Source of the DNA: Arthrinium phaeospermum
Taxonomy: Eukaryota > Ascomycota > Sordariomycetes > Amphisphaeriales > Apiosporaceae
Reading direction: 5' to 3'
Assembly: GCA_006503535.1 (NCBI GenBank)
Contig: QYRS01000002.1
Span: 4,278,001 to 4,342,000, forward strand
DNA length: 64,000 nt
The notes under the pieces were generated by a model, which worked only from the letters and a program-made list of their open reading frames with translations, did not search any database and was not told the origin of the DNA. Of the stretch, positions 1 through 64,000 are shown in pieces; position 1 is the stretch's first letter, and the number at the start of each line of letters is the position of its first letter. Both the position numbers and the translations under genes were made by a program.

Positions 1-711
1 TGCGCGAACCGCCACGTGTCGCCCGCCGACCTCGATCAGTTCCTCCAACACGGCGCCGAACTCCACGGCGTAGACGCGAACGGCAACACGCTGCTCCATC
101 TCGCCTCCCGGTGCTGGCGCTGGAAAGACCTGGTCCAGTGGTTGCTGCAACACCACGTACGCGCCGACACAACGAATGGCAAAAGGGAGCTCCCGCTGCA
201 CATCGCCGCAAAGTGTATTCTCGAGCCCAGCGACGGCTACGGCAACACCTTCGTCCGGTTCGACGCCGCGCTCAGGGCCCAGGACGAGATGATGAGGATG
301 CTGACCGAAGCCGGGGCCGCAGGTGACCGCGACCTGGACCGGCCGGACGCGGCGGGCACGACGCCCCGCCAAGCCCTGGCGGCGTGCCGGGAGCGAGCCG
401 ACGAGTCCTTCGGGCACGCGACATGCAATCGATTGTTGAAAGAGTGCGAGGCGCTTGAGCGTCGGCAGTTTCGATCGGGCTACCAGAGGCTGCCCGCCGA
501 GGTCCAGAAGATGATGGCGGACGAGACGACGGTGGAGTGTGGAAGAGTGAATACGTATCACTTGCGACACCATGTCAGCATCGGGCGGGGGCATGCGAGT
601 CTGGCGCGGGGGTCGGGGCGGGTTCGAGGGACGGGGGATCGTGATGGGGCCTGGAGGTATGCGCGGCCTCGGGGTCGTTCGTTGGAGCAGGGGGGGTCTC
701 TGTATATATAA
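1..711 (+). CDS. Ankyrin-repeat protein, 3' part (5' end outside window)
   Basis: The frame is open through the left edge: codons 1-15 read CANRH before the first GTG, so this is the C-terminal part of a longer protein, ending at a TAA at 709-711. Two clear ankyrin-type helical hairpins are visible: GVDANGNTLLHLASR followed by LVQWLLQHHVRAD, and TNGKRELPLHIAAKC. A more degenerate third repeat follows around DAAGTTPRQALAACRE. Ankyrin repeats mediate protein-protein contacts, so no enzymatic role can be inferred. The last 55 or so codons are Arg/Gly-rich and look less like folded protein; an unrecognised 3' intron or a shorter true end is possible. GC content is high, as in the neighbouring core genes. 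Confidence 0.75.
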   Translation, partial: CANRHVSPADLDQFLQHGAELHGVDANGNTLLHLASRCWRWKDLVQWLLQHHVRADTTNGKRELPLHIAAKCILEPSDGYGNTFVRFDAALRAQDEMMRMLTEAGAAGDRDLDRPDAAGTTPRQALAACRERADESFGHATCNRLLKECEALERRQFRSGYQRLPAEVQKMMADETTVECGRVNTYHLRHHVSIGRGHASLARGSGRVRGTGDRDGAWRYARPRGRSLEQGGSLYI

Positions 712-1332
712 CTCGATGATGCTACCATAATGGAACAAAGTCCTCTACATTCGAAGCACTTTGCTGGCCAGGGCTGCTGAGTTGAGAATGCGCGTTGAGT
801 TAGGTTTGGGCACACTTTGGCATCATTGGGAGATAAGTGGTTCAAGAGCCAGATACATGGGCCTGTCTAAGGTCGGTTTGAAATTGAGTGGTTGGCATGG
901 GATGAGATAATTGCTTCCGCCAGCTGCAAATATATATGGTAGAATCTGGAATGAACAAGTAATAGCACCCTCAATCATTCTATAGTCGGACTCCGAAATC
1001 TATCTCACACATAAAGGAGACGACCCCATTGCTTTCCGGGTCTTCATCCAAAGGAAAGTAATTGTGTTTTCATAAGACATATATCTATATACAGATAAAA
1101 AGGAAAGGACCGTGGAGAAGGGGGATAAAAGTTACAAAATGAGTGGGTATATAGATACATTCATGACACATAGCCGGTCTATAAGACAAACAGGTGGATC
1201 ATCCACGAAAAGGAGAGGAAGGCGTAGGCTTGCAGATGTGTGCTGCTAATGCTGGAACACGCAGTCACGAAGCCCGAAGGTATGGCGTCAGGTGGCGGTG
1301 TGGTGGTGGCAATTGGAGCGCGGCCAATCCAC
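712..1332. other. Spacer between two converging genes
   Basis: About 620 bp with no convincing reading frame. It must hold the 3' UTRs of the ankyrin gene (plus strand) and of the secreted Ala/Pro protein (minus strand). Moderately AT-rich around 920-1160, which fits untranslated DNA. Confidence 0.6.
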
Positions 1333-2361
1333 TCAGCGGCGGGCAGGTGGCTTGGGGGCTCCGCTGCCAGCAGGAGGAGCGGCGGCGCCGGCGGCCGGGG
1401 CAGCGCCTCCAGCAGGCGGTGCAGGGGGCGCGGCACCACCAGCAGGCGGGGCAGCCGGGGCGGCACCACCAGCCGGGGGAGCAGGAGGGGCGGCAGCACC
1501 GGCCGCTGGGGCAGCTGGGGCAGCACCACCGGCGGGAGGGGCAGGAGGGGCAGCGCCGCCTGCAGCCGGGGCAGCAGCCGGGGCAGCAGCCTTAGCAGGA
1601 GGCGCGGCACTACCGGCGGCAGGAGCGGCGGCGGCAGCCTTGGCGGGAGGCGCGGCGGCGGCAGCACCAGCACCAGCACCAGCACTATCAAAAGAGTCAG
1701 CATACATTCTATCAGGGAATGGTATCAAGTCTATACTTACGCTGCTGCAGCTGGAGCAGGGGGAGCGGCACCACCAGCGGGAGGAGCAGGAGGAGCCGCT
1801 CCTGCGGCGGCAGGAGGAGGGGGAGCAGCACCGGCAACGGCAGGGGGAGCAGCGCCGGCGGCAGGAGGCGCGGCACCGGCGGCCGGAGGAGGAGGAGGTG
1901 CGGCGGCACCAGCGGCGGGGGGCGGCGGCGGTGCAGCAGCGCCAGCGGCCGGGGGAGGAGGAGGTGCGGCGGCACCAGCAGCCGGGGGAGGAGGCGGTGC
2001 CGCGCCACTAGCGGCTGGAGGGGGAGGAGGCGGTGCCGCGCCACTAGCGGCCGGAGGAGGGGGAGGTGCGGCGGCTCCGGCGGCTCCTGACGCCTTAGCA
2101 GGAGCCGCGGCGGCAGAGGAGGCGGCGGCTCTGGCAACATGGTGTACGGCGGCGCCGGCAGGAGCAGGTCGGGCAGCAGCCGGGGCCGCGAGGGCGGCGA
2201 TCACACCCTAGCATGGAAATGTCAGCTACCTTGAGTACACGGAATGAGGATAAAGGATGACTTACGGCGCTGCGGCGGTTGAAGGGCGTGTTGGGGAGCT
2301 GGAAGGCGGCCGTGGTGGCCAGGCCACAGGCGAGGACCTGAGCGACGGAGGGGGCGTGCAT
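1333..2361 (-). CDS. Secreted Ala/Pro-rich low-complexity protein (3 exons)
   Basis: Model: complement of join(1333..1684, 1741..2207, 2266..2361), 304 residues. Both introns are canonical (GTAAGT donors, CTAG/ATAG acceptors, 58 and 56 nt) and restore frame exactly. The N-terminus MHAPSVAQVLACGLATTAAF looks like a secretion signal. The mature part is almost entirely Ala, Pro and Gly: tandem units close to AAAPPPPPAAG in exon 2 and PPAPPAGGAAP-type units in exon 3, ending APKPPARR. There are no cysteines in the repeat part and no folded domain that I recognise. A cell-wall or extracellular structural protein is an inference from composition only. The GC-rich repeats also leave other frames open on both strands; those are treated as shadows because only this frame has a signal peptide and properly phased introns. 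Confidence 0.7.
1345..2100. repeat. GC-rich coding minisatellite
   Basis: Degenerate tandem repeats built from gca/gcc/ggc/cca triplets, with a period near 33 nt in exon 2 (AAAPPPPPAAG units) and near 33-36 nt in exon 3. A 56-nt intron interrupts the array, so expansion happened on both sides of it. Confidence 0.8.
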
Positions 2362-5040
2362 GATGCCGGTGAGTGTGGTGTGGGACTTCGAAAGTACTTG
2401 GTTTTGGAATGGGGATGGTCGAGGATTCGGGCGAAGTTATTGTTTAAGGTAATACAAAGAGCGGCCGGCCACTGTAGAGAAAGATAAGAGATCGAATTGG
2501 TCGTCACTGATGAGTTTGGATGATGATGAAAAAGAAAATATAGACAGCCCCGAGACGTTGAGCCAAGATATATAGGAGAATAGGAGATGGAGTGCACTGA
2601 GAAACCAACCATCTCCTGAGTCTCAATCAGGGCCTGGATGCTGTCGGTATAGCCCCAGGATATCAAATAATCAACCGTTCAAAACCTCCGATGTAACCAC
2701 ATACTACGGGGCCCCATCGCAGTCGGACATCGCGGTATCGTGGAAACAGGATTGTTCTGGAGCAGGCGTTGCGCGTTTACACAGCCGAGGACCCATGCAG
2801 GCGGGTTGGGTATAGATGTGCGCAGGGTTCAGCTTGAAATAAAGTGTATGGAACCGATCTGATAGCCCGGGGGAGTGGGGCCGACGTTTTGCTAGTCTGG
2901 TTTTATCGCCAGCACTGCCAGGCTTGGCGCTTAAAAGGCGTTCACGGGGGTGACCCGGTCAGTGCCCCGGTACGTTTCAGGCAGGTCCCCAGGTCGTTGG
3001 ATTCAGATCGTGGGAATCTAGGCCCTATTATGTCTTCTGAAATCCATCGTCGTTAATGCCGCCTCCCATACCCGGCAGATCCAGGTCCCGGCAGATCTTC
3101 AGTCCTCTCCCCGCCTAACAACGTTGCGGCTCTAAGTGGATCTGGGCCTCTGGCATTTGGCCAACTTTGTTCATCGGGGACTCAAATCAGAAACTGATCA
3201 TGAGTAACCAGAGACGAGCCCAGATCGTCTGGATTGTGTGAGCCAAGCCATCAGCCGATCATGATAGGAATTGGCGACATTGTTTGACACGCATCCCAAG
3301 GACTGTCCCGGCGTCGTCCGGACGGAAACGGGACGAGTTACATACCGTCTGATGTATTGGGCCGTCCGATTCTTCAGTCCAGGAAACCAGAACATCGTTT
3401 CGAATAAATGAAATTAAGACGTTGAGATTCTCCTTCTAGAACACGCTCATGCCTGAAACTCCAACCCACAAACCCCCAAGACGTCAAACAGGCGCCAAGG
3501 CGCGTTTGGGCTGAGCTGGTTTTGCTGTTCTGCAGCCTTGATTCAACGTCGAGTCAGTCGCCTAACAGAAACAGCAAACTCGTAACGAACAACGCGTGAG
3601 ACTTTTCGTATGGAGCACGGATAGGAATTCTCCCCCAGACGCATGTAGATGATATGTGGAGGGGCGAGGTGGTGGTCGAAAACTTCGTACTGGCACCGAA
3701 TCGTGTTCAATTTCTTTTGGCGTCATGAATTTTGGTTCGATACCAGCCAAGGCCAACATGGACAAAAGATTCACATAGAGCAGGTTATCTTCTCGTGTTC
3801 ATAACTTTAAGAGCTATTCAAGCGTAATGTTCAGTCAAAACCTGAGGATCTCACTCGAAGTCTACGAGTCACCGACTGGGTGGCTGGTTGCCGGAAGCAG
3901 ACTATCAGGGGGGCTGCCAAGGAGCCCTCGAGCACGACTGTAGACTTCAAGGGGCCGCAATGTAGCTTCGCCGCGTCAACCAGCCGCGTTGCGGACTGCG
4001 GACTTTTCTAATGGCCAGCCGCCCTTCCGGCGTTGAGCCAAGAAAGAGAGGTTGCAACCCGGGCCCCGATCAACTGGCCAGCGTCGCACTCGTCATACCT
4101 GTGGCCCACTTTCACTACGCCGGCCGAAACCCATCAATTTATTTGCCGCCAGTATCACAGATGGCCGCGTCATTGGGAAGCCCCATCGGAGGGGCGAGTT
4201 AGTGACTGCCGCGGCCATGTTATATAGGAGTGTCTGCGGACAAGTGACCGGCTAAGTTGACAAGCTGCACTTTCCATTTGTGACTTGAGCTATTTCCCAG
4301 TAGTCTGTAACTGCCTTTTGATTTAGGAAGTGGCTTGCTTTGGCCCACGTTGGCCGAGGGAAAGAGCGGAAGTGATCAGACCGATCTGATAGTCCGGTGG
4401 AGATGTTGAGGACGAAGGATTTATATGTCAAGATATTTGACTTATTCACATTCATTGGGTTGTTCGAGTAAGCGTAGGTAGATCCTGACCTGTGAAGTCT
4501 ACTTCGATGCTGTAATTTGATGCTTCCCCCAACAGATAAACCGTCGCTATTGAATATTAAGGCTTCATCAACAATTCTGTGCCATGGCAACAGCGAAAGG
4601 CCACACAGGACGATAGGAACGGGGCACCAGAATACGTTACACCACATTCAATTTTCGATGGTGTATTCATTTTCTCTGATATCAGTGTCACAATCAGTGA
4701 GTTGGCCAGTCCAATCAAGATAACAGTGGCTGTACTGGTATGTTTGAGCAGCCACGAATCATTCATTGCCTTGAAAAGCCCTGAACCTCACCACCTTTCT
4801 TGACGCTTCCTCATGACAATTGGCTGATCTGGCAATCTACAACCATTCAATGGTTTCTCACCTGATACCGTTTGGGGAAATTGAATTTAGAGGAAGTCAC
4901 GCCAACCCAACTCTTGCGAACCAAACCGACTCAACTTTTCCCCCAAATCATCACACTTTCTCACCATCGCCAAACTACCAAACTCACCACGACACTCCCC
5001 ACAGAGTCTGAATACGCTCAATTACTGCTAGTCATTCAAC
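2362..5040. other. Long intergenic region, no gene seen
   Basis: About 2.7 kb. Reading frames here are short, lack recognisable motifs and conflict with one another. The last 150 bp (about 4890-5040) are C/A-rich with few G, as in many fungal 5' UTRs, and probably form the leader of the gene at 5041. No tRNA or repeat was recognised. Confidence 0.5.
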
Positions 5041-6738
5041 ATGGACCTATCCCATACGGACCGATATGAGTTCGGCATCGATGAGCATGATTCTTACGAT
5101 ACGCACGCATCGATGGCATTCGCCGAAATCGATTCCGACGATGATTCTGACGATGATCCCACACTGCTTACCCGATACGAGATTAGAAGCAAAGAGTCAA
5201 GACTCGATTATCTGAAGCGAGATCTGTCAAAGAAACGGGATAACTTGGAGAAGCTCGAGAACGAGCTTGCAAAGCACAAGGCGGGTCGGACCGATCAGGA
5301 GACTACCGCCAAAACGTACCAAGAGGTCCTGGATCGTACCCTACGCACCTCGTACGAATACCTTCGCGATGCCGGCACCACCGAAACGTCCATCAAAGAC
5401 GCCACGGCCGAGGCGGATAAGCAAGCGCAAAAGATCAGCGACCTCGAGCAGGAGATCCGGGATCTCCGAGCGCGCTTGCCTGCGGTTTCTGGGGGCTCGC
5501 AGCCCCAGGCTGCTGCTAACAAGAGACAACATTCGGATGAAAGCGACGACAGCGATGACAGCGACGACAGCTATGGCAGATACGACAGCGATGATAACGA
5601 CAGCCGCCGCAAACGCCCACGCGTGCAACAAAAGGAGGATGACGTAAAGCTTGGCGAACCCGAATTTCGGACCGAGAAAGGCTGGACACGTGCTACATTC
5701 GCCAAGAAGAACGGAATCATCTACGCATACGTACCAGTCAGCGAAAAGGCACGTAGGATGACTGCTAAGGTTATCGCGATTCTTGGATCACAGCTATCGC
5801 CCGTACACCCCATACCGCTTCAGCTCCGACGTGTCTTTCGCGATTCGCCGCAAGAAATGGCGGTCCTTGTCAACACAAACACGTCAGCGGTCCGCGCTGT
5901 TGCGGACAAGCCATACCACGTCTTCTTGGACTCCTTGATCGACGGCGTCCAAACCTTGCAGGCTGCCGTTGACACCATGGTCAGTCAGCTTATCCATCTT
6001 CGCCCTTTGTTCGCTTCCGACGCCGGCACCAGCCCCGACAACGTGAAAGAGCTACTCGACAGCTTGGAGAACACTTTCATGTGGCATGAGCTTTACGATT
6101 TCATCGAGTTCGACCTGAAGGACGAATACCAAGACAGCCCCGATCAGTTGAGACTGAGTTTGAGCCAGGTACTGGGGCACGGATCGATGGTAAACGAAAA
6201 GGTCGAGTTGTACCTCTCGCACCTGATCGAGCACTGCTCAAGATTCGCATTCTGGTCGACTTTGCTTGGCGGATGCCTCGTGGAAAGCTACGATCGGGGG
6301 AATTTCGAGGACGATGACCACGGAATCGCGGGTTTCGGCGTCGGGGACATGGCCAACATTGTCGAACGACATCACAGCCTCGAGGCCACGCAGCGTAACA
6401 AGATTGATGCGCGATACCGACGCTCCCGGGGTTTCGGTACCCAGTACCGTCGTATCTTTCTGGACGAAATCGAGGAGCTGGACGGGGTCCCGGAGAAAAT
6501 CGTGGACAAGGTCGCAGCACATGTACAGCACCTGGATATCGATATCTGGAACTTCCTCCACGACAAGCCAATATGCCAGGACCTATCGTCTCTCGTTCCA
6601 GCACCGCCGAAGAATCCCGGTAACGACCCTGACCCCGACGCTTCCGTAGACCCTAACGACGAGGTCTCGAGTGACGAAGATTTCACTCCAGAGGCATACG
6701 AGAAACCATGCTGCCTAATCTATATTGGCGATGATTGA
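5041..6738 (+). CDS. Coiled-coil protein with nuclear-type basic patch; distant member of the 42-64 kb family
   Basis: Single exon, 565 residues, ATG at 5041 preceded by a CA-rich leader. Residues 26-40 are very acidic (DSDDDSDDDP). Residues 45-145 form a heptad-rich coiled coil. Residues 164-196 are an Asp/Ser-rich stretch ending in RRKRPRV, a likely nuclear localisation signal. The C-terminal half can be aligned by eye with the gene family further right: block A around 243-265 (VIAILGSQ...IPLQLRRV), block B around 299-321 (LIDGVQTLQ...), then a DSLENTF segment, and block C around 392-413 (LSHLIEHCSRFAFWSTLLG). It lacks the conserved C-terminal block D and has its own acidic tail (NDEVSSDEDF). 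Function unknown. I am confident that it is a gene and moderately confident of the family link. Confidence 0.8.
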   Translation: MDLSHTDRYEFGIDEHDSYDTHASMAFAEIDSDDDSDDDPTLLTRYEIRSKESRLDYLKRDLSKKRDNLEKLENELAKHKAGRTDQETTAKTYQEVLDRTLRTSYEYLRDAGTTETSIKDATAEADKQAQKISDLEQEIRDLRARLPAVSGGSQPQAAANKRQHSDESDDSDDSDDSYGRYDSDDNDSRRKRPRVQQKEDDVKLGEPEFRTEKGWTRATFAKKNGIIYAYVPVSEKARRMTAKVIAILGSQLSPVHPIPLQLRRVFRDSPQEMAVLVNTNTSAVRAVADKPYHVFLDSLIDGVQTLQAAVDTMVSQLIHLRPLFASDAGTSPDNVKELLDSLENTFMWHELYDFIEFDLKDEYQDSPDQLRLSLSQVLGHGSMVNEKVELYLSHLIEHCSRFAFWSTLLGGCLVESYDRGNFEDDDHGIAGFGVGDMANIVERHHSLEATQRNKIDARYRRSRGFGTQYRRIFLDEIEELDGVPEKIVDKVAAHVQHLDIDIWNFLHDKPICQDLSSLVPAPPKNPGNDPDPDASVDPNDEVSSDEDFTPEAYEKPCCLIYIGDD

Positions 6739-7974
6739 AGCTGTGTAGCGAATCGGTGAAACCAACCACAGTTTCGCTCGGCAAAGCAGGATGTGACAAT
6801 GGTCGTCTCGGTCCGAGATTGTATGGACAGTTGCCGGAGAAGGAAGTTCTATGGCGGCCAGAGACAGGATGAGCCAAGAGGATAGAGGTAGGCGTTGGCG
6901 AGACGCCGCGAAATCTTTGACTTGCGTGGTGTCTTCGCTCCGTGGTTGCTCAAGCTGCCAGTCACGGAGTGACAGACAAGGTTCGCGTTTCGTTTCTAGA
7001 TCATGACCACTCTCGGTTCTTTAGTTAGCCTAATGGAAAGCCCGACAGGCAAGTACAATTTACGTGGAGCCATGTACGAAACTCGTGATTCGTATGCCGA
7101 AACGGAAGTATGAATATGCCAAGTTCCCCAGTCTTTTTTCCCGAGGTGTCGTCACTGGGTGTCAAGGCCTGTACGAAATCGCTTGCGGAGGCTGTCGGCG
7201 AAGTCATTTGGCTATGCGCACTTTGGAAGTAATTGCAGGCACAAGTTAGCGTGGGATTGTTAGTCAACCTGGACGAGATGCCGTTCATATCACATGTTCG
7301 CTGAATGTGTCATTTTTGTGGTGTCAATTTTCGATGGGCAACATGATGTCTTCATTCCAAAGCTATCTAATGACCGCGGATTGACCAAACGTGAGAGCTT
7401 CCAGATCATGCCCTCGTACCATTGCTTTGTCTGTAGGCCACCCCCTTCCGGTGCCATACCATCTTTGCCAGCAAGGTATTGCGGAACCTGTCCACCAAGT
7501 TAGGGAGAAGCTAGGAATGTAACGATATACCCATTCGCCCTGGTAAAGGGAGTTTTCTGTGTTAGAACGAGAGACGATAGTTGGTTGTGTTAACGAGTGA
7601 CTGAGTGAGAAATTGTGGTAGCGACTGTGGAGAAGGAAAAGGGGCAGAATGCCTTGAAAATAACGGGTGGAGTGTCTGAAACGAGTGACAGCGGTTGGAA
7701 AAGGAGAGAAAGGTCAAATAGAGGGGCAAGCGAGCGTAAGAAGTGAAGTGTGAGTTCTGTGGTTGTCAGTATTGACAGACAAACAATACCGAACCAGTTG
7801 TGATAGCAACTTTGAGCGCTGTTCGATGCGGAGATGGCCGTTATTCAGCCGATGGCGCCAACCCGCCCCCTGAATACAGGCAATATGTTGTTATAGCCCT
7901 TCCACGTATACTGGGGGATGAGCGGCAGTTCCACCGACAACATTGGCACACGACGACTAGAGCAGAAGAGATTT
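6739..7974. other. Spacer between converging genes
   Basis: About 1.2 kb holding the 3' ends of the gene at 5041 and of the Argonaute gene. No supported coding region. Confidence 0.5.
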
Positions 7975-10900
7975 CTAGACGAACCACATCGTTTTTGCCA
8001 ATGGGCCGATCGACATCGCGTTATCCCCGTCAAGGTGAGCTGGTGCCCTCTTGGAAATCAGGTGGGCGTAGTAGACGGCGGGATGCAGTGATACCGGGGT
8101 GGGGCAGCGACAGTATTGGTAGCACTGGCGGAAAATCAAGTTCGCGAGGTCAAGTCGACCGCAGCTGATCTCATCCAAGATGACTTGGTAGTGGACCGGG
8201 CGCGATGTGCCTTTGATGGCCTTGTGCGAGTAGAGGAAGAAGTCCCAGTGCTGGGGATGAGTCGCCGCGTCCTCGATGTAAGTGCCAGGACCGGGGTTGT
8301 CGGGCCTGCCGCTCCCGATGAAAGCCCGAACGTGATGTCGCTTGGTCGCGATGATGGCTATAACTTTGGGTTCAGCGTAGCCGCACTCCTTGAATATATC
8401 CTTGATAGCCTGCACCTCGGTGTTGATGACAGCTTGGAATGTCCCGTCAGATACTCCATCACGGAAATAAAAGAGTTGCATAGGTTTGAAGCCCAACGTG
8501 TCGACCCAATGCTTCAATAGGTCCTTGAGAAGAGAGCGCATGACAGGAAGCCCGACAAGCTCATCCCGGGTCCCATTTGCCTGGCATGAACCTCCGTAGA
8601 ACGCCGCTGATTTGTCCAAAGAGACGCTCATGGCTGCCATTGACTGCTGTTCGCTCCCAGGCGCAGCATGGGAGACATCAAGACCAATCACCATAGTAGG
8701 GAGATCGAATGCTTTTTCTGCTGCATTCTGCGCTTTGTTGGAGGTGTAAGATACACCACCCAGCTTGGCGTTGAGCTTGATGCAGATGTTGGACCAATAT
8801 GGTGTGTTATCATTTTTGATATTCCTGCTCGCGGTATAGACAGTAATGACTTGAGATGGAACCTTTGCTGTGCAGTCCAAATACTTCTTGATCTCCTGAT
8901 ATTTAGGAGTATTCTTCTTGAAGATGAGAACCAAGACAAGATCATAGCCACGGTTTAAGTCTAGCTGCTTTATGCTGCTGCAATTGTTGACGTAATCCAC
9001 CTGGTTGAGGGGGCTGGCCTGATTCGCACCGGCATGCAACTTGAAGGTGGCTTTGAGCCTTTCCCAGTATCTTGCCATGTCGGGCTGGTTGCGGCCTGTG
9101 AGATTCACGAAAACCGCCTTCGTCGATTGCTTGCATTCGTGAAACACCTTGCCCACGAGGTTTGCGGCATTGTGAGGGGGGAAGAAACTGTTACCGCCAT
9201 ACCGGATAAACGGCTTGTTGAGAAGCCGTGGCTTGCAGATCTGCATCGTCTTGCTGATCTTGATACCAAACGTGGTCAGATTAATATCATTTTCCCAGTT
9301 AAGCTTCTCGACTGCGTCGGCAATGTCCGCGCACCGCACATGCGGGTAGGTGGCTGCTTTAGTGAGCATCTCGGTAGTCTGCAGTGGGCATTAGGAAGAG
9401 TCCCGAGAAGATACAGGGCAGTCAGTATGCTTACTTGATCCGAGTCCAGCTTATAGCGGTACTTTTGCAACGCAAGCAAGCGGCAAACCTCAAGGGGGAA
9501 GTAGTCGTTCTTGATTGTCTTGACAAGAGGGTACTGGTCTTTCTCGATGGTATACTTGTGGAATTCTTTGAAGTGATTGAATACACTGATCGTCTGCGAC
9601 TTGCCGTCGACGTCCTTTGAAAACTCGACATTCTTGGAGTTGGCGCCAGTAGGCAGTTCCGTATTGAAATACAAGCAGTCGATCGTGTGTATCTTCTGGC
9701 TCTGAGTGGCTTTGTCTGGGATGTGGACTCGAAACTTCAGCTTGTGGAGGTGACGAAGACAAGGGAATGCTGCCGGCTCGAACACTTGTCCTCTGTTATT
9801 TCTCGTGGGCAACAACCAGCGAAAGTCGATATCTGGTAGATACTATTAGTGCCAGGCTATTCCATCTAGCTCTACAGTAACATACCCTGATCAGGCCTGC
9901 GGTCGTATTCCTTCTTGACCATTGCAGTAACCGTGTCGATAAGGAGGAGTGGCTGCCAGAACGCCGTGTTGGCAACATCTAGGTTGACCGCCAGTCCGCG
10001 GTTCTTCTTCTCCTCTAGGCACTTTACTTCCAGTTAGCAGGCGAGTCATTTATTCTGGTGGTTCTGAAATGGATGCCCTACTCTACTAATCCGGAGAGAA
10101 GCAAAGCTACCCTTGTTCGCTTCAACGAACCCATCCAACCTGTGTATGTGACTTTTATCCTCACCCTCCCCCTCGGGTCGAGTGAAGAAGTTCTTCCCGA
10201 TTAGAGTACGCTTGATGGAAGGTGTCTGGCGGAGGGCATGGTCGAGGAAATCTGCGGCATATGCCAGTCAGTAAAGGCACGGTCTCAGTGCCCATGGCAT
10301 TTATTGTACTTACTCAAGCAGTCAGTGGCAGCTTTAGTCCACCCTTTCGCGCCATTGAGGTAATTGTTGAGGGACGACATCTCAACGTCCTTGGTGAACT
10401 TGACAACCAAGGTCATGGCCACCTCCCTCTTTGACGGCGAGACGAGAACCACCGTGATTCTCTCCTCGTCCTTTTCCAATTTCAGAGATGACCTGCGTCG
10501 CGGTTAGCTCCTACCGCATCTTCAAACTGGCATACCTACCAAGCGAGATTGTAACCGTTGAAGATCCAATGGGCGCTCCCATAAGGCTTAGCTTTAATGC
10601 GCCTCTGTACGACCTCGCTTCTCCACAGTTCACCGACAAGACCTCGGGCAGGTCTGTCCCTCTCTACTACAGATACCTGGCGGAACAGTGTCAGAAATCG
10701 TTTGAGAAACTAGCGACTTTAGGGTTCTTTACACTGTACAAGTAGACGTTATTTGTTGGAGTCTTCGTCACCGTGAATAGATTGACCGAACTTTTTGTTG
10801 TGACGTTGCCTGCCTTGAAGTCTCCTGCTGGCCGCATCTTGAAGGGCGGGAGATCCTCATACTGTACTCGCTTTGTGTCAGTGGCTCTTCAATGTGAAGT

Positions 10901-11215
10901 CGAGAAGCCGGGACATACCTTAGCGTATGCTTCGATAGGTAGATCGACCCGCTTTCCGATAATCTGCTCTTCACTTAGCTTCTTCTTCTCTTCCTTTCCC
11001 TTTCCTCCAGAACCACCAGCCTGGGCATTCTCCTCGCCCTTGGATGCATCATCCTGGTTCTCCGGTTCTCTGGCCGGTCCCTTGCCCTTGTCGGCAGTTC
11101 TGTCAGTCAACGGGGGATGCTGCGCAGGCGACTGAGACCCGCGTTGAGATCCCTGACCGGGTCCGGACCCCGACGTGCTACCCCCACCCGCGCCGCGCTT
11201 AGGACCGGCTGACAT
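7975..11215 (-). CDS. Argonaute protein (slicer-type PIWI), 8 exons
   Basis: Model: complement of join(7975..9378, 9435..9832, 9886..10026, 10111..10251, 10314..10492, 10540..10676, 10733..10870, 10919..11215), 944 residues; every junction keeps frame. Argonautes bind small RNAs and cleave or silence matching transcripts. Order: Gly/Ser/Gln-rich tail (about 1-60), N domain with RRIKAKPYGSAHW, linker with LNNYLNGAKG, PAZ domain with HKYTIEKDQYPLVK and FPLEVCRLL just before residue 478, then MID and PIWI. The catalytic tetrad appears complete: D711 (IGLDVSHA), E750 (GTRDELVG), D784 (YFRDGVSD) and H873 (SRPVHYQV). The protein ends in MWFV, as in other Argonautes. Length is normal for fungal QDE-2-like proteins, but I cannot say whether this is the quelling (QDE-2) or meiotic (SMS-2) paralogue, so no symbol is given. 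Confidence 0.93.
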
Positions 11216-12225
11216 GGCGAGCGAAGGGGCTTCTGCGCGACTCGATAGCCTCACCTGGGTCTTGGCTCCGTTGAGCCTAGACGGTGAGTAGTTGTCAAGA
11301 GTTGAAGTTGTCAGTAAACTGACGTCAGGATTGGGTGTGTGTGAGTGACACAAGAAGATAGATCACAATGCGATGGTTTCGTCCAATTTCGAAACGGTGA
11401 TGGAGAGAAATTTCAAGTTCAAAGTCTGAATTGCGGAGGAAGTGAGTATAAGTACTGGAAGGGCAGTGGGTGCCCCTTATTTGCCTTGAATCTGTAGCCT
11501 AGACAGACCTCGTTTGCTACTTACAAACTCGCAAAGAGGAACAGGATCGTGAGCAATATACATTACGTTCGTCATTTGACAATTCTTTAAGACAATTGTT
11601 TAAGGAAGCTGAACAAAAAACGTTGAGTTGTGGCTCCCGGTAACCAGTTATGAGCTTGGGTTTCGTGATTTTACTGAAGGGAGGGGATTATTCTTTTCCG
11701 TATGACAGCCAACCCCTGAAGCGACAATGTCAACTCATTCCAAGATCCGCCGACAAAGAGTCGTCCTTGGTTGCTGACATAACCACCAATCAAGTCGTTC
11801 AGCAACGAAAAATTCAATAATGTAAATGATAATACAAGACTGATCTACAGGAATCAATTGGGAACCGACTCACGGGATGCATTCCAATACAATGGCATCA
11901 TAAACCTTGGATAGCAACTTCAATCACATCCATCTTAAAATTACCAAAATCGGATGTCACGTAGAAAGATATCGCAACGCAAGCTGTAATCCCGTAATAA
12001 TCTCCGTCGCGAGGCTAGACCAGTGACAGTATGACTTCTGACCCAAGAAAACATCCACCCAAACGAAACGAGAAAACCAAACTCCGGCGCTTGCCATTGT
12101 GTTGTTATGATAGGACGGGCAAAAAAGGCAACTATGATTTCACGTAAACTCTACACCGTCCAATTAATCCGCAAGGGGTTATCTCTATCCTTCAACCCAA
12201 ACGGGAAAGGGGCTTGTTACCTGCC
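11216..12225. other. Argonaute 5' region and phosphatase 3' region
   Basis: About 1 kb between two minus-strand genes. It should contain the Argonaute promoter and leader (from 11216) and the 3' UTR of the phosphatase gene (up to 12225). No gene seen. Confidence 0.5.
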
Positions 12226-14435
12226 TCACTTGCTGCTGCTGCCGCTGGCCCCTTGGTTGTTGCTACTGCTGCTCTCCCCTTCCCCACCCTCGGGACTAGG
12301 CAACTTCTCCGCATACGCCTCCAACTTCTTATCCTCACTCGCCTTACTCTCCGTGCTGCGACCCCGGTTACTCTCCTCCTCCGCCTTCTTCGACTCACTA
12401 CCGACATTGCTGCCAGGCATATCGCTCTTCAACCCCTCAAACGAATCCGCATCGTCCTCGCGGGGCTTCGCATCATCCCCGCCAAAGAGACTGCTCGCGG
12501 CGCTGACCTCGGCGCTGTCGGGGCTCGTCACCCGCAGCCCCAGCTTCTTCTCCTGGGCCGGGTCCTCATCGTTATCCCCCTTCCAGTCCGCCGGCTCCAT
12601 CTGCGGCACCGGCGAGCCGACCGACGGCTGGTCGATCTCGTCCCCCGCCACCCCTCCATTCTTGGCCGCGGCGGCCTCGGCCTCGGGCCCCTTGGGCACG
12701 ACGCTGCGCCAGACCACGGCGATGCGGTCCGCGGCGCGCGTCCCCTTGCGGCTCGAGCCCTTGATGCCGTCCATCTTGTCCCAGTCGATCTCGAAGACGC
12801 CGTTGGTCTCGGGCTCGCCGTCGCGCTCAGGCCCGTTGCCCTCGAAGAAGGCGTTGAACCAGACGTGTGCCACCGCCGTCACCATCGTCAGGCCCATCGA
12901 CGACGGCGCCCGGTTGCGGCGCTCCAGGTCGATGTTGACGTCGCTCGTCGGCAGCCGGATCGGCTGCTTGGGCTTGAAGATGACGGCCTGGCCGCCGGGC
13001 TCCGGGTCCACGTTCTCCTCCTCGGGGGCGGTGCCTGCCGCTGCCGGTTTCGAAGAAGAAGTAGAAGCCTCCGCCTCCTCTTCGGCGGCCGTGTCTTCGA
13101 CGAAAAGGCTGTTGGATTTTCGCTTCTCTTGCTTCTCGTGCTTCTCGTGCTGCTTCTTGGACTTGCTCCGCATCGGCATCTTGTCCTTGATGCTCATGCT
13201 GGACATGTTGCGCGAGATGAGCTTGGGGGTGTGGCTTCGGGACGTCTTTTGTTCGGGCGCTTTTGACGGTGTGCTGGAGCCGGACGCGACAGGCGTAGAA
13301 TCGCCGCTCTTCCCGACAGGGGTATCCGGGCTCTTGGCGACCGGCGACTGGACCGGCGACTGGCCCGTGAAATTGGTGCCGTTCTGCACGTCCGTCTCGC
13401 GCGCCTCGTCGAGGATCTGCTTCTCGGTCCCCGGGCTCATGCCGTACCCGGCCATGTCGTATAGCGAATCCATGAGCCCCGTGCTGCCGGGGGCGCCGCC
13501 CTCGACCACGAGCCGCTCGTCGCGGTGGAACGTGTGGAACACCTTGATCTTCTTCCCTTCGTCGACGAAGCCCTCGACGCACAGCTTGACGCCGTTGCGC
13601 AGGCCCCAGACGTGCACCTCGACAATCTCGAGCTCGCGGTCGACGTACTTCTTGCCGCCCTTGGTCCAGCGGTCGACGTAGCCGATCCAGCGCAGCTGGC
13701 TGGGGATGCTGACGCCGGGGCCGAACTTGGGCCGCATGCGCCGCTCCGTGAAGCGCGCGAGGGCCTGCTCGGGCGTCCAGCCGCACTGCGAGATCAGGTA
13801 GCTGCAGGCCATGGACCCGCTGCGGCCCTTGCCGGCCTTGCAGTGGACGACGACGATGCGCGGGTTCTTCTTGTCGGTGCCCTTCCAGGTGTCGAGGACC
13901 TTCTCGAGCAGGTTGTGGTTCTCGGTGTTGGCCTGCTGCCGCCTCTTCTCCTCCTCTTCGTTGGGGACGCCGATGGTCCCCGGCCCGCCCGCCACGCCGT
14001 CCGCGTCCAGCTCGTTGCCGTTGAGCCAGTTGCGCATGCTGGCCATGATCATCGGCACGAGCCGGAACGGGGGCGGGTGGTGGTCGGGCCACGGGTAGTG
14101 CCGTATTCTATCGTAGACCAGGTTGTCGGGATATCCCGTGCCCTCGGCGCGGAACTCCCATATCGCCCAGTCCTTGCCGTGCTTCTTGTCTAGGAACTCG
14201 ACGAGGCGGTCGAGGGGGTTTCGGTAGGCGCGTTGTGGGTAGGTCTGGGATGGGCCGGATCTGTCGCAAGCAGGCAATTGGTAAGCTGGTTATTCTTGGG
14301 TATGGGTGTGTAGCATTATGATAATCATTGAACATACGTCGCGACTATGTTATCCGTAACATAGCATAGATCCAGCCCCGCCTCGGGATGTTTTGAGCGC
14401 GGCCCAGCGACGATTTGGCGCAGGAGGGAGGCCAT
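12226..14435 (-). CDS. tep1: PTEN-family phosphoinositide 3-phosphatase (Tep1/Ptn1-like)
   Basis: Model: complement of join(12226..14260, 14338..14435), 710 residues; the single intron has a GTATGT donor and a CGACAG acceptor. PTEN enzymes remove the 3-phosphate from PtdIns(3,4,5)P3 at membranes. The start MASLLRQIVAGPRSKH matches the PTEN N-terminal lipid-binding segment. A WPD-type loop is at HYPWPDHH (D92), and the P-loop HCKAGKGRSG has its catalytic Cys at 173. PTEN proper has Thr where this has Ser. A 25-residue acidic/Gln-rich insertion lies between them (about 117-145). After the phosphatase come C2-type segments (VEVHVWGLRNGVKL, KIKVFHTFH, and later HVWFNAFFEGNG), split by a long Lys/Ser-rich insertion (about 330-460). 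The C-terminal tail of roughly 100 residues is acidic and Ser-rich, like the regulatory tail of PTEN. The catalytic assignment is firm; the tail function is inferred. Confidence 0.92.
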
Positions 14436-15477
14436 ATCGATAGGTACAAACAGTAGCGGTGGAAATGGATTGATGGGTATCTTAGTGTCTGGGCGCTAGG
14501 TAGAATAGAGGCACAGCAAGCAAACAAGAAAAACGAAGGAATGGAAGAGTCACAACGAAGAAAGATCTATGTCGTTCTATTACTTTGGTAAATGTGTCAA
14601 AGTCGCGTGAAATAGAAAGGCGCCGGCTGTCAGTGCATGGAGACGCTGCTGATCCGGTTTATGCTGGACGGAGTCGATTAACGGGGTTCAGTTTAGCTCG
14701 TTGGCGAGCACGGGACGACGTCATGCGACGTGGTTACAAATTACATCATCTAGGCCCCCTCAAGCTTCAATCCAGCTTGCCAGGCGGCTGATGGGCTGAC
14801 GCTCACTATTGTGGAATCTCGATTAAAATACCCATCGTTCGAGCTTGGACTTTATTGTGAGAATCCCTTTCCGAACTGGTGGACCTGGACAGGAATGTTG
14901 TATGTAGTTGAAAATTGAGACGAACTGGATGGTCGCGTGATGATCGGATTGGCAAGGATTGGTGACAGCGTCGATCAAAACGTGGGACACATCATATCTG
15001 GGCGGCCATGGAAGTAAAATACGACTCAGAACATTGTATTAATCAGAGCTGCAACATATATAAGCCACGAATAGACACGACACAAGTAGTAAAATCAACA
15101 TTTTATTTTTACTGGAATTTTACTGGAATAACAGTGGCCAATATTCATGTTATAGTACGCATCTCTGAACTCCCCCCTTCCAGAAAATAACAAGGAATGC
15201 AACAGTCAGATTTACACGCTCCTGGTACCAACCATACCCTTTTATCATCATCCGTTCCGTAGCCGCTTGCCCACCACCCGGCAAGCGTCCCCACACACTG
15301 TCGCGTCGTGCGTGGTGCATGGTGAGCCGTAGCCTATATCTAGTCACATCCGGAAAATGCCGTTGATGCCAACTTCCTATATCCCCAGCTAGGTCTTTCT
15401 CGGCATGTTGCCGCATCATTGAGGAAGCCCGACTAGATCAGGTTGGACCCCAAGGTGAAGAGATCGGGTCTTGTCGC
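14436..15477. other. Phosphatase 5' region and Pom33 3' region
   Basis: About 1 kb between two minus-strand genes. 15000-15200 is AT-rich. No coding region supported. Confidence 0.5.
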
Positions 15478-16597
15478 TTAGGACGTCTTCTTGGGGGCAG
15501 CGGAGCCGTTGATGTACTTGCTCACATCGGACACATCGTGGAACTGGCGGGCGATCTGCTTGACGGTATCCCAGATCTGTCTCGCGACAGGGGGAGTGTT
15601 CTGCTGGCCGACGAGAGAGTCCACGCGAGCCTCAACCATGCTGAACGAGTTCTGCACGTGCGAGCTCTGGGAGAAGCGAGCGCGGAGGAAAGCGGTGTAG
15701 AGGGTAATCAGGATCCACGACCGGCGCTGGAAGAAGATGGCAGAGATGAAGATGCGCACCCAGAGGGCGATCTCGAGAGTGGACACAACCGACATGGACA
15801 TGTCGTAGTAGCTCTTGACGAACTGGCCGATGGCATCGGCAATGGGGTTGCTAGCGGGCTTGGCGTTGGGAGAAGCACCAGCCGCGGGCTTGACGGGCTG
15901 AATGGTGGGAATGACATTCTGGCGGAGGTAGGTCGCGACGTGGAAAACAGAGTAGATGCCGTAAGGGAGCATGGCGAGGGGGTACTGGGGGCTCAGCAGC
16001 CAGATCAGGGCCATGATCAGGTACTGGACGTTCTCATCCGAGAGCAGGCCAATGGGGCCGCCGGCGGGGTACTTGGCGCCGACCTTTTGGCGAGCGCGCC
16101 ATGTCTTGTAGACGACGATGCCGTAGGTTATCGCAGCGGCCACAAAGGCGGTGCGGTAGGAGAACTGGGCCATGCGAGCATAGTAGTTCATTCGGATATA
16201 CGACAGGGAGTATCGGAAAATGCATAGCAGGAGAACCAGATGCCTAAAATTTGCTCTTGTTAGCTCGCGATTCCTTGCTTTAGGTCACTTCCGTGTGCGA
16301 TGTGCGGTTTTGCGAGTAGACGCCAACCAAGGCTCTTGCTTTTTCTTATTTTGAGGCCACGCGAAAGGCGGTGTCGCAGTATCGCGAGAGGGCTGTGGCA
16401 GAGCGGAGAAATCATGTCATGTCTGTACATACCCGGCAAACCAACCGACTGCAGAGATAAAAAGTTAGAACGGTCGAGCAGAACAAAGGGATTATGGAGT
16501 CGAGTTGAACAATAGAGGCATGCTTACACTGGAGTGTCTTCATTAAGGTCAGGACCCTTTCCTGGAGGGGTAGGTTGGCACTTGGTGGAGGAGCCAT
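15478..16597 (-). CDS. pom33: Pom33/TMEM33-family nuclear pore and ER membrane protein, with a 16-nt microexon
   Basis: Model: complement of join(15478..16243, 16433..16448, 16528..16597), 283 residues. The 16-nt second exon restores the family sequence LMKTLQFGWFAGHLVLLLC across two introns (T|GTAAGC, then CGG|GTATGT), so it is well supported even though no scan for long frames would find it. Membrane segments are visible around GHLVLLLCIFRYSLSY, AAAITYGIVVYK, YLIMALIWLLSPQYP and IALWVRIFISAIFF. The family (yeast Pom33, fission yeast Tts1, human TMEM33) sits in the ER and nuclear envelope and helps nuclear pore distribution and ER shape. The tail (from about SKYINGSAAPKKTS) is short and basic. 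Length agrees with the family. Confidence 0.9.
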
Positions 16598-18458
16598 TTT
16601 TGACGCTGATATGGATGCGATGGGGAGTTCAATAGGATAGAATTCGGGTTAAGCGAACTCAGTTACGATTGAAGATGCACGAAGGCGCTGTGCTAGTTGT
16701 GCAAATAGGAGGGCTGCGTCGACTTGTCGAGGTCGTCTTTTGGGGGAGAAAGGTAGGTAAGGTTGAAGAGAGGTAGGGTTGGATGGTGAAGATTAATGAT
16801 GGAAGCTTCTCTGGTGGTGAGGTGGCTGGAGCGGGAGGATGACGACTGGACGACCGTGTTCAACTCACCCCCAAGCTCCAGTCTGTACCAGGGTACCTTC
16901 TAGCTCTTCAGATCTTCTCTAGCGCCGTGCTCACTGCTCATAGCTGCTCCTCCCCACCTGGCCGGCCTCGCGCTGATAGGCGGGCGGCTGGGCTGATCCC
17001 CACTTGGCAGCTAGCATCTCTGGCTCCCTTGTGAGTTGTGACGGTGCTTCGGGTTCGGCACTGACCTTCTTCAGTTGGCGCTGGTCTCTCTCCCTCTTTT
17101 TGCTGGGTTTCCAGGTTCAACTCAGTGGGCAATCCCGGGGTCGGTGCTGAACTGAACTAAGTACTGACGAAACATGACCCCTCGTGCACTCTCTTTTTTT
17201 TTTTTTTTTTTTTTTGACAGCAATAGATTGAATGTTTCAATTCCATCAGTTCCAAATCCATCATTTTTGGCCATCATCATTGGGGATTACTGATTAGATA
17301 GGAGGTTTTCGTCATGGCCTGCAAGGACCTGCAGCTCCGTGACCAGTCAATTTTCGTGCGAAACCAGTTTCCCTGCTTGTGATGTTGCGAAGCGATGTCA
17401 TCTACCAAGCCACACAATCGCCAAAGCTTTTCGTCATCGAGCCGCGGTCCCCCCACTGTAAGCATCGTGCTACCCTTAGCACTTCCGCTACGCTCCCTAG
17501 GTTAGTGCAAGCACATTCCAATCGCTCAGTGTACTTATTGGCCAGTGACAAGATGAGTGTTACTTTTTACGGGCTTTGGCCCGCCGTGCATAGCTATCTA
17601 CATGAATATACTCCGTATTCAGATACAAATTGAGGCATGTGTCGACTCGAAACCGTTGATGGAATCTACCTTGATTAGAAGAGGCAATCCCGGAAAGCCG
17701 ATCTGGAAACCCGACGCAAGCTGTTCATTAACCGGCCGCATCAAAGGCTGCGTGCAACCGCCAAATGCTATCTGGTCACGCGAGCACAAGTTGCTGAAGT
17801 TCAGCCCTACATAGTACATACATACCCGACGCCTAACTGATATCTTCAGGGGAACCCCATTCTATTCCCTTACGAATTCCGCCCTTGGCCTTTTGAGATG
17901 ATATTGCTTCTTCTTTTGGTCGCTCACAGTGCTACCTACTTAAGCGAGTAGGCTCAGGGCCCCTCTGCCAATACTTCAATACAAGTGAGACCTGACGCGG
18001 ACCATTACACAGCCCACTAGCACTAGCGACTTCCCCAAGACCACACAGCGCATGGCAACTCCGATATCGATAGAAGTGTGCGACTATAGCGCCGGTTCAA
18101 GTCACCGAGGCTCACTGCGCATGGAGGCTTAGTCTGTGTGGCAGTCTGGGCATCGCATAGGTATTTTTCCCACTACGGCCCGTAAAGGTGTGGGCTGCCC
18201 ACCAAATTCACTGCGGGTGGGAGTTCCCGTTGGCCGTTGGGTGGTGTTTTCCCCCGGACCCCTGTTCTGACAGGAGGATTCGGGCAGCCCCTTGCCCAAT
18301 CAAGTGATGACCTCGTAGGGGCATGTCAACATGGTGGTCTTGGCCGTGGGTGTGCCTATTAATAACATACAAACAACCGCCGTTGGATCAGGCTTCCAGT
18401 CTTTCGCATCTTCTATCTTCTCCTTTCATCCCCAGCATGAGCCTGACACGCACTTTCG
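16598..18458. other. Intergenic region with poly-T tract
   Basis: About 1.9 kb between divergently transcribed genes (Pom33 on minus, Zn-cluster regulator on plus), so it holds both promoters. Apart from the T22 run there is no recognisable feature and no supported gene. Confidence 0.5.
17194..17215. repeat. Homopolymer T22
   Basis: Uninterrupted run of 22 T. On the minus strand it reads as poly-A, so an old retro-insertion end is possible but unproven. Confidence 0.9.
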
Positions 18459-20243
18459 ATGATCGCTCGAGGGCAATGCTGGACTTGCTGCCGCCACCAA
18501 GCCCTTTGTGATGGGAGGAAACCGACATGCGAGCGCTGCCAAACCAGCAGCCTCGAATGCCTGGGTTATGGCGCTGAGACCCTGCGGGGTACCGACGGCT
18601 CCGACGCAGGACCCAATCAACAGATAGAGCCACCGCCGGTTGTGGAGGAGCACCCCTTGCCGGATTCCATCCGACAAAGCCCTACGCCGACTTTATATCG
18701 CCGGGCGCAGATGATATTCGAAGGACTGGACTACTGTGTGTTTGCCGTTCGACAATCTCGTCTTGACCAATAGATCGCTAATAAGCCTCCAGTCAACAAG
18801 CTCATCAGTCCCAACGTTGTCTCGGATGCGTCCCACTTCAACCCCTACATAGTCAACTTGCAGCGACTCGACAGTTTTCCCGATCACTATGTCAAGGTTC
18901 TTGTCGCCACTGCGGGCTTTCATAGGCTTATGACAGCTGGCCCCGAGCCTACACCCTCGTCGGCCCTGATACAACGCGACATCGATGTCTTCGCCCTTCG
19001 AAGTGAGGCACTGGGTGCTTTGAACGACCAGCTCGCCCATCCGGGTACCCAGACGAGTGATGCAACATTACTGACAGTTGTGGCTCTCTTGATCACCTCG
19101 GTGAGCGCTAGCACCTTCTGAACTGACATTGGCCAGACGCTGACCATAGTAGATGCAATCCTCGGCCCATACTGAATGGAGAGCCCACCTCGAGGGCGCC
19201 AGGCGCATCATCCAGCTCCGAGGCGGGCTCAAGAAGATCATCAAGGACAACCCATACTTCAAGCCCATCTTGATCTACTTTATAATGTGGGTGCGGGATT
19301 GCAGCTCTATGTTTACTTTAACTAACATGGCCGACCCAGGGCTGATGTAATGGGCGCTACGACCTGCTCGTCGAAGCATGAGAAAATGTCCGTGGCGACG
19401 TTGATGGCCTTGAAATATTGGGAGATCGAGCCCAACATCCTGCGACTGCTGGCAGCGACGCCCAACCCCTGTCCCGAGGAGATCTTCCAATCCATCATCC
19501 TGATCAACTATCTCCGCACCATAGCTCGCAACGACAAGCTGCGGAAGCGGAGACAGTCGGGCACGCGCATGGTCCTGGCCAAAATCCTCCGTTTCTCGCC
19601 GTCCGAGTACGCCGCTCGCATGCACAACTTTACTGGGTGGAAGACGAACGGCAAGGACGTCGGCTTCGCCAGCAGCAGCCCCGAAGAGTCGCACCCCCTG
19701 CCAACTGCGCCCGGGCCTCAAGCGAGCGGCACCTCCTCCAAATCGTCCCCAACCTCCGCCGGGTCGTCCCCCAATAGCATTTCAGACCAAGACCTCTGGT
19801 TCAGCGTAGCCGATGTCTACCACGCCGCGGCCCTGCTCTACGGGCTGCGCACCCTCGTCTTCGATGCCGAGGAGGCCGACGCGGCTCTCCTACTGCCGGA
19901 GACGACGACGGACGTCGTCGCGCTCCGCGAAGAAGCCTGTCGGACGCTGACCGACACGCTTACACCCGTCTTCTCTGACGAGGACGCCATGTACCGCATC
20001 GGGAAGCTGGTCATGTGGCCGCTCTTCATCCTCGGCACCGAGGTGCACTACCGCGACTCGGCCCGGCGGAGTTTCTTCGTCGATGGCTTCACGATGCTGA
20101 GTCGCACGATGGGGGTCTTGGGGCCGGTCGGGGCCATTGATGAGCTTACGCACAAGTGGGCGGTGGACTCGAAGAACCCCGAGGGCGCTCGGGTGACTTG
20201 GGATGATTATTTTGAGGGGAGGCCTGATTACATTGTATTTTAG
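18459..20243 (+). CDS. Zn(2)Cys(6) transcription factor with fungal TF domain
   Basis: Model: join(18459..18735, 18793..19100, 19153..19286, 19340..20243), 540 residues. The binuclear zinc cluster starts at residue 7: CWTC, then six residues to ALC, DGRKPT, CERC, six residues, C; the spacing C2-C6-C6-C2-C6-C is correct. The usual basic residue after CWTC is replaced by Cys (CWTCCRHQ). The body (LQRLDSFPDHYVK, HLEGARRIIQLRGG, a Ser/Pro-rich linker, then MWPLFILGTEV) resembles the fungal-specific TF domain of the second type. First intron: donor T|GTGTGT is weak, but the CTAAT branch and CCAG acceptor are good and it removes an in-frame TAG at 18771. A 36-nt intron ending at that TAG also keeps frame but is shorter than usual. 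Targets unknown. Confidence 0.8.
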
Positions 20244-21024
20244 TTTAGTAATAAGGCAGGGGGGCGAGTGTTCATGCCACTTCGTCGTTCATGCCACTTC
20301 TTGAAGCTCCAATTGATCTCCAACTTCCAAGAAACCTAAGCCTCATGTCCCATGTGCCCCCTGAACCGATAGAATGAGGCATGACGTGTATGGAGGCGCT
20401 GACCAGGAGTGTTACCAGAGTATTAGATAGCTGATGTCACCAGTGTGTCTTCATCCAGCAAGGGTAATCGTGCCGGTGCTTCAATTGGTTCGTCATACCA
20501 TTTGCTCTGTAAATACACCAAGACCACCTGCAGAATGATTTATGTTTGTGACGATGTATTGCACTTTCGTTTCGGTTTTCGTTGTACTACACTCTATGCA
20601 CACTGGCTAGAGGCTTTTGCAGGCGGTGACGTTTCGTAACACCCCAATGACTTAAAATGGACTTTGGGGGTGTTTACTCGCCCCTGTATCAAGATGAAGC
20701 AGCTGAAGATAAGTTTGAAGTATTCAATTGGATGTGGATCCGCCTCGCGAGAACGATATTCTCGGTGGTCATGCTAGGCAGTACGATGTGGCTTTCCGGT
20801 CGCATAAAAGGTTGTAATTCCAGGAGGCATTGCCTTGTACTCACCTGGCATATGCAGGTCTTCGTATAGCCTCATCTTTAGCGCCTGGGGCCAAAAGCGA
20901 GAACCAGCCGAATTTTATATAGCAACCTTTGTCCCGTCCATGGCCTTCTGGCCTTTGAGTACCATAATCTATCATCACATATTGCACTATCTTCAGCTAA
21001 CGCGAATACTCTGTTCCTAAAATC
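20244..21024. other. Spacer, no gene seen
   Basis: About 780 bp between two plus-strand genes, holding the 3' end of the regulator and the promoter of the membrane protein gene. Nothing else recognised. Confidence 0.5.
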
Positions 21025-23139
21025 ATGACGCCCTATGAGAATGGCACAACTGAGGGCCCGATTGTGGACGAAGGACACCATCAAGGGCCTTCCATGTCAG
21101 CGCATCACGCCCTAGGGGATTGCCCAGAGGATGACACAAACGACACAGACAGTCCCGAGGATATCGTAACAAACAAGTACCATGACGCCAAAGCTCTGAT
21201 CACTTCTTCGACATTCATGAAAGGACTACTAGTTGACTTTCTGTGTGTTCTGGTTGCTCTTTCGTTCCTCGTCTTCGCAGTCATGGGGATCCATTCCAAG
21301 AACAAGGAAATGGGGCCACGAGAAGAGACTTTGCTGAATGTTGCTCGATTTGTACGTATTACTCCAGTCTCGACTTTACGATCATATTTGCTATGTACTG
21401 ACTGACTCGGCTAGGTGGCTACTGGATTCCCTTACTGCTTTGCCTTCGTCTTTGGGAGAACACTACAGACTATTATCTCTTGGCGCATGGAGAGAGGAGC
21501 TGATTGTCTCAGTCATGCCTACTTGAGCCGAAGTTTGACTCTTGGTGGCACACTCATTGCTCCATTAAACATCCGGCTTGCGCACTGGCTGCCAGTTCTG
21601 CTTGCCATATTATGGGCCTTCTCTCCTTTGGGCAGTCAGGCATCACTTCGGTTCATCTCGCGACAGACCAGAACTACGCACACGCGATTACACGAACCAG
21701 CACAGTATCCCTATCCACAGCCATCCGATTCATCACAGGAATATGGAGATTATCAACAAGAAGCACGCAATTCAATGTTCTTAGCTGCATTCCTATCTCT
21801 TGCCAAGACTGGGACAGCTTCCCAAGACACTTGGGGTAATATCAAGATCCCTTTGTTGAAGGGCGCCAATACTACGAGCAACGTCGGTCCATGGAGAAAC
21901 ATTACGTGGCAGCCCGACTCGCAATACTCTTCAGTTATAGGCATTCCTTATTTGCTACCACCTGGCCATGGCAATAAGTCCTTTACAATGGAGTCGTGGT
22001 ATTGGGAGTTGGAGAACCCCACTCTAAGGGACTCTAACAACCCTGGACCTTTACTCTGGGGTACTAATGAGTACAACAACTCGAACCTGCTAAGCAATTA
22101 TACTGGCCAGAGCGGTTTATGGCAGTTTGCCGTACCGGAATCAATCGACGCATACAATACGTGGGCATCTCATGATTCAACAATATTATCCAATATACCA
22201 GCCACAGGGATTCCAATCACATTTGAGAGCATAGCAGCACGTGTTCTTGGTCTTAACAACTCCTTGAATTTCTCATACACTTACAATACCGAAAACTGGG
22301 TTTTCAGTGCACCGACTGTGCGACTAGAGGCCTTCCTTGTCCAAAAGCCTGTCGAGCTGAATGTGACCTGCACGGTTGCGTCTTGCAACGTTACCAACAT
22401 CCGAACAACAACACCTGTGGCAGATGATCAGAGTGACGCCGACAAGATTCATTTCCTTAGATGGATTCTTCCTCGTTTTCGGGAAGCGTTCCCCCTTCGA
22501 AACATGTTAGATACTCCATGGAGTGGTGCCTTTGAAGCTTATCTGTTCAACCCATCACAGAACCCGTACAGCACCATGGGCGAAAAGATCCCGGATATCG
22601 ACCTCACAGGAGTACAAGCAGAAACGCTAGCACGTCGGCTTTCCCAGGTGATAAATGCCTATTGGATTGTGGACAACCAGTTCTTCAATGCTGCTGGTGG
22701 TTTCAATGTAACTTCCACATATTGGAGATGGTACGACGCGTCCGATCCGTTGGGCAAAAACAACACAAGCAAAAGCCTCATTAGAAACAGTACGGTCACT
22801 AGCATGGATTATCAAGAATACCTACATTGTGATGACCAATGGGCGGCAGTTCTTTTCACATCGAGTATCATGTTACTGCTGGCGTCTGTCACCTCTGCCG
22901 TCCTGAGTTTCTTCCGCATGGCGCCTGACTGTACGGATTTCCTCTCAGCCTTGACGCTCCACGATGGGAGGCTGATGCTAGAAGGCGGCTCTAACTTGGA
23001 TGAATACGAAAGGGTTAGATTGCTGAAGGATGTGAGGTTGAAGGTTGGGGATGTAAGATCCTGGGAGCAGGTCGGGCAGACAACCATTGCCCAGGATGGA
23101 CACGTAGGTGACCTCAAGAAGAAACGCCTATACTGGTGA
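21025..23139 (+). CDS. Multi-pass membrane glycoprotein of unknown function
   Basis: Model: join(21025..21351, 21415..23139), 683 residues; the intron has a GTACGT donor and GGCTAG acceptor and is in phase. The cytosolic N-terminus is acidic (EDDTNDTDSPED). Three hydrophobic segments follow: LLVDFLCVLVALSFLVFAVM, the VATGFPYCFAFVFGRTL region, and HWLPVLLAILWAF. Then comes a roughly 400-residue probably extracytosolic domain with about ten N-glycosylation sequons (NTTS, NITW, NYTG, NNSL, NVTC, NVTN, NVTS, NNTS and others). A last membrane segment (VLFTSSIMLLLASVTSAVL) is followed by a short cytosolic tail of about 70 residues. I recognise the topology as common in filamentous ascomycetes but know of no function. 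The neighbouring regulator is 780 bp upstream on the same strand; a functional link is speculation. Confidence 0.8.
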
Positions 23140-24503
23140 ACATTTCGAAGAGCGGGAAGCAAGAGTGTGCTGGTTTTGTCAGCATACAAGACAGATAGTA
23201 CATGGTGCTGGTGTGTATTTAGTTGCTTGAAACCTGTGTGCCATATTCCGGTTCTTTCTTTGATTTAAGAAGTGATGTAGATATCGCAATGGCTTATTGA
23301 GTTCTCAATACTACATTTTGGCCCAGCAAGAGGACAACTCAGGGACAAGAATGAGGATAGGTATTCGGCGAAACAGCAAAGTCCCAATCTAGCTTCAGCT
23401 CTTTCTGATTGTCTTGCAGAAAGGAAAGCCCTGACCAACTGAGGCCGCGATGAGGATCTTCTTGAAATCTACCTACCACTATTGACTTGATATCTGGCAG
23501 CTTTCCACCGAAACAACACAATCAGTGGCAGGAGGGAAAGTACGACAATCACAATCCCAACAACCCACACAATTCTGAAATTCCAATCCGCATCCTACTT
23601 CAGACTTTACCCAACACCATCTCGTAGCACATCGCCTGCGTTCGTGCTGCTGGGTTGGTACTGCCTGAAAACATTCACAACGATATATGGACTGCCACCG
23701 CTGGCAGGCAACGCATTGTTTCTTCCATTCAATTTGAGATATCTGACCTTTTCCTGCTCAAGGATGTGACCGCACTCTTATTTATTTCCCTTGACCCTCA
23801 ACCTCACAAACGAAATCTCACCAACATCTTTCACCCTCAGCTGCTTGGCCTCAGCAAGCCTCCAAATTCTGCCAACCAACCTCATATGCTACGCGAGGTC
23901 TTGGCTTTGATTATTCTGGCAACCTCTTTCCCAATCATCACCACCTGTCTTTTTCACCTGGTCTGTTTCAGTCTCGGTGGAATTCCTCTGGTGATCTACC
24001 TCAGGATCGCGGCTAGAGGCTCATGAACTTGTGCTCATAATTATTTTCACAAGTTCCACTTGAGACGTTCAGCCCAGAACGCTACGAAAGCGACCACCAA
24101 TTCTCTCACATGCAAGTCCCAGTTGGGCAAGCTTGGTAAGTGCACAACTCTGACTTGCGCCTTCTATTTTACATCAACATATTTTCTCGTTCTCGCAATT
24201 TGCAGATGAATTCTTCAATTCCACGTCACCTTGTCCTGGTCTGGTCAACTGATCGAGCCCCAGCAACTACTTCCCTCCCATACAGTACTTACCACCACTC
24301 TCAAACTCTACCGACCCCGAGTGGCTAGAGTGAACGTGAGTAAGTGACGATAACGTGAGCCGAGACCCCAACATCTTCGTTCAAGGTGTTTGCCTCCATA
24401 CCTGACAGAGCAACTTCAACCCTCGCCTCTGAAGGAATGCTTCCTACGGAAAGTCAAACACAAAAATATTATTTCCTAAGCATCACAGGTGCTCAAAGCC
24501 AAC
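23140..24503. other. 5' region of the SNF2 gene
   Basis: About 1.4 kb. Contains a 123-codon open frame (23655-24026) with a hydrophobic end but no other support. More likely promoter and leader DNA, possibly with upstream ORFs. 24480-24490 reads like an intron acceptor (ATCACAG), so a 5' UTR intron is possible. Confidence 0.4.
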
Positions 24504-27500
24504 ATGGATTCCCCTGGGGAGGATCCGCCTATTAAGGAGGATCCCGATGGCCGAACGCCTGAAGAAGTTGTCGACCTCAGCATGCTTGGCGACAACATTC
24601 CGTCTGTCAGAATCAAGCAAGAGGTCGACAGAGACAGCCAAACCGTCTCTCAGCGTGCCGCTATCTCACCCGAGCCGGGTCAGGCACGCATCAAATCAGA
24701 ACCTGATGACAGCAGAGGGCTTGATCGGCGCATCAAAGTCGAGGAGGATCTAGATGATCGCAGATCACAAGATGTGTCCGCTAGCGGTCTTCATGATGGG
24801 AACCGAAGAGACGAGCCCATCCTGATCAGCGACGACGAAGACGAGCCCGAAGCAGATCGGGAAGTTCGGGAGAGCCGAAACGGACATCTCGTTCTTCAAA
24901 ACAACATCCATGTCGCCGCTGCCAAAGACGCTGACAGAGGCGCCCAGAACGCCGACACACTTGAGTTTCTAACGTCGAATCTTCATGATTACACCGCACG
25001 AAGAGACAGCCTGCAGACACATCTACAGGACAACTCAGGCACAGCGGCCCAATACAATGATCTTGCACAGCTCAACAAGAAAGTGAGAGATACCAAAGCC
25101 AACATAGACCAGATCAAGTCTACCACACAAGTCGACGGTGTGGATCAAGAATATGGTTTGGTCGCAGCCTCAAGTCAGAAGGCAAGCCCCCCATCTAGAG
25201 CGGACAATAGTCGTGCTCGGACTGCGAGAGAGTGGTGGGAGAGACAGTATGCGAACGAGAAGTTCAAAGAGGAGTTAGCAAGAAAGCGAAAAGAGATTTC
25301 CGGTACGGCGCCCCCCGCAAAGCGACGCAGGGGCAATGGAGCGGCAGATGCAAGTCTCGACCGTCTGTTTGAAAACCAGACCATTGACCAACTGAACGAA
25401 GCTCGCTGGGCTGCACAGAATCTCCCTGAAGCTGGGGAATTTTCTGCGACTAGCAAAGACCAGCAATTGAAACAAACTCGCGCAGATGCCTCCACACGTG
25501 GTTGTGACAACCCAAAGGACTGGAGAAAACTTGACTTGGCTTCTCGGTCATTCGGCTTAAACAACTGCAAGCCCGATAAGCCCAATTGGGCTTCAGCCAC
25601 GTGGGGAGTGCCGAAGGTCACGTCACGACTGCGCAACCACCAGCTTCTTGGTGTCCATTGGATGCTTGGTCGGGAGTTTGGAGAGGACCATGGTGGCATT
25701 AATGCGGATGAGATGGGATTGGGCAAGACCGTCCAAACACTCAGCTGCATTGTAAACAACATGCCCAAGCCGTCCAAACCGAGAACGACACTGATTGTCG
25801 CACCCGCGTGTGCCATTCCGCAATGGATGCACCAAATCCAGTTGCATCTCCCAACAGGGCCGGACTTCACCTATGCACAATACCAGAATAACTTGGCCGC
25901 AACTGAGGACAACTTGTGTGCGAATGCCATCATGTGAGTATTCGATTAACCCGTCCACAGCCTTCATAGGATAAACTAACGCACGATGGAAGCATGGTGA
26001 GCTATGACGAGCTTCGACAGTCATACAGGCAGTTCAAAGAAGTACAAGAGAAAATGGAGTCCGCGTCATGTGCGCCCAAGCGACGTGATGAGCTCCAGCG
26101 TGGCCACCTTGGTGTCTTGTTCAAGATGCAATTTCGGAGAGTCGTATTGGACGAAGCCCATTATATCAAGAACCGCTCATCCCAGAGTATGTACCTCAAC
26201 ATACCCTAGTGATCCGGCGAAGCTACGTTTGCTGACACTATTATTAGGATTCATTGCCTGCCGTGAGGTAAAGGCCAAGTACAGATGGGCACTTTCGGGT
26301 ACACCGCTTCAGAATAATCCAGAAGGTATGAATCAGCTATCCAATCGTTATTGTTGGGGTTTGAATACTAACATTAGCAGAGTTCTGGTCCTACCTATCG
26401 TTCCTGAAAGTCCCTTGGGTCCCAACATTCGAGGAATTCAAATCGATACTGAATGACGATGTAAGAGACATGAGCATCCTGAGAACGCTGAGTGTTTATT
26501 AACACCAATAGCCTGAGAATAAGAGACGACTCGAAGCAATCGTCAACGAAGTCATGATCCAAAGGTTAGCATTCATATCTCACTTGTAATAGGGTTAGGA
26601 GCTAATCTTATTATAGGAAAGCTAGTGATACTATCCTCGGTCGGCCACTGTGGGAGGCCAAACAATCGCACCATGAACCCGTGGAGATAGAACTTACCAA
26701 AGAAGAAAAAGTCATCTACAGGTAAGTATGATTTTCTTAGTATCTCGCAGTCACAAACCATCGTATTAACCGCGCGCAGAGGTGTCGAAGACGCATTCCG
26801 AGGCCATGTCAACGAGACTGGGCCGGGCAACTATTTCTTGTATCTCCTGAGACTACGCCAGGCTACAGCGCATCCCTTTTTACTCGAACCTGCTTTCAAA
26901 GAGAACCTGAGCAAACAAGACATCGAGAAGATAGATAGCGCGATCGACAAAGTTGGAGAGCAGACACCTGTTTACGAACAACTTAAGCTGTTCCACGACA
27001 AAGCCTTCGGCGCCAGCAAATTCGGATACGGCTTCGACATGAAGGACCAGTTCAATATGGCATTGGTTATAGAAGACGAAGATCTCTGCAAGATGTGCGG
27101 GGAGGATTTTGACACCCCACAAAAGAACAGTGTGAGTGTACACAAAATTCCTTTGAGTAACCTACTAACATGAGCGCATAGTGTGGCCATGTGTTCTGCG
27201 AATTCTGCATTGATAACGCGGATAGAATTGCCACGATAGAGGGAACCCGCCAGGGCTCATGTCCAATATGCGATAAAGCCCTACAAGATTGGGAACCTGT
27301 ATCGCCTCCCATCGATCCAGAGACAGCTAAACTCAAGGATAACGGATTCAGTAGCAAACAGATCCGTGCCATAAAGGAACTCGAACGCCTTGAAGGCCGT
27401 CAAGGCCCGACTAAGAAGGGAAGAGATGGCAAGCATCTGGGCAACGACTATCGTAATATCCAGCCACACTCGAAACTGGCATCTTCCTCTTTCCTCCAAG

Positions 27501-28150
27501 CCTCGGATGCCAAGTATCCTAAGCCCATGGTGCCCAGTGCGAAGACCACGCAGGTAAAGGCCACTCTACTTCAGTGGCATGAAGCGGCACCGGACGACAA
27601 GGTCATTATATTCACCCAGTTCATCCAAGAGGGACAGATCCTGGGCCGAATGCTACAAGCCGAGGGCTTCAAATTCGTCTACTACTTCGGCGAGATGACA
27701 GCCAAACAGAAAACGGCAGCAATCGATACGTTCGCAGATGAGGAGGAAGTCAAGATCATGGTAAGATGCGCATTTCATTACGCTAGCACCACAGTTCTAA
27801 CAGGCATCGAATAGGTTTCGTCCCTAAAATGCGGAGGCGTCGCACTGAATCTCACCTGTGCCAACCGCGTCATCATGACCGACCCTTGGTGGAACTCCTC
27901 AGTTGAACAGCAAGCCTTTGGTCGAGTATACCGCATGGGCCAGGAGAAAGAAACCTATCTCCAGACTATCCTGGTTCGCGACACCATCGACAAGAGAATG
28001 CAAGCCCTGCAAGTCAAGAAGAATGAGGCTATCAAGCAGACTCTGCAGTATTGCAAGGGTCTCACCTACAAGGAGTCGATGGGGCTGCTCGGAAATCTCA
28101 CAAAGGATGAGAACGGCAACGATGTCGTGGAGGCCGACTACGAAGATTAG
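24504..28150 (+). CDS. SNF2-family ATPase with embedded RING finger (Rad5/Rad16/Uls1 type)
   Basis: Model: join(24504..25933, 25993..26186, 26248..26325, 26381..26460, 26512..26564, 26617..26721, 26780..27131, 27182..27760, 27815..28150), 1068 residues; all eight introns keep frame. ATPase motifs: DEMGLGKT (402-409), DEAH (530-533), WALSGTPLQNN, and QAFGRVYRMGQ (990-1000). A C3HC4 RING lies between the two helicase lobes: C750, C753, C765, H767, C770, C773, C791, C794. That arrangement defines the Rad5/Rad16/Uls1 group of DNA translocases with ubiquitin-ligase potential. The N-terminus has SUMO-interaction-like motifs (EEVVDLS at 20-26; PILISDDEDE at 105-114) and four psi-K-x-E/D sites (K11, K38, K64, K78), which favours an Uls1-like SUMO-targeted role. 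Nuclear; KRRRGNG is a likely NLS. Rad5's HIRAN domain was not seen. Exact orthology is uncertain. Confidence 0.9.
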
Positions 28151-29812
28151 CTGGCGCATGTGCCGACAAGTGCCTCTTCTTCACCCATTTGCCATGCGCG
28201 CATGGAAAGCGGACCGCTGATAATGTAGGGGACATGTAACACAAGGGGAGATTATTATTTGCCTGGGCAGCGCCAGGCCTCATGAGTTGGTGGCCGGACT
28301 TTGGTGCGCAGTTGGGTCTGCTTTCTTCGGGCTTGTCTCGATGATTCATGGCAGGCTCATGCAAGCACTCAGAGGATGGACATTTGACCAACAGTTTCGC
28401 GGTTTCTTTTTTATCTGATGCACGTTAGCTCATATCTATCCCGATCATGACATTCATCAGAGCATTCAGAAGATATGAACATAGACCAATAGACTTAATT
28501 ACATAGTCCCGGATGTGTTGCTGGTGGTGTGGCTACTTCGCACCTCCAGCCTGAAGAGGAGTCGTTACACCACATCGTGACACTTCAAATGGCCCGGAAG
28601 ATTACGTCTTTGACAAGTGGGAAAGTGAGTTGATGTGTAGCACGAAGTAGGGTAAGCCGCTCAACTACTTAAGACATTGAACTGTCAGTTTTCAGCTCGG
28701 TTTGCGGTTCTGATACGGCCTTTGAATACCGATTCCAAGTTTGTGTAGATGCAGACAAGTTCTGGGGCCGCCGGGCATTGGAGCTGATTAGCACTGCAAC
28801 GGTCTATTGTGGGTTGTCTTCATATTAAAGCAAGCCATGGATGGTGCAAAGCATGATGCATAATACCGCGGGCGGCGGAACGTTCGGGGTGCACAATATA
28901 CCCCAGCTTACGAATGACGGAATTTTATTACCAAAGAAGTAGGCGGCCCTGCGGTTTGGATCATTTGCGTTGGCAATGATAGTTGAATGATGCAGGGCTG
29001 TGCTATCACAGCTGCACAGCTGCCCACCGTACCACGCGAGATCCACCCGACCCTGCAGAGTACGCTGGAGGCATCGGCGGGACGGAACTTGCATGAGACA
29101 TTTTGTGGACAAGTTGAATGATGATGCGATCAGCTCATGGCGCTGTCAACAATGTTAACTGTCATGGATTCCGTTCTGGCCCTACGTAACCTCCCGTGAA
29201 GGGCTCAATTGCAGTTTTATCGCGCGGTGTTCGGTGTTCGTTCGCCGCGAGCAAGCAAAGCAAGCACGCGATTAATTACCAGTGCCTGACTGCTAGGCCG
29301 CAGAGGGCATGATCGGACCGCCGCTACGGGAGGGTTCCCCGCACAGCATGCGACATAGATGGGGAACAAGAAGAGGGCCAGAATGAGGTGCACGCATGAT
29401 AAGCTTTTAGCCCTGCAACTTGGGCCCAATCAGCCCCGGCAATTGCGCGACCGGGTATGGCCCACGGCGAAATGCGCAGATGAGGTCGTCGACTCTCGAA
29501 CTACCTTCCCAAAACCGATGGCACCTTCCTAAAGGCGACAAGTTGGCGAATTGGGTCGCTCGATGCTTATGGGGGGACAATCTGACTGGCCAATGGCGCA
29601 ATGTTGTATACCGCCGATCTTCAGGTAAACACGGCCTCTGATCGGCATCTTCTTTGCCTCTGTTACTGGATTTCTTGCCCAACACCCATTGTGCCCAGCC
29701 TCGGCGTCTGCATATATAAGCTATCCCAGGTCCCGGGTCGCCAAAGATAAGCTTTTCTTGGCCACCTCTCCAGCCTCTCTTCTTACCCAAGTTCTCGGCC
29801 TTCTGCAGCAAA
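28151..29812. other. Intergenic region with sedolisin promoter
   Basis: About 1.7 kb with no convincing gene on either strand. Includes the 3' UTR of the SNF2 gene and, at its right end, a TATA box upstream of the protease gene. Confidence 0.5.
29713..29720 (+). promoter_or_regulatory. TATA box of the sedolisin gene
   Basis: TATATAAG lies 93 bp upstream of the ATG at 29813, a normal distance for a fungal TATA element with a short leader. It suits a strongly induced secreted enzyme. Confidence 0.6.
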
Positions 29813-31773
29813 ATGGGTCGCTTTGCCGTTGCGTTCTTGGCGCTGCTCGCCCCGAGTGCGGTGGTCGCTTCGCCAATCAAGGCCCGCACCCCGTACCAGG
29901 TCAAAGAGACTCACGTCGTGCCCCGCGGATGGAAGAAGGTCGAGCGTGCCTCGGCCGATCGGGTGATGAACCTGCAAATCGGTCTGAAGCAGGGCAACTT
30001 CGAAGAGCTCGAGAGACACCTGTACGAAGGTATGTGGGATTGACAGGCGGCAGTTGCGGTAACACCGGAATGTGCAGTGCTAACCGGCAATTTTAGTGTC
30101 TGATCCGGCCCACGAACGCTATGGCCAGCACCTCTCCCAGCAAGACGTCAAGGACCTTGTCAAGCCCAGCGACGAAGCACTGGATCTCGTCCACGAATGG
30201 CTTCAAGACAACGGTGTCGCACCTACGGGCTACAGCGCTGCGAAGGATTGGATCACGGTCGCTCTTCCCGTCGACAAGATTGAGAGTCTTCTCGACACCC
30301 AGTACCACACGTACGAGCATGCCGACGGGTCCCGCGTGGCGCGCACGTCCAAGTGGTCGCTCCCTGCACACTTGCACGACCATGTCGACACCATTCAGCC
30401 CACCACCTCTTTCTTCCGCGCCCGCGCCGAGAGGTTCGACCACGTCCTGGATGCTGGCTGGATTCCCCCGGCCTACACCCCGCCCAGCAACTCCACGCTG
30501 AACAAGGTCTGCAACATCAGCTCTGTCACCCCCGAATGCTTCCAGACCCTGTACGGCACCAAGGGCTACAAGACCCGCGCCGCCGACGTCAACAAAGTCG
30601 GCTTCACCAACTACCTCGGAGAGCACCCAATTCGCGCGGATACCGAGAAGTTCCTGGCCAAGTATCGCCCTGAAGCGGTCTCCAGCGCCAAGGACTTCAA
30701 GCAGTTTACCATTGCGGATGGCCCCGGAGATGGTCCCATCACCGCGGAGGAACTTGCCGAGGGCACTGATAAGGAAGCCAACTTGGATGTTCAAGCCATT
30801 GCTGGTATTAGCTACGGAACCCCGATTGAGAGTTATTCGACAGGAGGCAGCCCGCCTTTCATTCCCTCGTCGCAGACCCCGGACAACACCAACGAGCCCT
30901 ACCTCGTGTGGCTCGACTACTTGCTATCTCAGCCCAGCATCCCGCAAGTCATTTCCACCTCGTATAGTGACGACGAGCAAACCGTTCCCCGCTCTTACGC
31001 GAACCGCGTGTGCCAAGAATTCGTCCGAGCTGGAGTGCGAGGCACGTCCATACTCTTTAGCAGTGGTGACGATGGCGTAGGCCCTGACGGCGGAGTGTGC
31101 ACGTCCAATGACGGCAAGAACACCACCCAGTTCCTCCCCGGCTTCCCGTCCAGCTGCCCCTACGTCACCACTATCGGTGCCACCATGAAGTTTCAGCCTG
31201 AGGTGGTCGCATACCGCCCTCCTTTCGAGCGGAACGGAACGCATTACGGTGCATACACTTCCGGTGGCGGCTTCAGCAACTACTTTGAGGCGCCGGCCTA
31301 CCAGAAGCAAGTAACAGAGGACTACGTCAAGAGCTTGAACGGCAAGTTCGACGGTCTGTACAACAAGACGGGTCGCGGATACCCCGACATCTCTGCCCAA
31401 GGCATGTACTTTGCCTACTTCTACAACGGTACTGAGGGTACTATCAGCGGTACCAGTGCCAGTTGCCCGCTGACAGGCGGCATCATCTCCCTGCTCAACG
31501 ACGCCCGCATCGCGTCCGGCATGCCGCCTATGGGCTTCCTGAACCCCTGGATCTACTCTGTGGGCCGCAAGGGCGTGAACGACATCGTCTCGGGCAGCGC
31601 GCACGGCTGCGACACCGAGGGCTTCCCGGCCCAGAAGGGTTGGGACCCCGTGACGGGCTTTGGAACACCCGTAAGTACTTTCGACGCTACCATCTGGAAA
31701 ATCCCGAAACTAGCTAACTTTGACACAGATCTTCCCCGAGCTTGTCAAACTGGCAGGCGCAAAGCTTCACTAA
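29813..31773 (+). CDS. Secreted tripeptidyl-peptidase, sedolisin family (S53)
   Basis: Model: join(29813..30029, 30097..31670, 31729..31773), 611 residues; a GTATGT and a GTAAGT intron, both in phase. Sedolisins are acid serine-carboxyl peptidases; fungal ones remove tripeptides from N-termini outside the cell. Signal peptide: first 20 or so residues (MGRFAVAFLALLAPSAVVAS). Prodomain with HERYGQHLSQQDVKDLVKP, typical of the family's pro-kumamolisin region. Catalytic residues: E299 and D303 (KEANLDVQAI), the oxyanion Asp in SSGDDGVG (about 397), and S526 in SGTSAS. The Ca-binding end with DIVSG and GWDPVTGFGTP is present. The last exon is only 14 codons plus stop (IFPELVKLAGAKLH). Several N-glycosylation sites (NSTL, NTTQ, NGTH, NKTG, NGTE). 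It appears intact and active. Confidence 0.93.
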
Positions 31774-31979
31774 ATAGAATAGGGTGTTTAGAGCTGATTA
31801 GTGCGAAGAATCCTACGTATTCTCTTCATTGAAACATTAATACACATTAATTAATCGTAACATCGAATCGTCACCCGTACGTCGTAGCCGCAGCCATGCT
31901 GTGTTGAGAAGCAAGAAGCGCTCCTCCGCCTCTGCCCATGCCTGCCTATATTAGGCCCCTACTCTGTCTAACCATATCA

Positions 31980-32703
31980 TCAAGAGTGGGCCGGCAGGCG
32001 GTCGAAGAAGACGGTCTGCACCACGTCCCCGAAGTAGGTCCGCAGCACATGGACGTTGCAGTCGTCAAAGAACTCAAAGTGGTTGTCCAGCTCCAAGCCC
32101 ACCCACGTCGGCAGGGTGGCGGTGCTGAAGCGGACGTGCATGACGCCCGACGGACCCGTGGCCCCGGAGTAGCGCTGGTGGTCGTGGTGCTCCCCCTCCA
32201 TTTTGTCTTGGTCGCCCTTGCCACCGTATCCGCCCTGTCGTTTACTGCCGCCGCGACAAGGGGAGCGGCCCGTACCGGTGGGGGCGGTGGGCACGGTCAC
32301 GTTGACGAGCTCGAACGGCCCGCCGGCGCCGAGGCTGTGCTGGGCGACGGTGGCCCACGCGGCGTCGGGGTCGGTGGGCTGGGCGGGCAGGGTCACGGTC
32401 TTGGGGCGGTACTCGGGCTGCGTGGTGTCGTTGGCGGTGATGACGAAGCTGTTGTAGCGGGTTTCGCTGTAGACGGTGATGCCCGAGGGGTAGACGCTGT
32501 GCCACTGGGGCAGGGGGGCGCCGGAGGTCGTGTTGCTTTTCGGGGGGAGGGGCGGGGTGTTAGCAGCGTTTCTTGGGTATCAAGTATGTATGGTTTGTTC
32601 CATCTTGGGCTGACTGTTTTGCTGGGCTTACTTACGTTAGGGTGGCGTTGATGAAGCCCCAGGCTCCTACGAAGCAGTTTAGGGCTTGATCGGCGGCTAC
32701 CAT
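31980..32703 (-). CDS. Lipocalin-like domain protein
   Basis: Model: complement of join(31980..32535, 32636..32703), 207 residues; the intron has a GTAAGT donor and a GAAAAG acceptor. The start MVAADQALNCFVGAWGFINATL, followed by PLPQWHSVYPSGITVYSE and NSFVITAND, resembles the LLGTW...P.G.I.YS pattern of lipocalin-like small-molecule-binding beta-barrels in fungi. A Gly/Lys-rich loop interrupts the middle (SKRQGGYGGKGDQDK). The C-terminal part (HFEFFDDCNVHVLRTYF) is plausible barrel strand. No signal peptide. Convergent with the sedolisin gene, with only 206 bp between stop codons. The fold assignment is by eye and moderate; ligand unknown. Confidence 0.6.
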
Positions 32704-33578
32704 TTCGGGCGGGTGGAGGGATGGATGGGGATGCTGGGTGGGATCGGGGTGCGTGTTGTTCAGTCGGGTTGTGTTGTTGGGAGATTCTCTGTCGGGAAAT
32801 CTTGGCATTGGGTTTACTTATACGTGTGTGCCCCTATCTTGTTATTCTCTGCGTTTTGGGTCTAGACGAACCCTGGGCGTCCGCCGTTGGCGGGTCATTC
32901 CCACACGGCAACGCAACATGACCGAGCCCGCGCTCTAGTTCTAGGGGCGTGCACATCATCCAATGTGATGCGGCGCCTTGTGGTCAAAAGAAATTGGGGA
33001 ATCCACGTGCCTCACGGGCGGGCTAGAAGCCACACTAGAACGTCCCCATCCCGCTCAGCAGGTGGCACGCACAGGGGATGGTTGGCGGTAGAACTTCGCT
33101 GGTGCCGAGAAATTGGTGTCACATGGAAAATGGTTATTGCTATTATAACGTTCGAAAGCCATCGGTTCGATCTCATCTCGTGGGTAGCGCCCGTAAGGAT
33201 CAATGTGAGATGAGTGGCTGGTCGCAAGTCACGACCGGGCTCGCCACTAGCCCCTGAATTAGAGTTAAGGGGGGCGAGGTTCCGGGTAATCGGATACTGG
33301 CAGTATTTTCTGCACGCTGGAACCAGCCACATATGCGATCTTCCTTTTTCATCGTGGAATCAATCGTGCGTTTGACGAATGGGCATGCTTACTGTCTTGA
33401 GTTTCGTATTCTCTGTCGCTACGGGGACGAGTGTAGCCTCTACCCAGCTTCTATCTGGAGCGCCAGTCTCTGCCGCAGGTCAATGTGCTGTGCACCGTAT
33501 TGAACGCCCCATAGTCTGCATCCGCCGCGCCTGTCTCGTAGCCATTCATGACTTCCAGCAATCCACCTTCCACCCCGT
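32704..33578. other. Spacer, no gene seen
   Basis: About 870 bp holding the promoter of the lipocalin-like gene and the 3' end of the small coiled-coil gene, both on the minus strand. A B-box-like GGTTCGATC at about 33171 has no matching tRNA arms around it. Confidence 0.45.
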
Positions 33579-33851
33579 TTACTCGTCATTCTGGTGAATG
33601 CACTTAAAGTTGGCAATAGCGCCATGCTTGTAGCCGTCCCGGAGGGCATAGGTATGTTGCTGCACCTTCCGTTCCTTCTCGTACATCTCCTCCAGGGCCT
33701 TCGAGATAGGCTCGCCTTTCTCGGCCATTCTGTCGGACAATGCAATGAGGAGCTCCATACGAATGCGATGTTCGGAAATTTCCTGTTCGAGCTTGACGGA
33801 TCGGGCCTGGAGCTCGTCCAGTGCCAACTGGCACTTGTCACAGACAGCCAT
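33579..33851 (-). CDS. Small coiled-coil protein, 90 residues
   Basis: Single exon from an ATG at 33851. The N-terminus MAVCDKCQLALDEL contains a CxxC pair. Residues 10-75 are a charged, Leu/Met-heptad coiled coil (ISEHRIRMELLIALSDRMAE, ALEEMYEKERKVQQHTYAL). A further Cys lies near the end (FKCIHQNDE). The amphipathic regularity and clean start argue for a real gene, but there is no recognised family. A zinc-binding role for the CxxC is speculative. Confidence 0.5.
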   Translation of the reverse strand: MAVCDKCQLALDELQARSVKLEQEISEHRIRMELLIALSDRMAEKGEPISKALEEMYEKERKVQQHTYALRDGYKHGAIANFKCIHQNDE

Positions 33852-35003
33852 GATGTTGATGCTGTAGGACTCCGTAGGATGACTCGCGGTGAAGGGATGA
33901 CGGAAAGTGATGAGTTGCGTTGAGTGTTTTGTGTGCTGTGTTGGATATGTCAGTTATTTGTATCATTGCAACATTATTGCGCTTCGTACCTTATTTATGC
34001 TGTGCTCCCGGGACGTGGCCTTTGTCTGAGGAGTGGACGATGATGAGAGATTTCTGCTCAGATTCACGGGTTTTAGTTGTGCTGGTGCTGGTTATGAAGT
34101 TCTCAGCAGGGACGCCTTATCAAAAAATAAAAGTTGTACTTACACTTTGGCAGATGAGGGCCTATTGATGTAAGTTGGTAAACAATGGGAGATGCCGGAG
34201 GTGCGGTATGCGTGAAGGTAGTGATGCTCAATGGGACCTATTAAGTAGGTAGGCAAGTTAGCCGATAGGAGAGGACCTGTTGACGACAGTGGTTATACGG
34301 GGCTGCAACCCACCTGTCGATCTGTGAAAAGCGTTTACTACTGGTGCTTTTGAGATAATCAGATAAGGGCGAGACAATCAGGGCAAAAGCGCTTACTGGC
34401 ATTGCTGGAAACGACGAGCGACGAGAAATCCAGTACAAATAGCAAGAAACAATATCAGACTTTTGCAGTATTACCAGCTGAGAGGTAATACGGTGTGAGT
34501 GCCTTATAAGCGAGGTCACTTGTGCCCTACTAGATATTTCTACTCTTTTTATAAACTAATAGTCATACTTCGCCGAGTGAATCTCTTTCTTTGAAAGAAA
34601 TAAGAAGAAAGAAAATTAACTCGGCGAAATACCTTTTTCTTTTTCGAAGAAAGAAGATCAACTCGACGAAGCTCAACTGTCACAGTTTCAGCCTGAAGGA
34701 GTGATTGACAGGTAGCATGCCCGCCAGCCTCAGACTGCCGTATGAGAGACCCGTGCCGGTCAGACCCGTATCAGTCTCGATGAGATGTTTGACTAGATAT
34801 ATCCCGGGCGAGGGCTTCTCATGTTTCCCTTCTTTCAACTGCGGTTGTTATATAAAGCGACAAGCCGAGCCGGGATATGTGCTAGACAGACCTCCTGGCA
34901 GGGGATGGAGTCTTCCGATGCCGTTTGATACATGCTTAGAGAGCGGGTGGCGCTCGAGAAGGACCTGCGGCTTTCTGTTGGCTTCCTATTCGCTATTTCG
35001 TAT
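33852..35003. other. Spacer with an inverted repeat
   Basis: About 1.15 kb. No gene. Holds the hairpin at 34569-34628 and neighbouring purine/pyrimidine tracts. Confidence 0.5.
34569..34628. repeat. Inverted repeat with nested palindrome
   Basis: TTCGCCGAGT (34569-34578) is mirrored by ACTCGGCGAA (34619-34628), a perfect 10-bp inverted repeat. Between the arms is a second palindrome, TTTCTTTGAAAGAAA. A diverged third arm (AACTCGACGAAG) occurs about 40 bp further on. Confidence 0.75.
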
Positions 35004-38000
35004 CTACTCCCCCGGTCTCTCATCTCCAAGATCCATCCTTCCAGCTTCAAGGTCCATATCATCGGGAAAAGTTGGCTCGTTGTCGCTGTCGTCTAGCTCT
35101 TCAACACTGCGATCGTAATTTACCTTTTCCACATCACGGTCCAGTGGCTTATTCCTTGATTCTCCGTTGCCTGGACGAGCGTCTCGAAAGCCGGCATCTT
35201 CGGCCTCCGAGGAATTGGACTCGGAAGAGGATGAAGAAGAGGGCACATAGTTCACCTTGATGACGCGCGGCGGCACGCGAAGGTGCTTCCGACGCCAGAC
35301 GGGATAGCCCGGCAATCGTATGGGCCCCAGCGGCGACTCGCCGAAGTCGGGCAGGTGGGTGGCCTGGGTCTGTGGTTTCACCGCCGACTTCATCTCCGCC
35401 ATTTGGGCCCGTACCTCCCGCAGCTCCCGCATCAGGTCCTCGTGTGAACGGCGCTCGGCTGCTTCCCTCTTGTACCTCTCCACCGCGTCCCTCTCTAACT
35501 TCTCGCGCCGGGCCTGCTCCTGCTCCTCGCGCCGCATCTCTTCTACTTTCATCTGACTCCGTTTCAGTTGTTCCTCGATCTTGTGTTGCTCCTCCAGCTC
35601 GTCGCGATCGTGGTGTCTTTGGAGCTCTCGGAGTTCCTTCCGCAGAGCTTCCATCTCCTGGCGACTACGGTCTTCGGACAGTCGCTTTTCCCGGGCGATA
35701 TTGGTTTCTTGACGGATCTTTGCGACATCGAGCTCGTGCCGGAGGCGCTGCAGCTTGAGCTCCATTTCGTGGTCCCGCTCACGAGCTAGCCTCCGCTCTT
35801 CCGACCTTTCTCTTTCGCGTCTGTGGCGTCGACGGCGTGAACGCTCTCGCCTAATCTGTTGAGACGTATCCGAGTCATCTTGACGGTCGTTGTTGTCTCC
35901 TAATGGAGCAGCGTTTTGCGGGTTGGGGACTTCGTCCGTGTTCCGTTTTGTAGCTTGCTCTTTTGACGGCTCCTTCTTATCTTCTTCAGGCTGCTCTTCC
36001 ATCTCCAGCTCAGGGAACTCGGGCAGTTCCATGGCTTCCCTCAGTCTGAGACTCGAACATATCCCCTTTTCCGCCTGCCTGCGTTCCGTCTCGGACTTGA
36101 TGTGCGTCTCCAAATACTCCATGCGCTTGCGCCGGACCTCCGGCATCTTAGAGTCCAGCAGCGCCAGGGCCTCCTTGGACAGATACCGGGAGTTGTCAAA
36201 GGCAAGGTCGAGGACCTTCTCGCGCTCGGCGGTGTCGGTTTCCAGTGAGTAGAGTAAAAGGCCCTGGTACCACTTCTCGTGCGTAGTGAGGCAGCTCTCG
36301 GGCTCATAGAAGACCTCCCTGATCGCGTGTTTCAGGTCGTCGGTCGGCGAGTCGGCATCGAGGGCTAAGTAGGTCGAGCCTAGAGTATGGGCGTAGCGCT
36401 TGATATCCCCCTGAACCGACCCCTGCAGAGTGCAAAGCTCGTTGAATAGCTTCGCGGGGCTTTTGGAGAACAGAATCAGGTTCGTCAGAGCCTGCGACTG
36501 CATCCGGTAGTTCTCGAACCGCTTGGACTGCTTCAACACCAGTTTGGCGGGCGCTTGGTACTCGGCCGGGGCCTCGTCCTGCCTCCAACCGGGATTCTCA
36601 GTCTCAGCTGGGGTATACTCGGGCAACCCAAAGCCTCGGTGGTGGTAGATCCCGGGTATCGGGTTGAACCGGAAGGATGCCGAGATGCCGGGTTGAGACT
36701 GGAGATGGTCGTAGAAGAGAAATTGCTGATTGCCATTCTGTAAGAGCGCATTTCCCGACTTGCGCAGCATCCAGTAGAGAAAAGGTTGACTATCCATCAG
36801 CTCCGGATTCGATTTCATCACGGAGGTTGCAGTCTGTGTCGCCAGGGCCATGCTGTCTTCTTCGATATCGTAAATGCGATTCCGATCGCTTGCGCTGATT
36901 GGCGACACAGACAGCAGCATATTTAGCATTGCCAATGCCGTCGAGCCATCTTTTTCTCCGACTGGCGATCTCCAGTCGTCGAGCAAGGCAGTCAGGGGTT
37001 TTCGGCTGTTGGTAGGTCCCGTGAAGCTCTGGATAGCTTCTTTGACGCCATCGGCCCAGACTTTGGAGATGAATATGTCGTGGAAGTCCCAGACACGCCC
37101 GTCTCGGAGAAGGTCCGTGTACAGTCGCCGGTAGAATGACTCGGGAAAGAAGCGTGCGAGTTGCCTCCGCAGCCACTGTGTTTGCAGGTACACATTGTCC
37201 TTGATGCCCGCCAGGCCCAAGATGACAGCGAGGACTTTGATCTGAGATCGCCGGGTAAGCGCTTGACAAATAAAGATGGCAATCAACTTTTACCCAATTG
37301 ACTCACCTCGGTAGACCCCATCGGTCCTTCTCCGGAAACAACTGTATCATGTAATGTTGTTAAAGCTTCGGGAATGATGCTGACCGCGCTCCACTCCGTG
37401 GGCGGACAGTCCAAAGACCGGACTAGCTGCAACAGTTTCCAATACACATGCAGCAGTGCCCCTTCTCGGCCACCCAAGAAGTGGTTGTCGGGGTCAAACG
37501 CGGCGTGGCCGTCAAGATCAGATAAGGTGATATAATCGCCCTGTTCCAGCAGCATCTCGGCGTATTGCACCAGCAAGTAAGGATTGTCGTGATGATCCGC
37601 CAACTTCTCCGCGAAGAACCGCTTGGCCGAGGCGAAGTCGCCCAGCCTTCGTAAACGGCAGAACTCCTCGATCTGCTCGTCAAGGCCTTCTTCGCGGAGA
37701 GGAAGCTTCAGGTGGACGGTGATGTCCGAGTTTTGGGATGGGTCCCAGATAGCATTAACCCCCTTCCTGACGAGAACCGCCTGTGCGCCTGAAGCATCCT
37801 GATCGCCTCTGGCAATCTGTCCACCCGATGTGGCCTGTTCACCAACAGGAGCCGGCGCATCAGAGACATCGCGTGATTGACGAGCGGGCTCGACATCATT
37901 GACACGATCGCGCTTTCCGTTTTTGCGGTTTCGCTGACGGCGGCGGCGCCGCCTGTTACTGCCTGTATCAGTATCGTCTGAAGATCCGTCCCCCGAAAAG

Positions 38001-38575
38001 TCCGCCCCGTGATGGTAGTTATTAATCACAATCTGCGCCGGAGGCGGGGGATTGAAGAGGGCCTGCTGTTGCGGTTGCTCCTGCGGTGGCGTTGGGCGCC
38101 GCGGTGGCGAGTAAAACGTTTCGTCATCGTAGTAGCTCCTGCGGGACTGCGAGGGACTGAAATACCGTGAGCGAGAGCTGCGTTCCCGCGAACGGGACCG
38201 ATTCAACGCCCGCTCGTCCGCGTAGGAGGACGAGCTTCTCCCTCTACCCCGGCCCCGAACGAGCCGGCGATCGGTGACTTCGACATTGTCGCCGCGTCTG
38301 GATTTCTCGCGAGGGACGAGCGGCCCTGCGCGGTCTTCCGCGCGATTGTAGTAGTCGTGTTCCTCATAGTACGACACGGGGTAGCGCTCTGTTTCGGGCG
38401 ACATCTCTCTTTCCATAAATCGCGGTCGCCTCTCCATTGTGATCGGGGGAGGGGAACGAGACCTGTCGCGTTCGTGCACGATGACTGGGCTGGGACTACG
38501 AGGCCCCCGGCCCTCCACGGTCTCGGCCTCTCTGACCCGAAGAACCAAAGGGCCTTCTGAAGGCTCCGACGCCAT
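35004..38575 (-). CDS. Large RS-rich, coiled-coil protein of unknown function
   Basis: Model: complement of join(35004..37241, 37307..38575), 1168 residues; the intron (GTGAGT donor, TCTCAG acceptor) joins GSTE to IKVLAVILGLAG in phase. Residues 1-170 are low-complexity Arg/Ser/Pro/Tyr (RDRSRSPPPI, RSRSRERSSRSRYFSPSQS), then a basic cluster NRRRRRRQRNRKNGKR. Residues 290-800 look globular and helical (FCRLRRLGDFASAKRFFAEK, WVWDF-like stretches, DIEEDSMALATQ). About 905-1075 is a long Arg/Glu coiled coil (ERERSEERRLARERDHEME onward), and the tail is acidic with SSSSSSES. I recognise no catalytic domain. RS-type sequence can indicate nuclear RNA-linked proteins, but that is only compositional. 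It shares a 380-bp intergenic promoter with the gene at 38956. Confidence 0.78.
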
Positions 38576-38955
38576 GTTTGGTTCGGAGCTGGATATGTTA
38601 AGAATGTGTGTCGCAGGGCAAAGAGTATGGTATTATGATGGTCAGATCCCATGGAAGACAAGACTCGGGAATGAATGGAATTGTATTGTTTGCTTATCCT
38701 AACAGGGGGGATAAGCGATCCAGTCAGATTGAGCCCACTCAGCCATGTCGTGTTTCGGCCCCCAATGGCTTCAGCTGACGGTGAGATCAAATATTTACAG
38801 GCCTTCCCTAACACATGCATTAGAGGCGCAGATCCCGGCTGGGATCTAAGCAATTGAAGGCCTCCGTCACCTGAGCCCCCAGCCTCACGGGCTTACACGT
38901 CCTGTTCCTCGGTGGCTCACATCTTTCGTCGACCAATTGCTTCCAGGTCAATTCT
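38576..38955. promoter_or_regulatory. Divergent promoter region
   Basis: 380 bp between the start codons of two opposite-strand unknown genes, so it should drive both. No specific site was recognised. The true start of the right gene may be the ATG at 39001. Confidence 0.45.
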
Positions 38956-40443
38956 ATGTATCTCAATCAATATTCTGAAACGAACCAAGTGTCACCCACG
39001 ATGTCCGGAAGCACGCTACACCCGGTATACAGCGGCGTCGCGCGATCTCATAGGGAGCGCTTCAAGCACCTGGGCCGCAAGTACGGCAAATACGACTTTG
39101 GCCGCTTCGACCAGGTCAGAGGCTCAAGTTATCACCTGGGCAAAGGCTCCATCGGGGACATGGAAGTCGCATGCAACTTCCTTTTCACCAAGTCACGCTG
39201 GGGCGTCCTCTCCCCCGACAAAAACCCCGGCGGCGTCGTGTATCTCGATCTCGTCTTCACCGAGCCGCCGGGCTGTCGGCTCCAGGGCGCCACGGTGGAG
39301 CTAAAACTAGATGACGAAGACGAGGACCTCCGGAACCACTTCGCGTCGGGGAAGCCGCCACCTAGACCCCAGGTGCCCGTGCAAATCACCCACCACGGTC
39401 CCGATCAGCTGCACGGCGAGACGGTGCAGGTGCTGAAAACGACGCGGAAAGCGTTCATCCCGGAGATCAACACGGGCGGCTTCGGGGGGATTGGCGGGGT
39501 GGGAAAGGAGTCGCAGCAGCAGGAGCTCATCCGGAGCAATTGGCGCCTCTCGAGCCAGCCCCTGTCGCACGACGCCTCCGGGCGGCCCAAGACGATGCGC
39601 TGGGATATCAACGAGAACCAGCTGGCGCGGCAGTCGGACCACCCGAACACGTTCCACACGGCGTTCGCCTTCGAGCACGACGGGCAGCCGTTCTTCATGC
39701 AGGTGGAGGTGAGCGGCCACCTGGACAGCACTACGTCGGAGCTGAAACACAGGGCGAAGCAGAGCATCAACAGGCTCAACTTCTTTGCGGAGCCCCGGAC
39801 GGCGACGACTATGGTGAACTTTGGTGGACGGGACAACCCTTACAAGACGCCGCGCGACGAGCTGGCCAGGTCGATACCCGACGAGATGGTTCTGGCTAAT
39901 ATGCGACCAGTCCCGCGGGTGCCTCGCATACGTACCGGGCAGGAGCAGCTCTATCAAGCCAGCGCAGAGACGGAGGAGGTGTCAATTGAAGAAGAGGAAG
40001 CGGATGCCGAGGATGAGCTGATTGGGCAGTCGTACATCACGAACAGGTTGACCGCGCCGGAGGCAGAAGAGCTACGGGCCGGAGCAATGGCAGTGTTGTC
40101 CTTGGGTCAACCGCCAACCAGAAACATATTCCAGAGGGAGCGAACGAGGCAGCCACTCCGACCAGGGGTCGTCGATCTGCCACATACGAGAAACGGCACC
40201 GGGTTGCCGTCGCGAAACCCTACCGACGCGGACAGTTCAGCGGAACTAGAGCGCGAAACAACCATGCAACAGGATGGCACTGAGAATCCTACCGCGAGCT
40301 CCGAGCAGATTGAAAGGCTCTTACAAGAAGCAAAGTTGCCTCTGGTGCTGCAACTCATCATTTTGTGGCTGATGTCGCTTGGTACGAAGTGGCCGCAGCT
40401 GGAGCAGAGACGCCTGCTTACGAGTGCGACCGCAGCAGACTAG
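38956..40443 (+). CDS. Unknown protein with C-terminal membrane anchor
   Basis: Single exon, 495 residues from the ATG at 38956; the second ATG at 39001 (CCCACG before it, MSGSTLHPVYSG) may be the real start and would give 480 residues. Residues 60-320 look folded and beta-rich (GGVVYLDLVFTEPPGCRL, TFHTAFAFEHDGQPFFMQV, STTSELKHRAKQSINRLNFF). There is a Gly-rich loop GGFGGIGGVGK and an acidic stretch EEVSIEEEEADAEDE. The end carries a single hydrophobic segment LPLVLQLIILWLM followed by a short tail, as in tail-anchored proteins. Not recognised. The head-to-head arrangement with the RS-rich gene suggests co-expression, which is inference. Confidence 0.72.
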   Translation: MYLNQYSETNQVSPTMSGSTLHPVYSGVARSHRERFKHLGRKYGKYDFGRFDQVRGSSYHLGKGSIGDMEVACNFLFTKSRWGVLSPDKNPGGVVYLDLVFTEPPGCRLQGATVELKLDDEDEDLRNHFASGKPPPRPQVPVQITHHGPDQLHGETVQVLKTTRKAFIPEINTGGFGGIGGVGKESQQQELIRSNWRLSSQPLSHDASGRPKTMRWDINENQLARQSDHPNTFHTAFAFEHDGQPFFMQVEVSGHLDSTTSELKHRAKQSINRLNFFAEPRTATTMVNFGGRDNPYKTPRDELARSIPDEMVLANMRPVPRVPRIRTGQEQLYQASAETEEVSIEEEEADAEDELIGQSYITNRLTAPEAEELRAGAMAVLSLGQPPTRNIFQRERTRQPLRPGVVDLPHTRNGTGLPSRNPTDADSSAELERETTMQQDGTENPTASSEQIERLLQEAKLPLVLQLIILWLMSLGTKWPQLEQRRLLTSATAAD

Positions 40444-41078
40444 CGTGCTGCTGTAAGCATGCCGGTTGGTTACTCAGGCCAAAGCAGTGCAGCGACAGTT
40501 TAAATGTGCATTATAGAGCGCAATCTATGAAAGCTTAATGAATGAACGTACTTTACCCTATATGATTCTTCTGTAAAGCTGTAGTTGGACGAGCCTTACC
40601 TCTTATGCGATCTTTTTGTTGTTGTACTTAGTGGCAGGTGTTCGTGGGGAATTACCCCTGAAGGTTTTTAACCCAAGGCCCACGCAACGCTGTGATCTTA
40701 GCAGGGCCCGGGGTATTAGTGGGGGCCAAGACTGCGGAGGGTTGGGGGTGCCGAGGTTCAATTGCGATGGAACGTGGCAAACGTCATCTCGCGGCTCTTT
40801 CACTTTGCCTCGAATCCTCGAAGCCAATCGAAAAGCCGAGGTTTGAGATAGTTTTCGCGTCTTCTTTCAATTGATAAATCGTATATGATTATACGTTGAT
40901 TGAACGAGGCGCATCGTTGTCTTTGATTCTGGAGGATTTGCGCCCGTTAGCACTAAATCCGCCGGACACCCGTACGCTTACCCACCGCGCGCGCCTCCCA
41001 ACAGCAATTGCTTTTCCTTTCCTCATTGATTACCGCCCTATTCCCGTGTCTCAGCAGCGCCTACTAAAGCCAGCGACC
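40444..41078. other. Spacer, no gene seen
   Basis: About 630 bp. The open frame continues upstream of 41079 to 40896, but its sequence there is unlike the crotonase family, so it is taken as 5' UTR. Confidence 0.5.
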
Positions 41079-42038
41079 ATGTCTCCCCCAAACAGCAGCG
41101 CAGGCCTGCCCTCCAGCCTTAGCTCGCCGCCGCCAGCCGTGCCGGACACGCTGGTCTCCTTCCCCGCACCGCACGTCCTGCTCGTCACCCTCAACCGCCC
41201 CAAACAGCTCAACTGCATCCCCCGCCCCCAGCACTTTGCCCTGGAGCGGCTCTGGGACTGGTACGACGCGGAGCCCAGCCTCCGCTGCGCCGTCCTCACC
41301 GGCACCGGCCGCGCCTTTTGCGCCGGCGCGGACCTCAAAGAGTGGAACGCCATCAACACGCGCCCCGCCACCACCAATTCCCCCAGCGGCGCCCCGTCGC
41401 AGGCGGGCATCACCGCGTCGGGCGCTACTACCACCACCCCGCCCCAACAGCAACAACAGCAGCACCCTGACGACAAACCCACGTCCCGCATGCCCCGCGG
41501 CGGCTTCGGCGGCATGAGCAACCGCGGCGGCGTCAAGCCCATCCTGGCCGCCGCCAACGGCATCTGCTTCGGCGGCGGCATGGAGATGGCCATCAACTGC
41601 GACATGGTCATCGCCGCGTCGTCGGCGCGGTTCGGCCTGCCGGAAGTGACCATCGGGGTGATCGCGCTGGCGGGCGCGCTGCCGCGGCTCGCGCGCAGCG
41701 TGGGCAAGCAGCGGGCGTCGGAGATGGCGCTGGGCGGGGGTTCGTACACGGCGGCGGAGATGAAGGAGTGGGGCTCGTGAACGAGGTCGTGCCCGAAGGG
41801 GAAGCGGTGGTGGCCAAGGCGTTGGAGTGGGCGGGGAGGATTGCGGGGAATAGCCCGGATGCGGTTATTGTTAGCCGGGAGGGGTTGAAGTTGGGGTGGG
41901 AGGGGGTCGGGCCGGAGATGGGGACGGATATGTTGATTAAGGGGTGGTATGGACGGATCGAGAAGGGGAGAATATGGTCGAGGGAGTAAGAGCTTCAATG
42001 AGAAGCGGAAGCCGGTGTGGAAGGATAGCAAGCTGTAA
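41079..42038 (+). pseudogene. Enoyl-CoA hydratase/isomerase gene with three frameshifts
   Basis: From ATG 41079 the frame encodes a crotonase-fold protein: LVTLNRPKQLNCI, TGTGRAFCAGADLKEW, NGICFGGGMEMAINCD (first catalytic-type Glu), FGLPEVTIG (second Glu), then LARSVGKQRA. It ends early at 41780 because TGGGGCTCG lacks one base relative to the family's EWGLVNEV. The next frame carries GLVNEVVPEGEAVVAK up to GWYGRIEKG and is broken again at AAGGGGAG (about 41966). A third shift near GAGCTTC (about 41991) leads into FNEKRKPVWKDSKL and a TAA at 42036. All three look like single-base losses within 230 bp. An unusual Thr/Gln-rich insertion (with a Q6 run) lies after the oxyanion segment. It is either a decaying gene or an assembly with base-loss errors in G-rich sequence. 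Family assignment firm; status uncertain. Confidence 0.8.
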
Positions 42039-42259
42039 GGGGTGGCGCAGTACGGGAGATTATGTTCTGGATATTACTTATCATTTGGCAGCTTCACTGT
42101 AATGTCATATCCTCCGCATCTTATTATTTTCGTGTATTGGTATGCTACGTGATACAAGGCGGCCCAACAGAAGTCGCGTATTCGAGCTGTCGCCAGTCCG
42201 TTCGATCTATCGCTCTTGGCACGTTTAAGGTTAAGACCCAGGCTACCGTCACCCCCTAC

Positions 42260-42910
42260 CTATCGCCACCCTTTAATATAAAGATTTTTATATATAAATA
42301 TACTTTATAAATTGAAATAAAATTTTAAAAAATAAACTTTAATATATATTTTAACCTTAATAGTTAAATAAATTATTTTATATAAAAATATATTTTAATT
42401 ATAATTTAATTAATTAATTATAGCTTTATTTAAAATAATAATATTATAATTATAAAGTAATATTTTATTAAAATATAAAAATATAAATAAAAATATACTT
42501 TAAAAAGTATTATTTTTATTTTAAAAATAAGCTTTAAAATAATAGGTTAAATTTTTATAAAGTAATAAAATTAATTTTTAAAATTTTTAATTTAAAGTAT
42601 TATAAAAAAGAATTTTAAAATAAATATATATATTTTAAAAATCTATATTAAATTATAGAAAATAAAAATAAATATAGTTAAATATTTTATATTATATAAT
42701 ATTTAAATCTTTTAATATTATATTATAACGTTAAAATAAATTAATTTCGATTTTTTATAATTTATTAATTATATAATTATTAATTAATATTAAATAAGTT
42801 TTATATATATATAAATAATAATATAATATAATATATATTTAAATCTTATATAATATAATTTATTTAAAAAAAAAAAAGAATCGTAAAATCCCTTTTATAT
42901 AATAAATAAA
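42260..42910. repeat. AT-rich island (RIP-like)
   Basis: About 650 bp made almost entirely of A and T, with only scattered G/C. TA and AA/TT dominate and CA/TG are nearly absent. No reading frame. It separates the core-like left part of the window from the family-rich right part. Looks like a heavily mutated transposon relic, but no element can be identified. Confidence 0.8.
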
Positions 42911-43124
42911 TAATCCGTACGCGTAACGTATATAATCCCCCTAAACCGTACTGGATATTGCCCCTGAGCTGGATATACTAACAAATCCCCTCCGTGTTCT
43001 CTAGGTGTTTCTCCGGTCACGGGATCTAGCAGAGCCCGATGACTGATGCCTAGTGACCCGTTGTTCACCATTTCCTCTGTTCTGCGTCAAGATACGCTGT
43101 ATCAATTAGGGGATTCGCTGTAGC
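42911..43124. other. 3' flank of the next gene
   Basis: Short transition from the AT island to normal base composition. No gene. Confidence 0.4.
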
Positions 43125-44435
43125 TTAATCAAAAACGTTCGAGGCCAAGAACTCAACAAGATCGGGCAATTGGGGCACCAATGTACCGAGGCGGCGAGTG
43201 AATTCGATGTGGTCGAGGTAGTCTGCGACCTCCTCGCTGGCGTCGTAGTCTTCATAAGCAAATGCTAAATTAATTTGGGGAGCATGCCCTTTCACTTCAC
43301 AAAGGCGATTCCGAAGCTCCTCGTGGTGCTTCAGAGTTTCTGTGATGGGCGACGCTCTTACCGCATCTTTGGCGAGCGCGGTGATGGGTTGGAAGGACGT
43401 GGCAAGTGCAACAGCGACGGATGTGACCAGGCATGAATACTTGGCCAGAATCAGGGCGTTGAGCAAGAGCATGCCGACCTTGTCATGTACAACCTCGGAG
43501 TCGGGATTGGCGAAATAGCCCAAGTAGCTATCAAACCAAACCTCTCTGCTTTCGGTTTGCTCGGTTGAGAAAAGTAGGCATAGTTTCCCGATAGGATATG
43601 TGTTACAGAGCGCGACCCTGAAGTCATTCATCTTAGCAGGTGAAGTCGACCCGTTTGAGATGGACAAAGCGACACTGCCGATGACATGGGAATCCATACG
43701 TAGCTTGTAGGCGCACTGGGCCAGGCAGCACATGAACTTTTCAGGGATCTCAAGTGTTCTATTCGCAAAAGAATCCATCTGGTCGGGCATGTAAGCGCAT
43801 GAGAGAGCGTTACAGGTCAGAAGTACTCTTGTATAGTCGAGGAGACCAGCAGTTTCTGCCTTATCAGCCCTGTAAAGCTCTACGTCGTCGAACTCGAAGT
43901 AAGTCTCGCCAATCTCTTTTTGTTGGGCCAGACTCCGGAGAGAGCTTTCAGAGAAATTGGGACCGGGGGTCAAGGTGCCGTCCATCAAGAGCGAGAACAA
44001 TGCAGCCGTTCTTCCCGGCTCGGGTTGGCTGCTGGGACCATGATTGGTTTGAAGTCGTTTCGCAATGCGCGGCAGCAGGCCGTCTGGCGGACCCCGCTTT
44101 CGGTTCTCGGCCGGACTGGCGTCGGCATCGCGCTCGTTGGCTTCACGTGCTTTGTTGTCGTGGCGGGCGCGCTCCGCGCAATGTCGGATTCGTGCCAAGC
44201 GCAAGTCGTCACGTCGGGAGGCCAACACTTTCTTGGCTTCTTGGATGTTGTGAGTGGCGCGGTCGGCCTGCTCGCGCAGCTCGGCGGGAACCTCTTTGTC
44301 CTCGCTGTTGTACACGTCGACGACGGACTTGACGTGGGCTCGATAGTAGAACTCGGTCTTGTCAAATTCATGTTGCTGCTCTTGCAGGCGAGCCTCGGCG
44401 TCGCGCACGGCTTGGGCTGCAGTCGTGTCGGCCAT
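43125..44435 (-). CDS. Clustered family member 1: coiled-coil protein with blocks A-D
   Basis: Single exon, 436 residues, clean ATG. Residues 5-100 are a Glu/Arg/Ala-rich coiled coil. A basic patch at 111-128 (NRKRGPPDGLLPRIAKRL) has the family pattern KR..P.D...AKR, a possible bipartite NLS. Block A at about 204-222 (VLLTCNALSCAYMPDQM), block B at 238-260 (LAQCAYKLRMDSHVIGSVAL), block C at 323-347 (LLLNALILAKYSCLVTSVAV), block D at 390-432 (FAYEDYDASEEVADYL then LVEFLASN). The hydrophobic block C is long enough to be buried or membrane-associated. No known domain recognised. First of the cluster after the 42.3-kb AT island. Confidence 0.82.
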   Translation of the reverse strand: MADTTAAQAVRDAEARLQEQQHEFDKTEFYYRAHVKSVVDVYNSEDKEVPAELREQADRATHNIQEAKKVLASRRDDLRLARIRHCAERARHDNKAREANERDADASPAENRKRGPPDGLLPRIAKRLQTNHGPSSQPEPGRTAALFSLLMDGTLTPGPNFSESSLRSLAQQKEIGETYFEFDDVELYRADKAETAGLLDYTRVLLTCNALSCAYMPDQMDSFANRTLEIPEKFMCCLAQCAYKLRMDSHVIGSVALSISNGSTSPAKMNDFRVALCNTYPIGKLCLLFSTEQTESREVWFDSYLGYFANPDSEVVHDKVGMLLLNALILAKYSCLVTSVAVALATSFQPITALAKDAVRASPITETLKHHEELRNRLCEVKGHAPQINLAFAYEDYDASEEVADYLDHIEFTRRLGTLVPQLPDLVEFLASNVFD

Positions 44436-45385
44436 TGTGATTGTGTGTGTCGTGTTGGGAAGTAAGACTTGACGAATGAAGTTTTGAGAGTAGCACCAGA
44501 ATCGGTTTTATCGACTTTCCACGTTAGCATTTACTTGTGGAATGAACAGGATGGCTCAAGGGGAATAATGGAAATACCTCAAGCAAAACTGTTATTCCTT
44601 CTCCAATCAGGTCCCGGGTAATGAGGAATCAGCACGGAATAGAAAGGGATGAACGCCGAAAGTCGGGAGAATAATTAAGAGGGAGGTAGGTGGGTAGCAG
44701 ATAGCCCTGGAGATACTTTGGGCGACGAAGAGAGGAAGCAACAGAGCTGGGAAGTGTTTGCTTACTAGAAGGTGTCTGAAAGTTGTGAGAAGGACATGAG
44801 TAGCTCGAGACGTGAGTGATGCGAATTTATAGTGACTGGTGCAGGTGAGTTGAGTGTAAGTGGTCCCCGAACTTCAATCGCCAGGAATTAAATGCTATTG
44901 AATGTACCTAGTAGGAATTCAAAAGTTGCATTCAATGAGGGGAGGTGAAAAGCAACCTAACTCTAGGTACTTACCTGATTTCACACGCTTACGTTGTTTC
45001 AACAATTTCCGTACAGGCTTCCTCAACAGCCTCGGTCACAGCATAAACACAAGTGAGAAACGACCAACCCCAAGAACAGCATTCATTATTGGCGAAAATC
45101 ATACTTTCATCCACATCAATATCAGCAGTTGAAAATTGGTTCTTGTCCGCCATCATTAATCAACTTGAACCAACTACATCTGGTTTGCCGAATCACGCCA
45201 GTATCAAGACCTCCCGAGGAACAACTATTCGCATTCGCCAACCAACTCATCACGAACTGTCGTCCTTGGCAGCCAACCTCAGCTTGCTACTTACATTCAC
45301 GATTCCCGAGTTTCGTTCGCGGCAAATTGCAGTCGACATTCACCCACCAACATCCCATCCTTCTGCCACAGATTAATGATCAATC
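44436..45385. other. Divergent intergenic region
   Basis: About 950 bp between a minus-strand and a plus-strand gene, so it holds both promoters. The right half (45030-45385) is C/A-rich like a fungal leader. No gene supported. Confidence 0.5.
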
Positions 45386-47002
45386 ATGGCTGAGGCTCAA
45401 GATCATGCTGAAGTGGAGGCCGAGAGCGTCGCCAAGTATTTCTTGAAAGAGGTCATACCCCGCAGCCTCAAGCTTCTCAATATGCCAAGCGGAGACTCTG
45501 GGCTGTCAGAAGAGTCCAGCGACAATGAGGAGACATCAGCGGATATGTCCCCACTCGGACGATACGTGGGCGGCGGCGTGAACCTGGGCGTCATAGCTTG
45601 CAGCGTAGGGGAGTATCCAAGAAACGGAGGTCTCGTGAGACTGAAAGCAAAACGGGGCACACGTGCCGGCGACATACCGGTAAATGACGAGGTGGGCGAA
45701 GAGGCCAAGGTCATGATTACCGATGCCAAGGGTCGGCCACACAAGTCGCCGGTCAACCCGTTCTGGCTCTACTGCATACCAGGACAATTATCATTGGCCA
45801 AGGGATATCTCAACCAGTCGGCCATGGCAGGCATGGAAAATGATATCCGAACTCAGCACCAGGCAGAACTAGCGGCCCTCCGGATACCGACCGCACCCAA
45901 GGTCTTATGTGATGCGGCTTTGGAGGATAAGCGATTCTTACTGAAAGGCGACTTCCTGTTCGAACACAACATCACACGCGGTTGCTTCCCATACCACACG
46001 GTTTACGCTTTCGAGAAGTTCGATTGGGATGATGAACTCATTGCTCTGTTGCAGAATTTCAGGAGAAAACATCCACACGATATCCTGCCTTTGGGAGTTA
46101 TTCAAGTTGGCCTCCTCAACTATTGGTGGGAAAACCGTGCGATTGGGACTAGGCCGTGGCTACTCAATAGGACTTCGCTGGCCAAGTATCTGGTGTATTT
46201 CGTTGTGTGTCTCGCGCGAGCCGTCACCATGGGCACCGTACTCATCAACGATCCGCTTGAGTTCGCCGTTGCATCCTGGAAGACTGAGAACAGCACGGGT
46301 AAACACAGCCGTGGCTTGGACTGCCAGATCCACGATGACTCCATCGATGCCACCCTTTGCTTGGAGCTTATCGACCGGCACCGTCCTAAGGTCGTCGAGA
46401 GACTCTTGACCTCGGATTTGGAAGGCGCTCAACAGCCCCGAATCGATCCAGATTGTGAGGTATTCCAGGAGCATCTGGATATCGAGGAAAGCGCCAATAC
46501 CCGAGATGAGGTCATACGCAATACGGTACAACGGATCGGCAACATGCGGCAGCACGGGGCCGGCCGCTTGCTCGATCCCAAGGCGAAGCGGCATTTCATA
46601 CTGATGCCGATGTCTATGAGAGAGCCTTGGGATACTTCACCGATCGAGGTTTTTGAAGACGGCGCCCCTGACGCGAAGACGATCAAGAGAATTGAGAAAG
46701 CGCACCAAGCCCGGATCTACCAGTTCCCCGACGAAGACGATGAGCCCTTTGAGGCGTCGCGCAAGCGTACCCACGCAATGATACGAGAGCAAGAAGACCG
46801 ACTACCCCACCGAAAGAGACAGCGAGTGACTCGGCAGGTCCCGGGCTGGGATGAGCTCTCCGAACCCGTCAAGACGATCGTGAAACAGTCCCGCATGGAA
46901 AACACCTCGCCTGACGAGCTGAATGAGGCGGCCAACTTCCTTCGCCGTGTCGACGGGTTTGAGCATGGCTTTAGGGCGGGTAGCAGGCCCAATGGTAACT
47001 GA
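45386..47002 (+). CDS. Unknown protein inside the family cluster
   Basis: Single exon, 538 residues, ATG at 45386. N-terminus acidic and Ser-rich (SGLSEESSDNEETSAD), then a Gly-rich stretch (YVGGGVNLGV). The middle looks folded (PVNPFWLYCIPGQLSLAKGY, FLFEHNITRGCFPYH, LPLGVIQVGLLNYWWENR). A hydrophobic segment SLAKYLVYFVVCLARAV recalls block C of the surrounding family but sits mid-protein and lacks the other blocks, so I do not assign it to the family. The C-terminus has a basic patch SRKRTHAM...HRKRQRVTRQ (possible NLS) and ends in a helix (SPDELNEAANFLRRVDGF). No function recognised. Confidence 0.75.
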   Translation: MAEAQDHAEVEAESVAKYFLKEVIPRSLKLLNMPSGDSGLSEESSDNEETSADMSPLGRYVGGGVNLGVIACSVGEYPRNGGLVRLKAKRGTRAGDIPVNDEVGEEAKVMITDAKGRPHKSPVNPFWLYCIPGQLSLAKGYLNQSAMAGMENDIRTQHQAELAALRIPTAPKVLCDAALEDKRFLLKGDFLFEHNITRGCFPYHTVYAFEKFDWDDELIALLQNFRRKHPHDILPLGVIQVGLLNYWWENRAIGTRPWLLNRTSLAKYLVYFVVCLARAVTMGTVLINDPLEFAVASWKTENSTGKHSRGLDCQIHDDSIDATLCLELIDRHRPKVVERLLTSDLEGAQQPRIDPDCEVFQEHLDIEESANTRDEVIRNTVQRIGNMRQHGAGRLLDPKAKRHFILMPMSMREPWDTSPIEVFEDGAPDAKTIKRIEKAHQARIYQFPDEDDEPFEASRKRTHAMIREQEDRLPHRKRQRVTRQVPGWDELSEPVKTIVKQSRMENTSPDELNEAANFLRRVDGFEHGFRAGSRPNGN

Positions 47003-47713
47003 GGGGCGGCATGATATGACCTACAGGTTTGAGAACAGATGGAATGATGATGTGGGAAAATGGGATCACCGCATCTCACAAATGACATACTCCGTGTCTG
47101 ATTCTGTATGAGTTTAATTCAGTAAATAGTAGTTGGCTTCGCCATGGCACGATCAATGGAGACATTACACCAAATCATTTTGTAAGCTATTATGCGTAAA
47201 GTGTCAAGGCATATGGAATACAAGAAAGAGCGTCAGATAATATTCAATGTGGTTACGTGGTTGTAAATTCTGGCCTTTCACAAAACGTAACATGCAGCTA
47301 AGGGTTCTATCTATCCAGACAAATGGAAGGAATGCAGTCCAGATTCTCGATTAGGAAAATACATTCAATAGCCTCAATTCTAGGACAGTACTATAAATAC
47401 CAGCCCTCATGCCCCATTGTACTTCCTCCCCCTCCAAACCTCTCAACATAAACCTGTGTCTTAGTCAATTTGGGCGCTGGGTGACTAAAACAGTCTGGAC
47501 CTCCTGGATTGTCGGCGTCATACAAGCCGAACAAGCTGCACAGGTACTTCGATTCACAGAAGCCCTTTACGCCCTACACGCCTTACACGTTTTACGCATC
47601 CGACACACTTCGCTTTCCTTCCACACTTGGACAAGTCAAACACACCATACGCGCCTTTCGTGTTGAACAGACACCTCTCACCCCGCTTACTACAACTAGT
47701 TCTATTTGCAGTC
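47003..47713. other. 5' region of family member 2
   Basis: About 710 bp between two plus-strand genes. Includes a possible core promoter (TATAAATA at 47392) and a C/A-rich leader with short CCTACACGCCTTACACG-type near repeats at 47570-47590. No gene. Confidence 0.45.
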
Positions 47714-49128
47714 ATGGCCGGTGTAACAGACTTGCAGCAGAAACTGCATGACACGGAGGATGAGATCAAGCACCTGGAAACCCAGCTCGTGCAAGAGGAG
47801 GGGAAGCTCAAGGGTTTCCAAGATGCGACCTTGACGTACCTCAATGACAAACCCATCGCTGCCGCCATGCAAACCGAAGCCAACAATGCATTGGAGCGCA
47901 TCGCCAACATCCGAACCCGCCGCGATGAGTTGACGAAGGAAGCCGAAACACTCCAATTCCTATCCAGCATTCAGCTGCCGCAAGCGAGAGACACCGACCA
48001 GAATGGCAACGACCAGCGCGACGCCGAGAATGGACCCGCAGCCAACAGAAAGCGGTCCGCCCCTGCTGACTCGGCCCAGGCCATAGCTAAGCGATTTCGC
48101 GCGTACCAAGGCAACAGCCGGATTAACGTCGACGAGATGATCTACGAATCTCTGCCGTCGGATGAGATCAGAGCGGAAGTCAAGGATATCATGAACCGGG
48201 ATGACGAAGGCTCCTACTACGCGCGTCAAGTGTGGGGAGCCAAATTGCTTCGCCCGTACTTCCAGGACGGCACCCTCATCATGAATCACAACATCAAGTT
48301 CAACGTCACTGGCGAGCTGGGCTACTTGCGCGCCAATCGCGAGGCCTTCCTGCGACAGAGAGGTTGGGTTTGGAAGGCAGTTACACGGAGACATGAGATA
48401 AACCTCAATAATGCAGTCGGTTTGTTGAGCAACCGCACTGTCAAATCAGTGTCTCACTTGCCTCTTCAAATGCAGAAGATTGCTTTGGGGGTTCAAGGCT
48501 CGTTGGAGTCCCAAGGCCGCCTTGACGAGCTCCTCCAATGCGTACGCAACCTGCAGATGGACTCGGCTGTGATTGGCCAGCAAACCATGGATATATTGCG
48601 CAAGGTCAATCCGGTCAACGGTATCCGGCAGCTGGTGGAGGCGCTCAACAACACGTATGATAATCATGGTATGCTCGATGTGTTCAAGGTGCAAGAGGGT
48701 GGTGGCGAGGAGATCCTGAGCAACGCCTGTGCCCTGGACCATGGGGCCGCAAACTGATGATGATGAGACTACTTTGGTCATCCCTGGTGCTCGCGAAATA
48801 CACCAGCCTTGCGACGTGGCTCACAGTGACAATCCGTGCCAAGTTTCGCAGGGCACCGATGGCTTTCGAGGCCATCAGCCATACCACCCCCCATGACTGT
48901 GAGCAACGCCAAAAAGCCCTCCAGGACGCTTGGGACGAGTTTTGCACTGCAAACCAGCCTGTTGACATCGAGGATTGCGCGGCTCGCTACAATCCAGATG
49001 GAACCATTCGGGATACGATCGTCGAAGATGGGGTCGTGACGGATGAGATGCTTGAGCTGGGCCACAAGGTAGAGATCAAAAAGGGCTATATGTTCAGGTG
49101 GCTAGGAGGCAATCAGTTGCTAGATTGA
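47714..49128 (+). pseudogene. Clustered family member 2, interrupted by a frameshift
   Basis: The first frame (47714-48757, 347 residues) has the coiled coil (3-85), the basic patch NRKRSAPADSAQAIAKRFRA (111-130), block A (234-256, VGLLSNR...VSHLPLQMQKI) and block B (273-297, LQCVRNLQMDSAVIGQQTM). It stops at TGA 48755-48757. The remaining family sequence continues at once in another frame (48757-49128): block C as LLWSSLVLAKYTSLATWL and block D as ARYNPDGTIRDTIVEDGVV through FRWLGGNQLLD. The spacing to the intact copies is conserved, so a single-base loss at about 48755 explains it; no intron with good signals fixes it. The stop and the next ATG overlap (TGATG). It may be a recent pseudogene, an assembly error, or two separate products. 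Confidence 0.75.
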
Positions 49129-51258
49129 ATTGCGGGGCAAGTTTCACATGAGAACCAAGTGCAGCAAGGAAGGGGATTTGGGCGAATGCTACTTGCTGGA
49201 TCTGTACGACATGATTCACATGAGGCGTGGAAGATGCACCTATTACCCCGATTTGCGATGGCGGTGCAGCAGTGGTGAGCGCGATGGACGCATTGAGATT
49301 GGAGATTGTGGAATGGAGCACAATGCCTAAAGTCAACCCCCAACAGCCCCGATGGCTTATCTGTGCGTCTACACAACTGACTACGGGAAGATTGCGTGCA
49401 TACGGGTATGAGGAACGCGCAAATAACTCGGCCTGCAAATAGCTCTGAGACCCGCGGCTTGCTTTGTGCCATATCACAAGACTTTGCGAGCGGTTTCCTT
49501 GATAGTACCGTTATCCACTTAAGTAGGGTAATTAGGTGTCCTCAGCCACGCGCTATTTGTGGGGATCGCATTCTGTCAACAACCTTAAATTGACTACCTG
49601 CCAACATACTAGCGGAGCTACAACTCCTTATGGGTTCTCCCTGTGAATAAGTCCAGTCCATGCATGTCTGCAGACACTCTAACGTTGGATAAGCAGAAGA
49701 AAATGGAGGCGATCTATCACCCCCTACACCGTTTCTAACCGGGGCTGCCTATACAGGATGGTGTCTCCCAGCTGAGTACATGTGTCGCTGATATCCAATC
49801 CTCGCTGGCAAAAGGCGACATAGACAGGACAAATCCGGAGCTGACTTAAGTTGTGGCAAGCGGTGTAAGCATAGGACCAATGGAGTAGGGAGCAAAGAGT
49901 TGATTAATGGAGGAAAGAAGAGAGTCCCAGAGAGAAGCTCTGAGATGTGACTATACGGATATACAGGCAAGGCACGTGACTACTATCTCAACAAGGGGTA
50001 CTCAACTGCGCGGTTAACACCAGCCCCCTTTCTTTTCCCGATCTTGCCCGTCGCCAGCCATCCATCATAAGTGCCAATTTCCTCACCCATCATTCAGCGC
50101 CAGCATTTGTCCGAAACCTAGCCCTCGAGACCTGTAGTATATGGCCAACATCAGCTATGAAATGCTCCCAGTCGCGGCGGTGACTCGAATAATGGGAAAT
50201 GATAGGGCAGTCTTGTTTGTGGTCGTCGGACATCTGATCGATGGTATATTCCTTGTCATCTCTTCTTGGACTCTCTAACGTCCCTGAAGGGGCTCCCTCC
50301 TCACAACGCAGTGTCAGTTTTCCATCCCACTGCAAGCTGTCCCACTGAGGAAATATAGCTTTCGGAGGGCTGATCAGCAGTGCAGAGTGCGTATGATCAT
50401 GCCCATTTGGTCATGACTGTGGAAAGACCTGGATTCGCGTAGTCTCCTTAGGTCAAAGACAGATGCAAATATTGGCACAAGCCAAGAATGCATCACGACC
50501 AAACTCAGTTGCGAAGACCGCAAAGATCCATTTCATCTGCTCTAAAAGGCTTACATATGGAATCGCCCATCCTGAAATTGGTTGGTGGGGTTCTTTGGGA
50601 TCTTGGCCCCAGAGGAGTGAGGCTCCCTATTGTGACCGAGACTTTTGTCACTTGAGGGCTTTCTCGGGGGCGGCGTCAGAGATCCCCTTCAATCTGCACC
50701 AGTTCCAAAAATTGCCAGCCTGCTAGCCAGGCGATGGGCTTCATGCAATTCACCCCCACCTCCGTTCCTGCCTCCATATTGCTGTCTGCACCATCGCCCG
50801 ACGTTGGTTAGGAACCCCCTATGCTGCCCTGCATGATCCTGAGATATTAAGGGCCTAGCCTTCCATATGATGATACTGTTGCGGCTCCTGCGTGTATTGC
50901 AACCCAGCCAACCCACGCAGCCCACGCACCTCACGTACCTTGTACGGTTTACAAACCTATACGGATTTCGTCACTTACAAGCTTTTCATCGACAACGCAG
51001 ATCAAGTACCTCTCATACCCCACGTGTGTTATGCATTTCACGCAACAGCACCGGCTCGCAGCCGTTCCGGGCCGGAGCGGAACCAGTTGCGACTCAAGCC
51101 CCGGTCGGTTGGCAAGCCCTACATACGGTGCGCGAGCCACACTGGAACGCGAGCGATACGTGCGTCGCGAGCCGCACTTGGACCGAGAACCCATTATTGC
51201 AGGGTTGCTGCCAACCACTATACGGAGTTCCCCCTGAAAAGTCAAGTCCCCTCTCTCC

Positions 51259-51259
<1 letters not shown>

Positions 51260-51295
<36 letters not shown>
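51260..51295. repeat. Homopolymer C36
   Basis: Uninterrupted run of 36 C, followed by a T-rich stretch. The complementary G36 could form G-quadruplex DNA. Confidence 0.95.
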
Positions 51296-51652
51296 TTTTT
51301 TCTTTCTTCCCTTTTTGTCTCCTGTCCCAGAGACTTTACGTTTCAAGGGGACCTCTGTACCAGCCTGAATCTCTTCTTCTTCTCAACAACGGTATCTAGT
51401 ATCCCATTACCAAAAAGGGGTAGACTCAGCCAAAATTTATAGCACCGATAACCCTTAAACGGTTAGGGTTTTATTATATTTCTTATTCCTTATTATACCC
51501 GGTATTAGTAAGAAGGAGACATTGAACCGGGCTAAAAATCCTTCTTTTTACGCTTCTAACTATCATTTTAGAAGTACCTAAGTACCGATCTGCTTCAGAA
51601 TTCTGGAGTATAAAATCTAACCTCTCCTCGGATCCTACCTCCAGCTCCTCTT

Positions 51653-51680
51653 CTACCACCACCTACCACCACCTACCACC
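51653..51680 (+). repeat. Three copies of CTACCACC(AC) in the leader of family member 3
   Basis: A 10-bp unit (CTACCACCAC) repeated nearly three times, 118 bp before the ATG, in a C/A/T-rich leader-like segment. Confidence 0.75.
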
Positions 51681-51797
51681 AATTCCAAACACCAAATCCT
51701 ACTACCAACTCCTACCAACGCATTGAAGACTTACTCAGAGAATCCCTACACACATAACATCCAGTCCGATTCGCCCGCGACGACTTTACCATTCAAC

Positions 51798-53141
51798 ATG
51801 GCGCGCGTCACGCTTGACATGATCCGCGGGGATGAAGATACGATCAGGGCCGTCCAGGAGCGTATCACGAACAAGACTCGCGACTATGAGGTCGAGATCG
51901 AGCCGGCGCTTGAGCATGCGGAGCGAAAGGTTGCGGAGTTTCAGGCTATGAAGCGCGCCTTGACTGCCGAACAGCGCGCAGAGTACGAGAAAATGCGCGT
52001 AAAGCTCGAGGATCTGCGCGCGAAGTCCGCGGATGCTTCGAAGGAGATCGAGCGCGAAGAGGAACACGAGCGTCGTCTCCGTAGTGGCCTGGGCAACAGA
52101 AAGACCCGGTTCGCCGGCCAGGAGTGGCTGGATAGCCACAAGACCGCCGCGGAGGCGAAGGACGACAAGGACGCCGAAGATGCGAAAGACGCGAAGGGCG
52201 TGGTCGGCACGAAGCGCGTTGCCCCAGTCGACGAGGGACACATAGCCTTGGCGAAGCGAAACTGCCGCCGATTCGTCCTCGCCACTGAAGACGGCGACTT
52301 GGTCTACGAGGATGCCGAGATGTACGAGATCATGAAGAAGGACACGAAGAAGGACGGCTTCGTTCTGAACTCGGTCCCATCTGGCGCTAAAGATGCGATG
52401 GAGAAGGTCGTTGTGCTTCTCATCAGCGACCAGGGCGAATCGATCACCGAGCGCCCCCAGCAGATGGACCCACTGCCGCGCAAGTACCCCCAGAACGACC
52501 AATACGCGCTGAGCACGCTCACTACATGCCTGGGCAACCTTCAGGATGACACGAAGATCCTGGGTGACAGAATGATGGAAATGGTGAGCGGTACGGGCGA
52601 TTTGCATACGATGGCCACCGACATCGCAGGCGCACTGGAGCGAACGTTCAGAGCACACCAGCTTCGACTAGTTTACGGCATGCCGGACGGCGAGCCCATG
52701 GAGAACATCATGAACGGCTTGTATAGCGAGGATATCGACACACAGAAAACCATGGTTCTCCAGCTCTTCCGATCGGCCCTCGTCCTGCGAAAGTACGCAT
52801 GCCTCGCGACCGGTCTCGCCGTGGCCATCGCGTCAAAGTTCGGACGCGGCGACGGTAATAGTCGGCGCGACGCCATCAACGATGCTACCTTGAAACACTG
52901 TGTCCAGCACTATCGCGAGCTCCTCCAGGCTTACGAGACGTACGCCTCCGATGCTCCGCAGCTGGCCAACGCGCTGCCCGGCACGCTCGAGTACAACAAG
53001 GACAACAAGGTCGGCGCAGTGCTCGCGGACGACCTGATCAAAGTCGGCCTGCAGAAGCTCGGCAAACAGAAGCCCGGCAAGCAGCTCCTTGGCGACTGCG
53101 ACTCGCTCGAGTTCCTTGGATCGGTCGGTTACGGTGGTTAA
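51798..53141 (+). CDS. Clustered family member 3: coiled-coil protein with blocks A-D
   Basis: Single exon, 447 residues; ATG at 51798 is the first ATG in frame. Charged coiled coil at 15-100 (YEKMRVKLEDLRAKSADA, EIEREEEHERRLR), Lys/Asp-rich linker, basic patch 137-158 (VGTKRVAPVDEGHIALAKRN). Block A 203-227 (KVVVLLISDQGESI...QQMDPL), block B 241-263 (TTCLGNLQDDTKILGDRMM), block C 323-349 (LFRSALVLRKYACLATGLAV then ASKFGRG), block D 397-447 (LEYNKDNKVGAVLADDLIK to LEFLGSVGYGG). Closest by eye to the copy at the right edge, with which it also shares 3' flanking DNA. The best preserved member together with the one at 60 kb. Function unknown; possibly nuclear because of the basic patch. Confidence 0.85.
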   Translation: MARVTLDMIRGDEDTIRAVQERITNKTRDYEVEIEPALEHAERKVAEFQAMKRALTAEQRAEYEKMRVKLEDLRAKSADASKEIEREEEHERRLRSGLGNRKTRFAGQEWLDSHKTAAEAKDDKDAEDAKDAKGVVGTKRVAPVDEGHIALAKRNCRRFVLATEDGDLVYEDAEMYEIMKKDTKKDGFVLNSVPSGAKDAMEKVVVLLISDQGESITERPQQMDPLPRKYPQNDQYALSTLTTCLGNLQDDTKILGDRMMEMVSGTGDLHTMATDIAGALERTFRAHQLRLVYGMPDGEPMENIMNGLYSEDIDTQKTMVLQLFRSALVLRKYACLATGLAVAIASKFGRGDGNSRRDAINDATLKHCVQHYRELLQAYETYASDAPQLANALPGTLEYNKDNKVGAVLADDLIKVGLQKLGKQKPGKQLLGDCDSLEFLGSVGYGG

Positions 53142-53204
53142 TTCGGATGGGGCGCACGGTGCTTTCCGGCTAGTCCGAGGGGGGAGGTCTAGGGTGAAAG
53201 CTAC

Positions 53205-53345
53205 ATTTGATCACACTGTATAATAGTATGCGCGTAAAGCGCGATGGGCGCGAAGCCAAATACCCTTTACGTGCAGGGGCTAAGTAGATAGCCGGGACAC
53301 TCATACGCCTTTAGTTCTAATGCATTCGCGATTCACTTTATACGG
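53205..53345 (+). repeat. 3'-flank segment duplicated at 63530-63690
   Basis: Begins about 60 bp after the stop of family member 3. Words such as ATAGTATGCGCGTAAA, GGCGCGAAGCCA and TTCGCGATTCACTTTAT recur in the same order in the 3' flank of the right-edge copy on the opposite strand. Confidence 0.85.
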
Positions 53346-54967
53346 TAGTTTTCAGTGCCCGATGTATCTATATACCATCATAACGTTATTTGAAGCAGGA
53401 GTTCCCCGCCAGAATGACCGGGAGAATCAACATGCATGCCAGATCGATCGCAATCAGTTCCCCCGCCTATTGCACGAAAATCACATATTCCGGTCCGATA
53501 GGTACGCGGTCATGTGCTTCCTGGCCTTGAAATAGGCCAACCTCATATGGGATAAGTGCTGAAAAACGCAAGTTGCGGTCGGCTAAGATGCACAGACAGG
53601 TCTCGACGACGTGGTCGGCTTGCTGCCTGACCAAGACGCCCCGCCCACTTCCAACGTCCCTCCCCAAATGACCACGATTTCCGAGAAGGAGCGGGGATTG
53701 GAGGTACTAGTGAAGTGACAAAGGAGGAAACACAACAGAAGGGGAAATGTAGAAACCAGGATGCGCAGGAAGACGGAGAAAATGGGGAACGGGAGTGGAC
53801 GGGGAGATCGGGTAGACGCTAAAGTCGCAGGTAGTCAAATTAAGGTAGTGCCAGGGATGATGCCCTACCCGAGAGGCTCTAACCATTCGCTCGCAAGCCC
53901 CGTTTTCCAATGATCTGTAACGTCACACCGAGATCACTTCGCTCGTCTACGACTAGGACAAGAAAGGCAGTAAAGGCCTGGAGATCCCCGTATCAATCGT
54001 CGTCTCAAGACCCCCCCCTTCATCTTGAGGGCAATTGCCGATGGACTGGGGCAAACGCCTAGCACTAGGAATTCGAGTCATGATCTAGGAAATGGAAATG
54101 TGGGTGGGGCAAATGGCTTGGGAGCGTCCCGGTAGCTCGTCACCCGGACCACAGACCAGGAAATCAGTTTATGTGCGGCGAACATATTTCTGGGCCACGA
54201 ACTCGGCTGGCTAACTGTCTGCCGGGTTAAGCAGGTGCAACATAAACACATTATATCGCGTATCCCAATGGTTCGAGGGGTGGCGCGGCTTGTGATCGAA
54301 TATATATAAGACGGAGGTAAAGCTGAAGAGAGGTTTCTGCAAGTGTATTAGGGTGGTTGGCCCGAGCCCAATGCTCTGTTGTGCCTTCATACTATATATG
54401 GTACAGATTGACCAAGTGCAAATGGCTCGCCCAAACTACCCCTGGGTTATACACACCTTCCAAATCCCCGTTTGCCCATCACAAACGGAGCGGCAAATTC
54501 CGGCGGGCCATTCAGTACCAATGACCGAAACAGATGACGCAGAGACAAAAGCCCGGATGGGGCAAATAGTAGATCGGCAAGTAGTACTGGCAAAGAGTCC
54601 TTGGGGGGGGGGGCGGGCAAGAGGCTTGCTTGGGCTGCGACTGTTCCTGGATATCGGATCGCTCGCAAAATCCAAGCAGTGGAAGGAAGTTGTTTCCCGA
54701 CGGATGTGCGCCATACAAGTCATCCAAGATGCCTCCAAAAATAGCCCACCAAGCTTGGGACCCCCTAGAGGGTTTCGCTGTGGAGGCCTTGGGTGCCTTG
54801 CCTGCTTGCCTGCCGCCTCGCAACCCGGGAAATCGTCGGACCAAGTCTGCCACGATCCCGTTCCTAGGGTCTAGCTGGGGGTAAATCTAACCGCTTAGTC
54901 CGTCAATAGATGACCGGCCCTTTGGCACTTTAAGGCATCCCCTGGCCGCCTTACTGAGTTGGCAGCC
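53346..54967. other. Gene-free region
   Basis: About 1.6 kb with no supported gene. Contains a purine-rich stretch (53700-53820) with GTGGACGGGGAGATCGG, resembling the unit of the minisatellite at 59.2 kb, and a G9 run near 54603. Confidence 0.45.
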
Positions 54968-55997
54968 ACTATAATCAGGTATCTTCTTTCTTTCTTTTTT
55001 TTTTTTCGATTCGTATTAAGGTTTCCCGGTAGAAATAAAAGATTTATAAAGAGTAGGTTACTTTAAAAATAATAAATTTAAAAATAAAATATTATATTTA
55101 ATATTTTTAAAATTTTTAAAAATATTTTAATAATTATAATTTTTATAAATCGATAAAAGCTTAATAATGATTAATATATCGGTAATTATAAAATTCTTTC
55201 TCCGATTCCGGTCTTATTTCTAATCGTAATAATTTAGTAGATTACGTATAAAAAACTATCTTTACTTTCTTTATCGATTATTTAAATTAAATCTTTTATT
55301 TAATACGATTATATATACTATTTATTATCACGTTTATTTATTATAACGACGAAAATTTCCGAGATTAATTAACGCTTAATATATTACGAAAAAAGGAAGT
55401 TAATAACGAATAATTAATACGAAATTATTTATTTTAATACTTTAAAATTTTTAAAGAAGTATAAACGGTTTCGAAAGTTTTTAAAAGTTATTAAATATAA
55501 GGTTCGAAAAAATCCTTTATTTAAACCGGCTTTTTATAAAGTATATATTATTAATTATAAGCTTTTTTTAAAAAAATAAAATCTCGGCGATAACGAAGCT
55601 TTCTTTATTAAATAAATTAAATTACTTAAAGATTTCCATAAACGGGAAATAAAAGAGGAAAATATTATTTAAATATTATTTTTTAATCGTAATATTTATT
55701 TAAAAAAAAACCTTTAATTCCGGGCGTTAATCGAAGGGCTCGGCGAAAAGGATAACGAATAAATCGATCGAGGCGGTAACGAATTAAGCCGAGGCTATAC
55801 GTAATAACACGTCGGATTAATAAACTTAGAAAAGGGAGGGAGGGAAAGAGGGAAAGAAGGAAGGCGTTATATAAAATTAATTAAATAGTTTTAAACCTTA
55901 TCGATCGATAATATTAATATTAATATTTTATATATAATATAAACTTTTAAATTAATATAGTTTAGCCTCTTGCCTAGGAGGACTATAGTCAGGTATC
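54968..55997. repeat. AT-rich RIP-like island flanked by 16-bp direct repeats
   Basis: About 1 kb, very AT-rich, with no frames; CA and TG are almost absent while CG and TA are frequent, the pattern left by C-to-T mutation at CpA. The island is bounded by ACTATAATCAGGTATC (54968-54983) and ACTATAGTCAGGTATC (55982-55997), identical but for one A/G. Likely a mutated mobile-element relic; type unknown. Confidence 0.75.
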
Positions 55998-56390
55998 CCG
56001 ACCTGAAGTCCGGTCTGCGCCAATTTTTCCTCACGGCTCAACAACTGTGTTTGTCACGCCCAAATTAATTGGGTCAATGCCTATCAACCTCGCCAGCTCG
56101 AAACAGGCCAACGTCAGTTGCGATGGATAATATGGACATTTTCACCTATAATCTAGCACTCGGACAAGAACACGTTGAGGCTGCGTTTGGAACTCTCTTT
56201 ACAATGAAGTGCATCTGTATTGGTGTCCCAACCGGCTGCCCTAGGGATTCTCACTGCTAGCTACATATGAATTCCGATTGCCACGAATCCAAATCCACGT
56301 CCATTTGACGACACTGCATGGACTTGCCACGAACGTGTGAAAATGTACCAGCCGCTAAATTGCTTCTATCTCCAGTGAATATCTGGTCAT
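55998..56390. other. 3' flank of family member 4
   Basis: About 390 bp of ordinary composition. A 63-codon frame (56069-56260) has no support. Confidence 0.4.
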
Positions 56391-57338
56391 TCAGTCCGAA
56401 AATCGCTTCTCGCCGAGGAGGGAATAGAGGCAGAAGTCAAGGTCAGGGATGTGGCGCATGTCCCAAAGTCGCATCGCAGCTCCCATGAGTATGAGCTCCG
56501 TAGCAACTTGGCCCTTCGGATCGTATCGCAGGATGGGAGTAGGCTTCTCGGCCAGCTTCTTGTCGGCCGAGGACACTTCGGTATGATGAACTTCGTGCAG
56601 CTCGCGACAGAGCCGGGCGCAGCGGACGATGTTCTGATCGGTAATGGCTTCGGGGCGCTTTGCCGGCGCAAACTGCAGGGTGGCCGTGAGGCAGGTGACA
56701 AGGCAGGTGAAGAAGGCCAGCTCCTCGGCGGACTGCAAGAGCCGCATTACCATGGGCATCTTCTCACCTGGATCCTCGCTTCTCAGGCGGAGCTCGATGA
56801 GCTTGAGTGAGAACTTTCCATCGGGGATGTCGTAGAGGGTGTGGAGTAGGTCCTCGTCGAACGTATTAACGACCGAGGCCATGACATTAATAACGTGGTC
56901 AACGTTATCGGTGCCCCGGACCATGGCAAGAGCCGCATTTCCGAGTTGGGTTGCGTACCATTGGATCCGTTCAGTGGCGGTAATCAGGGCATCCATTTTC
57001 TGATCCTCGTGGTTCAGGTCGCCTGAAACTAGAGGCAGCATTTGCATGGGCAGGTGGCTGATCGACTCGTTACTGGTGTTGGTGACGAGGGCGATGATGT
57101 CGTCGAGGCTCCCCTTCTGCTCCATTATGGCCGGCCCATGGTCCATACCCTGTTGCTTGGGAGCGGCGTCGATAGGACAGCACGGGCAAGGAACTGTGGC
57201 CTGGGCAGTCGCGACGCGCGCAGCCATCTCCTGCGAATCGCGCTTCTTCTTGGCCTCAATGATGATCCCCTTCAGTCTCTCGGCCTCCGCCTTGTCTTTG
57301 GCGGCCTGTACAGCCTGTTTCTTGGCGCGACGGTCCAT
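56391..57338 (-). CDS. Clustered family member 4: short form
   Basis: Single exon, 315 residues, ATG at 57338. The coiled coil is reduced to a Lys/Ala-rich helix (1-40) and the basic AKR patch is missing. Instead there is a Cys-rich turn, VPCPCCPIDAAP (49-60). Block A at 81-103 (IALVTNTSNESISHLPMQML), a degenerate block B at 125-141 (QWYATQLGNAALAMV), block C at 198-220 (RLLQSAEELAFFTCLVTCL) and block D at 270-311 (RYDPKGQVATELILMGAAM, then LYSLLGEK). So it keeps the four-block body but has a different N-terminus, either a diverged subtype or a truncated copy that gained a new start. Function unknown. Confidence 0.78.
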   Translation of the reverse strand: MDRRAKKQAVQAAKDKAEAERLKGIIIEAKKKRDSQEMAARVATAQATVPCPCCPIDAAPKQQGMDHGPAIMEQKGSLDDIIALVTNTSNESISHLPMQMLPLVSGDLNHEDQKMDALITATERIQWYATQLGNAALAMVRGTDNVDHVINVMASVVNTFDEDLLHTLYDIPDGKFSLKLIELRLRSEDPGEKMPMVMRLLQSAEELAFFTCLVTCLTATLQFAPAKRPEAITDQNIVRCARLCRELHEVHHTEVSSADKKLAEKPTPILRYDPKGQVATELILMGAAMRLWDMRHIPDLDFCLYSLLGEKRFSD

Positions 57339-57533
57339 GTTGAGTAGTTGGTTGTAGCTTGTTGGGTTGTTGCTTGGCAGGAGGGCCAGTTGGATTGAAG
57401 GAAGTTGGTGAGAGAGATTGGAGCAATCAAAATTGCTGGCGAGTTGAGAACCTGGTGAATGGTCGGAGAATTATGGAAGAGCTGGTGGGGGATGCGGAAG
57501 AGATGTAAGCAACATGTTTTGAAGGTTCGAAGT

Positions 57534-57575
57534 GAATACAATTCTTCTCGAATTGAATACAGTTCTTCTCGAATC
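57534..57575. repeat. Two tandem 21-bp units upstream of family member 4
   Basis: GAATACAATTCTTCTCGAATT followed directly by the same unit with two differences. About 200 bp upstream of the gene's ATG, so possibly in its promoter. Confidence 0.8.
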
Positions 57576-58135
57576 GAAAAAAAGACGCGCCTACCCTCCG
57601 TGACATTGTATCAGTTCGACGTCCTACCGAGCCCTACGCCTCCCGTCTCCCCATCCGTCCATCCGCCGGAGCCATCCTTCAACCAATTGTGATCGCTGTA
57701 TGAGATCACTTACCCTTGCTGAGCACGATGAGATGTACGATATGACGATCATTATTCGAGGATTCGGAGAGAGTTACCGGCACATTTACGATGATGATTA
57801 ACGCTTTAGTTGGCATGAGACCACAATTACGGCGTCGCATTTCAGCATCTTCGGTTTTCAGGTTTCTTTTCTTAGCATTTCTTCCCATTTTTAAATTTGT
57901 TAAGTGTATTAAAAACAACTATTAGCGATTTCAGATGTCAAACAGCCGGTTCACTATAGCAGCGCCACGCGAAAGACACGGGTCAAGTTGGCCACGAAGC
58001 GAACGAGGCAGGCCGCCAGCAAATCAGGCAAGCAAGGCTTGTCGTGCATATTATTGACATTTATAAATGTCAGACATACTATGAGATGTTAACGTCCCAT
58101 CCGCATGGATCACATCCAGACAGTACTGCAGTTAA

Positions 58136-58800
58136 TTATGCAAGACACTGAGTGTATGGCATTACTGTATGGATATCACATCCTGCTACGACCACAACGA
58201 TGAAATACCCCTTCCTCTCTAACATTCCCGCTGCGTAAGATGCCCTCGTGCTCTCCCATTCCTCCTCGTCGTTAATCTCTGGTCTGCAACTGCCAGCGTA
58301 CTGTCCCGTCACCTTGAGTTTCGACTCATGCTCCTTCTTAGCAAGGGGCACGGATCTGCTCATTCGAACATAGACGAGGTATGCCTTGCCCGAGTAGGAG
58401 GGCCCGGAAGCCGTGGGGAACTGAATGCACCCGTTTACGTCGCAACTCGTTAGGTTGGCCAACCTGCCATGCCCCCAAGTCACCACTACCAGAGCGTACT
58501 CAGGGAATCGCGGCGCGAATTCCATGGGCCATACACGCCACCCGCCTGGATATTGGCGCAGAAGGCGAGGTGCCAGAGACTTCTGCAGTCGTGCGGTGTG
58601 AGCCCGAAACGACCTTTCGTCTTGATGAATGGGGGAAAGGAGCAAAGGAGATGCCGACGATTTAGGATGATACTGCCGTCGGGTACGTCGCGTACGGCCC
58701 AGTGCTGTTGTTCCGCCACAAGGCGGAGATTGCGTAACCCGGAAAGGTTCTCAAGGCATTGTTGTGGTGTCGCGGTGCCAATGCGTCAAGCCACAGCCTC
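58136..58800 (-). pseudogene. Possible broken gene of unknown family
   Basis: Two overlapping minus-strand frames read like one protein with a shift near 58650: first QQCLENLSGLRNLRLVAEQQ and HWAVRDVPDGSIIL, then RSFRAHTARLQKSL, WRVWPMEFAPRFPEYALVVV and GKAYLVYVRMSRS, ending at 58136. The first part resembles the Leu-rich stretches of fungal F-box-type proteins. There is no good start codon and an in-frame stop lies just upstream. Weakly supported. Confidence 0.3.
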
Positions 58801-59214
58801 TCATGCGATGCCACCGGCGCGTGTGAAGCAATCGTCCCTGTGTGCCTCAAATTGTGGCGAGGCAGAGCCTCCTCCTCTGCTGGAGCAATCCCACTACGGT
58901 CCGACGAACTCAACTGGTCCAGTGCACCAGCTCTGGCGTATTTCAATAGACAGGACAGATATTGGAGGGGGTTTCAAGACGACCATTTACACGGAGGTCC
59001 CCAGGACGTCACTGACCCTCGTGTCGTTGTAGAAGTCGAGCGAAGTGATCTAGGCGTGAAACCATTGCGCAGTACTGAAAAGGGGTTACCCTGCGCGAGA
59101 GGTAGCTGGATATTATAATGAATGGTCAATGGCATGATTGATTAAAGGGAAATCGTAGCAGAAGCGGAGAATGGAGAATACGGGGTAGGCATGGAAGAGA
59201 GAAGAGAGGAGAAA

Positions 59215-59431
59215 ACGGGGGAAAAGGGGGAAATCGTGCTTAACGGAAAATCCGTGCTGAACGGGGAAATCGGTCGGAGCGGAAAAGCCAAAAGCCAAAA
59301 GCCGGGCTGGACGGGGAAATCGGTCTGAGCGGGGCAATCGAGCTGGTAGGGGAGGTCAGGCTAGACAGAGAAATCGGGAAATCGGGAAATTGGGAAATCG
59401 AGCTGGACGGGGAACTCGGATAGACGGCGAA
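59215..59431. repeat. Degenerate minisatellite, unit about GCTGGACGGGGAAATCGG
   Basis: Around ten imperfect units of 9-20 bp, with shared cores GGGGAAATCGG and GCTGGACGGGG, including the internal run GGGAAATC repeated three times at about 59370-59400. Lies 3' of family member 5. Confidence 0.8.
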
Positions 59432-59965
59432 GGTAGGAAAAACTGGAAAGGGCGGTCACCGCGCCGAGGTTTTACTTGTAAGCGTGAACTTCAAAGTTGC
59501 AGATAGTAAAATCAAGATTCTGTCAGGGATATGCATACGACCTTCGCCAGTCGCCCGCCTGCATACAGAAAAAGAGCGAGTCGGGGATGCTAGAAGTCTA
59601 TTACTATGAAAGACGTGTGGAGGAGGTCCGCCGACCTGATTTTCCGCTCCGGAGTATTAAGGTAAATCACCCTAGTGGTGTATGTATGAATTCAGTCGCA
59701 AAGTCGTTTTCCTCAAACCATATGCCCGCTCGAACCTTTTCGACTGTGGGCTTGGGCGCCATCTCATGCGGCGCTGCCTCGCCGAAACTTCTTTTAGTAC
59801 TAATACAGTGCTGTTTTCCCGCCCGTCCCTCCCATAGCACTTATCCTGCAACATCCACGTTGGTCCCATTTGCCGCGTTGATGCCGTCGTTCAAATCAAG
59901 TCGACCGTGGTCAAGAACGCATACCAATCCCCAGCGGACTATCCCGGGCTGGTAATCTCCCTTCT

Positions 59966-61228
59966 TCAGTCTTGGCCATCGCCGACTGAACCAAGGAACT
60001 TGAGCAAGTCGCGCTTGAACTCTCGCTCCTGACCCAGCTTCGCCAGGCGACCATTGATCAGGCCGTTCTCCAAGATGCCGCCGACCCTGTTGTGCTTGTT
60101 GTAGGCGATCATGGCACGCGGGATTTCGGGCAGCTGTGGACCCTCGGCAATCTCCCCGACGTACATCTGGTAGAGCTCGCCATGGTACTCCAGGCACCGT
60201 CGAAAGGTTTTATCGGCGATGGCGCTGCGACGCTCGTAGTCCTGCGAGCCGCCTTGACCGCGACCGAATTTCGGAGCGAGGGCAACGGCGAGGCCAGTTC
60301 CCAGGCATGTGTACTTGGCCAGGACTACAGCATGGTGGAGAAGACTCAAGCGGATGTTCTTCTGCACAGAGACCTCCAAGCTACCCAGGCTGTGCACGAT
60401 TGCCTTGATGGGGTCGTTTTCCTCGGCGTAGATTTCGCGCAGGTCGTGGATATCGTGGATTCTCTCCAAAGAGGCCACGAGGTCGTTGATGGTGTCCTCT
60501 TTCATCTTCCCATCGACGATAGCGAGTACTGCGCCGCCTAGGATAACACTGTCGTGCTGGAGGTTGCGCAGAGACGTGATGAGAGGGTCCATGATTAAGT
60601 GGTTGTTCTTAGTTGGCAAGCGCGGAATACGATCCATCTGCTTCGGGCAATGGGTAATCGACGCGTGGAGGGCCGGCTCGATACCCTGGTTGGTAAGCAA
60701 GGCGACCGTATCTTTCATGGCTACCTTGGCATCCGATGGCACAGTGACCCACATGAGGCCGAACCGCTTCATGATTATGTCCATGTGCGCATTGCCAAAC
60801 AAGGCTTCGTCATCCTCAGTGAGAACACCGCCGCCTTGGTCAATCTGTGTAGCCAGCGTCACAAGCGAAGCACGATCGTCGGGCAAGCCGCGCTTCTTGC
60901 GACCCGCGCCGCTACCATCGACGTCGGGCTTGACTGTAGTGGAAATACAACGAGTGGACCAGTACTTCCCGGCGAAGTAGACGCAAGCCTTGAGGTTGCG
61001 CTCGTTTTCCTTGCGCTTAAGGTGGTCCTCTGTGGCTTTGATGGCCAGGATGTCTTTCTCGGACTTCTCGATCAGCTCGTCAGGCGCGAGCTTTCCCTGG
61101 GCTTTGTATGTTTCGAGGCTCGCCTTGACATTGGCCTCATAGTCATCTCGCATGCCCGAGAGCTTGCTCGTGAGGTTCTCGAAGTCCTCGTTGAGGTCAC
61201 GCAACGTCTGGTCGGTGATGGGCTCCAT
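59966..61228 (-). CDS. Clustered family member 5: coiled-coil protein with blocks A-D
   Basis: Single exon, 420 residues, first ATG at 61228. Coiled coil at 5-80 (LRDLNEDFENLTSKL, KSEKDILAIKATEDHLKRK), basic patch GRKKRGLPDD at 109-118 (the second AKR half is lost). Block A 174-202 (TVALLTNQ...CPKQMDRIP), block B 216-239 (LITSLRNLQHDSVILGGAVL), a SLERIHDIHDLREIY segment (253-267), block C 296-324 (LLHHAVVLAKYTCLGTGLAV then APKFGRG) and block D 374-420 (IAYNKHNRVGGILENGL to KFLGSVGDGQD). This copy and the one at 51.8 kb define the family best. No known domain; function unknown. Confidence 0.85.
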   Translation of the reverse strand: MEPITDQTLRDLNEDFENLTSKLSGMRDDYEANVKASLETYKAQGKLAPDELIEKSEKDILAIKATEDHLKRKENERNLKACVYFAGKYWSTRCISTTVKPDVDGSGAGRKKRGLPDDRASLVTLATQIDQGGGVLTEDDEALFGNAHMDIIMKRFGLMWVTVPSDAKVAMKDTVALLTNQGIEPALHASITHCPKQMDRIPRLPTKNNHLIMDPLITSLRNLQHDSVILGGAVLAIVDGKMKEDTINDLVASLERIHDIHDLREIYAEENDPIKAIVHSLGSLEVSVQKNIRLSLLHHAVVLAKYTCLGTGLAVALAPKFGRGQGGSQDYERRSAIADKTFRRCLEYHGELYQMYVGEIAEGPQLPEIPRAMIAYNKHNRVGGILENGLINGRLAKLGQEREFKRDLLKFLGSVGDGQD

Positions 61229-62289
61229 GATGAATGTGTCAGTCGTAGTTGACGTCTTGCTCTGCAAGTGCGTGTTGGGAAAGGTTAGCTGTAGGGTGTT
61301 TTAGTTGGAGTGTGCTGAGTTGGTCGTTCGGGGTATCAGGTGGAAGTACCAGGCGATGTCGATACCCAGGCAGCTGAGCTTCACTCACCCAGTGGAAGTT
61401 GGCAGTAGCAGTTGTCAGTAGAAGCTGGCAGTGGAAGAGAAGTTTTCGATTACGATTCAAGAGAGAATAAGGTATTTATACTTTAGAAATTAAAACGAAA
61501 AAGGTATATATAGGTACTTACACTAGATAATATTAATCGAAAGAGCTTATAGTTTTAATTAATATAAAAATAGCTATATATTTTATCACCTTTTTTCCCG
61601 CCTATTATTTATCGTTTATCTAGAAATTAAAAACTAAGGGATATTATACGGGCGAGGGCGATCTATTAATTATTATCCTCTCTATCACTATTTATAAAGC
61701 CCACGACGTAACTAGGATATATAATACCCTCTCGTTAATAATCGACTCCTTTTCCATGGCTTTAGCTATAGCCTGTCGCTGAAATCCACGCTCTTGTTAG
61801 CGGGTTATCCCAGCCGGACTCGTTCCTACGGGCTTAGAGCGCAGCAAGCACCTGGAATCCTTTTATGGCTGGGACAACTATGTATGCCCGAACATCAAGC
61901 CGTTCCGGCAATGCCTTACCTGGGAGAACTGTTCTGCCGGTCCAATAGGATTCACAGATACAGGGGTGACTTGGGGGTTTAGGATAGTGTCGGAAATGGT
62001 AATTAGAATATCTCTGCCCATTGAATACGTGCAGCCCTGGAAAATAAGGATGAGCGTACGGCGAAGGGATATCGCACCTATAAAGGCCATAGCGGCATCA
62101 CCGACTCTGGGAGGCTTTTCCGTCGATCCCTAATAAGGATCGACTAGGCGCTGAGGCTTTTCTTATTCGAGATGACCGAGAAACTCGATAGATGCGCCGG
62201 GCCGACCGCATCTAATTCCTCTTTCCATTGCACGAGAATTATCTATCCCGATTCGGTCGTGATATCGGGCTCGATTATAAAGCGTATAT
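61229..62289. other. AT-rich spacer
   Basis: About 1.06 kb: the promoter of family member 5 (61229-61480), then moderately AT-rich, frame-poor DNA (61480-61760) suggesting milder RIP-like decay. No gene. Confidence 0.5.
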
Positions 62290-62690
62290 TCGCTGCCTGG
62301 ACTTAAACCCGGCCGCTTTATAAAGGATAAGCGTTGGAAGCAAGTCACGGCCAAGAGAGAGGCTTAGATAACCCTTGACAACGTGGTCGCCCTTTTGACC
62401 AACCGAGATGCCCCGTCCATCTCCGACGACCCTGGCCAACCGCGTAAGATTTCCGTGACGATTGAGGGCAAACCGAACTACCAGGGCCTACTCAACAGGC
62501 TCTGATATTGCGTCCGCGATCTCCAAGTGGATACAAAAATTATTGGCCAGCAGACCATCGCCATTGTGAAGGGAAATCATCTTTCGGATGGCAGCCCGGC
62601 AAGCGCATTGAAGGTCTTGGATAACACGTACAGTAAACAGACTTCGTTGTTCAATAAGCCGCCTATCTCGTCGTCCTCGCCACACTCTGC
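62290..62690 (+). pseudogene. Relic of a family member with in-frame stops
   Basis: One plus-strand frame carries family sequence: FIKDKRWKQVTAKREA, stop TAG (62365-62367), ITLDNVVALLTNRDAPSI (block A), then LLNRL, stop TGA (62503-62505), YCVRDLQVDTKIIGQQT (block B) and ALKVLDNTYSKQTSLF. The GQQT and NTY words are shared with family member 2. Blocks C and D and the N-terminus are not found. A dead, truncated copy. Confidence 0.75.
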
Positions 62691-63529
62691 GCTTATGAAT
62701 CGCGCACGCGTAGGCGAACGGTATGGGCAACCACCCTGTACTACAAGCCCGGCATGGGATTTCCCATCTGCGAATGTCATACCTGGCGATCCGCCCCAAG
62801 AGCTCAACCGAGGGCCGGCGAAGTTTCCGTCTGGATCAGCCCGCGTGTACTCTGCTGTGGAGCGACTTACAAGCGACTTGTCGTGGCGTAGCTTGTCCTC
62901 GCGGTCTGATTTACATGGCACTGGCTTACCACTTTCGACATGAACCTGTTCATCATCCTTAAACAAGACGACCTCGTCATCCATGGCACTCGCGGCGCAC
63001 CTAGGCTACGCGACGGGGACGAAGGGCTTCGCGTGCGACCTTCGTTTCCCATCTCTAGTCCCCTCCGATGTTGCCCGAAAGATCCAGCACGGCGCTTCCG
63101 GGGTCGATCGCGGGCCGCTCCCGTGCCACTCTGTGAACATCGGGCGGCTTAAGGTACAGCTGGGTGACTTCCGGGGCGTCTAGGGTCGACGAGGGACTCG
63201 GTCTGATGGTCCGTGCGCCATGCGCACGTGACGCCCCTTTTGGTAGTGCCGGTAGCCCCTGAACTGGTAACAGCAACACATACGGTCCACCCGGGGCGAG
63301 ATCAACGTGGATGACGAGATAGACCCCGTTCCAGACCATGACCATGTTAACGGTTGGCAACGTGCCGCAGGGACCTGACCGCGGCCTGCCCGCAGCGATC
63401 GAGTAGGCGCCAAGGGGGCTCTGGGGGAAAAATCTACCCGCCGATCCCGGCGTCGACGATGTGTGCGGCGCTCATTTAACGTGTATGCTTTCACGTGAGG
63501 CACTAGAATATACGAAACTGCACTTAAAG
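62691..63529. other. Region of short open frames, nothing assigned
   Basis: GC-rich again, with overlapping frames on both strands up to 135 codons (for example minus 62577-62984), none recognisable. Could hold fragments of an unrelated gene; not annotated. Confidence 0.35.
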
Positions 63530-63690
63530 AACGTATCATAAAGTGAATCGCGAATTCATTAAACCTTCTCATAGAGTATGAGAGGCTCGGGCTGGCTAAG
63601 TAGCTTCCCGCATATCAAAGGGTATCTGGCTTCGCGCCGATCGCGTTTTACGCGCATACTATGTTACAGAATGATCAAGTGTTCCTTCCC
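63530..63690 (-). repeat. 3'-flank segment duplicated from 53205-53345
   Basis: Read on the minus strand it follows the stop of the right-edge family gene and matches the 3' flank of family member 3 in order, about 85 percent by eye over the first 70 bp (ACTTGATCA, ATAGTATGCGCGTAAA, GGCGCGAAGCCA), then TTCGCGATTCACTTTAT. Confidence 0.85.
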
Positions 63691-63734
63691 CTCGCAAGTC
63701 CCTTCGAACTACCCGAGACCACCTATTCCCCCTT

Positions 63735-64000
63735 TTAGTCGAGACCGGGACCGACCGAGCCCAGAAGCTTAACCAAATCGCAGTCGATGTCCGGGTGCTT
63801 ACCCAGAGTTACCAAACCGCGCTTGATGGTGTCGTTGGCAAGGGTCGCGCCCACCGTGTCGCCCTTGTTGTAGTCGAAGGTGTCGGTCAGCGATCTGGCC
63901 AGCTGCGGGTAGACAGAGCTGTGGTCGACGAAGGAACGAAGTCGCTCGCGATGCTCCATCAGACACTCATTCAGGGCGTGGTGGGTGATCGCGTGTCGAC
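63735..64000 (-). CDS. Clustered family member 6, C-terminal part (gene continues past window)
   Basis: The frame is open to the right edge (RHAITHHALNECLMEHRERL at the edge, aligned with the region after block C in the other copies). Block D is complete: FDYNKGDTVGATLANDTIK, then LVTLGKH and LVKLLGSVGPGLD before the stop. So the rest of the gene, with blocks A-C and the coiled coil, should lie just beyond the window. Shares its 3' flank with family member 3, which points to a recent duplication of gene plus flank. Confidence 0.8.
   Translation of the reverse strand, partial: RHAITHHALNECLMEHRERLRSFVDHSSVYPQLARSLTDTFDYNKGDTVGATLANDTIKRGLVTLGKHPDIDCDLVKLLGSVGPGLD

Follow-up and report, generated by a model that had tools for sequence, protein, structure and literature searches.

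The window, i.e., the whole stretch of 64,000 nucleotides analysed, corresponds to C2:4278001-4342000 of a 48.4-Mb genome in 19 contigs, which RIP-like stretches and HET-domain genes mark as probably that of a filamentous ascomycete. It carries members of a gene family, termed the core family, in which a helical hairpin at the N-terminus is followed by a basic KR patch and then by a helical C-terminal core that holds blocks A to D. Within the window, this family counts four ORFs that are intact and one copy with a frameshift, besides two relics and an edge copy that is likewise intact. The four intact ORFs are located at 43125..44435 (- strand, 436 aa; included in the alignment, with a KRGPPDG...IAKR patch and E 3.7e-8 to the 51.8-kb protein), 51798..53141 (+ strand, 447 aa; used for modelling), 56391..57338 (- strand, 315 aa in an intact frame) and 59966..61228 (- strand, 420 aa counted from the ATG at 61228). 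As read from the open frames, the genes appear to be intronless. In the frameshifted copy (47714..49128, + strand), the frame is open from 47714 to 48757 and changes near 48.73 kb, with blocks C and D following in another frame up to 49128. The relic at 62368..62940 (+ strand) retains blocks A and B with a stop between them, and the edge copy (63735..65021, - strand, 428 aa) reaches into the window with its C-terminal part (63735..64000). A preceding sequence-only reading had listed five genes or near-genes, one relic and the edge copy; all of these are present, but a further relic at 53587..53715 (+ strand), the translation of which contains block A only (HMM E 0.0012 among 1536 frames), had been missed.

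A distant member was found at 5041..6738 (+ strand, 565 aa), comprising a coil, a basic KRPR motif and the core; with the coil excluded, a core-only HMM scored 17.3 bits on this ORF versus 5.2 bits for the best of 1000 shuffled decoys. Outside of the window, an intact gene of 452 aa is present at C4:3544332-3545687, bringing the intact copies to six (four fully inside the window, the edge copy and the C4 copy), and outside of the cluster a relic with three stops lies at C2:498.0 kb (E 1.7e-9); at C2:495.8 kb, the coil alone is weakly matched (HMM E 0.0079). All member counts, for this family and for the partner family described below, are to be read as "at least", since the genome search scores the best candidates only.

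Single-protein searches, which are independent of the multiple alignment, linked these members to each other. Using the 51.8-kb protein as the query against the genome, seven matches at E <= 0.001 were obtained, namely itself and six others: the edge copy (4e-68), the 60.0-kb protein (3e-50), the C4 protein (5e-15), the 56.4-kb protein (1e-13), the 43.1-kb protein (4e-8) and the downstream piece of the 47.7-kb copy (4e-5). The upstream piece of the latter, in turn, retrieved the 62.3-kb relic (E 1e-14) and the 60.0-kb gene (E 1e-5). The ORFs, these searches and the alignment together confirm the earlier claims of a clustered family with ordered blocks A to D and of copies in different states of decay (intact, frameshifted at 47.7 kb or relic). 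The copies are located mostly within 22 kb, several only kilobases apart, and share 18 to 40% identity. Conservation by codon position followed the order second > first > third in 13 of the 15 pairs among the six intact copies, the exceptions being C4/43.1, with the first position below the third, and C4/56.4, with the first equal to the third. The "ongoing birth and death" of copies that had been proposed is a putative reading drawn from one genome.

Architecture and possible origin of the core protein

A model of the 51.8-kb protein, calculated from nine aligned rows (mean pLDDT 75.6, pTM 0.56), revealed an N-terminal helical hairpin at residues 6-128 (helices 6-50 and 57-128), a low-confidence linker at 124-191 that contains the basic patch, and a helical core at 173-441 with long helices at 234-264 and 313-345. 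The N-terminal coiled coil ascribed to the family is reflected by this hairpin, but does not extend to all members, as the 56.4-kb protein has a short N-terminus without the full coil. Block C, previously described as hydrophobic, constitutes the second long core helix (33 residues) and is moderately hydrophobic at a borderline level, with the best 19-residue mean of the six intact copies ranging from 1.42 to 1.91, leaving room for a membrane role.

The KR..P.D patch, said to occur in most members, was found in strict form in three of the seven aligned members (51.8, 60.0 and 47.7 kb); the claim holds when the variants KRALSVD, KRGVPEG and KRGPPDG are counted, giving six of seven with only the 56.4-kb protein being devoid of it, and the patch ends in AKR in four. 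Given that between 43 and 91% of shuffled sequences contained a bare KR-x(n)-KR pattern, which is, hence, common by chance, only the fixed alignment position of the KR columns counts as support.

Searches of Pfam, NCBIfam, PADLOC and PDB sequences as well as fold comparison gave no convincing match to the core family, in line with the earlier statement that no domain is recognised. Judged against these databases and a literature search, the designation of the family as undescribed is partly supported. Comparison of the 51.8-kb model with the PDB and viral structures (BFVD) yielded no match at E <= 0.001; since the hairpin dominates the structural list, which thus probes mainly this part, no new fold is claimed for the core.

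This result also bears on the possibility that the genes are the remains or cargo of a mobile or viral element, i.e., ORFs resembling gag or a nucleoprotein that have spread and decayed. Such an origin would fit the dispersal of copies over several contigs, the AT-rich stretches with RIP-like composition that adjoin the cluster, and the 3' flank that was duplicated along with the gene in the 51.8-kb and edge copies. We nevertheless regard it as quite improbable: the copies found are few and old, measurement of seven stretches of the core family and of the partner gene showed no RIP-like composition, the structural list dominated by the hairpin contained no viral fold at the above threshold, and Pfam scans of 10 and 9 frames from the window and its flanks, a non-systematic sample, detected no element enzyme.

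A partner family adjacent or fused to core genes

The core genes had been taken as the whole unit, which did not hold, as a second family without a recognised domain, termed the partner family, is present within the cluster and, elsewhere, lies next to core genes or is fused to them. Its ORF at 45386..47002 (+ strand, 538 aa, intact) encodes a basic patch near the C-terminus (RKRTHAMIREQEDRLPHRKRQRV) and has paralogues at five further places. Searched against the genome, the 45.4-kb protein gave matches on C12 and C6, at two places on C1 and at two places on C2 other than its own. In detail, these are a paralogue of 699 aa at C2:4346189-4348285, 4.2 kb past the right end of the window, and matches at C12:370.7 kb, C1:2352.5 kb (one stop), C2:1953 kb, C6:477.9 kb, accompanied by a relic with three stops at C6:480.3 kb, and C1:2313.7 kb, the last being weak (E 0.02 and 0.0017). 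Six partner places were counted accordingly: this cluster (two genes), C12, C6 (ORF and relic), C1:2313, C1:2352 and C2:1953. None of the partners scanned (45.4 kb, C12, C2:1953, C2:4346 and both fusions) gave a Pfam match above the cut-off, and an hhalign comparison of partner and core domains showed no relation between them.

Four of the six partner places carry a core-type gene, either as a neighbour (this cluster and C12) or within a single-ORF fusion (C6 and C1). In the cluster, the 45.4-kb partner is arranged head-to-head with the 43.1-kb core gene at a distance of 0.95 kb and lies 0.7 kb upstream of the 47.7-kb core copy, and the C2:4346189 partner is head-to-head with the edge copy at 3.2 kb. 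If the families cooperate, a core gene is expected near further partners, and this prediction was run on the 3-kb flanks of the C12 and C2:1953 partners and the 3.2-kb flanks of the C1:2352 partner. At C12:366952-368412, a protein of 487 aa was revealed with a helical N-terminus, a basic patch (KKRRPSRDLSNPPKR) and a core (fusion-core profile E 9.5e-9 among 2349 open frames of the fetched loci), forming a tail-to-tail pair with the partner about 1.6 kb apart; as a genome query, this protein found itself only. No core gene was detected within about 3 kb of the C2:1953 partner or 4.6 kb of the C1:2352 partner.

In both fusions (C6, 869 aa from the ATG; C1, 862 open codons), the partner domain constitutes the N-terminal side, as evident from an HMM built on the four non-fused members (C6, E 1.8e-16; C1, E 5.5e-15; best of 1000 decoys, 0.0024). 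At C2:501 kb, near core-family relics, lies an ORF piece that was matched by the C-terminal parts of both fusions (E 2e-13 and 3e-17). Between its partner and C-terminal parts, the C1 fusion contains a charged stretch (44% E/K/R/Q/D) and the motif KPKRHRG...PKRLRR, and its heptad score showed no excess; by sequence, its middle and C-terminal parts are read as the layout of the window family.

The vicinity of a core gene, taken as 10 kb on either side of the seven core places, makes up about 0.3% of the genome, a rough and post hoc figure, as several core genes were found by inspecting partner flanks. Adjacency and fusion could, in principle, be a by-product of two unrelated families favouring the same dispensable chromosome regions, which would be in keeping with the two of six partner places that have no nearby core gene, with the lack of a detected partner in the examined sequence of C4, 5.0 kb and C2:495-501 kb, three of the seven core places, and with the presence of HET-domain genes in the region. 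A regional preference, however, does not explain why two separate loci encode both domains in one open frame, and we consider this explanation improbable.

Relationship of the fused and C12 cores to the window cores

Alignment of six window-family cores with the two fusion C-termini by hhalign gave a value of 2.3 and no meaningful alignment, and the same profiles with both C2:500-kb ORF pieces added gave 23.7 (E 0.025, without decoys). With three rows, 17.9 was obtained and matched by 2 of 100 decoys, changing to 26.8 versus 24.2 when the 5.0-kb and 47.7-kb members were included in the query; with four rows, the values were 24.0 versus 21.5 for the decoys and, including these two members, 31.0 versus 19.2. 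Upon addition of the C12 protein, 36.2 was reached over 226 columns with both members included (decoy maximum 18.1, 0 of 100), the alignment running collinearly from block A into block D; without them, the result was marginal at 25.0 (decoy maximum 24.4, 0 of 100). In single-profile searches, neither fusion scored above decoys. Helix order and lengths appear alike by eye in the 51.8-kb and C6 models, which is weak evidence given the mean pLDDT of 34 of the C6 model. The homology of the window cores and the fusion/C12 cores is likely, although not proven.

Possible function and comparison with known systems

The adjacency and fusion of both families suggest that the two proteins work together, perhaps in the nucleus. 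Our preferred reading, to which we give slightly less than even confidence, is that core and partner form a two-protein module that is probably nuclear and, with less support, engaged in non-self recognition or killer/resistance conflict. In such a module, the N-terminal hairpin would mediate homo- or hetero-oligomerisation, the basic patch could act as a bipartite-type signal for nuclear import, as indicated by the aligned KR columns, and core and partner would bind each other in the nucleus. The least supported step is that the module takes part in non-self recognition between strains or in a conflict of the killer/resistance type, where several core copies, diverging from each other and grouped around one or two partners, might provide a repertoire of specificities; such a repertoire would explain the turnover of the core copies. 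A role of this kind is plausible and is suggested by the 18 to 40% identity, the location of the copies mostly within 22 kb, the broken copies and the two-gene layout.

The basic patch between two helical parts, the codon-position constraint in 13 of 15 pairs and the lack of a HET or other known cell-death domain by Pfam in the scanned proteins would also suit nuclear regulators of an ordinary kind (cofactors of chromatin or transcription) expanded in this lineage, with the partner as the subunit of a stable complex and the turnover as drift in a dispensable cluster, free of any conflict role. Yet such low identity among nearby copies, accompanied by relics and a frameshift, is unusual for regulators, and a DNA-binding domain was not found in the same Pfam scans; we regard this alternative as a serious but doubtful one. 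Returning to the two-protein module with a conflict role, its widest form, a hitherto undescribed fungal module for conflict or self-recognition, in which both the helical core fold and the partner domain are new, encoded as separate neighbours or as one fused protein and diversifying via local duplication and decay, is rather unlikely in our estimate.

Among heterokaryon incompatibility (HI) systems between unrelated genes, two tightly linked genes are the commoner form according to a 2025 review (PMC12881547). The two-gene het/vic HI systems of ascomycetes resemble the present arrangement in having two unlike, tightly linked genes, as at four of the six partner places, and differ in that Pfam found neither HET nor another known cell-death domain here, the comparison being drawn from the sequence of one genome. 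PF06985 (HET) was absent at E <= 1 from the core members and the 45.4-kb partner, at E <= 0.1 from the other partners and fusions scanned, and at E <= 0.01 from the C12 core-type protein, while the same library detected HET in two neighbours. An identity as HET-domain proteins was, therefore, rejected.

The Spok spore-killer genes of Podospora (PMC6660238) likewise feature an N-terminal coiled coil and are multicopy, duplicated and diversified within lineages, as is seen for the core family, but their proteins carry nuclease and kinase domains, for which the core and fusion proteins gave no Pfam match. No kinase model was matched in core members at E <= 1 or in fusions at E <= 0.1. No PD-(D/E)XK nuclease was matched by Pfam in the scanned core, partner and fusion proteins, a superfamily that often escapes sequence profiles. 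The Spk-1-like sequences of Neurospora (PMC8092558) resemble the core family in being specific to their lineage, highly diverse and devoid of a recognised domain, and differ from it in their length of 134 aa and their two predicted membrane segments, versus 315 to 565 aa with a helical N-terminus and a core. Neurospora rsk (PMC6185902) is the resistance gene of a killer system in which killing and resistance are encoded at separate loci; the proposed module is likened to it by description.

Clustered families without a domain usually remain "hypothetical proteins". With two such families being adjacent or fused, the binding partners among these proteins and the compartment in which they meet become testable. 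A role of the pair in strain recognition or spore killing would provide a mechanism not covered by the HET, NLR, gasdermin and Spok sets; should the pair form an ordinary nuclear complex, two unannotated families would nonetheless be linked. As a side observation, HET-domain genes, which are common in such fungi and count little here, are located about 12 and 31 kb past the edge copy.

Duplication within the core family and a frame beside the C1 fusion

Window positions 52731-53341 and 63538-64133 were found to be 67% identical in inverted orientation. The likeness between the two core-family genes concerned, the 51.8-kb gene (51798..53141, +) and the edge copy (63735-65021, −), comprises the coding sequence plus about 200 bp of 3' flank and represents an old segmental duplication. 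The sequence upstream of the 51.8-kb gene contains a run of 36 C at 51260-51295.

Upstream of the C1 fusion, a single ORF combining partner domain and core, lies an overlapping frame of 252 codons (C1:2313.9-2314.7 kb; L052:1749-2504) which, as judged by eye, is similar to the N-terminal end of the C6 fusion. Between this frame and the C1 fusion there may be an intron or a frame change.

Composition and repeats in and beside the cluster

A short inverted repeat, 75% identical, was seen between two intergenic stretches, 53923-54018 and 58964-59059; no core-family reading was seen at the latter arm (59 kb). The AT-rich stretches adjoining the cluster at 42280-42960, 54990-55970 and 61440-61780 (8 to 30% GC) revealed a composite RIP index of +0.91 to +1.06; the index was negative in the measured core-family and partner-family stretches.

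Neighbouring genes with known domains

The open frame at 7978-9390 has a Piwi domain (Pfam E 4e-68), and its predicted product is Argonaute-like. This frame and the distant core-family member at 5.0 kb (5041..6738, +) are about 1.2 kb apart. Downstream of the edge copy, two HET-domain genes (L037:5242-6966 and L039:4136-5734) are located at distances of about 12 and 31 kb.
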